Program-made: the position numbers and the translations under genes
The notes under the pieces: model-generated
Database searches by the model: none
What the model was told of the DNA's origin: nothing
Seen by the model: the letters and a program-made list of their open reading frames with translations, nothing else
Part shown: positions 1-64,000 of the stretch, one piece after another
How positions within the stretch are numbered: position 1 is the stretch's first letter
How the letters are laid out: each line of letters opens with the position of its first letter
Origin: Cupriavidus malaysiensis
GTDB lineage: Bacteria > Pseudomonadota > Gammaproteobacteria > Burkholderiales > Burkholderiaceae
DNA length: 64,000 nt
Direction of reading: 5' to 3'
Assembly: GCF_001854325.1 (NCBI RefSeq)
Contig: NZ_CP017754.1
Coordinates: 1,860,001 to 1,924,000 of the forward strand

Positions 1-24
1 AGATCACAGGAGTAGAATGTCCCT

Positions 25-870
25 ATGCTGAATCCCAACGCCCTCAACGCCGATCTGCATTGCCATTCCACCGTCTCGGACGGCACGCTGGCCCCCGCCG
101 TGGTCGCCGAGCGTGCGCACGCCGGTGGTGTCGCGCTCTGGTCGCTGACCGATCATGACGAGGTCGGTGGCCAGGCCGAGGCGCGTGCCGCGGCCGAGGC
201 GCTGGGCATGCGCTACGTGACCGGTGTCGAGGTTTCCGTGACCTGGGCCAGCCAGACCGTGCATATCGTCGGGCTGCAGATCGATCCCGCCTGCCAGGCG
301 CTGATCGACGGCCTGCACGACACGCGCTCGGGTCGCGCACGCCGCGCGCGCGACATGAGCGAGGCGCTGGCCGGCATCGGCATCGCCGGTGCCTACGAGG
401 GAGCGCTGCGCTATGTCGGCAACCCCGACCTGATCTCGCGCACGCACTTCGCGCGCTGGCTGGTCGACCAGGGCTACTGCGCCGACATCGGCGAGGTGTT
501 CGACAAGTACCTGGCGGAAGGGCGGCCGGGCTACGTCGGCCACCGTTGGGCCACGCTGGCCGAGGCCGTGCACTGGATCCGCGCGGCCGGCGGCATTGCC
601 GTGATGGCCCATCCGGGGCGCTACCACTACACCGACCTGGAGCACGACGCGCTGTTCGACGAGTTCAAGCAGCTCGGCGGCGGTGCGGTCGAGGTCGTCA
701 CCGGCAGCCACACCCCCGACCAGTACCGCCGCTACGCCGAGGTCGCGCGCCGCTACGGCCTGCTGGCCTCGCGCGGTTCGGATTTCCATGGCCCGGGGGA
801 AGGGCGCGTCGAGCTCGGCGCGCTGCCGCCGCTGCCCCCCACGGTCAAGCCGGTCTGGCACGACTGGTAG
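25..870 (+). CDS. rnm: PHP-domain phosphatase/exonuclease (YciV/RNase AM family)
   Basis: The 281-residue protein carries the PHP metal-binding motifs in order: DLHCHST at residues 10-16, LTDHDE near 41-46, a GVEVS strand, MAHPGRY and a C-terminal SDFHGP. The family dephosphorylates 3',5'-nucleoside bisphosphates and, as E. coli Rnm/YciV, trims 5' ends of short RNAs; it is cytoplasmic and binds several divalent metals. An AGGAG lies 12 bases before the chosen ATG. The next gene is yciO, the same neighbour as in E. coli, which supports the assignment. Family identity is firm; the exact substrate is taken from family knowledge. Confidence 0.9.
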   Translation: MLNPNALNADLHCHSTVSDGTLAPAVVAERAHAGGVALWSLTDHDEVGGQAEARAAAEALGMRYVTGVEVSVTWASQTVHIVGLQIDPACQALIDGLHDTRSGRARRARDMSEALAGIGIAGAYEGALRYVGNPDLISRTHFARWLVDQGYCADIGEVFDKYLAEGRPGYVGHRWATLAEAVHWIRAAGGIAVMAHPGRYHYTDLEHDALFDEFKQLGGGAVEVVTGSHTPDQYRRYAEVARRYGLLASRGSDFHGPGEGRVELGALPPLPPTVKPVWHDW

Positions 871-942
871 CCGCCATTGCCACCACGGTGCCACTGCGGC
901 CGCGCAGCGTGAGTGCGGCCGGCGCCTGCCGACATCGCCCCC

Positions 943-1566
943 ATGTCCCAGTTCTTCGATACTCACCCGCTCAATCCGCAGCCGCGCCTGATCAAGCAGG
1001 CCGCGCAGATCATCGCCCAGGGCGGCCTGGTCGCGCTGCCGACCGATTCCTGCTATGCGCTGGCCTGCCGCCTGGACGACAAGACGGCGGTGGAGCGCCT
1101 GCGGCGCCTGCGCGGCATCGACGACAAGCACCACCTGACGTTGATGTGCCGCGACCTGTCCGAGCTGGGCAACTTCGCGCGCGTCGACAACCGCCAGTAT
1201 CGCTGGCTCAAGGGCGCCACGCCCGGGGCCTATGTCTTCATCCTGGAGGCCACCAAGGAGGTGCCGCGCCGGCTCTCGCATCCGTCGCGTAAGACCATCG
1301 GCGTGCGCGTGCCCGACAACGCCATCGCGCAGGCCTTGCTGGCGGAGACGGGCGAGCCGCTGCTGTCCGCCACGCTGCAGCTGCCCGGCGACGAGGTGCC
1401 CCTCAACGATCCGGCGCAGATCCGCGCGCGCCTGGAGAAACTGCTCGATCTCGTCATCTGCGGCGGCCCGGCGCCTGCCCAGCCTTCCACCGTGATCGAC
1501 CTGACCAGCGGCGAGCCCGTGCTGGTGCGCGCCGGACGGGGTGATATCGCGCGCTTCGGCCTGTGA
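943..1566 (+). CDS. yciO: YciO, Sua5/YrdC-family protein
   Basis: The 207-residue product aligns from its first residues with E. coli YciO (MSQFF start, PTDSCYALAC, a LMCRDLSEL block, a TPGxYxFIL block, RKTIGxRVP and TVIDLT). The start at 943 was chosen over an in-frame ATG 30 bases upstream because MSQFF is the conserved N terminus. YciO shares the fold of TsaC/Sua5, the threonylcarbamoyl-AMP synthase of tRNA t6A formation, but its own cellular role is poorly defined. It follows the PHP phosphatase gene by 72 bases and may be cotranscribed with it. Confidence 0.92.
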   Translation: MSQFFDTHPLNPQPRLIKQAAQIIAQGGLVALPTDSCYALACRLDDKTAVERLRRLRGIDDKHHLTLMCRDLSELGNFARVDNRQYRWLKGATPGAYVFILEATKEVPRRLSHPSRKTIGVRVPDNAIAQALLAETGEPLLSATLQLPGDEVPLNDPAQIRARLEKLLDLVICGGPAPAQPSTVIDLTSGEPVLVRAGRGDIARFGL

Positions 1567-1608
1567 GCCAGCCCGCCGGCCGCCTGCCGGGGCGACCGGC
1601 CCGCCCGG

Positions 1609-1614
1609 TACAAT
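1609..1614 (+). promoter_or_regulatory. candidate -10 box of the M50 protease gene
   Basis: TACAAT stands 9 bases before the ATG at 1623. A GGTACAAT context recurs before dapA. No convincing -35 hexamer was found, so this rests on the -10 alone. Confidence 0.4.
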
Positions 1615-1622
1615 AGCGTTCC

Positions 1623-2288
1623 ATGGACTCCTCCCTTATCCAGACTTTCGCGGTCTACGCCCTGCCGGTGCTGTTCGCTATCACGCTGCACGAGGCGGCG
1701 CACGGCTACGTGGCCAAGCTTTTCGGCGACAACACGGCCTACGTGCTGGGACGCGTCAGCCTTAATCCGCTGCGCCACGTCGACCCCATCGGCACCATCG
1801 CGGTGCCGCTGCTGCTGTACTTCCTGACCGGCGGCCAGTTCGTGTTCGGCTACGCCAAGCCGGTGCCGGTCGCCTTCGACCGCCTGCGCAATCCGCGCTG
1901 GCACGGCATGTGGGTCGCGCTGGCCGGACCCGGCAGCAATGTGGCGCAGGCCTTCCTGTGGGCCCTGATGGCCCTGGGACTGCTGATGGCGCATGTGCAG
2001 GAGCCGTTCTTCGTCGAGATGGCGCGCGCCGGCGTGCTGGTGAACCTGGTCGTGGCGGCCTTCAACCTGTTCCCGGTCCCGCCGCTGGACGGCGGCCGCG
2101 TGCTGACCGCGCTGCTGCCGCAGCGTATCGCCTACGCGGTCGCGCGCATCGAACCTTACGGGATCTTCATCGTGCTGGCGCTGGTCGCCGCCGGGGTCAT
2201 CACGCAGGTCTGGATGCGCCCGGTAGTCAACCTGCTCAGCTCACTGGTCGAGCTGATGCTGCGGCCGCTGCTCGCCTTGATCCACTGA
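1623..2288 (+). CDS. site-2 protease family (M50) membrane metalloprotease
   Basis: This 221-residue polytopic membrane protein has the zinc-binding HEAAH motif at residues 23-27 inside the first hydrophobic segment and a second motif, FPVPPLDGGR, in the distal half, giving the His/His/Asp ligand set of S2P/SpoIVFB proteases. Four to five hydrophobic segments are visible. It lacks a PDZ domain and is much shorter than RseP, so it belongs to the small soluble-domain-free group often found beside trpS in betaproteobacteria. Substrates are unknown. The trpS gene begins 66 bases downstream in the same direction. Confidence 0.88.
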   Translation: MDSSLIQTFAVYALPVLFAITLHEAAHGYVAKLFGDNTAYVLGRVSLNPLRHVDPIGTIAVPLLLYFLTGGQFVFGYAKPVPVAFDRLRNPRWHGMWVALAGPGSNVAQAFLWALMALGLLMAHVQEPFFVEMARAGVLVNLVVAAFNLFPVPPLDGGRVLTALLPQRIAYAVARIEPYGIFIVLALVAAGVITQVWMRPVVNLLSSLVELMLRPLLALIH

Positions 2289-2354
2289 TGTACTGATGCA
2301 CCGAGCCGCGAGCCATCGCGTCTTTCCCGAATCAACCGCTTCCCCATCACAATC

Positions 2355-3560
2355 ATGACGTTCCCCGATCGCGTTCTCTCCGGCATGCGGCCCACCGGTG
2401 CGCTGCACCTGGGCCACTACCACGGCGTGCTGAAGAACTGGGTCCAGCTGCAGGCCCAGCACCCCTGTTTCTACTTTGTCGCGGACTGGCATGCGCTGAC
2501 CACGCACTACGAGTCGCCCGAGGTGATCGGCCAATCGGTATGGGAGATGCTGATCGACTGGCTGGCCGCCGGGGTCGATCCCGAGCAGGCCACGCTCTTC
2601 ATCCAGAGCCGCGTGCCCGAGCACGCCGAACTGTTCACGCTGCTGGCGATGGGCACGCCGCTGGGCTGGCTGGAGCGCGTGCCGACCTACAAGGACCAGA
2701 TCGAGAAGCTCAAGGACAAGGACCTGGCCACCTACGGCTTCCTCGGCTACCCGCTGCTGCAGGCGGCCGATATCCTGATCTATCGCGCCGCCTGGGTACC
2801 GGTCGGCGAGGACCAGGTGCCGCACGTGGAGATCACGCGCGAGATCGCGCGCCGCTTCAACTACCTGTACGGGCGCCAGCCCGGCTTCGAGGAGCTGGCG
2901 CAGGAGGCGGCCAAGAAGCTCGGTGGCAAGCGCACCAAGGCCTTCCTGGAACTGCGCAAGGCCTTCCAGGAGCAGGGCGCACAGGAGTCGCTGGAGGAGG
3001 GCCGCGCCCTGGTGGCGCAGTCGCAGAGCCTGTCGGCGGCCGACCGCGAACTGCTGCTGGGCTACCTGGCCGGCTCGCGCCGCACCATCCTGGTCGAGCC
3101 GCAGGCGCTGCTGACCGCCGCGTCGCGCATGCCGGGGCTGGACGGGCAGAAGATGTCGAAGTCCTATGGCAATACCATCCGCATGCGCGAGACCAAGGAC
3201 TCGGTCGAGAAGAAAGTGCGCACCATGCCGACCGACCCGGCCCGGGTGCGCCGCAGCGATGCGGGCGAGCCGGCGCGCTGCCCGGTGTGGCAACTGCACC
3301 AGGTCTATTCCGACGAGCCGACCCGCGAATGGGTGGAAAAGGGCTGCCGCAGCGCCGGCATCGGCTGCATCGAGTGCAAGCAGCCGGTCATCGATGGCAT
3401 CCTGCGCGAGCAGCAGCCGATGCTGGAGCGGGCGCAGCAATACATGGACAACCCGGCGCTGCTGCGCGACATCGTCGACCACGGCTGCGCGAAGGCCTCC
3501 GAAGTCGCGCGCGAGACCATGCGCGAAGTGCGCGACGCCATGGGCCTGGGCTACCGCTGA
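2355..3560 (+). CDS. trpS: tryptophanyl-tRNA synthetase
   Basis: Charges tRNA-Trp with tryptophan in the cytoplasm. The class I signatures are both visible: a HIGH-type PTGALHLGHYHG at residues 13-24 and KMSKS at 266-270. The 401-residue length exceeds the ~330 residues of the E. coli enzyme because of an insertion between the catalytic halves, around residues 175-230, and a longer C-terminal part; this long form is usual in betaproteobacteria. No strong Shine-Dalgarno precedes the ATG, but homology places the start there. Confidence 0.97.
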   Translation: MTFPDRVLSGMRPTGALHLGHYHGVLKNWVQLQAQHPCFYFVADWHALTTHYESPEVIGQSVWEMLIDWLAAGVDPEQATLFIQSRVPEHAELFTLLAMGTPLGWLERVPTYKDQIEKLKDKDLATYGFLGYPLLQAADILIYRAAWVPVGEDQVPHVEITREIARRFNYLYGRQPGFEELAQEAAKKLGGKRTKAFLELRKAFQEQGAQESLEEGRALVAQSQSLSAADRELLLGYLAGSRRTILVEPQALLTAASRMPGLDGQKMSKSYGNTIRMRETKDSVEKKVRTMPTDPARVRRSDAGEPARCPVWQLHQVYSDEPTREWVEKGCRSAGIGCIECKQPVIDGILREQQPMLERAQQYMDNPALLRDIVDHGCAKASEVARETMREVRDAMGLGYR

Positions 3561-3574
3561 GCTCCGGCGTGACG

Positions 3575-4171
3575 ATGGCAATCCCTGGCGCCTCGCCGGC
3601 CGCCTCCCACCCGGGCCTGGGCGAACCCTCGTCCTGGGTGACGCGCTGGGCGCACCTGGTGCGGCCGGGCGGGCGGGTGCTGGATCTCGCCTGCGGCGGC
3701 GGCCGCCATGCGCGCTGGTTCGCGCAGCGCGGCCACACGGTGCTGGGTGTCGACCGCGATGCCCAGGCCGTGGCCGCGCTGCCGGCCGGCGTGGCCGGCA
3801 GGCAGGCGGACCTCGAGCAGGGTGACTGGCCGCTGGCCGGCGAGGCACCCTTCGATGCCATCGTCGTCACCAACTACCTGCACCGGCCGCTGTGGCCGCA
3901 CCTGCTCGGCGCCCTGGCGCCCGGCGGCGTGCTGATCTACGAAACCTTCGCCAGCGGCAACGAGACCGTCGGCAGGCCGTCCAATCCCGATTTCCTGCTG
4001 CGCCCGGGCGAACTGCTCGAGGCGGTGCATGGACACCTGCGCGTGGTCGGCTACGAGGACGGCCTGCTGCAAGTGCCGAAAACGGCGTTCGTGCAGCGGC
4101 TGTGTGCCGTGCGCGAAACCGCGCGCGAGCAGGGGGCGGCGGGGCCGCCACGCTATCCGCTGCCGGCCTGA
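3575..4171 (+). CDS. class I SAM-dependent methyltransferase
   Basis: The 198-residue protein shows motif I as [11 protein letters not shown], an acidic loop GVDRD after beta-2, a late [12 protein letters not shown] block and a GGVLIYETF strand, the order expected of a Rossmann-fold SAM methyltransferase. The substrate cannot be read from the sequence. It starts 14 bases after trpS; an in-frame GTG at 3569 is an alternative start. It probably shares a transcript with trpS. Confidence 0.85.
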
Positions 4172-4258
4172 GCCCAAGCCCGGGCCGGCGCGCCCGGGCA
4201 GGGAACTACCTAGGGGCGGCGCGGTCGAACCCGCGGTCGGCGGGCCGGTGGTATCCGG

Positions 4259-4264
4259 TACAAT
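4259..4264 (+). promoter_or_regulatory. candidate -10 box of dapA
   Basis: TACAAT in a GGTACAAT context, 32 bases before the dapA ATG. The -35 region is weak. Confidence 0.45.
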
Positions 4265-4296
4265 CGCAATATTTGCATCTCCAGAAACCCATTCCT

Positions 4297-5181
<885 letters not shown>

Positions 5182-5228
5182 TCACGCGCGTCTCCCGCCG
5201 TCATTCCCTTCTCTAGGATTGCGTGTCA

Positions 5229-6434
5229 ATGAAACTGAAGCTTAACCGCGGCGCGCTGCCTGTGCGCCACGCCGCCTTGGTCGTGCCCCTGCTGGCCATC
5301 GGTGCCGTGTCCGGCTGCAGCAGCATCAACGATATGATGCAGCCCGACAAGATCGACTATAAGTCCGCCGCCTCCAGCAAGCGCGGCCCCAAGCTGGACG
5401 TTCCGCCCGACCTGACCAAGCTGGAGGGCGATCGCCGCTACTCGGTGCCGGGCGCTACCGCGGCCGACGGCAATTCGTCGACGCTGTCCGACTACAAGCA
5501 GGCGACCAAGGTGCAGGAGCAGGCTCCGGCCGAGAACGTGCTGCCGGTCGCCAACGGCATCCGCATGGAGCGTGATGGCAACCAGCGCTGGCTGGTGATC
5601 AGCAACGGCACGCGCGCCGACCAGCTGTGGGAGACGCTGCGCAGCTTCTGGCAGGAGAATGGCTTCCTGCTGGTGCAGGATTCGCCCGAGACCGGTGTGA
5701 TGGAGACGGACTGGGCCGAGAACCGCGCCAAGATCCCGCAGGACTTCATCCGCAACACGATCGGAAAGGTCTTCGACGGCCTGTACTCCACCTCCGAACG
5801 CGACAAGTTCCGCACGCGCGTCGAGCGCGGCGCCAACGGCACGCTCGAGGTTTACATCAGCCACCGCGGTGCGCAGGAACAGTTGACCGGCATCGACAAG
5901 TCCAACACCGTGTGGACCGCGCGCCCGGCCGATCCGGAGCTCGAAGCCACCTTCCTGGCGCGCCTGGCGCAACGCCTTGGCGTGCAGAAGGAGCAGGCGC
6001 AGGCCATGGCCAAGAAGACCACCGGCACCAATGCCGCGGCCGCCGAGGTCAATGTGCCGGGTTCCGGCGGCAAGTCCCTGCTGACCCAGGTCAACGGCGT
6101 GCAGGCCCTGCAGATGGGCGAGCCCTTCGATCGCGCCTGGCGCGCGGTCGGCCTGGCACTGGATCGCGTCAACTTCACCGTCGAGGATCGCGACCGCTCG
6201 CAAGGCCTGTACTACGTGCGCTATGTCGATACGCGCGACGTCGCCGACAGCCGGGGCTTCTTCTCCAAGCTGTTCACCAAGCCGAACGATGCGAAATCGG
6301 CGAAGAAGTACCGCGTCGCGCTGAAGGGCGACGGCACCGGCACCGTGGTCACGGTGCTGAACGACGCCGGCCAGCCCGAGTCCAGCGATATCGGCAAGCG
6401 CATCCTGTCGCTGCTCGACGAGCAGCTCCGCTAA
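5229..6434 (+). CDS. bamC: outer membrane assembly lipoprotein BamC
   Basis: A lipoprotein subunit of the BAM complex that inserts beta-barrel proteins in the outer membrane. The N terminus has a signal peptide ending in a lipobox (AVSGC) followed by the extended unstructured segment typical of BamC, then two helix-grip domains, the second starting near residue 295. It is 401 residues long. An AGGA 10 bases before the ATG favours this start over a GTG 6 bases upstream. Position directly after dapA matches the enterobacterial order. Confidence 0.93.
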   Translation: MKLKLNRGALPVRHAALVVPLLAIGAVSGCSSINDMMQPDKIDYKSAASSKRGPKLDVPPDLTKLEGDRRYSVPGATAADGNSSTLSDYKQATKVQEQAPAENVLPVANGIRMERDGNQRWLVISNGTRADQLWETLRSFWQENGFLLVQDSPETGVMETDWAENRAKIPQDFIRNTIGKVFDGLYSTSERDKFRTRVERGANGTLEVYISHRGAQEQLTGIDKSNTVWTARPADPELEATFLARLAQRLGVQKEQAQAMAKKTTGTNAAAAEVNVPGSGGKSLLTQVNGVQALQMGEPFDRAWRAVGLALDRVNFTVEDRDRSQGLYYVRYVDTRDVADSRGFFSKLFTKPNDAKSAKKYRVALKGDGTGTVVTVLNDAGQPESSDIGKRILSLLDEQLR

Positions 6435-6485
6435 GACGGCCGTGCCTGCACGGCAATCGACCCGCCGGCACCGCCAGGTGCCGGC

Positions 6486-7274
6486 ATGATGCGCTTCGGT
6501 TTCCTCGGTAGCGGCAGCGAAGGCAATTCGCTGCTGATCGAATCCTGTGCGGGGGCAACGGCCACGCGCGTGCTGCTGGACTGCGGCTTCGGCCTGCGCG
6601 AGACCGCGCGCCGGCTCGAGCGCCTGGGCGTGCAGCCGGACCAGCTGGACGCGGTGCTGGTGACCCACGAGCATGGCGATCACGTCGGTTCCGCCTACGC
6701 TTTCGCCGCGCGCCATGGGCTGCCGGTCTACACCAGCCATGGCACCTGGCTCGCGACCTCGCACTTGCGTGGTGCCGCGCACGCCGATGTGCGGGTTTGC
6801 GGTGCCGATCATCCCTTCGCCGTCGGCGATCTCGAGATCCTTCCGTACACGGTGCCGCACGACGCGCGCGAGCCACTGCAGTTTGTACTCGGCGACGGCG
6901 ACGCGCGCCTCGGCGTGCTGACCGACGCCGGCATGCTGACGCCCTATGTCACGGCGCGGCTGTCGGGCGTTCATGCACTTGTGCTGGAGTGCAACCATGA
7001 TCGCGAACTGCTGCGCAACTCCGCCTATCCTCCCTCACTGAAGCGCCGCATCGGGGGCGACTTCGGCCATCTGGCCAATGAAGTGGCGGCCGAGATCCTG
7101 GCTTGTGTCGTCCATGATGGCCTGGAGCGGGTGGTGGCGGCGCACCTGAGCAAGCAGAACAATACCCGGGAGCTGGCGACCAGTGCGCTGGCGGGGGTGC
7201 TGGGGGAGGGGCGGGCGGAGATCCTGGTGGCGGATCAGGAGGCGGGCCTGGACTGGCAGCCGGTGCGCGCCTGA
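6486..7274 (+). CDS. metallo-beta-lactamase-fold hydrolase (YycJ/WalJ-like)
   Basis: The 262-residue protein has the HxHxDH metal site as HEHGDH at residues 61-66, a later VPHDA histidine, LTDAG and a LECNHD motif. It resembles the YycJ/phosphoribosyl 1,2-cyclic phosphate phosphodiesterase branch of the MBL superfamily. The precise substrate is not deducible. A perfect 9-bp hairpin (6464-6485) abuts the first of two adjacent ATG codons and there is no clear Shine-Dalgarno, so translation start may be hairpin-modulated or at the second ATG (6489). Confidence 0.85.
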   Translation: MMRFGFLGSGSEGNSLLIESCAGATATRVLLDCGFGLRETARRLERLGVQPDQLDAVLVTHEHGDHVGSAYAFAARHGLPVYTSHGTWLATSHLRGAAHADVRVCGADHPFAVGDLEILPYTVPHDAREPLQFVLGDGDARLGVLTDAGMLTPYVTARLSGVHALVLECNHDRELLRNSAYPPSLKRRIGGDFGHLANEVAAEILACVVHDGLERVVAAHLSKQNNTRELATSALAGVLGEGRAEILVADQEAGLDWQPVRA

Positions 7275-7326
7275 GGCGGGCGGGGAGTGCGGTGGCGGGC
7301 AGGCGTCCGCCGATCCCGCACCCAAT

Positions 7327-7360
7327 AAAAAAAGCCGGCCTCGCGGCCGGCTCTTTCTTT
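7327..7360. terminator. bidirectional intrinsic terminator
   Basis: An 8-bp stem (7333-7340 with 7345-7352) with a TCGC loop is flanked by an A-run on the left and a T-rich tail on the right. It serves the convergent hydrolase gene and the small lipoprotein gene. Confidence 0.88.
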
Positions 7361-7376
7361 CAGCGTCTGGCTGGAA

Positions 7377-7610
7377 TTACTTGCCAGCAGCAGCCGATGC
7401 GTCAGCGGCGGGAGCCGATGCGTCAGCAGCCGGAGCCGAGGCTTCAGCGGCGGGAGCCGAGGCTTCAGCAGCCGGAGCCGAAGCGGCTTCAGCGGGAGCG
7501 GCAGCAGCGGGAGCCGAGGCTTCGGCCGGAGCAGCAGCTTCTTCCTTCTTGCCGCAAGCGGCGAGGGCCACGGCGGCCAGCAGCGAAGCGATCAGGAGAG
7601 ACTTCTTCAT
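7377..7610 (-). CDS. small Ala/Pro/Ser-rich lipoprotein
   Basis: This 77-residue protein has a signal peptide with lipobox LAAC (Cys at residue 19), then GKKEEAA and a low-complexity tail built from repeats of ASAPAA(E/D). The DNA mirrors this as short tandem repeats, so the tail length is likely variable between strains. AAAGGA precedes the ATG. A near-identical composition is common in small lipoproteins of Ralstonia and Cupriavidus; function is unknown. Confidence 0.8.
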   Translation of the reverse strand: MKKSLLIASLLAAVALAACGKKEEAAAPAEASAPAAAAPAEAASAPAAEASAPAAEASAPAADASAPAADASAAAGK

Positions 7611-7656
7611 TGTTCGTCCTTTAACTTTGTAATGACGGAAAACAACCAGGCGATCA

Positions 7657-7674
7657 ATAATTACCGGTAATTAT
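7657..7674. promoter_or_regulatory. 18-bp perfect palindrome upstream of lipoprotein gene
   Basis: ATAATTACCGGTAATTAT is a perfect inverted repeat 47 bases before the lipoprotein start in an AT-rich pocket. It could be an operator or part of the promoter; no factor can be named. Confidence 0.4.
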
Positions 7675-7813
7675 CGCTCTTGTACTGCAAAATAGAGGCC
7701 CTCCCGGGTGCCAACAAATGCAGTGGTACACAGTACTAGCCAGCCGACGATTATATCCGCGTTTTCCCGCCTTGTGTAGCGTGGAAATCTGGGGATTCCA
7801 GTGTTACGCATTA

Positions 7814-9022
7814 TTACAGTGCTGCTGGCGCCAGCAGCAGCCAGCCTTCCTCCAGCCAGTGATGAAATGTCTCCATCAGGTCGGGAAGATTCGCGCTGGC
7901 AGCCACGTCGGCGGCGCTCAGGCTGCGCCGATCCGCCAGCTTGCGCAGCCATTTTGCCAACTCCGCGGGTGGCTCGTAGGCCTCGCCGTTGAGAAAGAAG
8001 TGGTTACGATCATAGAGGGCGATCGAGGCAGGAGCCAGCACGATGCCATGAATTCGTGCCAGTTTTTCGAATTTTCGCAGGGAGATCGATGAGGGCTCGC
8101 GGAATTCGACGGTCGGCTTCGGCTCGGACAGGTGGGCACCGAGGAACTCCGAGACATCGGCCTCGGACCAGCGCATTGCCTTGAGCCGCGTGCTGACCGC
8201 ACGCACCAGATCGGCGGGCATTTGCGCAGGATGCTCAGTGGCGTTTTGTCCAGCGTCGCTGTAGCGTCCCGACAACGCTTCATTGTCCTCGACGGTTTCC
8301 GACAGCCAGGCCAGGAAGTGGCCGGCAAGTTCGCGATAGGCGGGAGCACGGAATCCGATCGAACAGGTCATGCACTCGCCTTCGGCGATACCGTCATGCG
8401 CATACTGCGGCGGCAGGTAAAGCATGTCACCCGGTTCCAGCACCCATTCCTGTTCCGCACTGAAGTCGGCCAGGATCTTGAGTGGCAGTCCGGGAATCAG
8501 CTCCAGCGCGGTCTGCGACGAGATACGCCAGCGCCGGCGGCCGGAGACCTGCAGCAGGAAGACATCGTAGGAGTCGAAGTGCGGGCCCACGCCGCCACCG
8601 TCGGTGGCATAGCTGATCATCAGGTCGTCGAGGCGCGCGTCCGGCACGAAGCGGAATTGCGCCAGCAGCTCGGCGGCTGCATTATTGTGGAGATTCACGC
8701 CCTGCACCAGCAGCGTCCACTGGCGCGTCTTGCGCGAGGGCAGGTTGTCGGCCGCGAAGGGGCCGTGTTCGAGCTTCCAGCGGTTGCGGAAGTGCGTGAC
8801 GAGGCGCGATTCGACCTCGTCGCGATCGGCCAGTTCCAGAAGAGACTCGGCCGATACCGGGGGCACGATTCCCGGTACGGCTTGTCGAATCAACAGCGGT
8901 TTACGTTGCCAGATATCGCGCATGAAGGCAGCCGGCGTCAGGCCGCCCAGCAGGTCCAGCGGCTCGTCCGGGTCGATGGGGCCGGGCGGCAGGGCCTGCG
9001 CGTATAATGCGGAATCGTTCAT
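7814..9022 (-). CDS. roxA: JmjC/cupin ribosomal protein hydroxylase (RoxA/YcfD-like)
   Basis: A 2-oxoglutarate/Fe(II) oxygenase of 402 residues. The iron-binding facial triad is visible as HFD at about residues 148-150 within GPHFDSYDVFLLQ and a distal histidine in YAHDGIAEGE near 209. Downstream is a winged-helix-like C-terminal region, as in YcfD/RoxA, which hydroxylates an arginine of ribosomal protein L16. Family membership is strong; the L16 substrate is inferred from the family. It is divergent from slyD, whose promoter overlaps the 5' end of this gene. Confidence 0.85.
   Translation of the reverse strand: MNDSALYAQALPPGPIDPDEPLDLLGGLTPAAFMRDIWQRKPLLIRQAVPGIVPPVSAESLLELADRDEVESRLVTHFRNRWKLEHGPFAADNLPSRKTRQWTLLVQGVNLHNNAAAELLAQFRFVPDARLDDLMISYATDGGGVGPHFDSYDVFLLQVSGRRRWRISSQTALELIPGLPLKILADFSAEQEWVLEPGDMLYLPPQYAHDGIAEGECMTCSIGFRAPAYRELAGHFLAWLSETVEDNEALSGRYSDAGQNATEHPAQMPADLVRAVSTRLKAMRWSEADVSEFLGAHLSEPKPTVEFREPSSISLRKFEKLARIHGIVLAPASIALYDRNHFFLNGEAYEPPAELAKWLRKLADRRSLSAADVAASANLPDLMETFHHWLEEGWLLLAPAAL
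9003..9008 (+). promoter_or_regulatory. candidate -10 box of slyD
   Basis: A consensus TATAAT lies 26 bases before the slyD start and inside the first codons of the divergent oxygenase gene. No good -35 was seen. Confidence 0.5.
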
Positions 9023-9033
9023 GGAGTCAAGAA

Positions 9034-9564
9034 TTGAAAATCGCTAAGAACACGGTGGTGTCCGTGGTGTACAAGCTGTCGGACGCGCAGGGCAATCTGA
9101 TCGAGGAGTCGGACGAGCCCATGGTCTATTTGCACGGCGGCTATGATGGCACGTTCCCCAAGATCGAGGAAGCGCTGGACGGCCACGACACAGGCTTCGA
9201 GACCCAGCTGCAGCTCGAGCCCGAGGATGCGTTCGGCGATTACGATGCGGAGCTGGTCAAGGTAGAGCCGCGTAACCGTTTCCCGGAGCCGCTCGAAGTC
9301 GGCATGCAGTTCGAGGGCGTACCCGAGGACGGTGACGACGACGATTCCATCATCTACACCGTCACCGACGTGGCCGAGGACAAGGTCGTGCTGGACGGCA
9401 ACCACCCGCTGGCCGGCATGGCGCTGCGCTTCTGGCTCAAGGTGTCGGAAGTGCGTGAGGCGACCGCCGACGAAGTCGAGCATGGCCATGCCCATGGCGC
9501 CTCGGGTGTGGAAGTGGTCGACGAGGACGAAGACGGCGAAGAGGGCGGACGTACGCTGCATTGA
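9034..9564 (+). CDS. slyD: FKBP-type peptidyl-prolyl isomerase SlyD
   Basis: Cytoplasmic prolyl isomerase and chaperone, also a metal-binding protein in nickel handling. The 176-residue product keeps the split FKBP domain with inserted flap domain (YLHGGYDGTFPKIEEALDGH, then the DAFGDYD and NHPLAGMALRF motifs) and a C-terminal tail with HGHAHG followed by acidic residues; the tail has far fewer His and no Cys than in E. coli. The start is a TTG with GGAG 7 bases upstream, chosen because the family N terminus MKIAKNTVVSV begins there. Confidence 0.92.
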   Translation: MKIAKNTVVSVVYKLSDAQGNLIEESDEPMVYLHGGYDGTFPKIEEALDGHDTGFETQLQLEPEDAFGDYDAELVKVEPRNRFPEPLEVGMQFEGVPEDGDDDDSIIYTVTDVAEDKVVLDGNHPLAGMALRFWLKVSEVREATADEVEHGHAHGASGVEVVDEDEDGEEGGRTLH

Positions 9565-9597
9565 TTCCGCCGCAAGGCGCGCATCCACCAGATCGGG

Positions 9598-9628
9598 AAG
9601 GCCGGCCTTGCGCCGGCCTTCTGCTTTG
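9598..9628 (+). terminator. hairpin terminator after slyD
   Basis: A 9-bp perfect stem (9598-9606 with 9612-9620) is followed by a T-containing tail. It lies between convergent slyD and the metallophosphoesterase gene. Confidence 0.7.
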
Positions 9629-9682
9629 GTGCGGCCGCGTCATCGCGCCGTCGCACGATCGCAGCGCCGCGGCCGGTCGGGC

Positions 9683-10765
9683 TCAGTCGCCGTCTTCGCC
9701 CGTGCCGCCGGGCGCATCCTTGACGCTCACGCTGAACAACTCCGGTGAGGCCGGCGTGATGCGCAACTCCGCCCATTGTCCGGAGGCGCCCGTCGGCAGC
9801 GTGATCCGCTTGAAGTTGCGCAGGGTCTTGCCGTTGGCATCGCGCAAGGGCGTGTCGATGCCGAAGCCCTTCAGGCTGGCATGGATCAGCAGCACCTGGC
9901 CGCGGAAGCGCGCCGTCAGCTCGCGCAGCTGCCGCTTGAACTCGAGGAAGCCATCGCGCTTGCGGCGGCTGACGAAAGCATCGAGCAGGGTAGGCCTGCC
10001 GCGGTGCTCCCAGCCGTTGCCGAATTGCGGGTCGCCGTGCACGACCAGCACGAGGCCGGCCAGGTTCTGCTGCTGCGCCAGGAAGAAGGCGCGCGCCAGC
10101 CACTGGTGGTTGGCTTCGCGCCGGTCCTCGAATTCACCGTTGCGCCCGCCCTCGGCCAGGTAGTGGTTGTTGTCGCCGGGCAGGTTCATTCCCACCATCA
10201 TGACCGGACCGGCGCGCCAGCGCACGTTCTCGCGGAAGCTGCGGAAGGTGGCCTGGTCGGATTGCCGCATCAGCGGGATGGTGCGCTGGCCGAGCGAGGC
10301 ATCGCTGGCGTAGAACAGTTCGCGCAGGCGGTTCAGCCGTTCGAGCGGGTCGAAGCTGCCGCTCGCCGCACGCTGGCACTCGGCCCATTCGGCCTCGCCT
10401 GGCACATAGACGAGTGGTAACGGTGAAGCGTCGAGCAACCGTTCGCGCGCATCGAGCACGTGGTCGCCGCAGCTTTCGGTGTCACCCTTGATGCCGCCGG
10501 CGTGGACCACGAAGTCCAGCCGCTGCTCGCCCAGGCTGGCCAGCAGCCGGCCGACCGCGGCTTCCGCCGCCGGCCACTGCGGCTGGTCCGCCAGCAGCGC
10601 CACGCGCACGATCGGGCCGGTCGGGGCCGTCGGGGCCCCGTGGCCGGCCGCTGGGGCCAGGGCGGCCGCCAGCGCCAGCGCGCCGAGCAGGTACGCCCGG
10701 GCGCGTGCCACGCCGCGACGGTGGCGAGCAGCCAGGCCCGGCCGTGGCCTGGCGATCGGCGTCAT
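9683..10765 (-). CDS. exported calcineurin-like metallophosphoesterase, divergent
   Basis: The 360-residue protein starts with a twin-charged N region and a hydrophobic signal segment ending near the AGHGAP site, so it is probably periplasmic. Calcineurin-type landmarks are recognisable but altered: HAGGIKGD in place of GDxxD, VPGEAEW in place of GNH(D/E), VVHGDP and IHASLKGFG as later metal histidines. The usual DxH near the N terminus is replaced by ADQPQ. Activity is therefore uncertain. Its ATG overlaps the mutS stop (ATGA), implying translational coupling to mutS. Confidence 0.75.
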
Positions 10766-13440
10766 GCGCCAGCGGCCATCTCGACGGCCAGCGCCTTGAG
10801 CCGATAGAGGGCTTCCAGTGCATCGCGCGGCGTCATGCTGTCCGGGTCGACGCCCGCCATGGCATCCAGCAAGGCCTGCGCCATCGGCGAGCCGCCGGGT
10901 GCCGGCGAGACATCGGTCTCGGCATCCTGCTCGTCCTCCGGGGCCGGCGGTGCGGCGAAGAGGTCGAGCTGGGGCGTCGGCGTGGCATCGGCGGATTGCT
11001 GTTCGAGCCAGGCCAGGTGCTTGCGCGCGGCGCGGATCACCGCTTGCGGCACGCCGGCGAGCTGGGCCACCTGCAGGCCGTAGCTCTGGCTGGCCGGCCC
11101 GTCCTGCACAGCGTGCAGGAACACGATGCCGTCGCCGTGCTCCACCGCCGACAGGTGGACGTTGGCGGCCTGCGGAAACTCCTGCGGCAGCTGGGTCAGT
11201 TCGAAGTAATGGGTGGCGAACAGCGTGTGGCTGCGGTTGTGCGCCAGCAGGTGGCGCGCGATCGCCCAGGCCAATGCAAGGCCGTCGAAGGTCGAGGTGC
11301 CACGGCCGATCTCGTCCATCAGCACCAGGCTGGAAGGCGTGGCGTGGTGCAGGATGCCCGCCGCCTCGGTCATCTCCACCATGAAGGTGGAGCGCCCGCC
11401 GGCGAGATCGTCGGCGGCGCCGATGCGGGTGAAGATGCGGTCGATCGGTCCGATCACCGCACGGCGCGCCGGCACGTAGGCGCCGACGCAGGCCAGCAGC
11501 GTGATCAGCGCGGTCTGCCGCATGAAGGTCGACTTACCGCCCATGTTCGGGCCGGTGATCAGCAACAGCTTGCGCGCCTCGTTGAGCTGGCTGTCGTTGG
11601 CGATGAAGGGCACCGACTCGGCGGCGAGCTGGCCCTCGACCACGGGATGGCGGCCCTGCACGATATCGATAACGTTCTCGCCGACGCGCTCCGGGCAGGT
11701 CCAGTCCAGCGTCTGCGCGCGCTCGGCCAGCGCCGCCAGCACGTCCAGCCGAGCCAGCGCACCGGCGACGCGCTTGAGTTCGCCGATGTGCGGCAGCAGG
11801 TTCTGCAGCAGGCCGTCGTAGAGCAGCTTCTCGCGCGCCAGCGCGCGGTCCTGCGCCGACAAGGCCTTGTCCTCGAAGGCCTTCAGCTCCGGCGTGATGT
11901 AGCGCTCGGCGTTCTTCAGCGTCTGGCGGCGGCGGTAGTCATCGGGCACCTTGTCCGCCTGCCCGTTGGTCACCTCGATATAGAAGCCGTGCACGCGGTT
12001 GTACTCGACGCGCAGGTTGGCGATGCCGGTGCGGCTGCGCTCGCGCGTCTCCAGGTCGATGAGAAACTGGCCGCAGTTTTCCGAGATGTCGCGCAGTTCG
12101 TCGAGCGCGGCGTCGTAGCCGCGCGCGATCACGCCGCCGTCGCGGACCGCGGCGGCCGGCTCCTCGGCCACCGCCGCGTGCAGCAGGTCCAGGCAAGCCT
12201 GCGGCACCTCCAGTTCGCCCACTGTCAGCGCCAGCAGCGGCGCGCCGTCGTCGGCCGCCACGCAGGCCGCCACCTCGGGCAGCGCGCGCAGCGTGTCGCG
12301 CAGCGAAGACAGGTCGCGCGGGCGGGCGCTCAGCAGGGCCAGCCGCGCAGTGATGCGCTCTACGTCGGCCAGCCGGCGCAGCGCCGTGCGCAGGGTGTCG
12401 GTGCCTTGCTCGATCAGCGTGCCGATGGCCTGCTGGCGCGCGCGTGGCTGCGCGGCGTCGCGCAGCGGATGGTGCAGCCAGTGGCGCAGCAGCCGGCTGC
12501 CCATGGTGGTGGCACAGGTGTCCAGCAGCGAGAACAGGGTCGGCGACTCGCCGCCGCGCAGTGTCTCGGTCAGTTCGAGATTGCGCCGCGTGGCGGTATC
12601 CAGGCCGACGAACTCGGACTCGCGCTCGACCTGCAGGCTCTGCACGTGGCGCAGCGACTGCCCCTGCGTGTTGGCCGCATAGTTCAGCAAGGCGCCGGCG
12701 GCGCCGATGGCCGCGCCCAGGCCTGCGCAGCCGAAGGGGTCCAGGCTGGCCACGCCAAGCTGCTCGCGCAGGCGCCGTGTGCCGGCCTCCTGGTCGAAAT
12801 GCCACTCCGGCAGCCGCGTACGCGCGCAGCCGAGCGCGGGCAGCTCGATGCCATCGGCATACAGCACCTCGGCCGGGCGGATCCGCTCCAGCTCGCGAGC
12901 CAGCTGCGCGACCTCGCACTCCATCAGGCGCAGCTCGCCGCTGGCCAGGTTCAGCCAGGCCAGCCCGATCTTGCTGACGCCGCGGCGCGTGGTCTGCTGG
13001 TGCACAGCCAGCAGGAAGGTATCGGACTTGTCCGGCAGCAGCGCCGCATCGGTCAGCGTGCCGGGGGTGACGATGCGCACCACCTTGCGCTCGACCGGCC
13101 CCTTGCTCGTTGCCGGATCGCCGATCTGCTCGCAGATCGCCACCGACTCGCCCAGTTTGACCAGGCGGGCCAGGTACTGGTCGACCGAGTGGAAGGGGAT
13201 GCCGGCCATGCGGATCGGCACGCCGTTCGAGGCGCCGCGCGCGGTCAGCGTGATGTCGAGCAGGCGCGCGGCCTTCTCGGCATCGTCATGGAAGAGCTCG
13301 TAGAAGTCTCCCATGCGATAGAAGAGCAGGGTATCGGGGTGGTCGGCCTTGATGCGGAGATACTGCTGCATGTAGGGCGTATGGGCTTTTACCCCGTCCG
13401 TTCCATCGGGCTTTTCACGGTCTGTTTCCTTCAACGCCAT
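10762..13440 (-). CDS. mutS: DNA mismatch repair protein MutS
   Basis: The mismatch-recognition ATPase of methyl-directed repair, 892 residues. The N-terminal mismatch-binding motif is visible ([11 protein letters not shown], Phe-x-Glu type), followed by connector, lever and clamp, then the ATPase with Walker A ([10 protein letters not shown]), the [12 protein letters not shown]alker B/signature segment and [10 protein letters not shown]-terminal [18 protein letters not shown] helix is the tetramerisation region. The start is the ATG giving MALKETD; the longer reading frame upstream runs into the integrated element's noncoding DNA. mutS is the last host gene before the element. Confidence 0.98.
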
Positions 13441-13596
13441 ACTGGGCGGGCCTCTCCAAGGGTTTGATGCTGGTGCGTAGCGTGGCATTTGCCGCCAATA
13501 GCCCGCACCAAAAAGTATGCCGGGCGTATGCCAGTGTAATAGAATCGGCTTGCGAGGTCGTTTCTGGGCATACAGGCTTATCCGGGCATACAAATC
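13441..13596. other. host-element junction region with candidate integrase arm sites
   Basis: Two direct GTATGCC copies (13515-13521, 13526-13532, 11 bp apart) face two direct GGCATAC copies (13567-13573, 13585-13591, 18 bp apart) in inverted orientation around a 34-bp centre. This is the geometry of arm-type sites around a recombination core, and the integrase gene starts 5 bases further. The centre also contains TAGAAT, a possible rightward host -10 box. The attL core was not pinned down because attR is outside the window. The repeats could instead be integrase autoregulatory operators. Confidence 0.45.
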
Positions 13597-15285
13597 ATGA
13601 AAATCGAGATCACAGCTACCATCGCCAGCGCGTTGCACATCGACGTCCGACCCGAGGTCGGCGTGCCACCGGACAAGTGGCCGGCGAACCCGGATCGGCA
13701 ACCGTACGTGGTCACCGACGCCATTGGCCCTACGGGGTTCGGCATCAAGGTGACCGCGAGCAACGCGTCGTTCATCGTTCAGAAGCGGGTGCGCGCATCC
13801 GGACCGGGCGCGGTGATTCGCGCGACCCTGGGCCGCGTCACGGAGATGACCGTTCAGCAGGCGCGCAAGAAAGCGCACGAGGTGCTGGACGGCATCGTCG
13901 AAACGGGACGGGCACCGGGCCCGGACAAACGCAACCGCGACGAACGGGATCTGACGCTGGGCGAAGCGCTGGACGTTTACAGGCACGACCTCATGCACCG
14001 AAAGCGCCCGGCGAAAGCCAGTAGTTTAAGGTCTTACGACAAGGCCGTGCGCAAACTCGAGGTTTGGAAGAACAAACGGATCAACGACCTCCTGGACGAT
14101 GAGATCGTCGACGCTTTCGAGGCGATCAATGCGAAGGCTCCCACGACGGCGGAGCAAACCTTCCGGTGGGCGTCCACCGCGGTGAACCATGCGGTGGAGA
14201 AGGAGGCGCGCATGGCCCAACGTCGGGCCGAGCGCCCGGTGCTGACCTACAACCCGTTCAACATCCTCAAAAACCGGTACCGCACACGCCAGGAGCTGGA
14301 GAACCACTACAAACTGACGGGTCGGCGCCAGCCGCTCACCCTTGAGAGGAGCATGGGTCCGTGGCTGCGAGCGATCTACCACCGGCGCAAGGAAAACCGC
14401 ACCGGTTGCGATTACCTGTTGTTGGCGACCCTCTGGGGGTGCAGGTCGCAGGAATGCTCCGACCTCATGTGGCTGGACCAGATCACGCCAGAGGAGGCCG
14501 CGCGGGTGTCGTTCGTCGATCTGGAGAACGGCTACGTGACCATGCGGGACACTAAGAACCGCTTGGATTTTGTCCTGTGTATTTGCCGGGGAGCGCGCAA
14601 GATCCTCGAGGAGCGTCTGGTGATCCGGGACCAGGAAGCGGCAGCGGACCCGGATCCGTTCCGTCGGGCGTCCCGCAAGCGTTGGGTTTTCCCACCCCGG
14701 TCGGAGTCGCGGTTGCGCAAGACCCCCCACTACAAGGACAGCAAGTCCCTGCGGACCTACCTATGCCGGGACGCTGGGATCATCAAGTGGACGATCAAGA
14801 CAGACCCGGACGGCACCCGTTTTCAGGTTCCGGTGTCGGCGCTGGGTATGCACGACTTGAGGCGTACGTTCGGTGGTGTTACCGACACCCTTCATTTCAG
14901 CGAGGAGACGACCAAAAAGCTGCTGAATCACTTCGTCAACGCCCGGTCCCAGACTGACCAGCGGATCGCCAAGGAGGATTCCGTCACGCCCAACGTCGCG
15001 CGCACGCTGCAAAACAAGGCGGAGTTGTCGAACGTCACGACCCGGTACACCATCCCGGATGCTGAGCGTCTGCGTGAGGCAATGCAGACGGTGGAGTTGA
15101 CCATCCTATCGACCTACCCACCGTTCTTCAACATGCTGATCGCCACGTCGCCGGACATCACGCCGATGACCTTGTGGGAGCCCGAGCCGCTAAAATGGCC
15201 GAGCCCACGGCCCGGCATTGAGGTGCGAGGGCTGGACAAGGTGCCGCTGGACGACGAGGACGACGACGAGGAAGAAGCAGCATGA
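13597..15285 (+). CDS. tyrosine recombinase (integrase) of the element
   Basis: The 562-residue protein has the catalytic residues of the lambda-integrase family in order: Arg283 in WGCRSQE, HDLRRTF with His419 and Arg422, His445 in LLNHF and the nucleophile Tyr484 in [12 protein letters not shown]. The N-terminal ~120 residues form an arm-binding-like region and residues 125-200 a core-binding helix bundle. The C terminus is an unusual acidic tail ([11 protein letters not shown]). There is no strong Shine-Dalgarno, so the start is provisional. Overlap by ATGA with the next gene implies coupling. Presumed to insert the element upstream of mutS. Confidence 0.9.
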
Positions 15286-15944
15286 TCAGCATCGAAATGC
15301 TGGACGACGAGGTGGCGGTCCGGCGGATGAACGTCGCGGCGTCGCTGCACGACGAACAGAGCGTGAGCGAGCCGGTGGCCGCCCTGTTCCTGGGGCGCTC
15401 CGCGCGCACCCTGGAACGCATGCGCAGCGAGGGGCGGGGGCCTGTCTACACCCAGGCGAAGCAGGAGGACGGTCCTAAGCACACCGGCCGCAAGCCGTCG
15501 GTCACGTACCTCATGCGGGATCTGCGGGCTTGGCGCGAGAACCACAAGGTCAACAACCCGCGCGAGGCGACAGTTCGCGACCGCCGGGCCCTGCGCTTCG
15601 AGACCATGGCGGATCTGCTCGACGACCAACCGTGGTTCGCCAAGGTCGGCACCGACCAGTTGGTGGGGCACGCGTTGACCGGGCCGGAGGAACTTCTGGG
15701 CGAACGGCTCGACGACAAGTCGTTGGAGGTGGTTTGGCTCCCGATGCCGGAAGCCATGGCACGACCTTGGCCGAACCTGCGGGAGCGCACGCCGTTCCAC
15801 GACGCGTACACCGAGGTGCTCGGCGAGGCCATGCGCCTCAGCCAGGTTCGGCAGGACGATGCGGTCCTGCGGGCGGAGTTCGACGCGCTGGACGACGAGC
15901 GGGGCGAACCCCTGCCACCGGGACCGGGGCGCAAAACCTTCTGA
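15282..15944 (+). CDS. HTH DNA-binding protein, candidate excision factor
   Basis: This 220-residue protein overlaps the integrase stop by four bases. Residues ~27-90 resemble an AlpA/Xis-type winged helix: a SVSEPVAALFLGRSARTLERM helix-turn-helix followed by a GRGPVY wing and a Tyr-Leu-x-x-Asp-Leu-x-x-Trp segment like the end of MerR/Xis domains. The remaining ~130 residues are unrecognised and rich in charged residues. Recombination directionality factors are often small DNA-bending proteins encoded beside int, so that role is inferred; a regulator of int is the alternative. Confidence 0.6.
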   Translation: MISIEMLDDEVAVRRMNVAASLHDEQSVSEPVAALFLGRSARTLERMRSEGRGPVYTQAKQEDGPKHTGRKPSVTYLMRDLRAWRENHKVNNPREATVRDRRALRFETMADLLDDQPWFAKVGTDQLVGHALTGPEELLGERLDDKSLEVVWLPMPEAMARPWPNLRERTPFHDAYTEVLGEAMRLSQVRQDDAVLRAEFDALDDERGEPLPPGPGRKTF

Positions 15945-15981
15945 ACCCCGAACCCCAAAACCCCTGGATGCTTCAACGACA

Positions 15982-16006
15982 AACGACCCGAACTCGGGGC
16001 GTTTTC
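15982..16006 (+). terminator. terminator after int operon
   Basis: A 10-bp stem with one mismatch (15982-15991 with 15994-16003) and a two-base loop, then TTTC. Confidence 0.7.
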
Positions 16007-16034
16007 ACATCCGGCGCGGGCCCGTGGGCACGGC

Positions 16035-16712
16035 TCAGGGGGCGATGAAGACCTCCTGCTTCCAGCGCAGCAGGTTGGCGATCGGCGCGGTGCCCGCCAC
16101 GTACGGCACCTTCGTGACCGGGAACGCGGCCTTGCGATACGCCCACACGTTCGCGAAGGGACCCGTCGGGCCCTCGCCGCGCACGATGGTCACGGCGTAG
16201 GTCGTCTTGTCGAAGGTCGCCTGATTCGCGCTCGCTTCGCTGGGAGAACCCAGGAAGAACAGCAGGTCCTTCGCGGTGGCGGACACCGCTTCGTCCGTGG
16301 CGCCCAGGGGCTGACCGATCCCCACGATCGTGTTGCCCAGACCGGTCACCGCCAGGGCGCTGGTTTCGTACGCGCCGTCGTTGGCGTCCGGGTGCAGCCC
16401 GGCGATCACGTGGAGGTTCGACGCGCCCGGCACGGGGATGGAGCAGGGGAGCTGCTCGGGCGTGGTGCTCTTCGAGCAGCGGGCCGGCAGCGCTTCACCG
16501 AGCACCAGACCGTGCACGAAGCCGGTGGTGAGGAAGCTATAACCATCGGTGGGGAGGAAACTGTAGCCCTCGACCGAGGCCTGACCGTCGGCGGTCAGTT
16601 GCTGCGGCGTCTTCAGATCGTTCAGCAGGGTGTACGGCTGGGGTGCAGCGATCGCGGCCCCGTTGACCAGCGAAGCGGCGAGCAGTGCGGCGGTGATGGT
16701 CGTTTTGAGCAT
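16035..16712 (-). CDS. secreted protein of unknown function
   Basis: The 225-residue protein has a clear signal peptide (MLKTTITAALLAASLVNG then AIAA) and no membrane segment afterwards, so it is exported to the periplasm or beyond. A near-duplicated GYSFLPTDGYSFLTTG stretch lies near residues 49-64; two cysteines (CSKST, PCSIP) may pair. No family was recognised. GGAGGAGACC precedes the ATG, the leader motif common in this element, and it has its own palindrome-bearing promoter. Confidence 0.75.
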   Translation of the reverse strand: MLKTTITAALLAASLVNGAAIAAPQPYTLLNDLKTPQQLTADGQASVEGYSFLPTDGYSFLTTGFVHGLVLGEALPARCSKSTTPEQLPCSIPVPGASNLHVIAGLHPDANDGAYETSALAVTGLGNTIVGIGQPLGATDEAVSATAKDLLFFLGSPSEASANQATFDKTTYAVTIVRGEGPTGPFANVWAYRKAAFPVTKVPYVAGTAPIANLLRWKQEVFIAP

Positions 16713-16767
16713 GAAAGGGTCTCCTCCCGAGTGATGCCCGCGCGACGGGGCGGGCGTCCGTGATCCA

Positions 16768-16812
16768 CATCTAGCAGCATTGCCAGGGCTGTCAACCCGT
16801 GCCCTGGCATGG
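16768..16812 (-). promoter_or_regulatory. element promoter with palindromic operator at about -44
   Basis: TTGACA (16790-16795), 16 bp, TAGATG (16768-16773) on the minus strand drive the 16712 gene. The palindrome CCGTGCCCTGGCATGG (16797-16812, one base off perfect) ends one base before the -35 box. Confidence 0.75.
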
Positions 16813-16814
16813 AC

Positions 16815-16838
16815 AAACGCCCACCGAGGTGGGCGTTG
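16815..16838 (-). terminator. hairpin after the autotransporter gene
   Basis: A 9-bp stem with a 2-base loop (16818-16837) followed on the minus strand by TTTG. It ends the autotransporter transcript. Confidence 0.55.
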
Positions 16839-16859
16839 TGCTCGACGTCGGGCCGTGGG

Positions 16860-19049
16860 TCAGAACCCGATGTTGACCCCACCGCCGACCGCGACGCCGG
16901 CCGCACCGGTGGCGCCCCCGACGTTGAGGTTGACCACGGCGTTCGGGCCGAACCGGTGGAACACCTTCACCGAGTAGCCGAACTGACCACGGAAGTTCGC
17001 CACCCCGATGGCCGCCTGGGTGTCGTGGGCGCTGTCCGGGTTGTACATCGCGGACGCAGCCGCAGCGGACATGGCCCCCACACCGTCGATGCGGTTGCTC
17101 AGGTCGTTCATCCCCCGGTTCACCGCGTCGAACCGCTGGTCCACGCTGTTCGAGAGGGCGCCGACCTGCTGATCGGTGTAGCTCTTCGACTGGGACAGCG
17201 TCTGGGCGGCCTGCTGGTCGGTGTAGGTCTTCGACTGCGACAGGGTCTGGGCGGTCTGCTGGTCCGTGTAGGTGTTCGCGGACTGCAGGACCGTCGTCGC
17301 ATCACCCGAACCGGAACCGGTGGTCGGGATCTTGGCGATCGCCTGATCGGTGTACCCGTTGGCCGACGTCACCGCAGCAGCGGACTGCTGGTCGGTGTAG
17401 GTGTTCGCCGAGGACACGGCTGCAGCGACCTGCTGCTGCACGTAGGCGGCGGACACCCCCGAGGACGTCCCTTCGGCAGCTTCCAGAGCGGTGACCCGGG
17501 TGCCCAGCGAGGACACGGCCTGGTTGGTCGCAAAGAGCTGCGAACCGTTGACCGCGTTCGTGCTGGTGGCGGTGAGCGCACCGGGTGCCACGTTGGTGAA
17601 GATCACCGGCGTGGTGGCCCCGACGCCGCCCAGCGTCACGCTGGTCTTCGCGGAGCTGTCGTACGACACCGCGTTGGAGGTGGCGCTGGTCACGTTGGCG
17701 AGCGCGGCGGTGAGCTGACCCACGTTCACCGCGTCGGTGCTGCCCGTGCCGGCGGCCACACCAGTCAGGGTGCGCGCACCGCTGGTCCCGCTGATGTCCA
17801 CCGTGGTACCGCCGGTCGACGCGCCCACCGTGATCGTCCCGTTGCCCGGGGCACCACCGGTCTGCTGCACGAGGCCCACCGTACCGTTGCTCAGGTTGGT
17901 GTTGATCGAGGTGATCGCCGAAGTGTTCGACGCGATGGCCGAGGTGTTGGTGCTCACCTGGCTGGACAGCGTCGACACGTTCTGGTTGGTCGCGTTGAGC
18001 TGCGAACCGTTCACCGCGTCGGTGCTGGTCGAGGACACGCTACCGGCGGCCACCCCCGTGAGGGTGCGCGCACCGCTGGTACCGGTCAGGTCCACGGTCG
18101 TGCCACCGGTGGAAGCGCCCACCGTGATCGTCCCGTTCGTACCGCCCGGCTGGGCCACCAGGCTGGAGGCGCTGGTCAGGGCTTCGATCGCCTGGGTGGC
18201 GGCGTAGAGCTGCGACCCGTTCACCGCGTCGGTGCTGTTGGCGTTCACCTGGCCGGCGGCCACGTTGGTGATCGTGCGCTCACCGCCCACGGTCCCCACG
18301 CTGATGGTGCCGGTCGGCGTGGCGCCTGCGAAGGTGTACCCGGTTCCCCGGATCGTCATCCCGGAGGTGCCGGTCACGGAGTAGGTCGTCGAGCCGTTGC
18401 CCAGGGCCACGCTGTAATCCTGCGAGGCGTTCGCCTGGTAGCCCAAGGACACGCTGTACGCGCCGGTCGCGCGGGAGTTCGCTCCGGCGGCGATCCCGTA
18501 GAGACCGTACACCATGGCCGACGTACCGACGGAGATACCGCCCACCGCGAAGACACCGGACGACTGACCCACGGCGATGCCGTTGGTGGACCCAGCGGCG
18601 ACGTTGGCGCCGTCGCCGAACGAGATGGAGTAGTCCGCAGCTCCGACAGCGTTGGTCCCGACCGAGACCGAGTTGGAGCCCGAGGCGCTGGCACCGCTTC
18701 CGCCGGCGAACCCGTTCACACCGCTGGCCGCGGCGCCGTCACCGAGCGCGGTGGCACCGGTGGCTGAGGCATTCGACTGGTAGCCGACGGCGGTGCTGTC
18801 CTGGGCGGTGGCTTGCGAGCTGGTGCCCACGGAGGTGCTGAAGATGCCGGTGGCCGTGCTGTTGGCCCCCGCGGCGACGCTGGAGTTCGCGGCGGTCGAG
18901 CTGTTGCCCAACGCCACCGACGACGAGTCGGCGCTGGCTCCCGTGCCTTGCGCTACCTGGGCTTGGGCCGAGATCGACGCGAAAAGCGTCAGCGCGGCCA
19001 GCGCCAGAGACGTGCGGCGCAGGGTGGAAGGGGAAAATGCAAACATCAT
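16860..19049 (-). CDS. trimeric autotransporter adhesin (YadA/Hia type)
   Basis: A 729-residue surface adhesin. After a signal peptide ending AQAQ come head repeats of the YadA type (short units such as SVALGNSSTA, TAVGYQSNASATGATALG; residues ~40-230), connector/neck motifs (TDAVNGSQL three times plus TNAVNGSQL), a coiled-coil stalk with TYTDQQ repeats and a C-terminal YadA anchor domain (residues ~655-729) ending in a terminal Phe. The parts needed for trimeric export through the outer membrane are present. It is carried on the mobile element, so it may act in recipient contact or host attachment; that is inference. Confidence 0.92.
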   Translation of the reverse strand: MMFAFSPSTLRRTSLALAALTLFASISAQAQVAQGTGASADSSSVALGNSSTAANSSVAAGANSTATGIFSTSVGTSSQATAQDSTAVGYQSNASATGATALGDGAAASGVNGFAGGSGASASGSNSVSVGTNAVGAADYSISFGDGANVAAGSTNGIAVGQSSGVFAVGGISVGTSAMVYGLYGIAAGANSRATGAYSVSLGYQANASQDYSVALGNGSTTYSVTGTSGMTIRGTGYTFAGATPTGTISVGTVGGERTITNVAAGQVNANSTDAVNGSQLYAATQAIEALTSASSLVAQPGGTNGTITVGASTGGTTVDLTGTSGARTLTGVAAGSVSSTSTDAVNGSQLNATNQNVSTLSSQVSTNTSAIASNTSAITSINTNLSNGTVGLVQQTGGAPGNGTITVGASTGGTTVDISGTSGARTLTGVAAGTGSTDAVNVGQLTAALANVTSATSNAVSYDSSAKTSVTLGGVGATTPVIFTNVAPGALTATSTNAVNGSQLFATNQAVSSLGTRVTALEAAEGTSSGVSAAYVQQQVAAAVSSANTYTDQQSAAAVTSANGYTDQAIAKIPTTGSGSGDATTVLQSANTYTDQQTAQTLSQSKTYTDQQAAQTLSQSKSYTDQQVGALSNSVDQRFDAVNRGMNDLSNRIDGVGAMSAAAASAMYNPDSAHDTQAAIGVANFRGQFGYSVKVFHRFGPNAVVNLNVGGATGAAGVAVGGGVNIGF

Positions 19050-19120
19050 GTGTAGGTCTCCTCAAGGTTGGTGGTTGGAACGACGGACAGCGGGTGAAAC
19101 GAGATGCAGCGATCGGGTGG

Positions 19121-19861
19121 CTAGAACCAGGACGACGGGATGGCGATGCGGCCTTGGACGCCCACGAAGCCGTAGATGCCGGCACGCTTGACGTTCGGCA
19201 CGGCGATGAGGTTCACGCCCCACTTGTGGTCGTGCTCGTAGGAGAGCAGGAGGCCGGCGGCGGGCATGAAGCCTCGAGGCTTCTGCGTGTTCTCGGTGCG
19301 ATACCGGGTGGATTGGAATCCGCGAACGGGGTCGGTGATCGTGTAAGGCACTTGGACGGTCGTGTCTTCGAGGTAGCCGCTCACCACACCGGCGACCGGG
19401 CCCAGGTTCACGCGATCCTTCGACGTGATGTCGAACTGAAAGGGCGTGTAGCCAGCGAGGAAGAACGTGCTGTTGCGCCAGATCGAGTTGTGGTACTGGC
19501 CGACCATGATCCGGAACACGTCGTTTCCGGCCTCCAGACCCAATCCGAGGTTGTTTTCATTGAAGTGGTAATCCTTCACGGCCTGACGGTCGAAGTGGTA
19601 CGCGTGCAGGTTCGCGTCGACGTACACGTGCCACTCCTTCGAACCGGTTGCGTTGAACGACACGCGCGGGTAGAGGGTCGGCGTCTGGGCCACGGGCTCC
19701 TGCACGTAGCTCACCACCGCGTCCTGCGGCTGACCGGCGCTGTCGGCGACGTTGCGTTCCGCATCGCTCTGGGCGAAGGCGGGCAGGGCTTCCAGCCCGG
19801 TGAGCATGGCCATGGCCAGCGCGTTGAGCTGCTTGAGGCGGTACTTGGTCTTACGCGTCAC
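19121..19861 (-). CDS. predicted outer-membrane beta-barrel protein
   Basis: The 246-residue protein starts at a GTG preceded by GGAGGAGAACT; the longer frame upstream would begin within ten bases of the promoter start point. A signal peptide ends at AFAQ. The rest alternates hydrophobic and polar residues with repeated Gly-aromatic strands (NLGLGLEAG, VGQYHNSIWRNSTFFLAGY, GVVSGYLED) and ends in a terminal Phe, typical of small outer-membrane barrels. It resembles proteins seen in phages and plasmids of unknown function. It probably shares a transcript with the autotransporter 71 bases downstream. Confidence 0.7.
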   Translation of the reverse strand: MTRKTKYRLKQLNALAMAMLTGLEALPAFAQSDAERNVADSAGQPQDAVVSYVQEPVAQTPTLYPRVSFNATGSKEWHVYVDANLHAYHFDRQAVKDYHFNENNLGLGLEAGNDVFRIMVGQYHNSIWRNSTFFLAGYTPFQFDITSKDRVNLGPVAGVVSGYLEDTTVQVPYTITDPVRGFQSTRYRTENTQKPRGFMPAAGLLLSYEHDHKWGVNLIAVPNVKRAGIYGFVGVQGRIAIPSSWF

Positions 19862-19913
19862 AGTTCTCCTCCCTCGACGATCCAGGGGCCTCTCCACGGG
19901 CCCGACCTCCTTG

Positions 19914-19980
19914 TACTTAGCGGGTCATGGCCGCGTGTCAATACCTTCTGGCGAAGAATCCAACACGTGCCGGGGCACGG
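19914..19980 (-). promoter_or_regulatory. element promoter with operator at about -66
   Basis: TTGACA (19936-19941), 16 bp, TAAGTA (19914-19919) on the minus strand precede the barrel and autotransporter genes. The palindrome ACGTGCCGGGGCACGG (19965-19980) lies two helical turns further upstream than at most sites. Confidence 0.72.
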
Positions 19981-20045
19981 GTTAACCGTTCGTCTGAGGA
20001 TGGAAAAAACTTTGTAAATCCGGGGCTTGTATGGCGCTTTTGCTG

Positions 20046-20073
20046 TTGACCGGTCTGGTGATCCTGCTAGGTT
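20046..20073 (+). promoter_or_regulatory. element promoter without adjacent palindrome
   Basis: TTGACC (20046-20051), 16 bp, TAGGTT (20068-20073) precede the 20130 gene. The nearest palindrome is the one at 19965-19980, 65 bases upstream. Confidence 0.7.
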
Positions 20074-20129
20074 GAAAAGTGAAGGACCTCAAAACCACCG
20101 CGCCAACGATGCGCACCCGGAGATCCCCG

Positions 20130-20714
20130 ATGACTACCCGCAACGGATACACCCCAGAAGGCATGTACGACTTCTCGATCCAGCCGGACGAGGAGCTGAA
20201 AGCGATGATCGGCAAGCCGATCGAGGCGCTCGTCGAGATGCTCGAAGCGATCTTGGTGATGCTCACGATGAAGTTGCAGCGCGAGACCATCGCGTTGCAG
20301 GCGGAGCAGATCCGTCAGCTCCAGCAGCGGCAGGCCTGGGTCACCGCGAAGCTGGTGCGGGTCCGCAAGCTCGAAGCCGACGGCGTGACGATCGTGCCGC
20401 GCGACGTGCTGACCACCGAACCGCAAACCCTGGACGTCGAGGGGCGGCGGATCGACGGTGGGCGGCGCAAGTTCAGCATGGCGGACGTGCGGGCCAGCCG
20501 TGGTCCCCGCATCGACCCGGTGGAGCGGTCGACCGAACCCCGGAGCCCGGCACCGCAGATCACGATCCCCAGCGCGTGCAGCCTGGGCAACCGTCTGGAC
20601 ACGCGCTCGACCATGGCGCGCTTCGAACCCACGTCGCGGGCCAGCACCCTGGCTTACGACACGGACAACGGGGTGGAGGCTTACCGTCCCCGTTCACGGT
20701 TCAGCCCGCGCTGA
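20130..20714 (+). CDS. hypothetical protein with coiled-coil segment
   Basis: The 194-residue protein begins at an ATG with GGAGA 6 bases upstream; earlier in-frame starts lack a ribosome site. Residues ~20-75 form a heptad-rich amphipathic stretch (IEALVEMLEAILVMLTMKLQ, QAEQIRQLQQRQ) predicting a coiled coil, followed by a Pro/Arg-rich region. No family was recognised and there is no signal peptide. It stands alone between its own promoter and a GC-rich hairpin. Confidence 0.7.
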   Translation: MTTRNGYTPEGMYDFSIQPDEELKAMIGKPIEALVEMLEAILVMLTMKLQRETIALQAEQIRQLQQRQAWVTAKLVRVRKLEADGVTIVPRDVLTTEPQTLDVEGRRIDGGRRKFSMADVRASRGPRIDPVERSTEPRSPAPQITIPSACSLGNRLDTRSTMARFEPTSRASTLAYDTDNGVEAYRPRSRFSPR

Positions 20715-20723
20715 ACCACCACG

Positions 20724-20748
20724 GGCCCCGCGCTCTGGGGCCCTTCAC
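20724..20748 (+). terminator. GC-rich hairpin, probable terminator
   Basis: A 7-bp stem GGGCCCC/GGGGCCC (20724-20744) with a weak T tail. Confidence 0.5.
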
Positions 20749-20804
20749 CCACCGTCGCCAACAACACGACAAGGAGGCGATCACCACTGCACTTGGAGGA
20801 CCGA

Positions 20805-21701
20805 TTGAACCCCTCGCTGAAACCCATTGCCCACCGCCTGGTGGCGCTCACCGCAGCCTGCCTTGCTGCACTCGCGCTTTGCCCCAGTCCGCTCAAGGCC
20901 GTGCCAGGGCACATCCATGAACCGGCGGCCATCGCGATTCCCCAACCCGCATCCTTGGTCGACGTCCCGTCGGCCTTTGACGAACCCGCGCCCGTGTTCG
21001 ACGCTTCGCCGCGGCTGACCCGTTTCACCCGCATGCCCGAGCGCATGGTGGGCGCGTTCTGGCCCACGGTGGCTGGGGTGGCGCAGGTGGTCGTGCCGCG
21101 ACCGGTGTTCCGCGTGACGGAGCAGCAGCTCCTGGCGGTGGCGCCCACGATCAACCCGGACGCGTTGCACCTGGCGATGCGGGCGATGGAATGCGCAGCG
21201 AAGCACTACGGGGACAAGGACCGCCTGGTGGTGATCGACTACTCGTTGCCGAGCACCGCCCGGCGCCTCTGGGTCTTCGACCTGCGCAACGGCAAGCTCC
21301 TGTGGAACGAGTACGTCCTGCACGGGCGCGGATCCGGCGCGGGGCTCTACGCGCGGTCCTTCTCGAACCAGCCCGACAGCGAGCAGTCCAGCCTGGGCCT
21401 GTTCGAGCTGGGCAGTCCGTTCAAGAGCCAGTTCGGCCCGGCGATGAGCATGGTGGGGCTGGAGAAGGGCATCAACGACCACGCGGTGGAGCGGGGCATC
21501 TGGTTGCACGGCACGGACTACGTGAACGACGAGCGGGCGGCCACAGGCCACGTGTCGCAGTCTGAGGGGTGCGCGGCGGTGCAGCGGGGCGTGATCGTCC
21601 CGATGATCGACAGCCTGAAGAAGGGGGCCTACCTGTTCTCGTTTTACCCCGACAAGAAGTGGCAGCAGGCGTCCGGGTTCCTGACGGGGAAGCTCTGCTG
21701 A
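20805..21701 (+). CDS. YkuD_2-family L,D-transpeptidase-like protein
   Basis: The 298-residue exported protein starts at a TTG with GGAGGA just upstream and has a signal segment (residues ~10-33). The C-terminal 170 residues match the YkuD_2 L,D-transpeptidase domain: RRLWVFDLRNGKLL, HGRGSG, FSNQPDSEQSSLG, GLEKGINDHAVERGIWLHG (His235) and SEGC (catalytic Cys256; the family usual is S-W-G-C-P). Such enzymes form or edit 3-3 peptidoglycan crosslinks, which would suit a conjugation element that must open the wall. A palindromic operator copy is embedded in codons 32-37. Confidence 0.82.
   Translation: MNPSLKPIAHRLVALTAACLAALALCPSPLKAVPGHIHEPAAIAIPQPASLVDVPSAFDEPAPVFDASPRLTRFTRMPERMVGAFWPTVAGVAQVVVPRPVFRVTEQQLLAVAPTINPDALHLAMRAMECAAKHYGDKDRLVVIDYSLPSTARRLWVFDLRNGKLLWNEYVLHGRGSGAGLYARSFSNQPDSEQSSLGLFELGSPFKSQFGPAMSMVGLEKGINDHAVERGIWLHGTDYVNDERAATGHVSQSEGCAAVQRGVIVPMIDSLKKGAYLFSFYPDKKWQQASGFLTGKLC
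20899..20914. promoter_or_regulatory. palindrome copy inside a coding sequence
   Basis: CCGTGCCAGGGCACAT lies about 95 bases into the YkuD_2 gene. It matches the element consensus except for the last two bases. Confidence 0.5.
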
Positions 21702-21710
21702 TCGGGGCTC

Positions 21711-21738
21711 TTGCCGCCACGATTCGACCTGCTACGTT
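21711..21738 (+). promoter_or_regulatory. element-type promoter
   Basis: TTGCCG (21711-21716), 16 bp, TACGTT (21733-21738), preceded by TGC, upstream of the RHH gene. No palindrome is adjacent. Confidence 0.6.
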
Positions 21739-21771
21739 GGAATCGACCACCACCCAGAACCGGAGGATCTG

Positions 21772-22029
21772 ATGACCACCACCCGCAAGACCCCTCGCAG
21801 GAGCGCCACACTCCGCATGCAGCCGGTGCTGCACGACGCCGTGACGGCGGTTGCGCGTCAGCACAACCAGAGCCTGAACGAGCTGCTCGTGAAGGTCCTG
21901 TCGGACCATCCCGAGGTGCGGTGGTGGGTGGCGTTCAACGAGGCCGCGCCCGGCACGCAGCCCCACCAGGCGCAACGGCTGGCCCAGTTGCACGTGGACA
22001 TCGACCGGATCCTGGGGAGCGTGCGATGA
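21772..22029 (+). CDS. ribbon-helix-helix-like small protein
   Basis: An 85-residue basic protein. Residues ~12-45 (ATLRMQPVLHDAVTAVARQH then SLNELLVKVL) fit an Arc/HicB-type ribbon-helix-helix: a short strand, helix, Asn-turn and helix. The C-terminal half is unrecognised. The stop overlaps the next ATG (ATGA). Likely a DNA-binding regulator; an antitoxin role with the following gene is possible but not supported by any recognised toxin. Confidence 0.65.
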   Translation: MTTTRKTPRRSATLRMQPVLHDAVTAVARQHNQSLNELLVKVLSDHPEVRWWVAFNEAAPGTQPHQAQRLAQLHVDIDRILGSVR

Positions 22030-22487
22030 GCATGTGGACCGCGAAGCAGGAGGAGGCCCTGGCCACGATCGTGGCCAGCCTGGTGGCCGAGAAGGTGGAG
22101 GAGCCGGCGGTGGTGGACGGGCTCGACGCGGTGTACCCGGCGCTGACGGTAACGGTGGGCGTCACGCTCAACGGCCGGCACCACACGATTCAGGCGACGG
22201 AGCAGCCGGGCGAGGGCTGGTGGGCCATGTTCGCCCGGCATGGGCGCCTGGACGCTCTGCAGACGTCGATTGACACCGGGCCGGCTTGGGAGGCCTTGAA
22301 GCAGCAGATCGGGGACGACGTGTTCGGCGGGGAACTGATGGCGTTCGAGGACATTTTCTTCGCGCAGGACGTGCGCAACGCGATCGAGGCCCTGGCCAGC
22401 GAGGCGGCGTTCGAGCACCACCAGCGGCATCACGTGGCGCGGGTGCACTCGGTGAAGCAGGAGATGGACGCTGCACGCTGGCAGTGA
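22026..22487 (+). CDS. hypothetical protein coupled to RHH gene
   Basis: A 153-residue protein of mostly acidic helical character with WW and WAMF aromatic patches and a His-rich FEHHQRHHVARVH segment near the C terminus. No family was recognised. It overlaps the RHH gene and ends at a hairpin terminator, so the two form a two-gene unit. Confidence 0.65.
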   Translation: MSMWTAKQEEALATIVASLVAEKVEEPAVVDGLDAVYPALTVTVGVTLNGRHHTIQATEQPGEGWWAMFARHGRLDALQTSIDTGPAWEALKQQIGDDVFGGELMAFEDIFFAQDVRNAIEALASEAAFEHHQRHHVARVHSVKQEMDAARWQ

Positions 22488-22511
22488 CGGCAGGACCAGG
22501 CGGGGAATGGG

Positions 22512-22534
22512 AAAAGGGGCCGATGGCCCCGTTT
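22512..22534. terminator. bidirectional hairpin terminator
   Basis: GGGGCC/GGCCCC stem (22516-22530) with A-run on the left and GTTTG on the right. The minus strand reads TTTTCCC after the stem, so it is the better terminator for the leftward gene. Confidence 0.75.
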
Positions 22535-22553
22535 GCATGTGCTGGTGGAACGA

Positions 22554-22727
22554 TCAGCGGTTGGTGTTCTCGCCGGCGTCCCGCGCGTCGTGCTCAGCAC
22601 GCGCGTTCGCGAGGTTCTGGCGGAAGCGCTGGGCCAGGCTCTGCCCGCCGAACAGCGAGCTGGGGGTGTTGCGAAACACCGCGACGAGGACGGCGAGCAG
22701 GACGACGATGGCGATGGCGTAAAGCAT
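22554..22727 (-). CDS. 57-residue single-pass membrane protein
   Basis: MLYAIAIVVLLAVLVAVF forms one N-terminal membrane helix, followed by a polar Arg/Asn-rich tail. GGGAGGAACATCC precedes the ATG. It has its own promoter with palindrome and its own terminator, strong support that this tiny gene is real. Function unknown; comparable small membrane proteins accompany type IV secretion genes. Confidence 0.75.
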   Translation of the reverse strand: MLYAIAIVVLLAVLVAVFRNTPSSLFGGQSLAQRFRQNLANARAEHDARDAGENTNR

Positions 22728-22775
22728 GGATGTTCCTCCCTGGGTGGTGCCCACCGGATGGCGAGCGATGGTCAA

Positions 22776-22821
22776 GAACTAGCAGCATTTCGAGGCGCGT
22801 AAAGTCCGTGCCCTGGCACGG
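22776..22821 (-). promoter_or_regulatory. element promoter with palindrome at about -45
   Basis: Minus strand TTTACG (22798-22803), 16 bp, TAGTTC (22776-22781). The perfect palindrome CCGTGCCCTGGCACGG is at 22806-22821. Confidence 0.75.
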
Positions 22822-22827
22822 TTTGGA

Positions 22828-23508
22828 TCACGCGGACCGTTCGGGATCGGTGGTGCCCTTGGTCTCTGACGCAGAAGGGTCTCCAGGACGACTGGACCTG
22901 TATGCAGCCATCACGTTCAGCGTCTGCTGCATCCGGGCGCGGTCTTCGGGCGGTGCCTCGTTCCACACGCGCTCGCAGTGCCGCGGCCAGTCACCGCCGT
23001 CGCTGTAATCCCAGGCGTACGGGGCCTTCTCCTCCCCGGTTTTGACCCGCTCCATCCGGGCCAGCAGGGTCTCCAGGTCGCACAACGGGATCACGGCCCC
23101 TGTGTACGGTTCGGGGACCTGGCCGCGGTAGGCGTCCACGGACGACCAGGCGAGGATGAAGCGGCGATGCAGCACGCCCATGGTCCAGCGGAAGGTGACC
23201 ATGTACGGCTTGCGGAGCTTGCGCAGGAGCCAACCGTCCTTGCGCTGGGCATCCAGGATCCGGAGCTGCTCGACCTGCCAGCGCACGTCGTCCAGGGACG
23301 ACACGGTGTGGGGCGCGAAGTCCGGGCAGTGAACCTGAAACGAACCCTCGGCCCGCTCGTCCCGGGTGCTTACGATGACCATCCCGGCCACACGCGGGAT
23401 GCGAAGGGCGTCCCGCTCGCGGCCCATCACCAGCTTCACGCAGGCGTCCGGGTAGGGGTAGCGTCCCTCTTCGCAGTTCGACACGTCGTTGATGGTCTGG
23501 GCGTCCAT
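22828..23508 (-). CDS. hypothetical protein
   Basis: The 226-residue protein has no signal peptide or membrane segment. It is Arg/Trp/Glu-rich with a central RKLRKPYMVTFRWTMGVLHR stretch. CCAGGAGAGCGC precedes the ATG. It starts 25 bases after the 24016 gene and has no promoter of its own, so it is probably its operon partner. No family recognised. Confidence 0.65.
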   Translation of the reverse strand: MDAQTINDVSNCEEGRYPYPDACVKLVMGRERDALRIPRVAGMVIVSTRDERAEGSFQVHCPDFAPHTVSSLDDVRWQVEQLRILDAQRKDGWLLRKLRKPYMVTFRWTMGVLHRRFILAWSSVDAYRGQVPEPYTGAVIPLCDLETLLARMERVKTGEEKAPYAWDYSDGGDWPRHCERVWNEAPPEDRARMQQTLNVMAAYRSSRPGDPSASETKGTTDPERSA

Positions 23509-23533
23509 GCGCTCTCCTGGGATCAGGGGTGGA

Positions 23534-24016
23534 TCAGCAGTCTTTCAGACCGAAGCCCGGGGTCCACGGCGTGCCGTCGATCCGGTCCATGGTCCGGGTG
23601 TCGTAGGCCTTCACCACGCCGTCGTCCGGGTCGTAGTCATAGGTCACCAGGTCGAAGACCTTGGTGGTCGCAGCGGACTTCGCCAGGCTGGCCGCGTCGG
23701 CAGCGCTGCGGCGACGCAGGGCGGCATTCACCACGGCGAGGAACAGCTTCGGGGAGACGTTGATCGCCTTGGCCTGGACCACGATGAAGCCGCGCATCAG
23801 CGCGAGGTGCTCTGGCTTGTCGGAGGTGATCAGGGCCAGCGCGGTGATCGGCGAACCGCCGGGGACCGGGACACGTACGCCCCGGGACACGAGGTTGCGG
23901 TAGTGGTCGATCGCACGGTCGATGGCCTCCTTCTGGCGCTCAGGGGCAGGCACAGCAGCGGTGGTGGCCGGGACGGTGGCGGGCAGGTTGTCGGGGATGA
24001 GGATCAGGTCGTTCAT
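23534..24016 (-). CDS. hypothetical protein
   Basis: A 160-residue protein (MNDLILIPDNLPATVP...) with a helical region containing several Ala-rich segments and an aromatic C terminus (VTYDYDPDDGVVKAYDTRT). The longer open frame upstream crosses the promoter, so the start at 24016 is preferred although its ribosome site is weak. First gene of a two-gene unit. No family recognised. Confidence 0.6.
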   Translation of the reverse strand: MNDLILIPDNLPATVPATTAAVPAPERQKEAIDRAIDHYRNLVSRGVRVPVPGGSPITALALITSDKPEHLALMRGFIVVQAKAINVSPKLFLAVVNAALRRRSAADAASLAKSAATTKVFDLVTYDYDPDDGVVKAYDTRTMDRIDGTPWTPGFGLKDC

Positions 24017-24085
24017 GATGCGGTCCGTGGGTGGTCGGGGTCGATCGTGGCGTAAGGGTTGGGTCGGTTGGGGAGGTTCGTTCGG

Positions 24086-24150
24086 ATGTGCCAGGGCACA
24101 TCTTTCTGTACCTCCTACTTTTAACCTAGCAGGACCTATTGGCTCGTCAA
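24086..24150 (-). promoter_or_regulatory. element promoter with palindrome downstream of the start point
   Basis: Minus strand TTGACG (24145-24150), 16 bp, TAGGTT (24123-24128). The perfect inverted repeat ATGTGCCAGGGCACAT (24086-24101) is centred about +23 in the leader, a repressor-like position. A second palindrome lies upstream at 24274-24289. Confidence 0.72.
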
Positions 24151-24273
24151 GAGTCATAGCCCATGTACGACGGACCAGCGCAACTATTTTTGAGGGGGAC
24201 GAGGCGGCGCTCACCACCCGGGAAAACACCAGCGGGAAAGGCGGTGCCTCCGGCCCAGGACGCGAGCGAATCG

Positions 24274-24289
24274 ACGTGCCCTGGCACAG
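24274..24289. promoter_or_regulatory. palindrome copy in intergenic DNA
   Basis: ACGTGCCCTGGCACAG, about 130 bases upstream of the 24150 promoter. The rest of the 24,017-24,381 gap holds that promoter and a terminator; no gene was seen. Confidence 0.6.
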
Positions 24290-24310
24290 GGGCGTCAGCA
24301 ACGGGAAAGG

Positions 24311-24332
24311 GGCCGCTAGGCCCCCGGGGTGT
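24311..24332 (-). terminator. terminator of the 25.9-24.4 kb operon
   Basis: GGGGCC/GGCCCC stem (24313-24328) with a 4-base loop; the minus strand continues with TTTCCC. Confidence 0.65.
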
Positions 24333-24381
24333 TGATGCGTGGTCGACGCGCGATGCTGTTGCGCGGGTCCTGCCACCACCG

Positions 24382-24672
24382 TCAGTCCGTGGAGCGGGCC
24401 TGGCGTGCGGCGTTGAACGAGGCGATCGTGGCGCGCAGGCGCTGACCGGCTTCCGCCTGGGTGTACGTCGGGCGCGCCGGGCGGATCAGGTAGGAGGGCT
24501 GAGCCTCCTGGTCCAGCTCGGGCGGCAGCGGGCGCGAGGCGTTGCGACGGGTGCCCAGCACGAGGCCGAGGTACGCGGCGCCGATGACGCCGGCGACGAT
24601 CAGCAGCGGGATGCCGGCCTGGACGAACAGGACGTCGAGCATGTCGATAACGGGGTTGGTCAGGGTGTGCAC
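24382..24672 (-). CDS. small membrane protein
   Basis: A 96-residue protein beginning at a GTG preceded by GGAGGAGACCACC. One hydrophobic segment (residues ~15-41, ending VLGTRRN) is followed by a polar cytoplasmic-type tail. Last gene of a three-gene envelope operon (25894, 25301, 24672). No family recognised. Confidence 0.68.
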   Translation of the reverse strand: MHTLTNPVIDMLDVLFVQAGIPLLIVAGVIGAAYLGLVLGTRRNASRPLPPELDQEAQPSYLIRPARPTYTQAEAGQRLRATIASFNAARQARSTD

Positions 24673-24746
24673 GGTGGTCTCCTCCGGTGTGCGGGGCCGC
24701 GGGATGCGGCCCGTGGGTTGAACAACAAAACGGTGATGCGTCTGGA

Positions 24747-25301
24747 TCAGTGGGGCATGGGGTGAATGGCCATCAGCACGTTCCGGTGCAGCGTGACCAG
24801 CGATGCGGCGAGGCGGTCCGTCGCGGGCCAGGTCTTGGCGCAGATCCCCTTGTAGACGTCGATCTGGCGCAGCTCGGCCTGGATCCGCGCGTGCGCGGCA
24901 TCGCGGCGTGCCTGGACCGTCGGCATGGTGGCCATCACCGACATCACGAGCTGCTCGTGGTTCATCGGCAGGTTCGCCAGCGGCGGATTGAAACGCGACA
25001 GCCAGTTGCGCAGGTTCGCATCGGGCTGCTTTTCCGCGTCGGCCTGGGTCGGCAACGGGGTGCGGGTCGGGTCGAGCAACGACGACGGCAGCGGCACCAC
25101 GGCCAGGCGGAGGCACGCGTCGCGGGACACCAGCGCCGGGTTGGTGGCCACCGCCTGGGCGACGATCTGCTCCGGCGTGGCGGGGGCAGGAGCGGCGGGA
25201 CGACGGTGGAGGAACTTGGTCACGCCGACGGTGGCGGCGAACAGCAGGCACAGGCCGGCGAGGAGGGCAGCGCCCTGTTGGACACGAGGATCGAGCTTCA
25301 T
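24747..25301 (-). CDS. single-pass membrane-anchored protein
   Basis: A 184-residue protein with an N-terminal membrane anchor (residues ~11-31) and a periplasmic-type helical domain containing two cysteines (DACLRL, KGICAKTW). The start overlaps the stop of the upstream gene (ATGA). Likely part of an envelope-spanning complex with its neighbours; no family recognised. Confidence 0.68.
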   Translation of the reverse strand: MKLDPRVQQGAALLAGLCLLFAATVGVTKFLHRRPAAPAPATPEQIVAQAVATNPALVSRDACLRLAVVPLPSSLLDPTRTPLPTQADAEKQPDANLRNWLSRFNPPLANLPMNHEQLVMSVMATMPTVQARRDAAHARIQAELRQIDVYKGICAKTWPATDRLAASLVTLHRNVLMAIHPMPH

Positions 25302-25894
25302 CAGTTCAAGGTCTCCCGGATGGCATTTTTCGGGTTGGCGAAGAACACATCGGCATGGGTGAACAGCCCAGGGGAGCACAGGTTCACGTGACCACCGAGC
25401 ACCGTCTGCTGGAGACCTTCCGGGTCGAACTGGTTGTAGACGGGCTGAACGGCGCCGTCGCACTTGTAACCGCCCTCGATCCACCAGTGGCCCCAGCAGA
25501 TCACGATGACCGCCAGGCAGAGCGCAACGAGCAGCCCCACCAGCGAAAGCCCGCCGACGAGGACGAACCGATTCCGACGGCCCCGTTTCACGTCCTGCTC
25601 GAGCTTCCAGATGTCGTTCTTCGTAAAGTCCAACGGGTCCATTTGTTCCGTGCGGCCTTCACGACGAGCCTTGGTGAAGGCATCCATCCTGTCGATCATC
25701 CATTGGAGGTTGTTTTCACGGACGTGCTGGCGCTTGTGGAAACGCCAAAACTCCAAACCGATGACGAGCGCCACGAAGAGCAACCCGGCCATCACGATCG
25801 GCACGAGGTCGGCCGTTCCCTGCGGGTCAAGCAGCGACGAATAAAACTTCGGCGTCGCCCAGTACGCGAAGCCCGGAAGGGTGGTGCTCAGCAT
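25301..25894 (-). CDS. two-pass membrane protein
   Basis: The 197-residue protein has hydrophobic segments at residues ~28-46 and ~108-128, with a charged cytoplasmic loop between (WRFHKRQHVREN, RTEQMDPLDF) and a C-terminal domain with two Cys (YKCDGA, VNLCSPG). GAGGAGACC precedes the ATG. First gene of the operon driven by the palindrome promoter at 25944-25988. Resembles accessory membrane subunits of conjugation systems in layout only. Confidence 0.68.
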   Translation of the reverse strand: MLSTTLPGFAYWATPKFYSSLLDPQGTADLVPIVMAGLLFVALVIGLEFWRFHKRQHVRENNLQWMIDRMDAFTKARREGRTEQMDPLDFTKNDIWKLEQDVKRGRRNRFVLVGGLSLVGLLVALCLAVIVICWGHWWIEGGYKCDGAVQPVYNQFDPEGLQQTVLGGHVNLCSPGLFTHADVFFANPKNAIRETLN

Positions 25895-25943
25895 GAGGTC
25901 TCCTCCTCGATGGTGCCCGCGTAGCGCGTCGGGCCATGGTCTA

Positions 25944-25988
25944 CACTTAGCAGGATAAAGGGCCGTGTCAAGCCGTGCCCTGGCACGG
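25944..25988 (-). promoter_or_regulatory. element promoter with palindrome at about -44
   Basis: Minus strand TTGACA (25966-25971), 16 bp, TAAGTG (25944-25949). Perfect palindrome CCGTGCCCTGGCACGG at 25973-25988. Confidence 0.8.
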
Positions 25989-26013
25989 AAAAGCCCGGAC
26001 GGATCCGAGCTTT
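25989..26013 (-). terminator. terminator after the coupling protein gene
   Basis: An 8-bp stem with one G-T pair; the minus strand ends in a four-T run just before the palindrome at 25973. Confidence 0.65.
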
Positions 26014-26021
26014 GGTTCAGG

Positions 26022-29000
26022 TCAGGCGGCGGTGCGTTCCGGGTCGTTGGACGCCGCCATGGCCTGCCGGCGCTCCAGCTCGTCGTAGAGCGTCTGGATG
26101 CCCTGCAACCCCGCAAACATACGGATCTGCTTGACCGAGAGCTTGCCGATGGTGTCGCAGAGGTCACGACGCGGCACCCCACCACGCTTCACGTTGATCA
26201 TGCCCACGTAGCGGTGGTTCAGCAGGGGCCAATCGTCCGAGGGGAACAGTTCGACCACGTCGCCGTTCGGGTCGGGCACATAACTGTTTTCCCCAACCTT
26301 GTGCTTCACATAGAACCGCGGGGGCTTGTAGTCGTCGTGCTCGACGGCACCGCCCATGAACTTCCAGCTCAGCGCCCCCGCAACGCGCCGGGCCAGGCCC
26401 GAGGCGAGGGCGCCCGTGCCCCGCACAACCTCCCACAGGTTGGTGGTCACCGCGCCCACGGAGAACATCAGCGCGAGCTTGGCGAGCGACGCCGGCAGCC
26501 GGCCGGACCGGTCCTTCGGGTTGTGCAGGGCGTCACGATCCGCCTTCGTCAGAAGGACGTCCGTCGGCCGACTCAGGTCGTAGCGCAGGCGCTTGAGCAT
26601 GGCCAGCCGCTGACCCGGGTTCAGCTCCGGCTTGCCGATCCTCGCGGCCTCTCGAGCCCCCTGGTGGGCGCGCTGGAAGTCGTTCGACGTGATGTCCCTG
26701 AGCGCACCCGACAGGTAGTAGTTGTAGTCGTGCACGCGCTGACGCATCAGGCGATCATTGGCCCACCCATGGCTCGCCGGCGAGGACTTCATGCTGCACC
26801 AGGAGATGAAGTTGCTCAGGAACGCCCGCGCGGAGTCCTCGCCCAGGCGAGCGTAGAACGCATCGACCGTCTGGGACGCGAACACGCACCGCAGGCCCAG
26901 CGAGCGCGCGGTGGACAGCAGCTCGCCTTCGTCCGCATGGCTGCCCTTGCCCAGAAGGATCTGGGCTTCGTCGATCATGCACAGCAGCGACCGCTGCTCG
27001 GGCCACTTGGCCTGCCAGTCGACCACGCTCCCGCGTTCCTTGACCGCGTTGAACACGCGCTTCTTGGCCAGCATGGTGATGATCTTGCCGGCCTCCTGGT
27101 ACAGCGTTTCGGGCAGGGAGATCCCCACCACGGCGCCGCGCATGCACGCGAGCACGTCGCAGCCCTCTTCGAGGTAGGCCCACTCCACGAGCTTTTCGTT
27201 GCTCATGATCGGGGTGAACCAGGACGACAGCGTGGCACGGATGTCGGACCGCAGGTCCGCGCGCAGCTTGGGAAGGTCCAGCGAGGCGAACTTCAAGGCC
27301 TGGCGGATCAGCTTCCCGCGGGCGTTGTTCGCCAGCACGTCCGGGTGCTGCTGCAACCACCCAACGAGCCCGAGGCCACCCGGCACCTTCGGAGCGTCCG
27401 ACGGGATCGGGATTTGGCCGGTCTGCGGGTTGGGCTGCGGCTGGATGTTCGAGATGAAGATCGAATCCTCCATCCAGGACATGGCGAAGTCGCTCAGGGT
27501 CGCAAAGTGCCAGAAGTAGTTGCGCAGGGCCGACGCGAAGGGTTCCGGTACGTCCATCTTGGAGGCCTTGCGCCAGGCGGCGTAATCGGTCCAGCGCTTG
27601 AACGTCGTGCCGTCGGTGCTCATGGTCTGGACCAGGCGGTCCAGATCGTCGGACCAGGCCCGGTAGTTCGCGAAACCGCGCTTGCGAGCTTCGGCTTCCA
27701 GCTCGATCATTTCCAGCTCCCTGGCCGTCCACAGCAGGCGGGCCGTGTGACGCAGCCAGTTCCCCGGGCTGACCGTCCAGAAGTCTTTCATGTCGCTGGC
27801 GTCGTTGTTCACGGCGAGCAGCGCGCTCGTCACCTGCTCGGGGGTCATGCCTTGCAACAGCGCGAACGGATCGCCACCCGGTTCCGGCGAAATCTGGATG
27901 ATGGTCAGGATCTTGTCCAGACCCTGCTCGCGCAACGCCTTGATGATGTCGTCCGGCAGGGAACCCTTACCGTCCAGCAGCAGAGCACCACCACAGTTTT
28001 CGAACACACCGTTGCGGAACTGACCGTAAACCAGCCATTGCTGGACCAGGGGCGTGAGAATGCCGAAGGTCTTCCCGGAACCGGTCTCCCCGATCACCAG
28101 CAGGTGGGTGGTCAGGTCGTCGTGGGCCGACAACCCCATGTACATGTCCATGTCGGGGGCCAGAGGGTCGCCCTTCACGCGTTGCAGGTAACCACGCGCC
28201 GTTCCGAGGATGATCACCGGACCGTTTTTCGCGAAGTTGGACGCAGCGTTGATCTGAGTCTGACGCATCATCATCGCGTCGTTGTCGTTCGGCGTTTGGA
28301 ACGGTTCCGGGAGCTTGAACAGGCGGTCCTTTCCGGAGCGGTTGGCGATCAGCGATTCGAGGAACGGCCGGCCCAGCATCAGGGAACTGCCGGCGGCGAC
28401 AACGGGCCCGGCGAACTCCGGGAAGGTCGCCGCGGCGGCGGTCTGCACCGCGAGGATGCCCATCGTGTATTGCGCGGTGGGGCGGATGATGTAGCGCCAG
28501 TTACGGCCCAGCAGGGCCAGGGTCCCGATGGCGTAGGCGGCTTGCGTCAGCACGAGGCCGGGCAGGCCCATGTGGCCCGAGGCCACGATCGCCTCGGACG
28601 CGACAGTGACCAGCGGGTGCGCGTAGAGCAGGGCGGTCTCGGCCAGGCTGGACCCGCCGTACCCGATCTCGCAGTCGTCACCGTCCACCTTCAGGAGCTG
28701 GACGAGCGGCGTTCCGTCACCCGCAACGGCGGTGTCGCCTTCCTTGTCCTGCAGGTCGAACGGGGCGCGGTTCGTGAGGGGGATCTTGCGCCGGAAATAC
28801 TCGGCGACCTGCATTTTCACGTTCTTGGTGATTCGCTCACGAGCGCGTCCCATGAGGCCGGTGTAGGCCATGCCCTGACCGGCATCCTTGAACAGAGCGG
28901 GCTTCAACCGTTCAATGAACTGCGCGGCGTTACGGTCGTAAGGCGGGGCTTTGACCTTCGGCGCGACCGCAACCGCGGTTGCGGTGTCGGTGCTGCTCTC

Positions 29001-29051
29001 GGGGGCGTTGCTGGTGGGACGATCGACCGTTTGGGTCTCGTTCTCGTGCAT
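26022..29051 (-). CDS. type IV coupling protein (TraD/TraG/DotL-like ATPase)
   Basis: A 1,009-residue ATPase that would bring the relaxosome to the conjugation channel at the inner membrane. Walker A (GETGSGKT) is near residue 320 and Walker B (LLCMIDEAQILLG) near 694; hydrophobic segments lie around residues 140-230. The late Walker B and the long all-helical insertion (YRAWSDDLDRLVQTM...) resemble the DotL/TrbC branch of IVB-type systems more than VirD4. The C-terminal ~250 residues are a variable substrate-adaptor-like region. The start giving MHENETQ has GGAGGAACC upstream; an ATG 12 bases earlier lacks one. Confidence 0.85.
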   Translation of the reverse strand: MHENETQTVDRPTSNAPESSTDTATAVAVAPKVKAPPYDRNAAQFIERLKPALFKDAGQGMAYTGLMGRARERITKNVKMQVAEYFRRKIPLTNRAPFDLQDKEGDTAVAGDGTPLVQLLKVDGDDCEIGYGGSSLAETALLYAHPLVTVASEAIVASGHMGLPGLVLTQAAYAIGTLALLGRNWRYIIRPTAQYTMGILAVQTAAAATFPEFAGPVVAAGSSLMLGRPFLESLIANRSGKDRLFKLPEPFQTPNDNDAMMMRQTQINAASNFAKNGPVIILGTARGYLQRVKGDPLAPDMDMYMGLSAHDDLTTHLLVIGETGSGKTFGILTPLVQQWLVYGQFRNGVFENCGGALLLDGKGSLPDDIIKALREQGLDKILTIIQISPEPGGDPFALLQGMTPEQVTSALLAVNNDASDMKDFWTVSPGNWLRHTARLLWTARELEMIELEAEARKRGFANYRAWSDDLDRLVQTMSTDGTTFKRWTDYAAWRKASKMDVPEPFASALRNYFWHFATLSDFAMSWMEDSIFISNIQPQPNPQTGQIPIPSDAPKVPGGLGLVGWLQQHPDVLANNARGKLIRQALKFASLDLPKLRADLRSDIRATLSSWFTPIMSNEKLVEWAYLEEGCDVLACMRGAVVGISLPETLYQEAGKIITMLAKKRVFNAVKERGSVVDWQAKWPEQRSLLCMIDEAQILLGKGSHADEGELLSTARSLGLRCVFASQTVDAFYARLGEDSARAFLSNFISWCSMKSSPASHGWANDRLMRQRVHDYNYYLSGALRDITSNDFQRAHQGAREAARIGKPELNPGQRLAMLKRLRYDLSRPTDVLLTKADRDALHNPKDRSGRLPASLAKLALMFSVGAVTTNLWEVVRGTGALASGLARRVAGALSWKFMGGAVEHDDYKPPRFYVKHKVGENSYVPDPNGDVVELFPSDDWPLLNHRYVGMINVKRGGVPRRDLCDTIGKLSVKQIRMFAGLQGIQTLYDELERRQAMAASNDPERTAA

Positions 29052-29066
29052 GGTTCCTCCCATGGA

Positions 29067-29435
29067 TCAGTTGAAGAAGGTGTGCGCCGAGGCGGCCAGC
29101 GCCTGGGTGTAGCGGTCGTTGAGCATGAAGCTCACGACGATCAGCACCGCGCCGACGATTAGCATGCGGCGCGAGAGCCACACGCGAATGTCCCGACGGA
29201 TGAGCTGGTCGCGCACGTTGTTGCGAAGCTCGAAGCTGAACTGGGGCCGCTCGGCTGCCACGTGGTAGAAGCCTTCCCGTACGCCCAAGGCTTTGGGCGA
29301 GCCGAAGATCAGTCGACCGATGACGTCGAACACCTTGCTGCGCCAGGAAATCTCGTCGGCCAACGCGCCGAACTGCAACGTCGGGGCGCTTTTCTGGCTC
29401 GGGCTTTCGGTCGTGGTGGTGGGCGTTTGTTTCAA
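29067..29435 (-). CDS. small membrane protein preceding the coupling protein
   Basis: The 122-residue protein starts at a TTG preceded by GGAGGAGACC. Its N terminus is Thr/Ser-rich and cytoplasmic in type; a single hydrophobic segment lies at residues ~89-106 (MLIVGAVLIVVSFML). Only 16 bases separate it from the coupling protein gene, whose ribosome site lies in the gap. It may be the coupling protein's membrane partner; no family recognised. Confidence 0.68.
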   Translation of the reverse strand: MKQTPTTTTESPSQKSAPTLQFGALADEISWRSKVFDVIGRLIFGSPKALGVREGFYHVAAERPQFSFELRNNVRDQLIRRDIRVWLSRRMLIVGAVLIVVSFMLNDRYTQALAASAHTFFN

Positions 29436-29462
29436 GGTCTCCTCCTCGTCGTTGGTCGGATC

Positions 29463-29490
29463 AACATGGCAGGTTCTGATGCCGTGTCAA
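29463..29490 (-). promoter_or_regulatory. element-type promoter without palindrome
   Basis: Minus strand TTGACA (29485-29490), 16 bp, CATGTT (29463-29468), upstream of the 29435/29051 pair. The -10 is weaker than at other element promoters and no palindrome is near. Confidence 0.55.
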
Positions 29491-29542
29491 CCCTGCTGGT
29501 GGTGCGGTGGAGAGGTGCCGTAGCACCCCTCTACTCAAGGCT

Positions 29543-31333
29543 TTACGGCTGATGGTCGTGCTGCTGAGCCCAGGCATCGAGCTTCGCGTTGGCCGCGTTG
29601 AGCTGGGCCTGCTCGCGCGCCAGGTTGTCGACGTGATGCACCACCGGCGGCCGGTGCACGGTAGGCGCTACGGCGGGCTTGGCCACCACCGGAGCGGGGG
29701 CAACCGGGGCCACGTGCGCAACAGGGGCAGCGAGCGCAGCAGGCACCGCCGGCGCAACGACGCGCGGGGTGGCCACGGGTGCAGGGACGGGGACTACCGG
29801 AACCGCCGGTGCCGGCACGGTCGGTGGTGCGATCGGGGCAGGGGCCGCGACCACGGGAGCCGGGGCCGCGACCGGATCCGAGTTGCTCGAACCCGAACCG
29901 ATCCACACACCGGCGACGATCACCAGGAGCGCCGCCACGCCGATCACAACGGGCTTGATGTAGCTCGTCAGTCCGGCCAGGCCAGCGCTGGCGGGCTTGG
30001 CGCCCCAGGCCGCGTCGTGCGCTTCGATCCCCTCTCGGGCGGTTACGGCAACGTGCGTGCGGTTGGCCATCATGGCCAGGTTCCGACCGCCGTTGTCCAC
30101 CGCGGAAGCGACGGCATCGAGGAAATCAGCGTCCATACCCATACCATCGACGGCTTTCAGCTCCGCGAAGGTGCGGGCCAGTCGCTCGTGCGCCATCCTG
30201 TAGTTGCTTTGGGCACGGATACGGCCGTTGGAGTCGGACACGTCGTTTGCCGCGTTGTAGGCGTCGGCGGCTTCGTCGAGGGCGCGATACTCGGCTCGGG
30301 CACGTTCCCCGAGGGCTTCCACCTCGAGCATCCCGCTGAACATGCCGCGCAGCTTTTCCGCGTTCTCGATGAGCGACGCATCAGGATCCGTTTCCTCCTG
30401 GCGGTACGCGGCGAGGGCGGCCCCGAGGTCCTCCACCGCACGCCGGATGTTGCCCATGAGCGTTTGATACGCTTCGGCGTCGTCGCCAGCAAAATCGTTG
30501 AGCGCACGGCCCGCATCGGACATGCTGATCATGGCGTCGACCAGCTCAAGGCCCACGCCCGACGTCGGCAGGGACGTCTGAGGCGGAGGTTCGACGGGCT
30601 GGACCGCGACCGACTCCTCCACCGCAGCGACCGGCGCCACGCTCGGCTCAGCAACAGGGGCGGCAGCCGGAGTGGTGCCGTTGTCCGTCATGCCGTTCAG
30701 CATGTCCTCGGCCGATTCCACCTCGGGATCCCCGGGCGCGGCAACCGACGGCGCGACCGGGGAGGGCACCACCGCTGCGGCGGGAACATTGCTCGGCACC
30801 ACCGTTGCAGCGGGCGCGGATTGCGCCGCCTGAACGATCGTGTCGACGTGCTGGGCACCCTTTTCGATCGCCGCGCGCAGATCGTTGAGCTTGTCGGTGA
30901 TCTTGGCCTCGGCCTCGATCGCCTGGTCGGCGAGCACCACCTCATCGGGAGCACTGAACCGCGCGGTCCGCTCGCACCCCGCGTCTTCGGCCGCATCGAC
31001 GGCCTTTTCCCACGCTTGGGTGGCGTCCCGGTACGCAACTTTGGCCTCGTTCGCGCTCTTCAGCTTGACTTGGAGCTGGGTGTCCTGCGCGAACGCAACG
31101 GTCATCTGACCGGCGGGCTGCTTGCGCAGTTCGGCCATGAGCCGACTGGCCTGTTCCAGGCTCAGGTTCTGCATGAAAATGGTGGTGAGCTGACGCTGTA
31201 CGTCGTCGAACGCGGCAAGCGTTTCTTGCGCGGCATCGACGTACTCCTGCGCGGCCATCTTCACGAGCACCGCTGCGGTACCCAGGTCATCCCAAGCGTA
31301 GCCGACCGCGGTCTCCAACGATTTCTTGTCCAT
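29543..31333 (-). CDS. large helical membrane-anchored protein
   Basis: The 596-residue protein has a long helical, Ala/Glu-rich cytoplasmic region (two blocks, residues ~1-165 and ~270-430, separated by a Pro/Val/Ala linker), one membrane helix at residues ~453-475 and a Pro/Ala/Val-rich outer segment ending in NAANAKLDAWAQQ. This one-pass, Pro-rich layout recalls TonB/VirB10-type envelope-spanning proteins, but no VirB10 domain is recognisable. It follows the glycine-zipper lipoprotein gene, 65 bases away across a hairpin, and shares its promoter. Confidence 0.7.
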   Translation of the reverse strand: MDKKSLETAVGYAWDDLGTAAVLVKMAAQEYVDAAQETLAAFDDVQRQLTTIFMQNLSLEQASRLMAELRKQPAGQMTVAFAQDTQLQVKLKSANEAKVAYRDATQAWEKAVDAAEDAGCERTARFSAPDEVVLADQAIEAEAKITDKLNDLRAAIEKGAQHVDTIVQAAQSAPAATVVPSNVPAAAVVPSPVAPSVAAPGDPEVESAEDMLNGMTDNGTTPAAAPVAEPSVAPVAAVEESVAVQPVEPPPQTSLPTSGVGLELVDAMISMSDAGRALNDFAGDDAEAYQTLMGNIRRAVEDLGAALAAYRQEETDPDASLIENAEKLRGMFSGMLEVEALGERARAEYRALDEAADAYNAANDVSDSNGRIRAQSNYRMAHERLARTFAELKAVDGMGMDADFLDAVASAVDNGGRNLAMMANRTHVAVTAREGIEAHDAAWGAKPASAGLAGLTSYIKPVVIGVAALLVIVAGVWIGSGSSNSDPVAAPAPVVAAPAPIAPPTVPAPAVPVVPVPAPVATPRVVAPAVPAALAAPVAHVAPVAPAPVVAKPAVAPTVHRPPVVHHVDNLAREQAQLNAANAKLDAWAQQHDHQP

Positions 31334-31398
31334 CCTCTGTCTCCTCCAGACATGTTGTAGGTGGCAGGGCGGCGATCACCGCCCTGGTCGGCCGTCGA

Positions 31399-32112
31399 TC
31401 AGACGCTCGGGACCGGCGTCAGGACGAGCTTCGCCTTCGCGGGCGAGGTGACGGTGTGCACCACGTACGTGGTGGTCTTGTTGCTGTTCGGGATCGCAGC
31501 GTCCAGGAGTCCCCGGACCCAGTTCGCGTCCCGCGCCATCACGTACACGCCGATGGTCACCGGCTTGTCGGACTTGCTGGCCAGCTCACCGGCCTTGCTG
31601 ATCAGGTCGGCGACGCGCGGGTCGTGGGTCTTCATGCCGGACGGGGGAAGCCCGATGTCCGTGTGGTTCCAGGCCGGCATTTCCTTGCTGGTCGGTTTCC
31701 CGTCCTTGTCGCGGTCGTGGACCATCGCGGTCGCCACGACGACCTGCTGCTGCGCGTTCATCGCGGTCAGCTTGTCCCGCAGGACCTTTGCGCCTGCCTG
31801 CGCGTTGTCGAGCTGCTTCTGCACCGACGCGGCGTAGCTCTCCGCACCGAGCAACGCGGCACCGCCGGCGCAACCGAGACCGGCTCCGGCGAGGCCGTGG
31901 CCGGTGAGGACGCCGACCACACCGCCCACCGCAGCACCACCGAGGCACCCGATGGCAGCACCACCGGTGGCCGCCGCGCCACTCTGGCTGGAAATGCCGA
32001 GGTGATGGCCCAGCGATTCGCTGGCATCGTTGATCGACGCGCAACCGGCGGTGAGGCTGACCATCGCGGCAAGGGCCACCACGGTGACCGAGGTTTTGAG
32101 GCGTTGGGACAT
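31399..32112 (-). CDS. glycine-zipper lipoprotein
   Basis: The 237-residue protein has a lipobox (SLTAGC, Cys at ~24), a Gly/Ala-rich glycine-zipper segment (residues ~45-90, many GxxxG steps) and a C-terminal mixed alpha/beta region containing KPVTIGVYVMARD. Glycine zippers often insert in or span the outer membrane. First gene after the palindrome promoter at 32160-32204. Its place in the conjugation cluster suggests an outer-membrane core component, by inference. Confidence 0.75.
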   Translation of the reverse strand: MSQRLKTSVTVVALAAMVSLTAGCASINDASESLGHHLGISSQSGAAATGGAAIGCLGGAAVGGVVGVLTGHGLAGAGLGCAGGAALLGAESYAASVQKQLDNAQAGAKVLRDKLTAMNAQQQVVVATAMVHDRDKDGKPTSKEMPAWNHTDIGLPPSGMKTHDPRVADLISKAGELASKSDKPVTIGVYVMARDANWVRGLLDAAIPNSNKTTTYVVHTVTSPAKAKLVLTPVPSV

Positions 32113-32159
32113 GGGGTGATCCTCCTGAACGTTAGGGCCAGCGGATGGCCGATCACTTA

Positions 32160-32204
32160 GAACTAGCAGCTTTAGGTCCCATGTCAAACCGTGCCAGGGC
32201 ACGG
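32160..32204 (-). promoter_or_regulatory. element promoter with palindrome at about -44
   Basis: Minus strand TTGACA (32182-32187), 16 bp, TAGTTC (32160-32165). Perfect palindrome CCGTGCCAGGGCACGG at 32189-32204. Confidence 0.8.
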
Positions 32205-32280
32205 GCAAGACAACGGAAGGAGCAGGCGATCAGGCTTCGCCCCATCACCACGGGCGGGGTGCTGGCCAGACGTGCGGAAA

Positions 32281-32311
32281 GCAAAAAGGCCCCGGGGCGA
32301 ACCCGGGGCCA
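32281..32311 (-). terminator. terminator of the 1,527-aa gene
   Basis: A 9-bp GC stem (32288-32310) followed on the minus strand by TTTTTGC. Confidence 0.85.
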
Positions 32312-32354
32312 GCGACCCTGACCATGCCGGACAAGGCCGAGGAGACGCTGTGGA

Positions 32355-35300
32355 TCAGCGGCGGCGCTCGTACTCGTCGTCGACGCTCAGCTTCAGCTCG
32401 CGGCGCTTGTCGTGCTCCTGGGCGTGGCCCGTCTGGGTCTGGCTCACGTCCTGCGCCGGCGTGCTGGGCGCCAGGCCCAGGCGTTCACGCTGCGCGGCTT
32501 CGGCCTTCGGACCGCGGAGGCCCAGCCCCTCCCAGAGGTTCTTCGCCTCGTCGGAGTTCTCGCGGACGCGCTCGTTGTGGGCCTGGACCTGCGGGGCCAG
32601 CGGCTTGTTCGGATCCACCACGATCGGCGCGGCATCCTTCCGCTCCTGCGCGGTCGTACCACCCGTCCAGGACATGAGGCTGTCCAGGGTCTTCGTAGAG
32701 CTGCTGACCTCCTGCTGCGGCACATGAGCGCCCGACTGGCCCGGGGGCAGCAGCTTCGCCTCGCGCTCGACGATCGGGCGCTCGGTCTGCTGGGCCGGAG
32801 CAGTGGGGGTGCCCACCACACGTACCGGTTCACGGTCGCCACCGGTCCAGGACATGAGGCTGTCCAGGACCTTCGAGGTGCCCGTGGCCTCCTGCTGCGG
32901 CACCTGCGCGTCGGACTGGCCCGGCGGCAAGAGCTTGGCCTCGCGCTCGACAATCGGCGTGGCGACCTGCTGCTCGCGCTCCACCGGCGTGGTGGCCTGG
33001 GTCTGCACGGTGGGCTGCTGCACGACCTGCTGCTCCTCGCGCGCCTCGACCTTCGGCGTGGCGACCACCTGGTGCTCAGCGTCGTGCCGGGCGGCCTGCA
33101 CCGGTTCCACCGTGGCGGTGTGGCCCTGCTCACCGCGGCCCTGCTGCTGGTCCTGCGCGACGGTCTGGGCCTGTGCCTGGGCACGGGCGTCGATGCGCGA
33201 CGCGAGGCGATCCCCACGCGGCAGCAGGGCTTCGATCGGCGCGACCTGGTGGCCGTGCTCGCGTACGAACGTCTGGGTCTTCGCCTCGAGGTGCTCGTGC
33301 AGCGCCTCGTTGACGAACGCGCGATCGTCCGGCGAGATCGGGCCGCCCATCGCGTTGTTCAGGCGCGCACCAGCGGTCAGCAGGTTGAGGCTCGGGCTGG
33401 TGGCACCGTCCAGGCCGTTGGCCTCGCGGTTCCACGGCGCCACACCGTCGACGGTTTCGCCGCCCATGCTCATGCTGTACGCCACCCCGTCGGAGGTGAA
33501 ACCCTTGACCTTGATCGAGTTGAACCCTTCGTTCAACACGTCCGGGTTCAGCTTCGCGGCGGGCGCGTTCATCGCCGCCTGGATGCTGGCTTGGCGCTGG
33601 GCCTCGGCGCTCAGTTCCTCCTGGGCGACGACCTTGGTCTGCTCAGCCGCGGAGCTGGCCAGGGTCGTGGTCGACTCGGCCTTGCCGTCGCGTGCCAGCG
33701 GCTGGTAGTGCTCGGGATTCTGGACGCTCGCGTCCAGCCACGAGGCCATGCGCTCCTCGACCGTCAGCGCCACCTCTTCACGGACCTTCCCGTGCAGGGC
33801 CTCGTGGGCCTCGCGCTGCTGCGCTTCGTGGGCCACGAAATCGTGCGGTGCGGCCGACCAGGTGACCTGCGGCACCGCCCGCTGCTCGCCGTTGGCGAGC
33901 TGGACGGTCTTCGGCTCGGTGCGGTACGCCCGCAGTTCCACCGTGTCGCCGATCTGTACACCGCCGACCTCGATGGCCTTCGGCAGGTCCTTGCCCCAAA
34001 CGGTGTGCTTCTCACCGTCGCGGGCTTCCACCACAGCAAACGGGGAGGGCTTGGCGCCTTCCACGTCCTGATACGGACGGACCCCCTGCTCGAGCAGGAC
34101 CCCACGCGCGTAATGCTCGGCCACCGTACGAGCGTGGTCCGGCTGCGGCACGAACGGCAGGATCCCCTGAGTGGTGGCCAGCTCCTTTTCCTTCGCCTGC
34201 TGGACCGCCGCGTCGTACTTCGCGCGCTGCTGGGCATCGTGCTGCTCGAAGTTGTGCGGACGGGCGCTGAAGTGGATCACCGTGGTGGGATACTCCTCGC
34301 CGGTCTTCCGGTCGGGCTGCATGGAGGTGGTGATGTCCCCGCGCAGTTCCACGGTCATGCCGGGGAGCACGTTGCCCTCCTGCAAGGCGCGCGGAATGTC
34401 GAAACCGTAGACGCGGCGAACGGTGCCCTCACGGTCCTCGATGGACGCGTACGGCGTCGGTTCCTGACCGTTGATCTTCATGTCGTGGACCCCGTGATCG
34501 ACCAGCTTCCCACGGGCGATGACCACCTCGTCGGTCTCCTGGTAGTCGGGCTCGGGCACGAACGGCTGGACAGCGGCCTCCTGGGCCTTCTCCTTCGCCT
34601 TGACCTTTTCGACCTCCACGCGGACCGCGTTCTGCGCCTCCTGCAGCTCGTGTACACGTGCGTTCTTCGCCGCAACCTCCTCGGCGTGCTCCTTCGCGAT
34701 CGCGGTGCGGATCGCCTGCGGCGCGGTGAACTCGCTGCGTTCCAGCGGGGTGACCTGCAACGGCTTGAAGCCGATCATGGAACGGCGGCGGCCCACGATC
34801 AGCTCGCCCTGGCCCGTCATCAGCGTGGTGAAGAGGTGGCCCTCGCTCGGCACGGTCCCGAGAACGGACGCGCCGATTTCCTTACGCTGCAGGACGCGAC
34901 CGTCCTCCCGGGTGTCTTCGCGCTTCACCCAGTTGAACTGCTCCTGTACGGTGGCGCCGCTGCTCAGGTCGCGGTCCGGGTCGGTGATCGGGTGACCGTG
35001 CTTCACGTCGTAGGCGAACAGCGCGCCGAAGGCCTCACGGGCCTTTTCGCGGTTCTGCGCCACGGCTTCGGGCGTCCCGCGGAGCAGGGCGGACCGTTCG
35101 GCGTGGAACGACGCATGTTCCGCGGCCTTCACCAGGTCCAGGCGGACCGTGTCCGGCCCGGTGCTGTTCATGCGGCTGACGTACATGGCCTCCTCGTGGG
35201 CCTTGTACGCGTTGTCCAGTGCCACGAACGCGTCGGTGCGGGTGGTCCCTTCCGGCAGGGCCTTCAGGAACGCAGCGGCATCGAACAGCCCCTGGCGCTC

Positions 35301-36938
35301 GCCCTTGGCGTTCTTCACGAAGCCGTCCGGGGCGTCCTCGCGCGGGCTCATCGCCACGTTGTTCGCCGGGTCGGCGTAGCGGGCACGCCAAAAGTCGTAG
35401 ACCTCGCCAGCCCACTTGCCCTGGAAGTTCTCCCATGGGCCGGTCGGCACCCGCTCGGGCACGCTCGGCGTAGCCACAGCTTCCGCAGCTTGGGCGGGAG
35501 CACCCTCCGGGGTCTTCTCGCCCGTGGGGGTGGCAGGGGCCTGGACCTTCTCGGTCTCGGCAGGGGCAGGGGCGGACGGCGCGCTCGACGGGGCGAGCGA
35601 CGGCGCAGCGGGCGCACGCGCGGCGACCGGCTGGGCGGTCTGGCTACGCTGCTGGGGGGTGGCCTGGGCCTGGGCCTTCGCCGGCGCCGGGGCGGTCACG
35701 CCCAGGGTCTTCTCGACGGCATCGGCGACCATCTGGCGGCTGGGCAGGTCGGTGGGGGCGAACACGGCGGCCAGGTCCTCGTCGGCCTGCTGGCGCACGG
35801 CGTCGCGCTCGGCGGCCGGCAACTGGTCGACGAACGGCGTCAGGGCGTCGAGCAGACGCGCATGGAACCGCTGTTCGAACAGGTCGGCACGCGTGATGCC
35901 GTTGGGCACCTCGACGCCCGGGGCGATCACATCGGCCGACGCGGCGAACGCAACGTTCAGGGCCGACAGGCGATGCTCGTCCATGGGCAGGTCCCGTTCG
36001 TACGCGTAGCGGTTGAACGCCTGACCGGTTGGCGTTTGATCGAGGCGGTTCAGCAGCTCGTCCTGCCGCGGGGCCACCTCACGGTAATGGAGGTCGCGGT
36101 CCTCGGCGGCTTGCAGGCGCTCCTCGAACTGCGGCGTGAGGTCGATGCCGGTACGCTCTTCGAGAACGCCGAGGGCATGCTCCTCGAACTGCTGCCGGAT
36201 CGAAGCGTCCGGGGTATTGCTCGGGCGGGTCTCCCAGACCCAGGCCACGGCATCGCGCACGACGGAGTCGCGGTGCTCGTCGAACAGCGCGCGCTCGTCA
36301 CCGGTCAGGTCGCTGGCCAGGTCGGTCAGCAGGTCTTGGGGCATCCGCTCGGTGATGTCGTACAGCTCCGAGACGTGGCGCTCCGGCCAGGATTCGGGCG
36401 CGTCGACGCTGAACTGGTGGCTGATGGCGATGGCTTCCGGGCCGCGCCATTCGAGGCCTTGCTCCCGCACCACGGGTTCGAGGAACGTGCGCGCGATGGT
36501 GTGGCGCAGCGTGTCCTGCAGGTGGTCCGGTACGCTGCGGTCCAGGAACTCGCCAACGTTGTCGGCATCGACAACGTTCCGCAGCAGGCTTTCCTGCAGC
36601 GCTTTGGCCTGGGCCTTCGTCGCTTCGGCGTGCAGGTCACGGTCGAACGCCTCCGGGCCGTCCGTGTAGCGCTGGCGCAGCCAGTCGGCGGTCGGGGAGG
36701 CCTGGAACCGCTCCATGTAGCGGGTGAACTCCGCTTTCGACGCGTCGCTGGCGGCCATGGTCGTCAGCTCGAACACGTCGCGATCGCTGGCGCTCTCCAA
36801 CGGCTGGGGCGCGGCAGGCGCCGGCGCGGTGACGGCGGCTTCCACGGCGCGCATCTCGCGCACGCGGCCCCAAAGGTTGGCCACACGTTCCTGGACGGAA
36901 CCCAAAAGGCCCGGACGGCCGTTCTGCTGGTCTGCCAT
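32355..36938 (-). CDS. 1,527-residue polyvalent conjugation-type protein
   Basis: A very long soluble protein. Residues ~1-440 are helical; ~440-520 form an Ala/Pro/Gln linker; ~525-830 a mixed domain (WENFQGKWAGEVYDFWRARY...). Two copies of a domain of the kind found in relaxases and primases of conjugative plasmids follow: GKLVDHGVHDMK...RVYGFDIPRAL near 845-935 and GVLLEQGVRPYQ...TVWGKDLPKAIEVG near 1010-1090. The C terminus holds two near-identical segments (LPPGQS.., LDSLMSWTGG). I see no relaxase His-triad or catalytic Tyr motif, so it is not assigned as the relaxase. It may be a transferred or relaxosome-associated protein. Confidence 0.75.
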   Translation of the reverse strand: MADQQNGRPGLLGSVQERVANLWGRVREMRAVEAAVTAPAPAAPQPLESASDRDVFELTTMAASDASKAEFTRYMERFQASPTADWLRQRYTDGPEAFDRDLHAEATKAQAKALQESLLRNVVDADNVGEFLDRSVPDHLQDTLRHTIARTFLEPVVREQGLEWRGPEAIAISHQFSVDAPESWPERHVSELYDITERMPQDLLTDLASDLTGDERALFDEHRDSVVRDAVAWVWETRPSNTPDASIRQQFEEHALGVLEERTGIDLTPQFEERLQAAEDRDLHYREVAPRQDELLNRLDQTPTGQAFNRYAYERDLPMDEHRLSALNVAFAASADVIAPGVEVPNGITRADLFEQRFHARLLDALTPFVDQLPAAERDAVRQQADEDLAAVFAPTDLPSRQMVADAVEKTLGVTAPAPAKAQAQATPQQRSQTAQPVAARAPAAPSLAPSSAPSAPAPAETEKVQAPATPTGEKTPEGAPAQAAEAVATPSVPERVPTGPWENFQGKWAGEVYDFWRARYADPANNVAMSPREDAPDGFVKNAKGERQGLFDAAAFLKALPEGTTRTDAFVALDNAYKAHEEAMYVSRMNSTGPDTVRLDLVKAAEHASFHAERSALLRGTPEAVAQNREKAREAFGALFAYDVKHGHPITDPDRDLSSGATVQEQFNWVKREDTREDGRVLQRKEIGASVLGTVPSEGHLFTTLMTGQGELIVGRRRSMIGFKPLQVTPLERSEFTAPQAIRTAIAKEHAEEVAAKNARVHELQEAQNAVRVEVEKVKAKEKAQEAAVQPFVPEPDYQETDEVVIARGKLVDHGVHDMKINGQEPTPYASIEDREGTVRRVYGFDIPRALQEGNVLPGMTVELRGDITTSMQPDRKTGEEYPTTVIHFSARPHNFEQHDAQQRAKYDAAVQQAKEKELATTQGILPFVPQPDHARTVAEHYARGVLLEQGVRPYQDVEGAKPSPFAVVEARDGEKHTVWGKDLPKAIEVGGVQIGDTVELRAYRTEPKTVQLANGEQRAVPQVTWSAAPHDFVAHEAQQREAHEALHGKVREEVALTVEERMASWLDASVQNPEHYQPLARDGKAESTTTLASSAAEQTKVVAQEELSAEAQRQASIQAAMNAPAAKLNPDVLNEGFNSIKVKGFTSDGVAYSMSMGGETVDGVAPWNREANGLDGATSPSLNLLTAGARLNNAMGGPISPDDRAFVNEALHEHLEAKTQTFVREHGHQVAPIEALLPRGDRLASRIDARAQAQAQTVAQDQQQGRGEQGHTATVEPVQAARHDAEHQVVATPKVEAREEQQVVQQPTVQTQATTPVEREQQVATPIVEREAKLLPPGQSDAQVPQQEATGTSKVLDSLMSWTGGDREPVRVVGTPTAPAQQTERPIVEREAKLLPPGQSGAHVPQQEVSSSTKTLDSLMSWTGGTTAQERKDAAPIVVDPNKPLAPQVQAHNERVRENSDEAKNLWEGLGLRGPKAEAAQRERLGLAPSTPAQDVSQTQTGHAQEHDKRRELKLSVDDEYERRR
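32661..32963 (-). repeat. internal 123-bp direct duplication in the 1,527-aa gene
   Basis: Bases 32661-32783 and 32841-32963 are near-identical and exactly 180 bp apart, encoding two copies of a LPPGQS...LDSLMSWTGG segment. A recent in-frame tandem duplication. Confidence 0.8.
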
Positions 36939-36992
36939 GCTGTCTCCCCCTGTACTGTACGTGGCGGTCGCGCGAACGCGTCCGATCACCCC

Positions 36993-37059
36993 AGGTTAGC
37001 GGCTTTTCCGGGGTGCGCAAGTACCCCGGCGTTACAGGAATGGCCGTGCCGTGGCACGG
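36993..37059 (-). promoter_or_regulatory. element promoter with palindrome at about -66
   Basis: Minus strand TTGCGC (37015-37020), 16 bp, TAACCT (36993-36998). Perfect palindrome CCGTGCCGTGGCACGG at 37044-37059, the same offset as at 19965. Confidence 0.7.
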
Positions 37060-37092
37060 CTTGAGAGCGGTGGCGATGGGCGAAACGGTGGA

Positions 37093-37120
37093 CGAAAAAG
37101 AGGGGGCGACGTGCCCCCTC
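37093..37120 (-). terminator. terminator of the 74-aa gene
   Basis: GAGGGGGC/GCCCCCTC stem (37100-37120), then CTTTTTCG on the minus strand. Confidence 0.85.
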
Positions 37121-37180
37121 AATGCGACGTTTCACCCTTGAAACGCCGCCCCCGTTGATCGTGAAATCGGTCCCGCTGGA

Positions 37181-37405
37181 TCAGGCGGCCCGCAGCCCGG
37201 CGCGCTTGGCCAGGGCTTCGTGGCGCCAGGCTTGGCGGCTCGCGGTCTGGTCCCGCTCGTTCTCGCGCACGGACAGGTGGCGAGACCGGGAGCCCTTCGG
37301 CGAGCGGAGCATGCGCTGCACCCCGTAGGCCTCAGCCAGTTGGCGGATTCGCTTTTTCGTGAGCAGGCCGTCGTCGTCGAGACCGTCGAACAGGTGGGCA
37401 GGCAT
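37181..37405 (-). CDS. 74-residue basic protein
   Basis: A small Arg/Lys-rich protein (MPAHLFDGLDDDGLLTKKRIR...). The start at 37405 has GAGGAG upstream and lies between a palindrome-bearing promoter and a strong terminator, so a single-gene unit is well supported. The helix KKRIRQLAEAYGVQRML could be a DNA-binding helix; no family recognised. Confidence 0.68.
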   Translation of the reverse strand: MPAHLFDGLDDDGLLTKKRIRQLAEAYGVQRMLRSPKGSRSRHLSVRENERDQTASRQAWRHEALAKRAGLRAA

Positions 37406-37433
37406 TGCAGGCTCCTCGTGCTGGGTTTGGGAC

Positions 37434-37490
37434 CCGTGCCGTGGCACGTCTTCCATACCTTCAACCTAGCGGGCTCTGTGGGCGTGTCAA
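37434..37490 (-). promoter_or_regulatory. element promoter with palindrome just downstream of start point
   Basis: Minus strand TTGACA (37485-37490), 16 bp, TAGGTT (37463-37468). CCGTGCCGTGGCACGT (37434-37449) is centred near +15, a repressor-type position. Confidence 0.75.
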
Positions 37491-37729
37491 GTGCGCGAAC
37501 GACGTTGATCTGGGCCTTGCCGGTTGCTCGAATGCCGCAGTCTTCCAGAGGATGTGGGGCGGCGGGCAGGAGTGGGTACGGAGCGGGCGCTTAAGGTTTT
37601 CCACGAGCCGCCGTAAACGCGCTCAGAGGGCTGAGCCCCTTCAGGGGACGGCTGGCATGGAGTTATTCCATGCAGGAGACGGCGGTCAACGTCGTTGCGA
37701 TTCAACCAAGCACGGAGCAAAGAATACAA

Positions 37730-38485
37730 ATGGCATATCGACACGACCCGGACCTGGGCTTTCTGGGCAAGATGAAATCGAGCGATCTGAACGACCTCGT
37801 GCGTTGCCTGACGCACGACAAGGACGGCAGCGCCAGGTTGACCGAAGAGCTGACGATGGCGGACGATTACAAGAAATACGCCCCGGACCATAGCAAATAC
37901 TGGCAGCTCATCGCGGCCGAGGTGCAGTGCTTCGGGGGCAACACGTTCGCTACCATGTTCCGGGGCGGTAAGGGCGTGTTGTACAAGGAGGTGCTCTGCG
38001 ACGTGTGCGACAAGATGGACGTGAACTACAACGCCAAGGCGTCTGTCGAGACGATCGAGGGCAACTTGCTGATGAAGATTTTGCAGGACGCGCTCGCGAA
38101 AATGACACCCGAGCAGCTCCGCGAGCTGGCAAAGGAACTGGGCATCAAGGACTTCGCGAACATCACGTCGCCGGCGCTGGTGATGGTCTTCCAAACGATC
38201 TTCCGCGCGGGCGGCTTTAAATCCTACCAGCTCACGTTGATCGTCGTGAACGCGGTGCTGAAGGCCTTGATCGGCCGCGGGCTGTCGTTCGGTGGAAACA
38301 TTTTGCTGACCCGTACGATGGCGATTCTCACCGGTCCGGTCGGTTGGATCATCAGCGGCGTCTGGACGGCGGTGGACATCGCTGGTGCCGCGTATCGCGT
38401 GACCATCCCGGCGGTCATCCAAATCGCTGCACTTCGGCAGCAGCAGATGTACGGCGACATGGCCGACCAAGTGAAGTTTGGCTAA
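37730..38485 (+). CDS. YaaW-like protein (UPF0174)
   Basis: The 251-residue product resembles E. coli YaaW along its length: LTHDKDGSARLTEEL, YWQLIAAEVQCFGGNTFATMFRG, YKEVLCDVCDKM and the C-terminal AYRVTIPAVIQIAALR. Function of the family is unknown; a hydrophobic stretch near residues 180-225 may associate with membrane. The start at 37730 matches the family N terminus, but an in-frame ATG at 37670 with GGAG nine bases upstream would add 20 residues. A 7-bp hairpin just before 37670 may affect translation. Confidence 0.8.
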   Translation: MAYRHDPDLGFLGKMKSSDLNDLVRCLTHDKDGSARLTEELTMADDYKKYAPDHSKYWQLIAAEVQCFGGNTFATMFRGGKGVLYKEVLCDVCDKMDVNYNAKASVETIEGNLLMKILQDALAKMTPEQLRELAKELGIKDFANITSPALVMVFQTIFRAGGFKSYQLTLIVVNAVLKALIGRGLSFGGNILLTRTMAILTGPVGWIISGVWTAVDIAGAAYRVTIPAVIQIAALRQQQMYGDMADQVKFG

Positions 38486-38503
38486 CAGGCGGGCGGGGGG
38501 CGC

Positions 38504-39394
38504 TCAGTCTCCCGTGTCCTCCTGGGCGGCGAGGAACAGGTCCAAGTGGTGGCGCAGGTAGACCGCCTGGCGCTTCGTCGGTTTCTTGCGCAGCGGGGTG
38601 GGGACGCCCACCAGCGCGCGGTCCTTCGCCGACAGGACGTCGGACACGAGCATGTCCCCGGTGTCCGGGTCGAACGCGATCAGATGGTTGTCGAACAGGC
38701 GGTCCAGGTTGGCGATGAGCGGCAACCCGTTGGCCGGGTCCAGGCGCTGATCGTCGTTCGAGTCGGCCCAGGCCATCGCGTGGGAGGCGATGAGGAGCGT
38801 TCCGACCGAGCACCCGGTGACGGCGCAGGCACCGCCCCAGAGCGAGAGCAGACCGGCGCGGTAGCGGCCCTGGCCCATGCGCGCTTGCACGAGCGCCTGG
38901 CGGGTGGTGGCTTGGTCGGGTTTTGCGTAGCGCCGCTCGATGTCGGCCAGGTCCTGCGCGAGCGATGACCCGGCGGACGGGCGGGCCAGGTAGTCGTCGA
39001 CGGTCACGAGGCGATCGACCGTGACGAACACGTGGCCGTTGGGGCGACGGTCCACGCTTTTGAGCTTGCGCAGGTGCACCCCGTCGTACTTCTTCGCCAG
39101 CGGATCGTCGCGGTCCTTCCCGTATCGAAGCACCGCGTACGTGGGGCGGCCGGCTTCGAGGTGGGCGATGCTGCGCAGACGCTCGGCGCGACCGATCGGA
39201 TCGCTGCGATCGCCAGGCGGGCGAGGTTTCCAGACGCCGATGGATCGGTCGTTGCTCCCCGGCTCCACATCCTTGAACCAAAGTTTCATCACGACGGTAT
39301 CCGTGCTTTCGTCCGTGGCATCCCACGACGGACGACGGACGGCCAGGCGGACGCCCAAGCTGTCGAGAAACTGGTTGATGGTTGGTGTTGCCAT
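38504..39394 (-). CDS. HNH endonuclease-domain protein
   Basis: A 296-residue protein whose C-terminal part (residues ~165-265) is an HNH_2-type nuclease: QARMGQGRYRAGLL, CAVTGC, LIASHAMAW (the catalytic His region), LDPANGLPLIANLDRLFDNHLIAF. The N-terminal ~150 residues (YGKDRDDPLAKKYDGVHLRKL...) look like a recognition domain. This layout is common in stand-alone modification-dependent restriction enzymes. A defence role for the element is likely, inferred from the family. Confidence 0.8.
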   Translation of the reverse strand: MATPTINQFLDSLGVRLAVRRPSWDATDESTDTVVMKLWFKDVEPGSNDRSIGVWKPRPPGDRSDPIGRAERLRSIAHLEAGRPTYAVLRYGKDRDDPLAKKYDGVHLRKLKSVDRRPNGHVFVTVDRLVTVDDYLARPSAGSSLAQDLADIERRYAKPDQATTRQALVQARMGQGRYRAGLLSLWGGACAVTGCSVGTLLIASHAMAWADSNDDQRLDPANGLPLIANLDRLFDNHLIAFDPDTGDMLVSDVLSAKDRALVGVPTPLRKKPTKRQAVYLRHHLDLFLAAQEDTGD

Positions 39395-39611
39395 GCTGCC
39401 CCCGTGGTCCGGTATCGCTCAGGTGTCTGGTCATCGCCGACCGGTGGTCCGGTCGTGCCTGGCGATGATACCGGAGGGCACCGGACCCTTCGGGAAAACC
39501 GCCGGGGCTCACGCCCGGCACTCAAACACCGGCGGCATCCCACCCCGAACCTCGCCGCGGGCCTGGGCCCGGCGATGGACCGGGCTGGGAGGGTGGAGCG
39601 GAGGGGCTCGC

Positions 39612-41366
39612 TTACGCGTTGGCAGGACCGGCGACGTCGAACGGATCCGCCGGGTCAAACGTCATCGGCGGGAGCGGCTTGGTCACCAGCATGGCCACGC
39701 CGTCGATCACCTCCACCTGCAGGCGGAGCTTGTCCAGCACGCCACCGATCACGGCTTCGATGCGCACCTCGTCGAGGCCGACGGCCAGCGGCTGATCCTT
39801 GACCACGGTGAGCAGCACGTCTTGCTTGATCGGGCCGTCCGGGGTGCCCAGCACCGCGCACACGGCTTTCACCGTGTCGTTGATGCACGCTTCGAGGGCG
39901 GCTTGCTTCGGCGTCTGCGGCGGCAGGTCGTCGAGCGCTTCGCGACCGCGGACGAACGGGGCCACCCCGTCGATGCGCAGGCGCATGAGGCGCGGACGGC
40001 TTCCAAGCTTGTCGGCCGGTGCGCGGCGCGTGTTGTCCGGCGAATCGATGTCCACGCCCTTCGGAAGCAAGAACGTGCGGGCACGCTTCCAGAACTCCGG
40101 TGCCCCCAGCGCCTTGCCACCGTTGGACAGGGTGTAGTCCTTGTACGCGGTGTACAGGGCCTGCTTGTCCGACCACACGTCCGGTTCCTGACGGAAGTTC
40201 ACGAAGTCGAACCAATCCAGCGTGTTGTCGTTGGAGCCGCGGATGGTCAGGGCGTGTTGGCGCGCTTCCAGCGGCACGCGTTCACCCTCCGGGAACCCGT
40301 GCTGGCTCAGGTGGACGAGCCCCTTGATCAACCACGCGACCACGCCGGCCATTTCCTTCGGGTCGTCGATGATTTTCTTGTCGAGGTCGGGGATGCGGTC
40401 CTTCGGTGCGATCGTGCGGTTGAACGGAACGTTGGCGATGCGGCGCGCGAAGCCGTACGACATGTCGGTGAAGCCGATCGTGTCGTTCATCAGCAGGATC
40501 CAGCGGGCGCGCAGGGCCACGGACAGGGGGACCTTGTTCTTGCGGTTGATCGCCACCAGATCGCCAGACACGTACGCCTTGAACACGCCCTCGCTGATCG
40601 GGCGCTTGCGCGAGGGGGCCTCCGGCACCGTCACGAGGGTGGCGGAGATCAGGGGCTCGGCGTTGAAATCCCCGTCGAGCTTGTTCAGGTCGAACGCCAC
40701 CACGTTGGAGTGGATGGCGGCGATGATGTTCAGGAGCACACTCTTGCCGTTCGAGCCAACGCCTTGCCACCATTGGCACTTCTGGTAGTTCGTGCTCGAG
40801 ATCGTCGAGGCGCAGCACGCCCCGAGGTAGTCCTGCATCTCGGGCGACTGGATGGAGTTCAGGAACATCCCGAACTTGCTGGACGGGTCCAGCTCCTGGA
40901 CCGTGTACGTGCCGTCCTCGGCCACGCGCGTCCAGTCGATGGTGGAACGCACGGCGTGCGTCGCCCCCAGCTCGCGCGAGGGCTCGTGGGCGCGGACCAC
41001 GCCGGTGGGCAGCACCTCCAGCAGACCGTTCTGCATCGGCAGCAGCACGCCCGTGCCCTCCTCGGGCACCGGGACGAGCTTGGTGCCGGACAGGCGGGTC
41101 AACGCCGTGTCGACCATCGAGCGCGCGGTGCGGCGGTTGAAATGGTGCGGCTCGTCGCGTTCGAGGACGTTCAGCGCGTCCTGCTCCAGAGCGACATCGC
41201 GTTGGGCCTCCCAGTACACGCCGTTCCAGCGGAACAGCTCCGGCACCTCGCCCTTGCCGACCGCAAGGTTCGGGTCCTGCGCCAGCTTGTTCGCGTAAAA
41301 CAGCTCGATGGACGGCTTCTTTTTGGTCGGCTCTTGGGTGCCGGCGCCCGGGAAGTTGAATGCCAT
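39612..41366 (-). CDS. D5/P4-type helicase-primase protein
   Basis: The 584-residue protein has an SF3 helicase core: Walker A GVGSNGKS near residue 205, a TVPEAPSR strand, then the B' and sensor segments (NRKNKVPLSVALRARWILLMND...FARRIANVPFNR) and the conserved LVHLSQHG stretch of D5/P4 helicases. A canonical N-terminal primase domain is not evident. AAGGAA precedes the ATG. Such proteins drive replication of phage, satellite and integrative elements, so it may cooperate with the TrfA-like initiator 10 kb away. Confidence 0.85.
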   Translation of the reverse strand: MAFNFPGAGTQEPTKKKPSIELFYANKLAQDPNLAVGKGEVPELFRWNGVYWEAQRDVALEQDALNVLERDEPHHFNRRTARSMVDTALTRLSGTKLVPVPEEGTGVLLPMQNGLLEVLPTGVVRAHEPSRELGATHAVRSTIDWTRVAEDGTYTVQELDPSSKFGMFLNSIQSPEMQDYLGACCASTISSTNYQKCQWWQGVGSNGKSVLLNIIAAIHSNVVAFDLNKLDGDFNAEPLISATLVTVPEAPSRKRPISEGVFKAYVSGDLVAINRKNKVPLSVALRARWILLMNDTIGFTDMSYGFARRIANVPFNRTIAPKDRIPDLDKKIIDDPKEMAGVVAWLIKGLVHLSQHGFPEGERVPLEARQHALTIRGSNDNTLDWFDFVNFRQEPDVWSDKQALYTAYKDYTLSNGGKALGAPEFWKRARTFLLPKGVDIDSPDNTRRAPADKLGSRPRLMRLRIDGVAPFVRGREALDDLPPQTPKQAALEACINDTVKAVCAVLGTPDGPIKQDVLLTVVKDQPLAVGLDEVRIEAVIGGVLDKLRLQVEVIDGVAMLVTKPLPPMTFDPADPFDVAGPANA

Positions 41367-42341
41367 GGTCGTTCCTTTGTTCGTGCTCGGTTGGTACGCG
41401 GGAGGCGTCCCGTGGGACCACCTGCCGCTCGGAACGAAGTGTCGAGGGGCGACCCCCCGGACCTGAGTCGCCGGCCCGCCGTCCCCTGGGCGGGGGCGCG
41501 ACTCACGGCCGGTGGCGCACCAGGCGCACCAGGGCTGGACTCGCCCCGGTCCCGGCGGGGCCGGGCTCAACGCTGGCCAGTCCAGGGGCACGACGGCACG
41601 GCCTTGGACCGCGCCATGGCACGGAGGCCCGGTGGGGCAAGGGTCGGGCGGGCACCGCCCAGGCGGTCCAGGCTGTCCGGGTGAAATCGGCGATGTTCTC
41701 CCGTACAACCAGAAGGGGCAGCGCCCACCGGTGGGAAAGGTAACGCCGTCCCATAGACGGCAACCTTCCCCGGCTGGGGATCAGGATCCTTGTTGAACCC
41801 ATGGGGAAAGGCTTGGACCGCTTGGACCGATCCTCGGTGCACACCGTGGGACGGTCCCCACGGGCTGTCCAGGCATCACCACGAGGACCTGGCCAGGCCT
41901 GGGCCAGGAACCGGGCGAGCCCGGACAGGACCGGCATCGACGGTTCCCGTAAATCCTCACCGTCGGTTGTACAGCAAGCCGTGCCACGGCACGGGCTCAC
42001 CCCGTCCACCCGCTCGCCGCGCGGCGTTCCGTCTCCCCAGCAGCGGCGCTGCCGACGTCACCGTTTTCCCGTTCCCGTCCTTCCCCGCGACCCTGCCTCG
42101 GGCCCGGAGTCCGTCAAGGCGCACCCGGCCGTGTTGCTGCGCGGCCCGCACCACCTGGCGCTCGAATCCTTGACCGTCCCCAGGACCTCGGCGACCCCCA
42201 TCGCGGGACGAGAACTCAGGAAAACGGCGGCAACGACGCCAGGCACGCAGGCTCGACGGAACAACGTCAACGGCCAGGTCAAAAGCGGGCCTCAAAGCTC
42301 GGAGCCGGTCAGCTCACAGCACCACCACCAGGAGGAATGTC
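41367..42341. other. 975-bp intergenic region, GC-rich, no convincing gene
   Basis: This gap separates the leftward primase gene from a rightward small gene. It is rich in short GGACCG/CCAGGC-type repeats and small inverted repeats and includes one perfect element palindrome (41979-41994) and a degraded one (around 41609-41623). Open frames on both strands look like compositional artefacts. A structured noncoding role (second origin, oriT or RNA) is possible but I see no known consensus. Confidence 0.4.
41979..41994. promoter_or_regulatory. palindrome copy without recognised promoter
   Basis: CCGTGCCACGGCACGG is a perfect copy of the element palindrome. No TTGAC-N16 promoter was seen next to it. 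Confidence 0.65.
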
Positions 42342-42548
42342 ATGTTTCACAGCTTCGGTTATCGCGGTCACACCATTCACATCGCCATTGCCGACCGCAG
42401 CAGCGTCGAGGAGGTCAAGGTCCAGCTCCACCACAGCGACGGCGGGTTCGACCTGGTGCCCTGCAAGACCTTGCTGGGCGCGAAGCGGCGGATCACGCGC
42501 TACGTCCGGGATCAGGGCAAGCCTGACCAGCCCGCCGGCGCGTACTGA
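42342..42548 (+). CDS. 68-residue hypothetical protein
   Basis: A small protein (MFHSFGYRGHTIHIAIADRS...) with predicted beta strands followed by a basic helix (GAKRRITRYVRDQ). AGGAGGAATGTC just before the ATG is a strong ribosome site and the main support for the gene. No family recognised. Confidence 0.65.
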   Translation: MFHSFGYRGHTIHIAIADRSSVEEVKVQLHHSDGGFDLVPCKTLLGAKRRITRYVRDQGKPDQPAGAY

Positions 42549-42994
42549 TCCGTGCCATGGCCACGAGGGAGGCGTCCACCGGGCGGTGGGCGCTCACCCA
42601 TCGACCTGGTACCGGGGCGGGGTGTGGGGAGTTGCATTTTGCGTCATCAAATGATCTGAGGTGTTGTGTTCTACCGTGGGTACCCGTAAACTCCCGCCCA
42701 GAATCAGAGCAAGAGCAGCACGAAGCACCGGGGCAACCCATTCAGCATCACCATCGCGCAACCGCGGCCATCGCAATCGGCACCGCGGCTTGTCGACGAT
42801 CAGGGATCAGCGCCTGGACCTCTACGCACCGGTGGCATCGAGGGTGCCGGTCGGGCGGACGAAGGACGGCCTGTTTCAGCTCGACGCGATCACGTCACGG
42901 TTGGGCTGGTTCGGCCGAAATGGAAACCAGGACGTGCCATAGCACAGCGTAGCGCTGGGCGGATGGCCGACGACAACCAGCACGAGGGACCAAC
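42549..42994. other. 446-bp gap with degraded palindromes
   Basis: Two imperfect palindrome copies are present: around 42550-42565 (one inserted base) and ACGTGCCATAGCACAG at 42932-42947, 48 bases before the zincin lipoprotein gene. A 93-codon frame (42661-42942) has some protein-like character at its end but no ribosome site, so it is not called. Confidence 0.4.
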
Positions 42995-44194
42995 ATGAAA
43001 CGGACCACGCGTCGCGGCACCACCGCGGCCGGCTTCACGCTCCTCGCCCTGGCGCTCGCCGGGTGCGGCGGTGGTGGTGGGGGCAACGGTAGCAGCAGCG
43101 GAACCACCAGCTCCAACGGCACGGGCTCGACGGGCACCACGACCAGCAACGGGGCGGCGCTCCTGGCGGCCTATACCCCGCCGGCGTCCATCGTGGCGGG
43201 CGTGCAGACCAGCTACAGCGGCCCGGCGTTCAGCACGTACAACAGCGGGCTGTCGTCGAACTGCGCGACCCCCTCGAAGGTCAGCAGCACGGTGATCGTC
43301 ACGCCCAACGCTGTGGTGTTTTCCGCCGGGGCCAGCCTCAAAGCGCAGGAGCTGGCGGCGGACCTCCTGGAACAGGCGATCCCGCAGATACGCACGGCCA
43401 TGGGCCTGCCGTCCACCGGCGTGGCGTTCGACGGCACCAACCGGATCCAGGTCTGTGTGGATCCTTCGCTGGGTCAGAGCGCGGGCGAAACAGGGACGAG
43501 CCTGGTGGGGCAGACCGGCACCGGCGTGGGTCCCGTGATGCAGGTGATGAGCGCCGATGCCGTGTCGTTCGACCAGCGCTACCCGGGGGCGACCAGCTAC
43601 ACCGCGCCCGTGGGGCAGTCCTACGCCGACCTGTTCGTACACGAGGGAACCCATGCGGCCATCTACTCGCTCACGGAGCCGTTCCTGGGCACCCCGACGT
43701 TCTACCAGGAGGGTATGGCCACAACGATCAGCCACCTGCCACTGGCCAGCAAGGCGAGCATCCTGGCTGCCGTGCAGGCGTCGGACCTCCTGAGCACGTC
43801 GAACGCGAACACGGACATGGGCGCGGCGTATTCGGCGTACGAGGCGACGATCGGGTACATCACCAGCTCGGCGAGCGGTGGGCTCGGTTTCCCGATGACC
43901 AGCATGCCGGCGTTTCTGGCCACGTTCAAAGCGCAGGCGGAAGCCGCCTGCGCTCAGGCGATCCCCAACGGGCTGATCCCAACGGCATCGCAGACCGTGG
44001 GCCTCCCGGCCGGTCAATACAACGTGTGCGCGTCGGGGCCCGGGGTGGTGGACCCGAGACTGAACACGGCGTTCGACGCGGCTTGGAACGCCACCTTCAA
44101 GGACACCGGGGGCGGTCCGCTGTACCTGCATTCCGCCGATTCGGCCAACAGCCTCGAATCGACCTTGTACCAACGGCTCAACAGCTTTTTGTGA
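42995..44194 (+). CDS. surface zinc metalloprotease-like lipoprotein
   Basis: A 399-residue lipoprotein: signal peptide with lipobox LALAGC, then a Gly/Ser/Thr linker (residues ~25-55) that would hold the domain away from the membrane. The catalytic domain shows HEGTH (His216, Glu217, His220) and a Glu239 in FYQEGMAT, the HExxH...E pattern of peptidase-MA-type gluzincins. Four cysteines may form disulfides. First gene of a rightward run with another lipoprotein and a Sel1-type membrane protein. Could process envelope or surface proteins; substrate unknown. Confidence 0.72.
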   Translation: MKRTTRRGTTAAGFTLLALALAGCGGGGGGNGSSSGTTSSNGTGSTGTTTSNGAALLAAYTPPASIVAGVQTSYSGPAFSTYNSGLSSNCATPSKVSSTVIVTPNAVVFSAGASLKAQELAADLLEQAIPQIRTAMGLPSTGVAFDGTNRIQVCVDPSLGQSAGETGTSLVGQTGTGVGPVMQVMSADAVSFDQRYPGATSYTAPVGQSYADLFVHEGTHAAIYSLTEPFLGTPTFYQEGMATTISHLPLASKASILAAVQASDLLSTSNANTDMGAAYSAYEATIGYITSSASGGLGFPMTSMPAFLATFKAQAEAACAQAIPNGLIPTASQTVGLPAGQYNVCASGPGVVDPRLNTAFDAAWNATFKDTGGGPLYLHSADSANSLESTLYQRLNSFL

Positions 44195-44269
44195 CCGGCT
44201 AACGCGGGGCGGCGGCGTCCGATGGGCGCGGCCGACGCGAGGGACCAATCAACAAGAAAGAGGAAAACG

Positions 44270-45019
44270 ATGAAGCACCACGTCTTGCCCGTCGCAGCGA
44301 CGACGGTTTTGTGCGGCCTGCTGGCCGCGTGCGCGAACGGCGGGCCGGACGTGAACGGCTTCGTCCAGAAGGCCAACAGCGCGGTCGAGAGCGCGATCCA
44401 CAGCGTGACCGGGGGCAGCGGTGACAGCGGGGGCGACGTCACCAACGCGGCCGGCCCGGTCTACACCCCGCTCTCGGGCGGGAACAGCTTGCAGGGGCTT
44501 TTCGGCGGGCAGAACCAGCAGCTCGCGAACTACGGCAAGCTGCAATACCCGCGGGTCGCTCTGGAATACCTGACGTTCGGGGCGAGCCAGCCCTGCTGGA
44601 AGGTGCGCGCGACGATCTGGACCAACTCGAAGCACTCGCATGACGAGGTGTTCCAGGTGTGCGACGTGCCGATCGCGGTCCGGGACGCCGTCGGCCAGGT
44701 GGGTCAGCTCAACCCGCAGGGGATCATCGACAAGATCGACCAGACCCGGGCGCCGATCAACGTGGCGAACACGGGCGACCAACGCACACGTGGTCCGCTT
44801 CCCCCGTTGCGGGCCATGAGCGTCCCGCTGACGAACACGGGCCCCATGTTCCAGGCGAACCCGTTGCAGGTGCGCCTGGACGCGATCAACGCCCGGATCG
44901 CTTACGTGGCAAAGTACGTACCGCTCGGCGACACGAGCGCCATGAGCGTGGTCAGCTCGGCCTTCTACGACTACCGCGTGTGGATCTACCGGTTCGACCC
45001 GGCGGGCAACCTCGGGTGA
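44270..45019 (+). CDS. lipoprotein of unknown function
   Basis: The 249-residue protein has a lipobox (GLLAAC, Cys near 21), a short Ser/Gly linker and a domain with two cysteines (QPCWKV, FQVCDV) that may pair. It contains ARIAYVAKYVPLGD and a Tyr-rich C terminus. It starts 76 bases after the metalloprotease gene with an AGAGGAAAACG leader. Likely a periplasmic partner of its neighbours; no family recognised. Confidence 0.7.
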   Translation: MKHHVLPVAATTVLCGLLAACANGGPDVNGFVQKANSAVESAIHSVTGGSGDSGGDVTNAAGPVYTPLSGGNSLQGLFGGQNQQLANYGKLQYPRVALEYLTFGASQPCWKVRATIWTNSKHSHDEVFQVCDVPIAVRDAVGQVGQLNPQGIIDKIDQTRAPINVANTGDQRTRGPLPPLRAMSVPLTNTGPMFQANPLQVRLDAINARIAYVAKYVPLGDTSAMSVVSSAFYDYRVWIYRFDPAGNLG

Positions 45020-45067
45020 TCGTCGGCCGTCCGGCGCACCCTGCACCAGAAGAAAAAGGACACGAGT

Positions 45068-46060
45068 ATGAGCAGCTTCCAGGAACAGATCGACCAGGCG
45101 ATCAAGGCCCAGGACCTGTACTTCATCGGGGACCAGTTGCCGTCGGACTGGTACGCCGGTTTCAAGGCCTGGCTCCCCCTGGCGGAGGGCGGTGATGCGC
45201 GGGCCATGGTCAACGTGGGCCACTGCTACGTGAACGGCGAGGGCGTGGACCGCAGCGCCACCACCGGGCTGGATTGGTACCGACGTGCGGCGAACCAGGG
45301 CGACGCCCGGGCGATGCTCACGCTCTACCGCCAGTTGAAGGGGAGCTCGCCGGTCGAGGCCGAGGGCTTCCTGCAACGCGCGGCGTCCGCGGGCGACGAT
45401 CGGGCGATCCAGGCGGTGAAGGCACGCATCGCGGAGCAGCAGCGCCAGGCGCAGCAGCAGGAAGCAGCGGAGCGGGAGCGCGTGGCGATCCAGCGGGCGA
45501 CCACCGCGTTCCAGGAGATCAAGGCGATGCTGGACCGCCGGGACCTGGCGGGCGCACGGCAGCGGGCGGAAACGGCGGTGCAGGACGGGTTCGCCTGGGC
45601 GGGGCAGATCATCGCGGCCCTAGCGTTGAAGATCGAGGTGACGCGCACCAGCCAGAAGGAGTACATCCCGGGCCCGATGGTCATCCGCGACGGGACATCA
45701 CGCCACACGGGGACGTCGTACCGCACGTACACCCACAGCGGCACGGTGACCAACCCGACGCGCTACGGGGTGCACGCCAACATCGGCGGTTTGGGCCTGG
45801 GCTACGGGATGGTGCCCGCCAACGGCTCGGTGAAAGCGTCCTCGGTGCCGGTGCGCCAGATCGCGAGCGACTGGTGCTCGAAGGTCGACGTCATGATCAC
45901 CGACAAGGTGGTGAAGTCGCTGACGCCGAATGGCGTGGTGGCCGTGCCGATCGGCCCGGACCAGGTGACGGTGACGAGCGGCGACCCGCTGCCCTGGAAG
46001 GTCATCGCCTGGGGCGTGGGGATCGTGGTCGTGCTGCTCGGGCTGGCGGTGCTCCACTGA
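45068..46060 (+). CDS. Sel1-repeat protein with C-terminal membrane anchor
   Basis: The 330-residue protein has Sel1-like units at residues ~30-120 (GGDARAMVNVGHCYVNGEGVDRSATTGLDWYRRAANQGDARAML...), a coiled-coil region rich in Gln/Glu/Arg (~120-165) and a Gly/Tyr-rich beta domain. A single C-terminal membrane helix (VIAWGVGIVVVLLGLAVL) anchors it with the repeats in the cytoplasm. Sel1 repeats mediate protein-protein contacts. Third gene of the secreted module, followed by a strong terminator. Confidence 0.75.
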   Translation: MSSFQEQIDQAIKAQDLYFIGDQLPSDWYAGFKAWLPLAEGGDARAMVNVGHCYVNGEGVDRSATTGLDWYRRAANQGDARAMLTLYRQLKGSSPVEAEGFLQRAASAGDDRAIQAVKARIAEQQRQAQQQEAAERERVAIQRATTAFQEIKAMLDRRDLAGARQRAETAVQDGFAWAGQIIAALALKIEVTRTSQKEYIPGPMVIRDGTSRHTGTSYRTYTHSGTVTNPTRYGVHANIGGLGLGYGMVPANGSVKASSVPVRQIASDWCSKVDVMITDKVVKSLTPNGVVAVPIGPDQVTVTSGDPLPWKVIAWGVGIVVVLLGLAVLH

Positions 46061-46188
46061 CCGCTCAGGTGCGGCCGGGCACCCGGCGGTCGACGAGGGC
46101 ACCCAAGGCATGGCTTAAGATGGCACCCTCTCAGGTGTAGGACCGTACCGCGCACGTAGGCCCTCGGACCGCGCGGTGTGTGTTTTGA

Positions 46189-46211
46189 CGGCCCCGCGCG
46201 GGGCCGCTTTT
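46189..46211. terminator. intrinsic terminator between convergent genes
   Basis: A self-complementary GC stem (46189-46204) followed by GCTTTTTCG on the plus strand. Confidence 0.85.
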
Positions 46212-46215
46212 TCGT

Positions 46216-47076
46216 TCAGTCGCGGTCAGCGGCGCGGGCGGCGAGGGTACCCAGCAGCACGGCGAGGAGGGCCGTACCCGCCGCGATCCCGATCGCCTTC
46301 AGCATCGTCTTCACCGCGCTTTCGTTTCCCATTTGCCTGGCATTCTCCGACACGTGCTGTTTCTCGGTTCCCTGCACGAACCCGAACTTGGCACGGTCCG
46401 GCAGCGCCTCGACCATGCGATCGACCAGTTCGGTGAGCTGCCACCGGCGGGTGGCCGACACGGTGCAGACCTCGGCGTTTGGCAGGTTGAAAAGCGCGCC
46501 CACGTCTGAGCGCTTCTGCTCGATGTTGGCGAGCTGCTCGGGGCCCGGGCGGCGTTCGTCGCGGATCCAGTCGTCGGTCGGTTCGAGCTTGTCGCTCTGG
46601 TTGACCACCACCAGGAAGGGCGTCGCGTTGCGCCCGATCTCGGGCTCCACGATGCTCTGGTAATACGCCTTGTCGGCGGCCAGGGCCCGGTCGTCGGCCT
46701 TCACCACCCACAGCACGAGGTCCAGCTCGGGCAGCACGCTCTTGTACAGAGCGCTGTACTCCACGTCACGCTCGGCGCTCTCGCCCAGGCCGGGCAGGTC
46801 CAGGAGGAACACCCCGGACAGGTCGCCCTGCATCTCGAGCAGGGCCTGCTGGGGTTGGCGGGTGCACGCCGACACGTCGCTGACCTCGGCGACGTCGTGA
46901 CCGAACAGCGCGTTGAACAGGGCGGACTTGCCCACGCCCGTCTTGCCCAGCACGCCGATCCGCGGGACGTAGCCCAGGGTTTCTTTGATTTTCTCGACGG
47001 TCTCTTTCGTGACCTCGACGCCGTGCTTGCGCAACACGTCGCCGAACGCCTTCACCAGGTTGGGATCAATGGCCAT
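46216..47076 (-). CDS. Era/YfjP-like GTPase with C-terminal membrane helix
   Basis: A 286-residue GTPase: G1 GKTGVGKS (44-51), G2 in TRQP, G3 DLPG, G4 NQSD, G5 SAT, the set of TRAFAC GTPases related to YeeP/YfjP of E. coli prophages. A membrane helix near the C terminus (IGIAAGTALLAVLLGTLAA) anchors it. The start at 47076 has AGGAGACC upstream. Relatives occur in prophages and islands and some are toxin- or defence-linked, but the role here is open. It may pair with the nuclease-like gene 76 bases upstream. Confidence 0.82.
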   Translation of the reverse strand: MAIDPNLVKAFGDVLRKHGVEVTKETVEKIKETLGYVPRIGVLGKTGVGKSALFNALFGHDVAEVSDVSACTRQPQQALLEMQGDLSGVFLLDLPGLGESAERDVEYSALYKSVLPELDLVLWVVKADDRALAADKAYYQSIVEPEIGRNATPFLVVVNQSDKLEPTDDWIRDERRPGPEQLANIEQKRSDVGALFNLPNAEVCTVSATRRWQLTELVDRMVEALPDRAKFGFVQGTEKQHVSENARQMGNESAVKTMLKAIGIAAGTALLAVLLGTLAARAADRD

Positions 47077-47152
47077 GCGTGGTCTCCTGCGGGTGGTTGT
47101 TCGGGATGGTTGTTCTTGGCGGGGCGCCTGTGGTCCGGCGGCCCCCACAGGG

Positions 47153-48241
47153 TCAGCGGTCGAACGCTTCGATCATCCGGCGCTGGGCGTCGACGATCGC
47201 CAGGGCGTTGCCCGGGTGCCAGTCGGCGATCGAGTACGGCAGGTTGAAATACGGGTAGCGGCCGAACGCGAACCGGGCGAGCGGCGGCAGCGGCCGGTCC
47301 GCCCACGGGTTTTCGAGCAGCACGACGTCCTCATGGAACACGAACAGGACGGCCGACAGGCGGCTCTTCTTTTTGTCGTCGAGGCGGAAACGCCCGTCGT
47401 GGCCCATGCGTTTCGGGGCGGACGGGTCCTCGAACACGGGCGCACCCTTCCAGCCGTAGACCCCGTACCACATGGCGCCGCTGCACAGCCCCCGTCCGTG
47501 AAACCCACGGATCAGCGGGGACATCTGGTGCGGCTTGAGCAGTTGGGAGGTGGTGGGGCCACCGAAGTGGGTGAAGTCGGCGATGAGCACGCACGGCCGG
47601 TCGGGGGCCACCTGGGTCTCGTCCGGCTTCATCGAGCAAACCTTGCTGATGAGGTTGGCCTGGACGCTGTCGCCTTCCTTCGTCGGGTCCGGTCGACCGC
47701 CCGGGGTCAGCTCGGTCACGGCCATACGGAGGGTCCGCTCGCCCACCGTCGTTTCCGAGCGTTCGATCCCGTACGGGTGCTCACCGTCGGGCGTGTTGGC
47801 CGCGGCCATCAGCTTGTCCTGTTGCTTGTCCTGGTGCTTCGAGAACACCTCGACCGTCACCGGCCCGTCGCCGGCGTCCACGGTGAAGTCAGGCGTGGCG
47901 TCGCTCGCCCGGATGATCGGCGTGACGTCGAATCCTGCTTCGAGCAGGCCGCCGTACGCGCGGATCTCCGCCAGGGCCGACGACGCACCGCTGTCGTCCT
48001 GGAGGTTGCGCAGGCGGTCACCGAGATCCTTCAACCACGTTTCGCCGCCGGTCTCCTGGGCGATGGCCGGCACCGCCAGGCGGACCAGGTTGTCGACCGG
48101 GCGCGGTTCCCGCGAGCACAGGGCGAACCACGTGGGGTGGCGCGTCCCGGTGGGTAGAAGCGGGGCCTTGTCGATCCCCTCGATCTCCTCGGGGGTGAAC
48201 AGGTCGGACAGGCTCGCGATGGTGGGCGTGGTGGTGCTCAT
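47153..48241 (-). CDS. possible PD-(D/E)xK-type nuclease-like protein
   Basis: The 362-residue protein has a segment reminiscent of restriction-endonuclease folds at residues 92-135: Glu92 in a helix (EIRAYGGLLEAGFDVTP), Pro-Asp at 117-118 (TPDFTV) and EVFSK at 131-135. The canonical E-x-K is not exact, so activity is uncertain. GAAGGA precedes the ATG. It sits directly upstream of the membrane GTPase in the same direction, which suggests a functional pair. No other family recognised. Confidence 0.6.
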   Translation of the reverse strand: MSTTTPTIASLSDLFTPEEIEGIDKAPLLPTGTRHPTWFALCSREPRPVDNLVRLAVPAIAQETGGETWLKDLGDRLRNLQDDSGASSALAEIRAYGGLLEAGFDVTPIIRASDATPDFTVDAGDGPVTVEVFSKHQDKQQDKLMAAANTPDGEHPYGIERSETTVGERTLRMAVTELTPGGRPDPTKEGDSVQANLISKVCSMKPDETQVAPDRPCVLIADFTHFGGPTTSQLLKPHQMSPLIRGFHGRGLCSGAMWYGVYGWKGAPVFEDPSAPKRMGHDGRFRLDDKKKSRLSAVLFVFHEDVVLLENPWADRPLPPLARFAFGRYPYFNLPYSIADWHPGNALAIVDAQRRMIEAFDR

Positions 48242-48408
48242 ACGACGGATCCTTCAGCGGACGGGTGGGCGGGCAAGCGAACGATTGTACGGGGACCGCA
48301 GGGCGATTGCTTGACCATCGGGAGGCGCCGGCGTGTCACCCGATCACCCGGGCTTGAACGGCGAACGGCCGCCACCCGGGCGACCGTTTCGACGCGTCCG
48401 AATCGGGA

Positions 48409-48759
48409 TCACCAACCGCGCGGCGGGAGCCAGTCCCGGGAGTGCTCGTTCAGGAACCGGCGGGTCCGGTAAAACGAGCGCAGGGTGGTCAGCGGCAGCG
48501 CCACCCCACGTTCTTGGGCGACGCGCAACGCCAGGTCCCGCATCTTGGCGGTCGGCGCACGCGGTCCGAAGATGAAGAACGGGTGGCGCAGGAACCGCAG
48601 GGCGGCCAGATCGGCCCGGGCCTCGTGGCTGAACGGTGCGCGCAGCAGGGCACGGACCAGTCCGAAGATCGCGGTCATGATCCAGACCCAGGCCAGGAAC
48701 AGGAAGGACACGCCGATCGCGCCGGCGATCAGGGCAAGGACGATTTTAAGGCCGACCAC
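48409..48759 (-). CDS. small membrane protein
   Basis: The 116-residue protein starts at a GTG preceded by AGGAGGAGAACC; longer frames begin upstream of the promoter start point. One long hydrophobic region (residues ~5-38, LKIVLALIAGAIGVSFLFLAWVW...) is followed by a basic cytoplasmic-type tail. It is the leftward product of the bidirectional promoter at 48798-48879. No family recognised. Confidence 0.7.
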   Translation of the reverse strand: MVGLKIVLALIAGAIGVSFLFLAWVWIMTAIFGLVRALLRAPFSHEARADLAALRFLRHPFFIFGPRAPTAKMRDLALRVAQERGVALPLTTLRSFYRTRRFLNEHSRDWLPPRGW

Positions 48760-48797
48760 GGTTCTCCTCCTGCTGGTCTGTTGGCGGTGTTCGGACC

Positions 48798-48879
48798 AAC
48801 TTAGCGGGTCATGGGGCGAAGTCAACCCCGTGCCCTGGCACGGCTCGCCGCTTGACGGGCCTGCACGACCTGCTAGGTT
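48798..48879. promoter_or_regulatory. divergent promoter pair around one palindrome
   Basis: Leftward: TTGACT (48820-48825), 16 bp, TAAGTT (48798-48803). Rightward: TTGACG (48852-48857), 16 bp, TAGGTT (48874-48879). One perfect palindrome CCGTGCCCTGGCACGG (48828-48843) lies between them, centred near -45 for the left and -51 for the right promoter. Confidence 0.82.
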
Positions 48880-48929
48880 TCGGGCACGCGGTCCACGTTC
48901 AGAGGCCGGACACGAGGAGGAGACCTGCG

Positions 48930-49289
48930 ATGCGGCTGTTCAAACCCATGGCCCTGGCCACCACGATCGGCATCTGCGCGATGACCGGTGGCGGCGACGC
49001 CAACGGCAGCACCGGCTTCACCCTGCCGACGTCGCTGGCGGCCGTACGCCAGGACGCGACGGCGGTGTGCGACCGGATCCCGGGCGAGGCGGGGCAGGCG
49101 GGTCTGCCGGCGTTGGGCGCGATGTCGAACGGCTGCTACAACGCGGTGGCGTTCGTGAACACCAAGCTCGTCGCGGTGCTGGGCGACGGCGGGTCGGCGC
49201 TGATCGTCCCGGACGACGGCGGACCGATCTTGCTGCGCGTGGCGACCATGACCGAGGGCATCGGGGCCCGGGTTCGCAACGCGCGGTAA
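48930..49289 (+). CDS. small exported protein
   Basis: A 119-residue protein with an N-terminal signal-like segment (MRLFKPMALATTIGICAMTG) and two cysteines in the mature part (AVCDRIPG, NGCYNAV). GAGGAGGAGACC precedes the ATG and the gene is flanked by a promoter with palindrome and a terminator. No family recognised. Confidence 0.72.
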   Translation: MRLFKPMALATTIGICAMTGGGDANGSTGFTLPTSLAAVRQDATAVCDRIPGEAGQAGLPALGAMSNGCYNAVAFVNTKLVAVLGDGGSALIVPDDGGPILLRVATMTEGIGARVRNAR

Positions 49290-49309
49290 GGCGCGCACCG
49301 TGGAGCGAC

Positions 49310-49336
49310 CAGGCGGCCATCAGGGCCGCCTGTTGC
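49310..49336 (+). terminator. terminator after the 48930 gene
   Basis: AGGCGGC/GCCGCCT stem (49312-49332) with a short T-containing tail. Confidence 0.6.
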
Positions 49337-49375
49337 GTTATGCTGCTGATCCGCTCGATCGCACCATCGCACCGT

Positions 49376-49864
49376 ATGCCCATCCAACCCGAACGTCATC
49401 CACCCCTGGACCTTCAACCGAACACGGTGCTTTACCGCGGCGTCAACCGGGGCATGCACGACGACGGCCGGGGCTTGCGCCCGCGAAACCCGGACAAGCC
49501 GTTCGAGAAGCACGTGTACTTCGACGGCACGTGGAAGCTGGACGGCTCGATCAACTTCGGCACACCGCACGGGCAGGCGGTGCACGCGCACCAGTGGGAC
49601 AGCGAGGGATTCAACGGCCCCGCGCTCTCGTTCACCACCATCGAGAAGGTCGCGCGGCGCTTCGCCACCACCGACGGGCTGGAGGACGGCGTGGTGTACG
49701 CGGTGACGGTGGCCGAGCTGGAAGCGGCGGGATGCAGCCTCCAAGATCCCAGGGTCTACACCTCGGGACTGCAGAACCCCGACGAGCACGAGGTGATCGT
49801 GGTCCCACCGACCGGCGGTGAGCTGAGCCTCGACCGGGTGCGGGTGACCGAGGTGGTGGCGTAG
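49376..49864 (+). CDS. mono-ADP-ribosyltransferase-like protein
   Basis: The 162-residue protein carries the three landmarks of R-S-E class ADP-ribosyltransferases in correct order and spacing: Arg21 in LYRGV, an STS-like Ser85-Phe-Thr-Thr followed by an Ala/Phe helix (IEKVARRFAT), and an E-x-E pair, Glu137-His-Glu139, in DEHEVIV. These residues bind NAD and catalyse transfer in the family. There is no signal peptide, so it would act in the producing cell, or in a recipient if delivered. Whether it is a toxin, a regulator or a phage-style modifier cannot be read from context. Confidence 0.6.
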   Translation: MPIQPERHPPLDLQPNTVLYRGVNRGMHDDGRGLRPRNPDKPFEKHVYFDGTWKLDGSINFGTPHGQAVHAHQWDSEGFNGPALSFTTIEKVARRFATTDGLEDGVVYAVTVAELEAAGCSLQDPRVYTSGLQNPDEHEVIVVPPTGGELSLDRVRVTEVVA

Positions 49865-50047
49865 GCCTGGGCGATCGGTAGGGCTCGGGCGCGTGAAACC
49901 CCGCCTCCGGCGGCTTGGGCACCATCCCCGGCGAGTACCTGCGGTGACCGGGCCGGGCTCAACGCGGTGAGGAGCAGTGCACCTGGTTTCATGGGGGCGA
50001 CCGCCGGCCGGGTGTCGCCTGCTGGTGGCAGGGCGATCGGGACCGGG

Positions 50048-50063
50048 AGGTGCCATGGCACGG
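50048..50063. promoter_or_regulatory. palindrome copy at the left edge of oriV
   Basis: AGGTGCCATGGCACGG, 31 bases before the first iteron. No promoter was seen beside it. Confidence 0.55.
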
Positions 50064-50078
50064 GGATTCGCACCCGAG

Positions 50079-50300
50079 CATCCCATTCGGTTCGCCCCCC
50101 TGCGGGATCGTCGCCGGAGGTGTGTTTCGGTCGCGCGGCAGTGGTTCTGCCCGCTCATTCATCGACCTATGGGCCGCCAGGAGGCGGCAAACCACGCCAT
50201 CAAGAGCATCGCGGCGGTACCACGGCGCGCGCTCTGCGGCAGAACATCCCATTCGGTTCGCCCCCACCAGCAGGAAAACATCCCACTCGGTTCCCACCCC
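50079..50300 (+). repeat. three dispersed iterons
   Basis: Copies of the B-type iteron (CATCCCATTCGG, then TTCGCCCC) begin at 50079 and 50245; a diverged one begins at 50279. All share the orientation of the tandem array. Confidence 0.8.
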
Positions 50301-50471
50301 TGGCGTTGGCCCCGCCCCGTGCCGGGGGCAGGTGTTCGGGGCGCACGGGTTCCGGGGTTGAGTGCCAGGAGCCGCTAGGCTCCCAAAAGGTTTTGACGTT
50401 CCCGGAGGGGATCGGTTGAACCACGCGCCGGAGGTGATGGCAAAACGTTATGTTCTTCGTTCGGTGGGTTC

Positions 50472-50501
50472 GGGTGAACCGCCAGAAAGGCGGGTTCACC
50501 C
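50472..50501. repeat. 12-bp inverted repeat in oriV
   Basis: GGGTGAACCGCC pairs with GGCGGGTTCACCC around an AGAAA loop, with one bulged base. Confidence 0.7.
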
Positions 50502-50538
50502 AGGAACCCCTTCACCGTTTTTCTCTAGAGTATTGCTG

Positions 50539-50598
50539 TTAGCTATCAAGCAGGGGGTGCGCGTCCGGAGGACGCACCCCTGCTTAATAGCTTAAGAG
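50539..50598. repeat. long imperfect inverted repeat in oriV
   Basis: TTAGCTATCAAGCAGGGG on the left matches CCCCTGCTTAATAGCTTAA on the right around a GC-rich inner stem. It could form a cruciform or terminate transcripts entering the iterons. Confidence 0.65.
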
Positions 50599-50647
50599 CT
50601 TAAGGCGGGCTGGAACGCCCGTCTGTCAAGGCTTTCAGGGGGGGGGG

Positions 50648-50756
50648 CATCCGATTGGGTTCGCCCCTTCATCCCATTCGGTTCGCCCCTTCATCCGATT
50701 GGGTTCGCCCCCCATCCCATTCGGTTCGCCCCCTCATCCGATCGGGTTCGCCCCCT
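50648..50756 (+). repeat. five tandem 21-22-bp iterons
   Basis: Units start at 50648, 50670, 50692, 50713 and 50735, each CATCCSATTSGG followed by TTCGCCCC. They alternate between an A form (CCGATTGGG, with the fifth CCGATCGGG) and a B form (CCCATTCGG). Spacing of two helical turns puts all on one face of DNA. Predicted binding sites of the TrfA-like protein. Confidence 0.9.
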
Positions 50757-50806
50757 GGGGCGTCCCATGTGAAGGTCCTGCTGGTAAAGATTTTCGTAGG
50801 CAAGCC

Positions 50807-50834
50807 TTGACATGACCGGGGCCTGGAGTTGTAC
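50807..50834 (+). promoter_or_regulatory. candidate rep promoter
   Basis: TTGACA (50807-50812), 16 bp, TTGTAC (50829-50834), between the iterons and the RHH gene. Weaker -10 than at other element promoters. Confidence 0.5.
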
Positions 50835-50849
50835 TGGACCAGAGCGCAG

Positions 50850-50915
50850 ATGATCGCGCGCAACGTTCACGATGGGCCTGCCACGGCGGGCCATGACCGA
50901 CGCCTCTCGGACTAA
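50850..50915 (+). CDS. possible 21-residue leader peptide of the rep operon
   Basis: MIARNVHDGPATAGHDRRLSD is encoded between the rep promoter and the RHH gene, and its TAA lies in the loop of the following terminator hairpin. There is little room for a ribosome site after the predicted start point, so translation is uncertain. If translated, ribosome position would control hairpin formation. Confidence 0.35.
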   Translation: MIARNVHDGPATAGHDRRLSD

Positions 50916-50934
50916 ACCCCGAGGGGCGTTTTTC
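50900..50934 (+). terminator. terminator/attenuator in the rep leader
   Basis: An 11-bp stem with one G-T pair (50900-50910 with 50919-50929), then TTTTTCG. It stands only 18 bases before the RHH ATG, between promoter and gene, so it would act as an attenuator. Confidence 0.8.
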
Positions 50935-50951
50935 GTTTACCGGAGATCACG

Positions 50952-51155
50952 ATGGCGTCCCCCTCGAAATCGTCGAAGAAGCAGATGGAGCAGCTCAACA
51001 TGCGGCTCGAGACGGCCGTGCTCGCGCAGCTCGACCGCATGGCGGCGGAGCGCTCGACGACGCGGAGCGACGTGTTGCGGACGCTGTTGGCTGCATGGAT
51101 GCGCGATCCTTCCAGCGTGGTGGTTGGCTTCCCCGTGATCGGGAGCGCGAAATGA
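50952..51155 (+). CDS. ribbon-helix-helix regulator upstream of rep
   Basis: A 67-residue protein with a CopG/Arc-type core: LNMRLETAVLAQLDRMAAER then TTRSDVLRTLLAAWM. The ribosome site GGAG and the ATG follow the attenuator. Its stop overlaps the start of the initiator gene (ATGA), so the two are coupled. Likely a copy-number or autogenous regulator of rep, as CopG-type proteins are in other plasmids. Confidence 0.75.
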   Translation: MASPSKSSKKQMEQLNMRLETAVLAQLDRMAAERSTTRSDVLRTLLAAWMRDPSSVVVGFPVIGSAK

Positions 51156-52348
51156 ACCGGCGCCCGTTCCCGTTCCGCTACGCAGCGCAAGATCGTCAAC
51201 CGGTCGTGGTGGTAGAACCGGCATCGGCACCGGTGACCGTTGTTGACATGCAGCGCGCCAAGACCACGATCGAGCCGCGCCAGGGCAAGAGCGTGAAGAC
51301 CGGTGGTGAAGAAACGGTCGCCTGGCCGTCCCCGTTCACGCCCAACGCGCTGTTGCGCTTCGCTCTGTTCGGTGCTCAACGGGAACGGATGGCCGCCGCG
51401 AAGATCTTCCCGCGCCAATCCAGCACGACGGACGGGCGTTTCCTGATCGCGGAGACCGCGCACTACCGTATCGAGTACGACGGGGACGAGGCGCTCAACG
51501 CGGACGACCTGATGGTCCTCCTGGTGTGCTTTGCCATCGCACGCAACGCGGGTGACATGGGCGCCTACGTGCCGATCTCCCTCAGCGAATGCAACCGTTA
51601 TCTTTGGAAGTCGCGCAGCGGCAAGAACACGCTCCTGTTCCGGCAATCGCTGATGCGCCTCTTCAAGGGCTACATCAAGATCACGGTCGACGGTGTGGGC
51701 ATCAAGCGCCAGCGGTTCCTGGCGAACTACGACAACGACGACACGGACCCGAACAACCCTGTCTACTGGATCCGCATCGACAAGGGCATGGCCCCGTTGT
51801 TCGAGGCCGACGCCACCGAGATCGACGTGGTGCGGATGGCCCACTTGAACAGCTACCTGGCGAAGTGGCTCCACGGTTTCTACTCGACCCACGACGGCAG
51901 GAAGGATTACTCGGTCAGCGAGCTGCAGGAACTGAGCGGATCGTCGTACCTGCCGCTGTTCAAGTTCCGGGCCAAGCTCCGGGAGGCCGTCAAGGAGCTG
52001 ATGGAAGCCAAGACGATCACCAACGAGAAGGGCGAGGAGAGGGCGATTCGCCCTCTGTTTGGCGCGGGCACGACCATCACCAAGGGCGACATGCTCCACG
52101 TCGTCAAGGCCAGCCGTTCGATGATGATCGGTCCGGCGAAGAAGGCCGCGGCGCAACCGATCACCGTGCCGGCAACCGCCGATGCGCACACGGAACGGCG
52201 CGGGAACGTCCCGGCGGTGACCCTCCCGACGCAACGGGTGGACGACGCACCGTTCGTGTCTGCTGGCGCGGATCCGTTCGACGAGCGGGACACGCGCTCG
52301 CCAGCGGAGAGGGCTGCTGCACGCCAACGGGCCCGCGTTGCTCTCTGA
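51152..52348 (+). CDS. TrfA-type plasmid replication initiator
   Basis: The 398-residue protein matches the TrfA pattern: PNALLRFALFG, then YRIEYDGDEALNADDLMVLLVC, a winged-helix segment with VPISLSECNRYLWKSRSG, and YWIRIDKGMAPLF...LAKWLHGFYSTH, SSYLPLFKFRAKLREAVKEL. TrfA binds iterons and opens the origin. The ~60-residue N-terminal and ~80-residue C-terminal tails are variable. Together with the iterons just upstream it defines a functional-looking replicon inside the integrated element. ATG chosen by overlap with the RHH gene. Confidence 0.85.
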   Translation: MNRRPFPFRYAAQDRQPVVVVEPASAPVTVVDMQRAKTTIEPRQGKSVKTGGEETVAWPSPFTPNALLRFALFGAQRERMAAAKIFPRQSSTTDGRFLIAETAHYRIEYDGDEALNADDLMVLLVCFAIARNAGDMGAYVPISLSECNRYLWKSRSGKNTLLFRQSLMRLFKGYIKITVDGVGIKRQRFLANYDNDDTDPNNPVYWIRIDKGMAPLFEADATEIDVVRMAHLNSYLAKWLHGFYSTHDGRKDYSVSELQELSGSSYLPLFKFRAKLREAVKELMEAKTITNEKGEERAIRPLFGAGTTITKGDMLHVVKASRSMMIGPAKKAAAQPITVPATADAHTERRGNVPAVTLPTQRVDDAPFVSAGADPFDERDTRSPAERAAARQRARVAL

Positions 52349-52350
52349 TC

Positions 52351-52374
52351 AACGGCCCTTCGGGGCCGTTTCCC
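52351..52374 (+). terminator. terminator after rep
   Basis: ACGGCCC/GGGCCGT stem with a TTCG tetraloop (52352-52369), then TTCCC. Confidence 0.8.
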
Positions 52375-52375
52375 A

Positions 52376-52684
52376 TCACCCCCTGGCAGGACTCATCCGG
52401 TACCGCGCGTGCACGTGCGGACGCTCGGCCGGCAGGTTGTAGCACCAGACCTGCGGCTCCCCCTCGGCACCCTGGCGCTCCCCCACCAGTCGGTTGAACA
52501 TCCGCCCCACCTTGCGCCGCCACCCATGGGGCAGCGATGACCAGAGGGCGGCGTGGTGCGGGTCCCGCCGGCAGAGCTGGCGCAGGGTCCCGTCCTGGTG
52601 GTCGAGCCGCGCGAGCAGCCCGGCGAGCAGTACGCGGGCGATGGCGGCAGGGGTGGGGTCGAGGTCGAGCAGGGTGGTGGTCAT
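52376..52684 (-). CDS. small hypothetical protein
   Basis: A 102-residue basic protein (MTTTLLDLDPTPAAIARVLLAG...) with helical N terminus, an LCRRDPHHAALW segment and Trp/Arg-rich C terminus. Convergent with rep across the shared hairpin. The upstream context offers a GGAGAACC ribosome site. No family recognised. Confidence 0.6.
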   Translation of the reverse strand: MTTTLLDLDPTPAAIARVLLAGLLARLDHQDGTLRQLCRRDPHHAALWSSLPHGWRRKVGRMFNRLVGERQGAEGEPQVWCYNLPAERPHVHARYRMSPARG

Positions 52685-52853
52685 CGGGTTCTCCAGGATC
52701 GTTGATCGGACGCCACCCCGCGCGATCGCGTGATGGCTCTACATATATTGAAAAACCGCCCCTAACTCACACCGATTTCCCGAACTGTTACAAAAAAGTT
52801 GACCGCGCTCCCAGGCCAACCTTCCGTCCTGCACCACCACCCGACCTCCTGAT

Positions 52854-52904
52854 TTGACAAGCCTGTCGTACCTGCTACCGGTACGTACCCGTGCCCTGGC
52901 ACAG
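52854..52904 (+). promoter_or_regulatory. topB promoter with palindrome at the start point
   Basis: TTGACA (52854-52859), 16 bp, TACCGG (52876-52881). CCGTGCCCTGGCACAG (52889-52904) is centred about +9, a position that would block polymerase. Confidence 0.75.
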
Positions 52905-52921
52905 CTTGGAGGAGGCTCGTC

Positions 52922-55090
52922 GTGCGTTTGTGGATCTTTGAAAAACCGTCCATGGCCATGGCCGTGATCCCCCACCTGCCGAAGCCGCACACGCGGCACC
53001 AGGGGTACGTCGAGACGGGCGACGGCTACGTGTCCTGGCTGGCCGGGCACGTGATGGAGCAGGTGCAGCCGGGCGACTACGACGAGCGCTGGGGCACGTT
53101 CCCCTGGAAGTTCGAGGACCTCCCGATCATCCCGAAGGACTGGAAGCTCAAGGTCTCGGAGGACAAGAAGGACCAGGTCAAGGTCATCGAAGGGCTGCTG
53201 AAAAAGTGCACGTCGATCGTGAACGGCGGCGACGCGGACCGCGAGGGCCAGCTCCTGGTGGACGAGGTGCTGCTGTACTTCGGCAACACCAAGCCCGTGG
53301 CGCGGATCCACCTGAGCGCGATGGACCCGACCAGCGTCAAGAAGGCGATCGCCTCGCTGGAGGACAACGCGACCTTCCGTCCGCTGTACGAGGCGGGCCT
53401 GGGCCGGCAGCGCGCGGACTGGCTGGTGGGCATGAACATGTCCCGGGCCTACACCATCCTGGCGAAGAAGCAGAACTACCCCGGCGTGCTGTCGGTGGGG
53501 CGCGTGCAGTCGCCGACCCTGGCGCTGGTGGTGAAGCGCGACCGCGAGATCGAGGCGTTCGTCCCGAAGGACTTCTGGACCATCGAGGCGCAGTTCCTCG
53601 ACCCGGGCCAACCGGCGTTGCCGTTCTGGTCGCGCTGGCTCCCGCCTGGGCTGTCGCTGGAATCCGCCGAGAAGCAGGCGGACGTGGACGCCAAGGGCGA
53701 GGCCGACGAGGACGAGGAGGGCGATGAGCCCGACGGCGCGGACGGCGCGATCGCGGGTCAGCGCCCGGCCTGGCTGGACGAGCAGAACCGCATCGTCAAC
53801 AAGGCGATGGCGGACCAGATCGCGGCGAAGGTCCAGGCCGCGGGCCAGGGCTCGGTCACGCGCTACGTGAACAAGCCGGCGGAGGAACAGCCCCCGCTGC
53901 CGTTCGAGCTGACGGGCTTGCAGACCGCGCTCAACGGGAAGTACGGCTATTCCGCGAAGGAGGTGCTCGACGCCTGCCAGGAGCTGTACCTCGCGGGGCA
54001 CACCACCTACCCGCGCTCGGACTGCCCGTACCTGCCTGAATCGCAGCACGCGGAAGCACCGGACGTGCTGGACGCGATCGCGCAGGGCGCCCCGCACATG
54101 GCCAGCCTCGCGACCAACGCCAACGTGACGATCCGCTCGCGGGTGTGGAACGACGCGAAGGTGAGCGAGCACCACGCGCTGATCCCGACGCGCCAGGCCC
54201 CGGACTGGTCCACCCTGTCCGAGATCAAGCGCCGCACGTACGAAATGATCGCGCAGCGCTACCTGGCGCAGCTCTACCCGAACTGCCAGGCCGACAAGGC
54301 CAAGATCGAGGTGTCGATCGCGGGCGAGCGTTTCGCGGCCAGCGGTCGCGTGGTGAAGGACCCGGGCTGGCGCGTGGTGTTCCAGGGCGAGGCCCAGGCC
54401 ACGGACGCCAAGAAGAAGGACGCCACCCCAAGCCTGCCGGTGTTGACCGAGGGCGGTTCGGTGAACCGCCAGGTGGTGAAGGTGGACGCCAAGCGCACCA
54501 CGCCCCCGCCGCGCTACACCGAGGGCTCGCTGCTGACGGCGATGAAGCACATCCACCGCACGGTCAGCGATCCGGTCGAGCGCAAGCGGCTGAAGGCCCT
54601 GGACGGCATCGGCCGGTCGGCCACGCGCGCCGCGATCATCGAAACGATCATCAAGCGCAGCTTCGTGGAGGTGAAGGGCAAGCAGCTCGTGGCCACCGTG
54701 GTCGGCAAGATCCTGGTGGACGCGCTGCCGGCCAAGCTCACGGACCCGGGCATGACCGCCCGGTGGGAGGCGCTGCTCGACGCGATCGCGTCCAAGAAGA
54801 TCCCCCTGCACGCGTTCATGGCGAAGCAGGAGGAGGCGATCGTCGAGCTGGTCAACGAGGCCCAGGCCTCGACCCTTCCCACCATCCCGGCGGACGCGAT
54901 GCCCGCTCGCACGCCGTACGCCGGTGGCGCGTCGAAGCCGCGTCCCGCACCCGAGGGCTCGAAGAAGTGCCCGAAATGCAAGAAGGGCTTCCTGGTCCCC
55001 CGGACGGTGAAGAACGGTCCGAAGGCCGGGCAGACCTTCCACGGGTGCAACAACTACCCGGAGTGCAAACACAGCGTCTGGCCCAAGTAA
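52922..55090 (+). CDS. topB: DNA topoisomerase III
   Basis: A type IA topoisomerase of 722 residues that decatenates and relaxes DNA through a covalent 5'-phosphotyrosine. The Toprim domain is N-terminal (FEKPSMAMAV, with the acidic DADREGQ motif), the active-site tyrosine is Tyr363 in TTYPRSDC, and the C terminus has a four-cysteine zinc finger (CPKCKKGF...CNNYPECKH). An acidic insertion (DEDEEGDEPDGADG) lies near residue 260. The start is a GTG with GGAGGA upstream. Plasmid and ICE TopB enzymes help resolve replication or transfer intermediates. Confidence 0.95.
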   Translation: MRLWIFEKPSMAMAVIPHLPKPHTRHQGYVETGDGYVSWLAGHVMEQVQPGDYDERWGTFPWKFEDLPIIPKDWKLKVSEDKKDQVKVIEGLLKKCTSIVNGGDADREGQLLVDEVLLYFGNTKPVARIHLSAMDPTSVKKAIASLEDNATFRPLYEAGLGRQRADWLVGMNMSRAYTILAKKQNYPGVLSVGRVQSPTLALVVKRDREIEAFVPKDFWTIEAQFLDPGQPALPFWSRWLPPGLSLESAEKQADVDAKGEADEDEEGDEPDGADGAIAGQRPAWLDEQNRIVNKAMADQIAAKVQAAGQGSVTRYVNKPAEEQPPLPFELTGLQTALNGKYGYSAKEVLDACQELYLAGHTTYPRSDCPYLPESQHAEAPDVLDAIAQGAPHMASLATNANVTIRSRVWNDAKVSEHHALIPTRQAPDWSTLSEIKRRTYEMIAQRYLAQLYPNCQADKAKIEVSIAGERFAASGRVVKDPGWRVVFQGEAQATDAKKKDATPSLPVLTEGGSVNRQVVKVDAKRTTPPPRYTEGSLLTAMKHIHRTVSDPVERKRLKALDGIGRSATRAAIIETIIKRSFVEVKGKQLVATVVGKILVDALPAKLTDPGMTARWEALLDAIASKKIPLHAFMAKQEEAIVELVNEAQASTLPTIPADAMPARTPYAGGASKPRPAPEGSKKCPKCKKGFLVPRTVKNGPKAGQTFHGCNNYPECKHSVWPK

Positions 55091-55109
55091 GGCCGGCGCC
55101 CGACGTTCA

Positions 55110-55147
55110 CGAAGCCTGCCTGGCGACCACCGGGCGGGCTTTTTTCA
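55110..55147 (+). terminator. terminator after topB
   Basis: AAGCCTGCC pairs with GGCGGGCTT around a 12-base loop (one G-T pair), followed by a T-run. Confidence 0.8.
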
Positions 55148-55183
55148 TGGCCATCCACCCATTCCCATCCAGGAGGTACCACC

Positions 55184-56194
55184 ATGCAGCAGCCCAACGC
55201 CCAGCGCGAAACGATCGTCGCGGATTCGCTCCCTCAACGCCTCGACGCCTACGACATGGCGCGGCTGCTGATCGAATGCGCCGAACGGCCGGCGATCGGC
55301 ATGCTGATGTTCTTCGCCGTGCCCATGGAAGCGCGTCTGGCCATGGTGGGCGCGAAGACCCCCGGGCAGGCCCAGGAGGTGCGGGACGAGTCGTTCAACA
55401 CCGACATCTGGGTGTTGTCGACCGTCATGCGTGTGCTCGGCGAGCGGGAACGGCGTGGCCTGGGCGGCCCTGTCGGGGCGACGTTCACCCCGCTCGAGCT
55501 GAGCGCTCTGGTGGCGCACCTGAACGAGGTCGATGATCCGACGATCACGGCGTTCTTCCGGCGCGAGAACCTGAACGGTGCCCAGATCCTGAAGCGCCAC
55601 GCTGACGCGTTGCGTGAGCTTCCGGAGGTCGAGCAGTTGATGCTCGCATCGCTCACCGCCGTCTGGCAGCGGACCGACAACCTGGACCTCGTGCGCGGGT
55701 TCCTCGACGAGTGCATCCAGGACGGCCCCGTCGCGGCCGCCATCGCAGCTCGACGGGCCGCAGGAGCGGGCGGGCGACGATCCACTGAAGGTGGACCGAT
55801 CGCCCAGCGTGAAGCGCTCACCCCGGTGGGCGCTTTGTCGTGCCGCAAAAAGTTGCCGGTTTTGCGCAAAAAGTTGCGGAACTTGCGCAACATCTTGCGG
55901 GTACGGCGCAACTTCTTGCCGAAGGCCGTGGCCCGGAGGGACCGGGGTTGGGCGGGGCGTGAGCCCCGTCTTTCCACCGTGCCAGGGCACGGCTACGGGC
56001 CTCGCGACAGTCCGCGATCCCCGATGACATGCAGCGCTCCCGGCGCTGCTCGACCCCGAACGTCCAGGGCACCGCGGCATGCACCGCGGGGTGGTGCGTT
56101 CAACCGTGACGCCGTGTTTCCCGCATCCCCGTTTTCGATTCACCGCTGGGTGGCCCGCCCACTTCCTCGACGTGTAGCTCAACCGTGCCCCTGA
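55184..56194 (+). CDS. hypothetical protein; 3' end uncertain
   Basis: The first ~205 residues look like a real soluble helical protein (MQQPNAQRETIVADSLPQR...; AAIAARRAAGAGG) and AGGAGGTACCACC before the ATG is near-ideal. From about residue 208 the frame runs through a perfect hairpin (55813-55834), four 21-bp repeats (encoding a basic heptad KKLRNLR pattern), an element palindrome and part of a conserved noncoding module. This suggests the ancestral stop was lost by a frameshift near 55,790. The functional protein is probably ~205 residues. No family recognised. Confidence 0.55.
   Translation: MQQPNAQRETIVADSLPQRLDAYDMARLLIECAERPAIGMLMFFAVPMEARLAMVGAKTPGQAQEVRDESFNTDIWVLSTVMRVLGERERRGLGGPVGATFTPLELSALVAHLNEVDDPTITAFFRRENLNGAQILKRHADALRELPEVEQLMLASLTAVWQRTDNLDLVRGFLDECIQDGPVAAAIAARRAAGAGGRRSTEGGPIAQREALTPVGALSCRKKLPVLRKKLRNLRNILRVRRNFLPKAVARRDRGWAGREPRLSTVPGHGYGPRDSPRSPMTCSAPGAARPRTSRAPRHAPRGGAFNRDAVFPASPFSIHRWVARPLPRRVAQPCP
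55813..55838 (+). terminator. hairpin inside the 3' part of the 55184 frame
   Basis: A 10-bp stem with one G-T pair (55813-55822 with 55825-55834) then TTGTC. It fits a terminator of the shorter ancestral gene. Confidence 0.6.
55845..55928 (+). repeat. four tandem 21-bp repeats
   Basis: Units start at 55845, 55866, 55887 and 55908. Each opens with GCAA, four bases, TTGC, a small dyad, followed by a variable nine-base part. Period of two helical turns. Confidence 0.85.
55977..55992. promoter_or_regulatory. palindrome upstream of leader module 1
   Basis: Perfect CCGTGCCAGGGCACGG, 20 bases before the first conserved block of the module. Confidence 0.7.
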
Positions 56195-56368
56195 CGGGGG
56201 CAAGGCACCGCTGCGCTCGTTGTCCTCTCCCGTTCCCCTCGCTCCCTTCGGTCGGTCGGCGCGTGCGGCATCCGGCAACGGCCTGGCCCCCGGGGCAGGT
56301 CTCGCTTTCCCCACGACGAGGCGGCTCCACTGAGCAGTGAAACGAAACCCAACGGGGAGAGCAGGGAA
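56012..56368 (+). repeat. conserved leader module, copy 1
   Basis: Shares ordered blocks with copy 2 at 58626: CCGCGATCCCCGATGA (56012), TTCAACCGTGAYGCCGTG (56099), CGACGTGTAGCTCA (56168), GCGTGCGGCATCCGGC (56261) and GAGGCGGCTCC (56318). Distances between the last three blocks differ by at most one base between copies. Candidate single-stranded-DNA promoter or structured leader. Confidence 0.75.
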
Positions 56369-56893
56369 ATGGTCCACGGCGTCGAACACACCACCAACGG
56401 CAACGGCAACACCGCGGCGTTCCCCCGCACCCCCGAGGCTCACCACCGAGCAGGTAGCCGCACCACTCACACGACCACGAAGGAGAACAACAGCATGGAC
56501 GCGCAAGACATCATCAACGGCTTGGCCCGCTACACCGGCACGGAGAGCTATTTCTCCCTCGGTGCCATGTTCCGCAACGCGGTCTACACCGACGGCGTGC
56601 AGTTCCTCATCGAAAACGCCCAGTGCGCCTGGCTGGTCACCGATGCGATGGCCTGGGTCTCGCAGAAGGTGCCGGGGCAGAACTACGACGACGGGTTCAT
56701 GACCGTTGAGCTGCACCCGAAGGAGGACAGAACCGCCGATCTGCTGATCACCGACGGCAACGGCACGACGCTCTACAGCCAGCACTACACCGCCCACACG
56801 TTCCCGCTGCCGAAGGGGATCAAGTTGTACGCGGTCTGGGGCGAAACCTCGCGCGGCCCCTGTTGGATCTTGATGGTGACCAGCGAATATTGA
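56369..56893 (+). CDS. DUF6876-like protein with shared N-terminal leader
   Basis: The 174-residue frame begins with MVHGVEHTTNGNGNTAAF, a peptide also found at the start of ardA. An internal ATG at 56495 with AAGGAG nine bases upstream would give a 132-residue protein that covers the whole recognisable domain (LARYTGTESYFS, YTDGVQFLIENAQCAWLVTDAMAW, DGNGTTLYSQHY, FPLPKGIKLY). Either start is possible. DUF6876 proteins occur on plasmids near antirestriction genes; function unknown. Confidence 0.72.
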   Translation: MVHGVEHTTNGNGNTAAFPRTPEAHHRAGSRTTHTTTKENNSMDAQDIINGLARYTGTESYFSLGAMFRNAVYTDGVQFLIENAQCAWLVTDAMAWVSQKVPGQNYDDGFMTVELHPKEDRTADLLITDGNGTTLYSQHYTAHTFPLPKGIKLYAVWGETSRGPCWILMVTSEY

Positions 56894-56906
56894 TCCACCC
56901 CACGCC

Positions 56907-56930
56907 CCGGACGCTACGGTTTCCGGGGCT
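56907..56930. repeat. hairpin-forming repeat, copy 1
   Basis: CCCCGGACGCTACGGTTTCC then GGGG: a 7-bp stem with a CGCTACGGTT loop, 26 bases before the DUF2591-like gene. Copy 2 at 57912 is identical except for the outermost bases. Confidence 0.7.
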
Positions 56931-56955
56931 CCCGATCCCACGACCAAGGAACACC

Positions 56956-57315
56956 ATGAACCTCATCACCATCACCACGGGCGACCTGATCGGCCCCACG
57001 CTCGACTGGGCGGTGGCCAAGGCCATCAACGCCCCGTTCACCACCGGACCGTTTTCCACCGACTGGGCGCTGGGCGGCCCGATCCTCGAAATGCACGGCG
57101 TCGGTTTCTTCCGCAACGGCAAGAGGGTGTACGCGAACGAGGCGAAGCGCTGGGAGGCGAACCGCATCGTGAACCTCGACGACGCGCCGATTCTGCGCCA
57201 CGGCTACCGGGCCCTGGGCCCGACCCCGCTTGTCGCCGGCTTGCGTTGCCTCGTGCGCAGCAAGCTGGGCGAAACCGTGGCGGTGCCGGCGGACCTGATC
57301 AACACGGAGGCATGA
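56956..57315 (+). CDS. DUF2591-like (NinX-type) protein
   Basis: The 119-residue protein matches the phage/plasmid DUF2591 pattern: LDWAVAKAIN, STDWALGGPILE, a Trp/Glu helix (KRWEANRIV), then GPTPLVAGLRCLVRSKLGETVAVPADL. NinX-type genes lie in lambdoid nin regions; the role is unknown. Start set by GGAACACC before the ATG. Four bases-range spacing to the next gene suggests cotranscription. Confidence 0.78.
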   Translation: MNLITITTGDLIGPTLDWAVAKAINAPFTTGPFSTDWALGGPILEMHGVGFFRNGKRVYANEAKRWEANRIVNLDDAPILRHGYRALGPTPLVAGLRCLVRSKLGETVAVPADLINTEA

Positions 57316-57316
57316 C

Positions 57317-57868
57317 ATGGCCAAATCGACCTTTCAGCGGCGCGGCATGATCGGAGGCGTGTTCGCGTGCGGCATCTGCGGCCGGCGGACGCGTCACACC
57401 AACCAGGGCATGTCGCACCTGTGCCCCCAATGCGACGAGTGGACGGCTTCGGAAAATGGCATCAACGACGGCAACTACGCGGGGTGCCCGCCCGAGGACC
57501 TCGTGCAGGCGGAGGCGGCGATCCTCAAGCTCAAACGCGAGGCATGGAAGCGGGGCGGGGACGCCGCGAGCCTGGGGCTTACGCCCGACGGCACGCGCGA
57601 CCTGCGCACCGAGATCAACGCCGTCACCATGGCCGCCGTCGTGCGCGGCTACCGCCTGGAAATCGCGGGCGGTGCGCTCCCGGGCGAGATAGCGCTGGTG
57701 GACGACCTGAACGGCGAGGCGGTGGAGGAACCGGACGAACCCTTGGCGGCCCTCGCCCAGCTCTACGCGCTGCTGGTGGACCTGCGCGAGGGTGTTATCA
57801 CCGCCCAGCAGTTCGACGACCTCGGCGGCAGCACGTGTCGCGAGATCCTCAAGCAGTCCCAGGCATGA
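57317..57868 (+). CDS. zinc-ribbon protein of leading-region type
   Basis: A 183-residue protein with an N-terminal zinc ribbon (CGICGRRTRHTNQG, then CPQC, residues ~19-40) followed by GINDGNYAG and a helical, acidic C-terminal region. Proteins with this ribbon and a following N-x-I-x-D-G motif are frequent in plasmid regions that enter the recipient first. The role is unknown; nucleic-acid binding is likely. It starts one base after the previous stop. Confidence 0.72.
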   Translation: MAKSTFQRRGMIGGVFACGICGRRTRHTNQGMSHLCPQCDEWTASENGINDGNYAGCPPEDLVQAEAAILKLKREAWKRGGDAASLGLTPDGTRDLRTEINAVTMAAVVRGYRLEIAGGALPGEIALVDDLNGEAVEEPDEPLAALAQLYALLVDLREGVITAQQFDDLGGSTCREILKQSQA

Positions 57869-57911
57869 CCGGGGCCGGGGCGGTGGCCCCGCTACCACGG
57901 TTGATCCCACG

Positions 57912-57935
57912 GCCCGGACGCTACGGTTTCCGGGC
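57912..57935. repeat. hairpin-forming repeat, copy 2
   Basis: GCCCGGACGCTACGGTTTCC then GGGC, 22 bases before the 57958 gene; same loop as copy 1. Confidence 0.7.
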
Positions 57936-57957
57936 ATGCCTCCCTCACATCTGGTAC

Positions 57958-58398
57958 ATGACCATGGAACGCTTCACCCACGTCACGACGCGCAACAGCC
58001 CGACGAGCAAGACCTACCAGCAGCCCACGTACCGCGACCACCCGGCGGGGGCCGTGCCCATCACCGGCGAGTTCACCCTGACCGTCGACGAAGCGATGTA
58101 CATCCTCAGCGTGGCGGGCCAGGCCCGTCACCACCATTTCGACTGGGTGAAGCTCATGGACGCGCGCACGGTCTGGATCGGTTACGACCCGAGCCCGACG
58201 GGCGGGTTCACGGAGCGCCGCACGAAGACGGTGTACATGGACGCCGGGATCATGGTCTCCCCGGACAACTTCCACATCCAGGGGCGCGAGTCCAACGACG
58301 GCCCGCTCCTCAAAACGATGCACATCCGGATGGACGACCTGGTGCGCGACTTCGCCCTGGTCCTGCGCGATCCGGACGCGAAGCTCAAGGCCGCCTGA
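57958..58398 (+). CDS. hypothetical protein
   Basis: The 146-residue protein (MTMERFTHVTTRNS...) has alternating strands and helices with FTLTVDEAMYILSVAGQARHHHFDWVKL and a MHIRMDDLVRDFALVLRD C terminus. A second ATG six bases later is an alternative start. It is preceded by hairpin repeat copy 2. No family recognised. Confidence 0.68.
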   Translation: MTMERFTHVTTRNSPTSKTYQQPTYRDHPAGAVPITGEFTLTVDEAMYILSVAGQARHHHFDWVKLMDARTVWIGYDPSPTGGFTERRTKTVYMDAGIMVSPDNFHIQGRESNDGPLLKTMHIRMDDLVRDFALVLRDPDAKLKAA

Positions 58399-58625
58399 CC
58401 TGGGCACGGGGCACGTCCCCGTGCGCGGGCACCGCGGCGGCTGTCCAGCGCCCACCTGCGCGGTGGGCGTGGTCCTGGCGTGCCCTGGCACCCTTCGGGC
58501 AACACCTCGCCGGAGGCGAAACGGCAGGTAACCCCGCCCGGCAGGCCTGCGGCACACGGCCGGGCCCCACGGCATCGAGACCGAGCGTTCCTCCGCTCGG
58601 TGGTCCGTTCGGATACCGCGTCCTT
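58399..58625. other. intergenic DNA with palindrome before leader module 2
   Basis: Contains a hairpin CGCCCACC/GGTGGGCG near 58449-58469 that may end the 57958 transcript, and the palindrome copy GCGTGCCCTGGCACCC at 58478-58493. No gene seen. Confidence 0.6.
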
Positions 58626-59013
58626 CCGCGATCCCCGATGAACGCAGCGCGTGCACCTGGCGCAGCGCGGCCCCGTACAACCGGACCCCTGGACGCCTGG
58701 GCGTCCTGAGCACGCCGCGCTCGCGCACGTCGTGCCGCCGGTTTTCAACCGTGATGCCGTGGCTCCGCCAGGTCGTCAGGCACGTGGGTCCGCTCTTGTC
58801 GGTCCGCCTTCTCCTTCGACGTGTAGCTCAGCCGTGTCCCTGTTGGGGCAAGGATTCGCGCGCAGCGCTCGTCGTCCTCTCCCGGTCCTTCCCGCCTGGT
58901 GGTCGGTCAGGCGTGCGGCATCCGGCGACGTCCTGGCCCCGGGCCCCGTCCGATCTCTTTCCACGCCGAGGCGGCTCCGAAGAGCAGACATCCACCAGAC
59001 GATGAGGCGAACC
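58626..59013 (+). repeat. conserved leader module, copy 2 (upstream of ardA)
   Basis: Same ordered blocks as copy 1: CCGCGATCCCCGATGA (58626), TTCAACCGTGAYGCCGTG (58744), CGACGTGTAGCTCA (58817), GCGTGCGGCATCCGGC (58911), GAGGCGGCTCC (58968). The two copies differ elsewhere, so the blocks are under constraint. Confidence 0.75.
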
Positions 59014-59619
59014 ATGAACCACGGCATCGAAAACCCGGCGAACAACAACGGCAACACCGCGCAGTTCCTCGCCCCCGAGGCTTCCAAAGAGCAGGGGTAC
59101 AGCAACACCGGCGACTACTTCGCCCAGCCCTACAACACCTGCGTGGCAGGCTTCTACTTCTCGGACTACGAGGAGTACCAGGCAAAGGCTGCAGCGCTGC
59201 GCGACCCGTTCGGTTCCCCGGTGGAGGAGTTCGAGATTCAGGCGATCGACCTGGACCGCGCGCAAAGCGAGCTTTTCGACGCACTCAAAATCGACCAATC
59301 GACGCTCGAACGCTGGTTCGACGACGTGGTCGACCTCGACGAGCACGAGCTGGCGGTGGTGTTCTTTCTGGTGGACAACAGCGGGTACGACCTCGACAGC
59401 GCGATGGACAAGAAGGACGATGTCTCCCTGTATCACGGCAACCTGCTGGACGCGGCCACGGAACTGTTCGACGACTGCTACGGCAGCTCGATCCCGGACA
59501 ACCTTAAGTCTTACATTGATTACGAAGCCTTCGCCCGTGACTGCCGTTGCGGCGGCGACATGGTGGAGTTCGATTTCGGGGGCTCGACCTACACCTGCAC
59601 GTCGGCGAACCACTGCTGA
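59014..59619 (+). CDS. ardA: ArdA-like antirestriction protein
   Basis: The 201-residue acidic protein has the ArdA order: VAGFYFSDYEEYQA, EFEIQAID, the ELAVVFFLVDNSG helix, SAMDKKDDVSLYHGN and the terminal YIDYEAFARDCRCGGDMVEF. ArdA mimics bent B-form DNA and blocks type I restriction enzymes, protecting incoming plasmid DNA. The first ~37 residues (MNHGIENPANNNGNTAQFL...) are an extra segment shared with the 56369 gene. Downstream of leader module 2, as ardA genes of other plasmids are behind single-strand promoters. Confidence 0.85.
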   Translation: MNHGIENPANNNGNTAQFLAPEASKEQGYSNTGDYFAQPYNTCVAGFYFSDYEEYQAKAAALRDPFGSPVEEFEIQAIDLDRAQSELFDALKIDQSTLERWFDDVVDLDEHELAVVFFLVDNSGYDLDSAMDKKDDVSLYHGNLLDAATELFDDCYGSSIPDNLKSYIDYEAFARDCRCGGDMVEFDFGGSTYTCTSANHC

Positions 59620-59668
59620 CCACGTGCCCGGAGCCTCGCCCTCGGGCGATGCGCTTTGGGTCGGCGGG

Positions 59669-59684
59669 CAGTGCCAGGGCACCC
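59669..59684. promoter_or_regulatory. palindrome copy downstream of ardA
   Basis: CAGTGCCAGGGCACCC keeps the inner 12 bases of the consensus. Confidence 0.5.
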
Positions 59685-59742
59685 CTCACCGCCCGGGTAT
59701 CCAGCGGGACCCCACGCCGAAGGCTCAGGGCCCGGAGGGCGG

Positions 59743-59766
59743 GGCGGGCCCGTGGCCCGTTTCTCC
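59743..59766 (+). terminator. possible terminator after ardA
   Basis: CGGGCC/GGCCCG stem (59745-59759) then TTTCTCC. Confidence 0.5.
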
Positions 59767-59873
59767 GGGGTGATGGGATCACCCCATGACCGACGACCGT
59801 CTGACCAGCTTGCCCGCGGGCCTGGACCGCTGGCACACTCCGATAACCGGCACCATAAGAAGGAAAGAAATAC

Positions 59874-61058
59874 ATGACTGACCAAAGCGTTAAGTCTTCG
59901 ACTGGCGAGGGCGCGATCTGGGAGGACACGGTTATCCTAGCTTTCAGAGACCTGCAATGGTCCTACTGGTTGCGTGAGGAGGTCCAACTACGCTCGGCTA
60001 GCAAGCAGGATTTCGGGACGCTTTGGGAGAGTGGGCCGGCGGGTGCCTATAAACTTGACGATCGGGCTGAATCGGCGCTGGGCGATATGCTGGCCTCCAA
60101 CAAGGGGCGGTACTTTTTGATGGAGTTCAAGGCGGAGCGAAGTGGACACTCCGATGAGCGTGGGAAAAGCATGTTCGAGCGCGTGGCGAACTTTCTCACA
60201 GAGCCAGACGACAAGACGGCACGGTTTCGCGAGATAGCAGATAAATGCCATTTCGGAGTCTTCGCGACGGACATTGATCCCACTTCAAAAGCGAAAAAGA
60301 ACGCAAAGAAGATCGAAAAAGTGCCGAACAGTCGAATCCAACTGTGGCTTGGCGCTCATCCGTATCTGGACTGGGTCTATCTGAGCCTCAAAGAAGTGTT
60401 GGATGATCCAAAATCCAAGGAGAAAATCCAGAATCTGGTTGACACGAATAGTCGTGTCAACGGGTTTTTAAGTGATCTGGAATCCAATGTTTCTGACAAA
60501 TGGGAAGTGTTCGGAAGTACGCGGTGGGGGAAGGACACACTGAAACAGGCCTTTCTACGACAGAGGGTGAAGTCGAAGAAAGTTGAACTTGCTAACTTAA
60601 TCTTGGAACGCTTTGATTTGCTCGAGGAAGCGTTGAAGGGACGCGGCAACCTGTTCTATCACATTAAGCAGCGACTCCGTCACACACAGATTCAAGCCAT
60701 CGACACGCTCCCGTTCGAAAAGATGGTGTTTGGCCCCCCGCCAGATCTGACGGAGGGTGACGAAAGGCTTCCAACCGGAGCTACGGCACAGGAGATGCGT
60801 GAATACCTTCGGCTGCTGATCGGTATTTCTGGACCTGGCCAACCGCCGACACCGACCGGTGGGTGGCCTGGAGACGATCTTAGGTTTAACTTAGTAAGTG
60901 TGGATCGATCAAGTGGCCGGATGGAAGTCATTCTGACGGTTCTTACGGGTAAGCAGCTTTACGAGCAACTTCCCGATGAGGTTCAGGGCACGGCACATAA
61001 GGGCACATTGGCTGTGAACGGCAAGGGGGAGGAAAGGGAACATGAGGACGAGGTCTAG
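59874..61058 (+). CDS. low-GC cargo protein, possible nuclease fold
   Basis: The 394-residue protein has visibly lower GC and more A/T-ending codons than its neighbours, a sign of separate acquisition. Residues 79-88 (RYFLMEFKAE) contain Glu84-Phe-Lys86, an E-x-K within a hydrophobic strand, and an Asp at 71, consistent with a PD-(D/E)xK core, though not proven. The C-terminal ~120 residues include a GGWPGDDLRFNLV domain. AAGGAAAG precedes the ATG. A stand-alone defence protein is plausible; no family recognised. Confidence 0.7.
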   Translation: MTDQSVKSSTGEGAIWEDTVILAFRDLQWSYWLREEVQLRSASKQDFGTLWESGPAGAYKLDDRAESALGDMLASNKGRYFLMEFKAERSGHSDERGKSMFERVANFLTEPDDKTARFREIADKCHFGVFATDIDPTSKAKKNAKKIEKVPNSRIQLWLGAHPYLDWVYLSLKEVLDDPKSKEKIQNLVDTNSRVNGFLSDLESNVSDKWEVFGSTRWGKDTLKQAFLRQRVKSKKVELANLILERFDLLEEALKGRGNLFYHIKQRLRHTQIQAIDTLPFEKMVFGPPPDLTEGDERLPTGATAQEMREYLRLLIGISGPGQPPTPTGGWPGDDLRFNLVSVDRSSGRMEVILTVLTGKQLYEQLPDEVQGTAHKGTLAVNGKGEEREHEDEV

Positions 61059-61091
61059 TACGTCGCGTGCGTTACAACGACAGATGACGGC

Positions 61092-61119
61092 TTGACATCA
61101 CGCATTTTCTCACTAAGTT
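61092..61119 (+). promoter_or_regulatory. element-type promoter
   Basis: TTGACA (61092-61097), 16 bp, TAAGTT (61114-61119), 30 bases before the LPD29-like gene. No palindrome. Confidence 0.72.
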
Positions 61120-61149
61120 GGGATCTCGCACTCCCCACGCGAGATCCCC

Positions 61150-61605
61150 ATGAATACCCGCCTGATCAAACTGGACGCCACCCTTCGGCTCGTCCGTCGA
61201 GCGTTGCGCGAATCCTTCCCCCGCCACACCATCGACGCGTCGCCGAGCCCCACCGGGCGGTGCGGGATCCACGTCACCTGGAGCGACGGCCCCACCGTGG
61301 AGCAGGTGCAGAGGGTCCTCGACCCGTTCGGCTTGGGCGGCCACAACGAGGTGCATTGGCACAGCATGAACGGCTCGCCGGTCACGTTCCAGCCGTTCAT
61401 GCGCGTCCAGCGCTCGACCACCGGAGAACCGGTCGACCCGGTGGCGCCGCAACCGTCGGCGACGCTGGCCAACATCACCACGTTCAACGAGTACCGCGCC
61501 TGGTCCGCCCACCTGCGGGAGCTGGACCTCATGCGTCGGAGCAAGCGACTGCTGCGCCGCCTGGAAGGGCAGAGCGCGATGGTCGAGGCGATCACCGCGA
61601 CTTGA
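61150..61605 (+). CDS. LPD29-like domain protein
   Basis: The 151-residue protein resembles the small LPD29-type domain found alone or fused to large plasmid proteins: LRLVRRALRESFPRHTIDA, then IHVTWSDGPTVEQVQRVLDPFG. The family pattern is a helix, FP, then V-x-W-x-DGPT. The C-terminal 60 residues are a helical tail. Function unknown. Its stop codon overlaps the -35 box of the next promoter. Confidence 0.65.
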   Translation: MNTRLIKLDATLRLVRRALRESFPRHTIDASPSPTGRCGIHVTWSDGPTVEQVQRVLDPFGLGGHNEVHWHSMNGSPVTFQPFMRVQRSTTGEPVDPVAPQPSATLANITTFNEYRAWSAHLRELDLMRRSKRLLRRLEGQSAMVEAITAT

Positions 61606-61629
61606 CGGGCCCGCGGAACCCGCTAGTAA
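61602..61629 (+). promoter_or_regulatory. element-type promoter
   Basis: TTGACG (61602-61607), 16 bp, TAGTAA (61624-61629), upstream of the triple-HTH gene. No palindrome. Confidence 0.68.
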
Positions 61630-61686
61630 TGGTTGGAGCACCGCGAGAGCGGTGCCGCCACCACTCGCACAGGAGAACCCGCCACC

Positions 61687-62268
61687 ATGACCATCGCTCA
61701 ACCCGCCCGAACGCAGGCCCCCCGGACCTCCCCGCCGGGCACGATGGTGCGCTCCGAAGCGGCGGCCTACCTGGGCTGCAGCATCTACGCGGTGGACCGC
61801 CTCTGCCGCCGCTACGGGGTTGAGCGCACCCGTGGCCCACGTGGCTACAACTACGTGACCCGGGCCGGCCTGGCCAAGATCCGGGCCCAGCTCGACCACA
61901 TCCGCAGCGGCACGCTGCTGACCGAACGCGAGGCCGCGGCCCGGGCGGGTGTGTCGTACGCGACCCTGCGGACCATCCAGGCGCGCGGCGAACTGACGCT
62001 GGCGTTGCGGGCGCCGCGGGCGCGGTATTTCCACCCCGACGCCATCGACGCGATGGTGGCCCGGATGGATCCGGCTGGCTACGTGTCGACGGCCCAGGCC
62101 TGCGCGAAGCTCGGCTTGACGCGGCAGCGCGTGTCCCAGCTCGTGCTCCGGGGGCGCCTGCACCCGAACATCAACCCTCGGGGGCAACGGCGATTCGCGG
62201 TGGTCGAGCTGGACGCCTACGCGGCGCAGGATCCTGTCCAGGGGCATGGGGCTGCCACGAACGTTTGA
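61687..62268 (+). CDS. protein with three tandem MerR-like HTH domains
   Basis: The 193-residue protein consists almost entirely of three helix-turn-helix units: RSEAAAYLGCSIYAVDRLCR (~22-66), LTEREAAARAGVSYATLRTI (~78-122) and VSTAQACAKLGLTRQRVSQL (~133-180), each followed by a wing-like R-Y/F-aromatic turn. No effector domain is present. Such an array could bind an extended or repeated site, so it is a candidate for the element's palindrome-binding regulator or a DNA-bending protein. Confidence 0.75.
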   Translation: MTIAQPARTQAPRTSPPGTMVRSEAAAYLGCSIYAVDRLCRRYGVERTRGPRGYNYVTRAGLAKIRAQLDHIRSGTLLTEREAAARAGVSYATLRTIQARGELTLALRAPRARYFHPDAIDAMVARMDPAGYVSTAQACAKLGLTRQRVSQLVLRGRLHPNINPRGQRRFAVVELDAYAAQDPVQGHGAATNV

Positions 62269-62274
62269 CCGTGA

Positions 62275-62319
62275 CCGTGCCCTGGCACGGCTTGACCGAC
62301 CGTAGAAACTTGCAAAGTG
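62275..62319 (+). promoter_or_regulatory. element promoter with palindrome at about -44
   Basis: TTGACC (62292-62297), 16 bp, AAAGTG (62314-62319). Perfect palindrome CCGTGCCCTGGCACGG at 62275-62290, seven bases after the triple-HTH stop codon. Confidence 0.7.
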
Positions 62320-62392
62320 CATGGAAGTACGAGAGCTTGATCCGACCGGCCCGGCACCCGCAGGGCCTTCACATCGACAGGAGGGGAACCAC

Positions 62393-62944
62393 ATGGAGCA
62401 GTTGGGCAACACTTACGAGGACCGTTTCACCGACCCGGAAGACCAGGCGGAACCGGCGCTGGAGTTCACCGCGGACGCGCTGGGCACCGGCGCGATGGGC
62501 GGCAAGGTCCCGGTGGTGATCCCGGTCGGCGACGACGTGGACCTGAGCAAGCCGCTGGCCCCGACGCACGACGAGAACAAGGGGTTCATGCGGTTCATGC
62601 CGGCCCTGATCAAGGAAATGAACCGCAAGGGCGTGCCGTTCACCATCGACGGCAACACCGGGATCATCACCATCAGCGGGTTCTACAAGAACGGGCCGAT
62701 GACGCTCGAGGTCGAGGCCAACGACGACATCGTGGCGATCGACAAGCGGGCCCGCCGCAAGGTCATGAAGACCTACGACGATTTGGTGAAGCTCAACTTC
62801 TTCTGGTGGCAGCAGTCCACGGGCCAGGGCGTGCCCCGCAACCCGGACCGGCCGTGGCTGGACGCGTTCCTCGATAAGGGGTGGGTGCGCCGGTCCGTGA
62901 TCTACCTGCCGAGCACGGACCAGGCGCCGGTGGACGACGAGTAA
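62393..62944 (+). CDS. hypothetical protein
   Basis: A 183-residue acidic protein: MEQLGNTYEDRFTDPEDQ..., a central beta-rich stretch (KGVPFTIDGNTGIITISGFYKNGPMTLEVEANDDI) and a helical segment with KLNFFWWQQ. AGGAGGGGAACCAC gives a strong ribosome site. Own promoter with palindrome and own terminator, so a single-gene unit. No family recognised. Confidence 0.7.
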   Translation: MEQLGNTYEDRFTDPEDQAEPALEFTADALGTGAMGGKVPVVIPVGDDVDLSKPLAPTHDENKGFMRFMPALIKEMNRKGVPFTIDGNTGIITISGFYKNGPMTLEVEANDDIVAIDKRARRKVMKTYDDLVKLNFFWWQQSTGQGVPRNPDRPWLDAFLDKGWVRRSVIYLPSTDQAPVDDE

Positions 62945-62968
62945 GCCCACCCACTAGGCTGTCGGGCC

Positions 62969-62995
62969 AACGGTCGCTTAGGCGGCCGTTTTTCG
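62969..62995 (+). terminator. intrinsic terminator
   Basis: AACGGTCGC/GCGGCCGTT stem (62969-62990, one G-T pair), TTAG loop, then a T-run. Confidence 0.85.
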
Positions 62996-63075
62996 TACCG
63001 AGGCGTGGTGGGGCTGGGGGTGTTCACTCTTTGCTCGTAGAATCGTGCGGAACCGTTCCACCGCCACGCCGCACC

Positions 63076-63621
63076 ATGATCATCGACGAGACCAAAATCA
63101 CATCCTTCCAGAGCATTATCACCGTGGTGCTGCGCGAGCTGCGCGTGGCCCAAGGCATCCACCAGGCGGTGCTCTCCGACCATTGCAACAAGCCGTCGTC
63201 CTTCTGGGAGAAGGTTGAGGCAGGTAAGACCAAGCTCGACCTCGACACGTTGCTACGGGTGTGCCGTCCCCTCGATGCCTTGCCGTCCGAGGTCATTTCG
63301 ACGGCGGAGAAGTACCGCTGGGCCATGGAGCAGCGGGGTTGGTCCGTCCTGCTGTCGGACATCGGCAATGCCGATGCGCTGATGGACCTCGCACCGAAGT
63401 ATTGGGCCTCGCCTGGCTACCGGTTCTGGCTTGCCAGCGCGTGGGTGGGGCGGACCATCCTCGACACGCCCAGGTTCTTCGACAACGGCTACGCCAAAGG
63501 GTGGTACGGTCTGGCGGCGGTCTTCGAGTTCGCGGTCGACGAGGGCTTCCGTGCGACGCAGCTCGACGAGGAACGCAATCGCCCGTTCATCGGCCCGCCG
63601 AAACCTGGTTTCAACTTCTGA
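63076..63621 (+). CDS. XRE-type HTH protein
   Basis: The 181-residue protein has a Cro/CI-type HTH at residues ~12-70: VVLRELRVAQGIHQAVLSDHCN, then FWEKVEAGKTKLDLDTLLRVC. The remaining ~110 residues are an unrecognised aromatic-rich domain (WASPGYRFWLASAWVG, FDNGYAKGWYGLAAVFEF). A transcriptional regulator with a ligand or partner domain is the likely reading. It begins 80 bases after a terminator. Confidence 0.68.
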   Translation: MIIDETKITSFQSIITVVLRELRVAQGIHQAVLSDHCNKPSSFWEKVEAGKTKLDLDTLLRVCRPLDALPSEVISTAEKYRWAMEQRGWSVLLSDIGNADALMDLAPKYWASPGYRFWLASAWVGRTILDTPRFFDNGYAKGWYGLAAVFEFAVDEGFRATQLDEERNRPFIGPPKPGFNF

Positions 63622-63630
63622 ACGTCGGAC

Positions 63631-64000
63631 ATGGCTGATCAGATCGACGCCCCGCGTACCTTGCGCCACCCCCAGGCGATCGCTCAGCGCCGGGCCATGC
63701 TCGCGGAGCCCCACATCGCCCCGCTGGCGCTGTACGTCGAGGGCCTGCGGGCGCAGCACCCGACCTGGGAGTTTCAGGACTTCGATCCCCTGGACGGCGG
63801 CGTGCAGGCGGACATGCTGTTCCTGCTCGAAAAGCCCGGGCCCATGACCTCGCCCAACGGCAAAAAGCAGGGTTCCGGGTTCATTTCCCGGAACAACGAC
63901 GACCCCACGGCCGAGGCCGTGTTCCGGTTCATGGAGGAGGCGGGCATCCCGCGCAAGCGCGCGGTCCTCTGGAACGTGATCCCGTGGTGGGACAAGTCGA
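63631..64000 (+). CDS. uracil-DNA-glycosylase-like protein (partial)
   Basis: The window ends within this gene after 123 codons. LFLLEKPGPMTS, then GFISRNNDDPTAEAVFRFMEEAGIPRKRAVLWNVIPWW is the pattern of a UDG-superfamily group often carried on plasmids. The WNVIPWW segment lies where UDG superfamily motifs bind and cut at uracil, but catalytic residues cannot be judged from the fragment. It starts nine bases after the XRE gene stop and may be cotranscribed. Confidence 0.72.
   Translation, partial: MADQIDAPRTLRHPQAIAQRRAMLAEPHIAPLALYVEGLRAQHPTWEFQDFDPLDGGVQADMLFLLEKPGPMTSPNGKKQGSGFISRNNDDPTAEAVFRFMEEAGIPRKRAVLWNVIPWWDKS

Follow-up and report, generated by a model that had tools for sequence, protein, structure and literature searches.

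The palindrome core GTGCCNNGGCAC (GTGCC..GGCAC, 10 bases) is about 80-fold denser in a 149.7-kb element of this genome than in the rest of it, and we read its copies, with a probability of about 0.5, as operators of one dimeric regulator encoded by the element, most likely the ParG-like protein g169, alone or together with its paralogue g172. The identity of the binding protein, repression as opposed to activation, and a role of the sites as a centromere are the three parts of this reading that we infer.

Abundance of the palindrome

In the window, i.e., the whole 64-kb stretch of DNA that was analysed, we identified 18 exact cores; 100 dinucleotide shuffles gave 0.29 on average and never more than 2. 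The full 16-mer occurs exactly at 8 places. All 19 palindromes listed by an earlier, sequence-only reading are real, 17 with the exact core and two (16797 and 42932) with one mismatch each, and both copies that it called degraded were recovered, the core having one mismatch at 41609 and two at 42550 (Table 1). Its count of about 20 copies is correct for the window but not for the element, which holds 49, because the window covers only one third of the element. Of the 81 exact cores in the genome (reversed-pattern control, 20), 49 are inside the element and 32 in the remaining 7.8 Mb (0.327 vs. 0.0041 per kb), and none was found in the 54 kb of DNA flanking the element. The host is at background level, as had been proposed; the density is strongly higher in the element than in both the host and the shuffled sequences, a comparison that the claim of an element-specific family withstands. 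All 16 genomic copies of CCGTGCCNNGGCACGG are inside the element, and among 59 other genomes of the genus, 12 contain 1-2 copies and 47 contain none. By our own gene calls (coding fraction 0.80), 42 of the 49 element sites are intergenic, in agreement with the statement that nearly all are.

A motif scan of IMG/VR returned 110 stretches; many of the 80 listed are contigs with single matches, and one record among these 80, of 194,882 bp, is rich in the motif, with four clustered sites spaced as in our element. Literature searches with the motif strings brought up only unrelated human papers.

Table 1. Positions of the palindromes and of other features of the element, in window coordinates.
Feature	Position	Strand	Remarks
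Left attachment repeat (core TGCCGCCAATAGCCCGCACC)	13490..13529	.	50 bp upstream of mutS
Integrase, arm-type DNA-binding domain	13597..15285	+	Pfam Arm-DNA-bind_3, E = 2.9 × 10−5, below the curated cut-off
Palindrome, one core mismatch	16797..16812	.	promoter block at 9 bp (-)
Palindrome, exact core	19965..19980	.	divergent promoter blocks at 31 bp (-) and 73 bp (+)
Palindrome, exact core	20899..20914	.	near L,D-transpeptidase gene start; matched in A, B and F
Palindrome, exact core	22806..22821	.	promoter at 10 bp (-)
Palindrome, exact core	24086..24101	.	promoter block lies upstream of the site
Palindrome, exact core	24274..24289	.	
Palindrome, exact core	25973..25988	.	promoter at 9 bp (-)
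Palindrome, exact core	32189..32204	.	promoter at 9 bp (-)
Palindrome, exact core (33173)	33171..33186	.	within a 1527-aa ORF; absent from the earlier list
Palindrome, exact core	37044..37059	.	matched in A, B and F
Palindrome, exact core	37434..37449	.	downstream of promoter block; start codon 36 bp on
Palindrome, one core mismatch	41609..41624	.	
Palindrome, exact core	41979..41994	.	
Degraded copy, two core mismatches	near 42550		
Palindrome, one core mismatch	42932..42947	.	
Palindrome, exact core	48828..48843	.	flanked by divergent promoter blocks (16 bp, 10 bp)
Palindrome, exact core	50048..50063	.	
Palindrome, exact core	52889..52904	.	topoisomerase III start codon 25 bp on; 24-25 bp in B and F; unmatched in A
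Palindrome, exact core	55977..55992	.	
Palindrome, exact core	58478..58493	.	
Palindrome, exact core	59669..59684	.	
Palindrome, exact core	62275..62290	.	promoter at 9 bp (+)
g186, Cro/C1-type HTH protein	159870-160238		outside the window

The element and its relatives

Judging from its sequence, the element is an integrative conjugative element: an integrase, flanking direct repeats, a relaxase and a coupling protein were all found. The attachment repeats are identical at 35 of 40 bases, the right copy being 149.7 kb further right, outside the window, and the integrase, probably of the tyrosine type, is 77-82% conserved in three relatives. No tRNA was found in the window, an Rfam search returned nothing, and no plasmid matched window positions 13400-38000 with near-identity. 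As a family probe, the T4CP-like protein gave only remote matches in 299 genomes of the phylum, and the relaxase probe, at E = 1 × 10−80, recovered only its own copy in 369 genomes of the class. Relatives were better obtained with a relaxase search of protein and genome collections, in which 171 loci were confirmed and 80 were kept. Among these 80, the motif is numerous in two close relatives (L053 and L054, with 11 and 14 copies) and occurs 0 or 1 times in the other 78, which indicates that it belongs to this element family and not to MOBF elements generally.

Three syntenic relatives (A, B and F) contain 45, 53 and 61 exact sites, respectively. Sites of our element were found at matching places in F for 39 of 48, in B for 36 of 47 and in A for 18 of 44, compared to 81 of 446, 58 of 472 and 97 of 435 control intergenic points (Fisher p = 1 × 10−18 for F, p = 1 × 10−20 for B, and p = 0.007 for A), and the family thus also withstands comparison with related elements. 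Most sites are single, with at most three within 160 bp; a group of three occurs only once, at the parA promoter, and is present in all four elements, as is the site pair at the g172 promoter. A remote relative (G742) has a changed motif, TGTGCNNNNGCACA, with 3 copies in 20.5 kb vs. 0 in the following 139.5 kb, and one copy precedes its parA by about 60 bp.

Position of the sites relative to promoters

Most palindromes had been said to touch a promoter; we could show this for 18 of 49 sites, at which we recognised a promoter block, an element-specific pattern that was trained on the same four elements. The distance from the site centre to the -35 box clusters at 9-11, 28-32 and 41-44 bp (49 of 58 upstream matches). 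An exact site is missing from 5 of 19 stringent promoter blocks, two of which carry instead a site with one mismatch (at 9 and 42 bp) and two of which have no site at up to one mismatch. Helical phasing at 10.5 bp gave R = 0.75 for the 37 stringent cases and R = 0.63 for 58 cases with the weaker ones included, counts in which the relatives are not independent cases, and R = 0.55 for the six deduplicated distances of our element only. Such phased upstream sites are compatible with an activator as well as with a repressor. In 6 of the 43 site-linked promoter blocks of the four elements, the site follows the -35 box. Five sites precede a start codon by 25-39 bp; the distance of all five to a neighbouring gene end varies by no more than 3 bp in B and F, and that of two of them also in A, and this conserved spacing fits repression. 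A second element-specific block, ACCYGCTARGT, overlaps the -10 box. Taken together, enrichment, conservation in relatives and promoter distances support the proposal that the palindromes form one element-wide cis-regulatory family with KorB-like logic.

Candidate regulators

The DNA-binding proteins previously put forward as regulators (at 50952, 61687, 63076, 21772 and 15282) are less likely than g169 and g172. By tblastn at E = 1 × 10−5 in A, B and F, the HTH protein at 63076 had no match in A, which carries the motif, and was set aside for that reason; 50952, a query of just 67 aa, had no match in any of the three; 61687 (36-61%) and 15282 (68-75%) fall behind the motif in conservation; and 21772 is 32% identical in A and 91-95% in B and F.

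Both preferred candidates are encoded outside the window. The gene for g169 (146 aa) is adjacent to that for the ParA protein g170, on the same strand, as its operon partner, and g172 (143 aa) is a paralogue of g169 by alignment; identities in the relatives are 83-90% for g169 and 86-97% for g172. The partition-ParA cut-off is exceeded by g170 (215 vs. 180 bits). Both g169 and g172 are predicted to be tandem ribbon-helix-helix (RHH) proteins: AlphaFold2 models of their homologues (P0014 for g169, P0018 for g172) have beta-alpha-alpha twice, with mean pLDDT of 73.8 and 78.3, respectively. A joint g169/g172 profile reaches ParG at E = 4 × 10−4, whereas a g169-only profile does so at just E = 0.77. 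Matches to Pfam ParG PF09274 are all below the cut-off of 21.4 bits (18.7 for g172, 16.1 and 20.2 for the G742 homologues), and g169, searched against Pfam at E up to 10, had one irrelevant match and none to PF09274. Foldseek matches of both models have E-values above 0.001; ParG is absent among the best 50 for either, the best folds for both are chains of the F-plasmid relaxosome, presumably TraY, and VirC2 (2rh3) is among the matches of the g172 model. The predicted DNA-reading strands of g169 and g172 are identical across the four motif-sharing elements, apart from a single L/M exchange in the g172 protein of B. In G742, the motif of which is also different, these strands differ. Homologue searches with either protein retrieved chiefly members of this element family; among plasmids, g169 had no match and g172 had 9 weak ones (8 of 9 annotated ParG, all at E = 0.03 or worse). 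At E ≤ 10, neither g169 nor g172 had a match to a ParB/KorB Pfam domain; such a domain was also absent from 80 proteins scanned individually at E ≤ 0.01 and from the 25 of 44 families listed for 78 smaller proteins.

Proposed mechanism and alternatives

Under the preferred reading, the regulator would control backbone genes of the element for transfer, surface, replication/topology and partition. The two RHH units of one chain would form a pseudo-dimer that recognises a single GTGCC half-site, and the whole palindrome would be bound by two chains; g169 would regulate its own synthesis at the triple-site parA promoter. The regulator would most likely act as a repressor where a site is downstream of or adjoins the -35/-10 elements, and RNA polymerase would be contacted from the same helix face where a site is one to several turns upstream. 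Upon excision of the element, the sites together may serve ParA as a dispersed centromere. A more elaborate version, which we consider quite unlikely, is a KorA/KorB-like network with two operators, in which the two RHH paralogues would recognise different blocks, one of them GTGCCNNGGCAC upstream of the -35 box, its partner ACCYGCTARGT, such that the 150-kb element would be jointly silenced and a distributed centromere (~50 sites) pulled by ParA after excision.

The same sites might instead be activator boxes of a late or transfer regulon, for which AcaCD and SetCD of IncC/SXT elements provide a model. We hold this to be somewhat unlikely. It would account for sites that are upstream of the -35 boxes and mostly on one helix face (about 10, 30 and 41 bp), and for -10 boxes (TAGGTT, TAAGT) that match the consensus TATAAT poorly; it also has a parallel in the partition ParB of NAH7, which acts from dispersed parS sites to activate genes for transfer (excerpt of PMC12421886). 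However, it sits poorly with the five sites close to start codons and with those downstream of the -35 box, as well as with -35 boxes that are near consensus, although the latter is so by construction of the search pattern. That the palindromes are no operators at all, but terminators, REP-like repeats or restriction/DNA-entry sites, is hardly credible, even though many directly follow a stop codon: TTTT occurs within 20 bases after only 1 of 98 site edges (background 4%), several sites are between divergent genes or promoters, promoter distances recur and positions are conserved in relatives, and we rejected these readings on those grounds.

Another regulator of the element could own the operators, either the Cro/C1-type protein g186, with phage-repressor logic and dispersed operators, or a multi-HTH_17 protein. 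C1-type proteins commonly bind palindromes, g186 is conserved (77-92% in the three relatives, 36% in G742), and a site pair lies near its gene in B and F. The pair is, however, missing from some of the four elements, sites cluster most strongly at parA rather than at g186, and the motif is better conserved than the HTH_17 candidates, so we regard this alternative as unlikely. Finally, it is improbable that g170 and g169 are a pair of relaxosome helpers of the VirC1/VirC2 or TraY kind while something else reads the palindromes. The Foldseek matches named above and a weak match of g170 to VirC1 (Pfam E = 3 × 10−6) point in this direction, but the latter is far below the VirC1 cut-off (25.6 vs. 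313 bits), in contrast to the partition-ParA match, and conserved palindromes sit at the promoter of g170 itself.

Comparison with known systems

KorB, which has a ParA partner, is a ParB-fold CTP clamp, whereas our candidates are predicted to have a tandem RHH fold, with no ParB domain detected in either at E ≤ 10. As in the KorB/KorA system of IncP-1 RK2, where a partition-type protein acts on dispersed 16-bp palindromic operators (OB) at backbone promoters, proximal or distal (excerpt of PMC11790492), many palindromes, putative operators by their sequence, are dispersed over the backbone promoters of our element. That excerpt places KorB operators either 4-10 bp or 45 to >1,000 bp ahead of the promoter; our family differs in having 45-61 sites per element, and its distances tend to return at intervals close to helical turns. 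ParFG of TP228 (ParG, 1p94) likewise combines a ParA-type ATPase with an RHH partner and an upstream centromere (excerpt of PMC5389482), and sites are found at parA here, where binding is putative. The ParG chain of 76 aa, however, aligned to one half of the joint profile, compared to two RHH units per chain, two paralogues and sites over 150 kb in our element.

Omega (ParB) of pSM19035 is an RHH partition protein that regulates plasmid genes from promoter-overlapping parS, as proposed here, but its targets are 7-bp repeats, 7-10 of them in a row, at six places (excerpt of PMC9499535); instead of such contiguous arrays, our element has mostly single palindromes, at about 50 places. NAH7 ParB/parS(NAH) has dispersed 18-bp palindromes in the backbone that are absent from transposon cargo and act on transfer genes; its sites are six, differ in sequence and were experimentally shown to activate, and the excerpt (PMC12421886) does not name an RHH fold for this ParB. 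TprA of ICE PAPI-1 is, like the candidates here, an RHH regulator, of ICE transfer, with one binding region, at pilL2, and no element-wide family mentioned in the excerpt (PMC8565334).

If the preferred reading is true, a partition protein of a fold unrelated to KorB has converged on the KorB role, with a very dense set of dispersed operators (45-61 sites in about 150 kb, vs. the six NAH7 parS sites; excerpt of PMC12421886), and segregation, gene silencing and transfer are linked in a family of large conjugative elements that lie near mutS in Burkholderiaceae. Since the distances between sites and promoters recur, the way in which the regulator acts can be tested directly with reporter promoters.

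Another element-wide palindrome, CTTTCGCNNGCGAAAG, was absent from four further genomes searched; it has 4 copies in a Rugamonas contig (control 0) and 17 exact copies in a remote, plasmid-sized MOBF contig (G301:C6; reversed control 2 in that genome). These elements serve as an analogy only, since they have almost no other gene in common with ours.

Palindromes are concentrated in a 149.7-kb element

The window covers 1860001-1924000 of a contig of 4.38 Mb (genome size, 7.95 Mb), and the element extends beyond it, spanning 149.7 kb bounded by two copies of a 40-base direct repeat that agree at 35 positions. Gene calls, made with a purpose-written script, include an integrase-like protein, a TrwC/MOBF relaxase with helicase domains (close relatives are named Burkholderia and Paraburkholderia, which points to a Burkholderiaceae host), a TrwB/TraD-like coupling protein, topoisomerase III, a P4-like primase domain (score below its cut-off), a YadA-like adhesin, TsiV, VRR-NUC and ParA, as well as restriction-modification and SOS-type genes.

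Coordinates of features in the window frame (beyond the window, genome coordinate minus 1860000)
Feature	Position	Strand	Remark
mutS	10762-13440	-	host gene adjoining left end; NCBIfam TIGR01070
Left attachment repeat	13490-13529		direct repeat with right copy
NarE-like domain protein	49340-49864		Pfam PF21641
Palindrome at relaxase	142186-142201		39 bp before MOBF relaxase start
g169	146754-147194	-	ParA partner, 146 aa
g170	147205-147903	-	ParA
parA-promoter palindromes (n = 3)	147925, 147956, 148012		core starts; 147956 with one mismatch
g172	148845-149276	-	g169 paralogue, 143 aa
g172 palindromes	149348, 149439		core starts; 149439 with one mismatch
Reverse transcriptase/trypsin-like gene	157756-159684
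g186	159870-160238	-	Cro/C1-type HTH protein
Right attachment repeat	163180-163219		direct repeat with left copy

In the window, we identified 18 exact copies of the palindrome core, GTGCCNNGGCAC; the expected number is 0.29, and none of 100 dinucleotide shuffles contained more than 2. Of the 19 full sites listed in the sequence-only reading, 17 have an exact core and 2 have one mismatch; its two “degraded” copies carry one and two core mismatches, respectively, and one exact site (33173) had been overlooked. Genome-wide, 49 of the 81 exact cores lie within the element, which is 1.9% of the DNA (binomial p ~6 × 10−63). Given that a reversed-pattern control yields 20 matches genome-wide, the 32 cores outside the element are near background. 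All 16 genomic copies of the full 16-mer are inside the element, and each of the 59 further genomes of the genus that we searched has 0-2 copies. Between 62.3 and 97.4 kb, a 35-kb stretch rich in defence and SOS genes contains 2 sites vs. 14.4 expected from the rest of the element (p = 7 × 10−5, to be read in light of the post hoc choice of the stretch), as if this cargo had arrived without sites.

The central dinucleotide of the 49 exact sites is far from random (AG/CT in 27, AC/GT in 13, CA/TG in 4, AA/TT in 3, CC/GG in 1 and AT in 1; CG, GC, TA, GA and TC in none).

Conservation of the sites in related elements

Searches with the relaxase and g169 located three syntenic relatives, in Paraburkholderia phenazinium (A, 45 sites), Paraburkholderia sp. 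BL21I4N1 (B, 53 sites) and genome G966 (F, 61 sites), with limits drawn by eye from tblastn matches. The fetched flanks of these elements (43, 82 and 53 kb) contain no sites, and the whole-genome core counts (54 in A, 65 in B) leave 9 and 12 cores outside the elements, respectively. We scored the 49 sites for a relative's site at the matching place, that is, at most 150 bp from the same relative position beside a matched neighbour gene, omitting sites without such a gene (5 in A, 2 in B and 1 in F). A site was found at the matching place in 18 of 44 cases in A, 36 of 47 in B and 39 of 48 in F; for control intergenic points, the corresponding rates were 22%, 12% and 18%. The element-wide family of about 20 palindromes originally proposed is borne out and enlarged.

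The 194,882-base IMG/VR record IMGVR_UViG_2721755486_000001 (L201, L303 and other loci), listed as a virus, appears to hold this conjugative element; the spacings of its four clustered sites are the same as in our element, and its g172 is 100% identical to ours.

Site geometry at element promoters

The element-specific promoter block, TTGAC-N11-ACCYGCTARGT (e.g., 48852-48878), is 27 bases long in all 73 matches in the four elements, although the search pattern permitted other lengths, and CCYGCTAGGT has no match in the flanks of all four. Among the 19 stringent blocks in our element, 14 have an exact site nearby, three have a one-mismatch site (at 9, 42 and 107 bp), and two have neither. Each distance runs from the centre of the site to the first −35 base, as placed by a promoter model trained on the same four elements. 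Of the 58 upstream distances, 20 are at 9-11, 17 at 28-32 and 12 at 41-44; seven fall among 15, 16, 18 and 23, and 53 and 73 occur once each. For a period of 10.5 bp, Rayleigh R reaches 0.75 with the 37 stringent cases and 0.63 with all 58, cases that come from related elements and hence are not independent. For our element alone, R = 0.78 for 17 distances, matched by 1 of 20,000 permutations if these are independent; R drops to 0.55 for the six distinct distances, so that helical phasing of the sites relative to the −35 box is suggestive, not proven. The site is downstream of the −35 box in 6 of 43 site-linked blocks, and five sites (37436, 52891, 142188, 147925 and 150955) are located 25-39 bp before a start codon.

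At the −10 box, the block contains an imperfect inverted repeat (ACC..GGT) that could be a second operator.

Candidate readers of the palindromes

The sole triple cluster in each of the four elements (sites with at most one mismatch, within 160 bp) is the parA promoter, in the order site, TTGAC(A/G)TCATAT, TTACAT, site, site, parA start; a mismatch is present in one of these sites, or in two in the case of A. The g169 gene directly follows parA, and its paralogue g172 has its own site pair in all four elements. Conservation in the relatives is 92-96% for ParA, 83-90% for g169 and 86-97% for g172. A joint g169 and g172 profile reached ParG of TP228 over its second half (E = 4 × 10−4) and the ribbon-helix-helix (RHH)-like chain 2kel over its first half (E = 0.19); with g169 only, ParG was reached at E = 0.77. 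AlphaFold2 models of the homologues P0014 (95% identical to g169; mean pLDDT 73.8) and P0018 (standing for g172; 78.3) contain beta-alpha-alpha twice each. The best Foldseek matches had a probability of 1.00, with E-values of only 0.0016 and 0.007; they were F-plasmid relaxosome chains, which we take to be TraY, followed by AvtR, DndE, single-chain Arc and VirC2.

Among the elements that share the motif, the predicted reading strands do not vary, apart from one L/M difference in the g172 protein of B. They are different in G742, a remote relative in which a 20-kb fragment contains TGTGCNNNNGCACA three times (once ~60 bp upstream of parA) and the following 139.5 kb none. This pattern is consistent with, but no proof of, g169 and/or g172 being the palindrome reader. 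The analysis shows the sites, their concentration in the element, their conservation, their geometry at promoters and a predicted fold; from these we infer binding of the palindromes by such a reader, the sign of its regulation and a centromere role. The analogy to KorB/KorA operators drawn in the sequence-only reading is plausible in its logic, but the likely regulator is encoded beyond the window and is predicted to have a different fold.

This regulatory logic is already known, as published work describes 16-bp KorB operators that precede promoters by 4-10 bp or by 45 to >1,000 bp (PMC11790492), activation of transfer genes by NAH7 ParB from dispersed palindromes that avoid transposon cargo (PMC12421886), regulation by the RHH protein omega from six parS sites that overlap promoters (PMC9499535), the RHH regulator TprA of an ICE (PMC8565334) and ParG, the RHH partner of ParF (PMC5389482). 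Among the open-licence papers listed by our searches, we found no chromosomal ICE with ~50 palindromes and a tandem-RHH version of this logic.

In another genome of the genus, a plasmid-sized contig (G301:C6, L268-L272; 82,842 bases) contains 20 copies of TTCGCNNGCGAA; judged by eye, an RHH-like ORF of 90 aa comes after its parA. By analogy, it is a possible parallel case.

Element ends and other genes

The reverse transcriptase fused to a trypsin-like domain, possibly a defence gene, has no tblastn match in A, B or F. The NarE-like protein, with an ADP-ribosyltransferase domain, is encoded beside backbone genes. In A and B, the integrase gene directly adjoins a mutS homologue; in F, it is ~6 kb from one. 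In our element, the left attachment repeat precedes the called mutS start by 50 bp, so that the promoter region of mutS may be replaced upon insertion. Of the 17 GTATGCC/GGCATAC repeats in the 204-kb region, 10 are at the element ends (13515-13591 and 163045-163247) and are probably arm-type sites of the integrase or an excisionase. An integrase-like reading frame (by eye; L051:9562 onward), which begins ~340 bases past the right attachment repeat, suggests a second element inserted in tandem near mutS.
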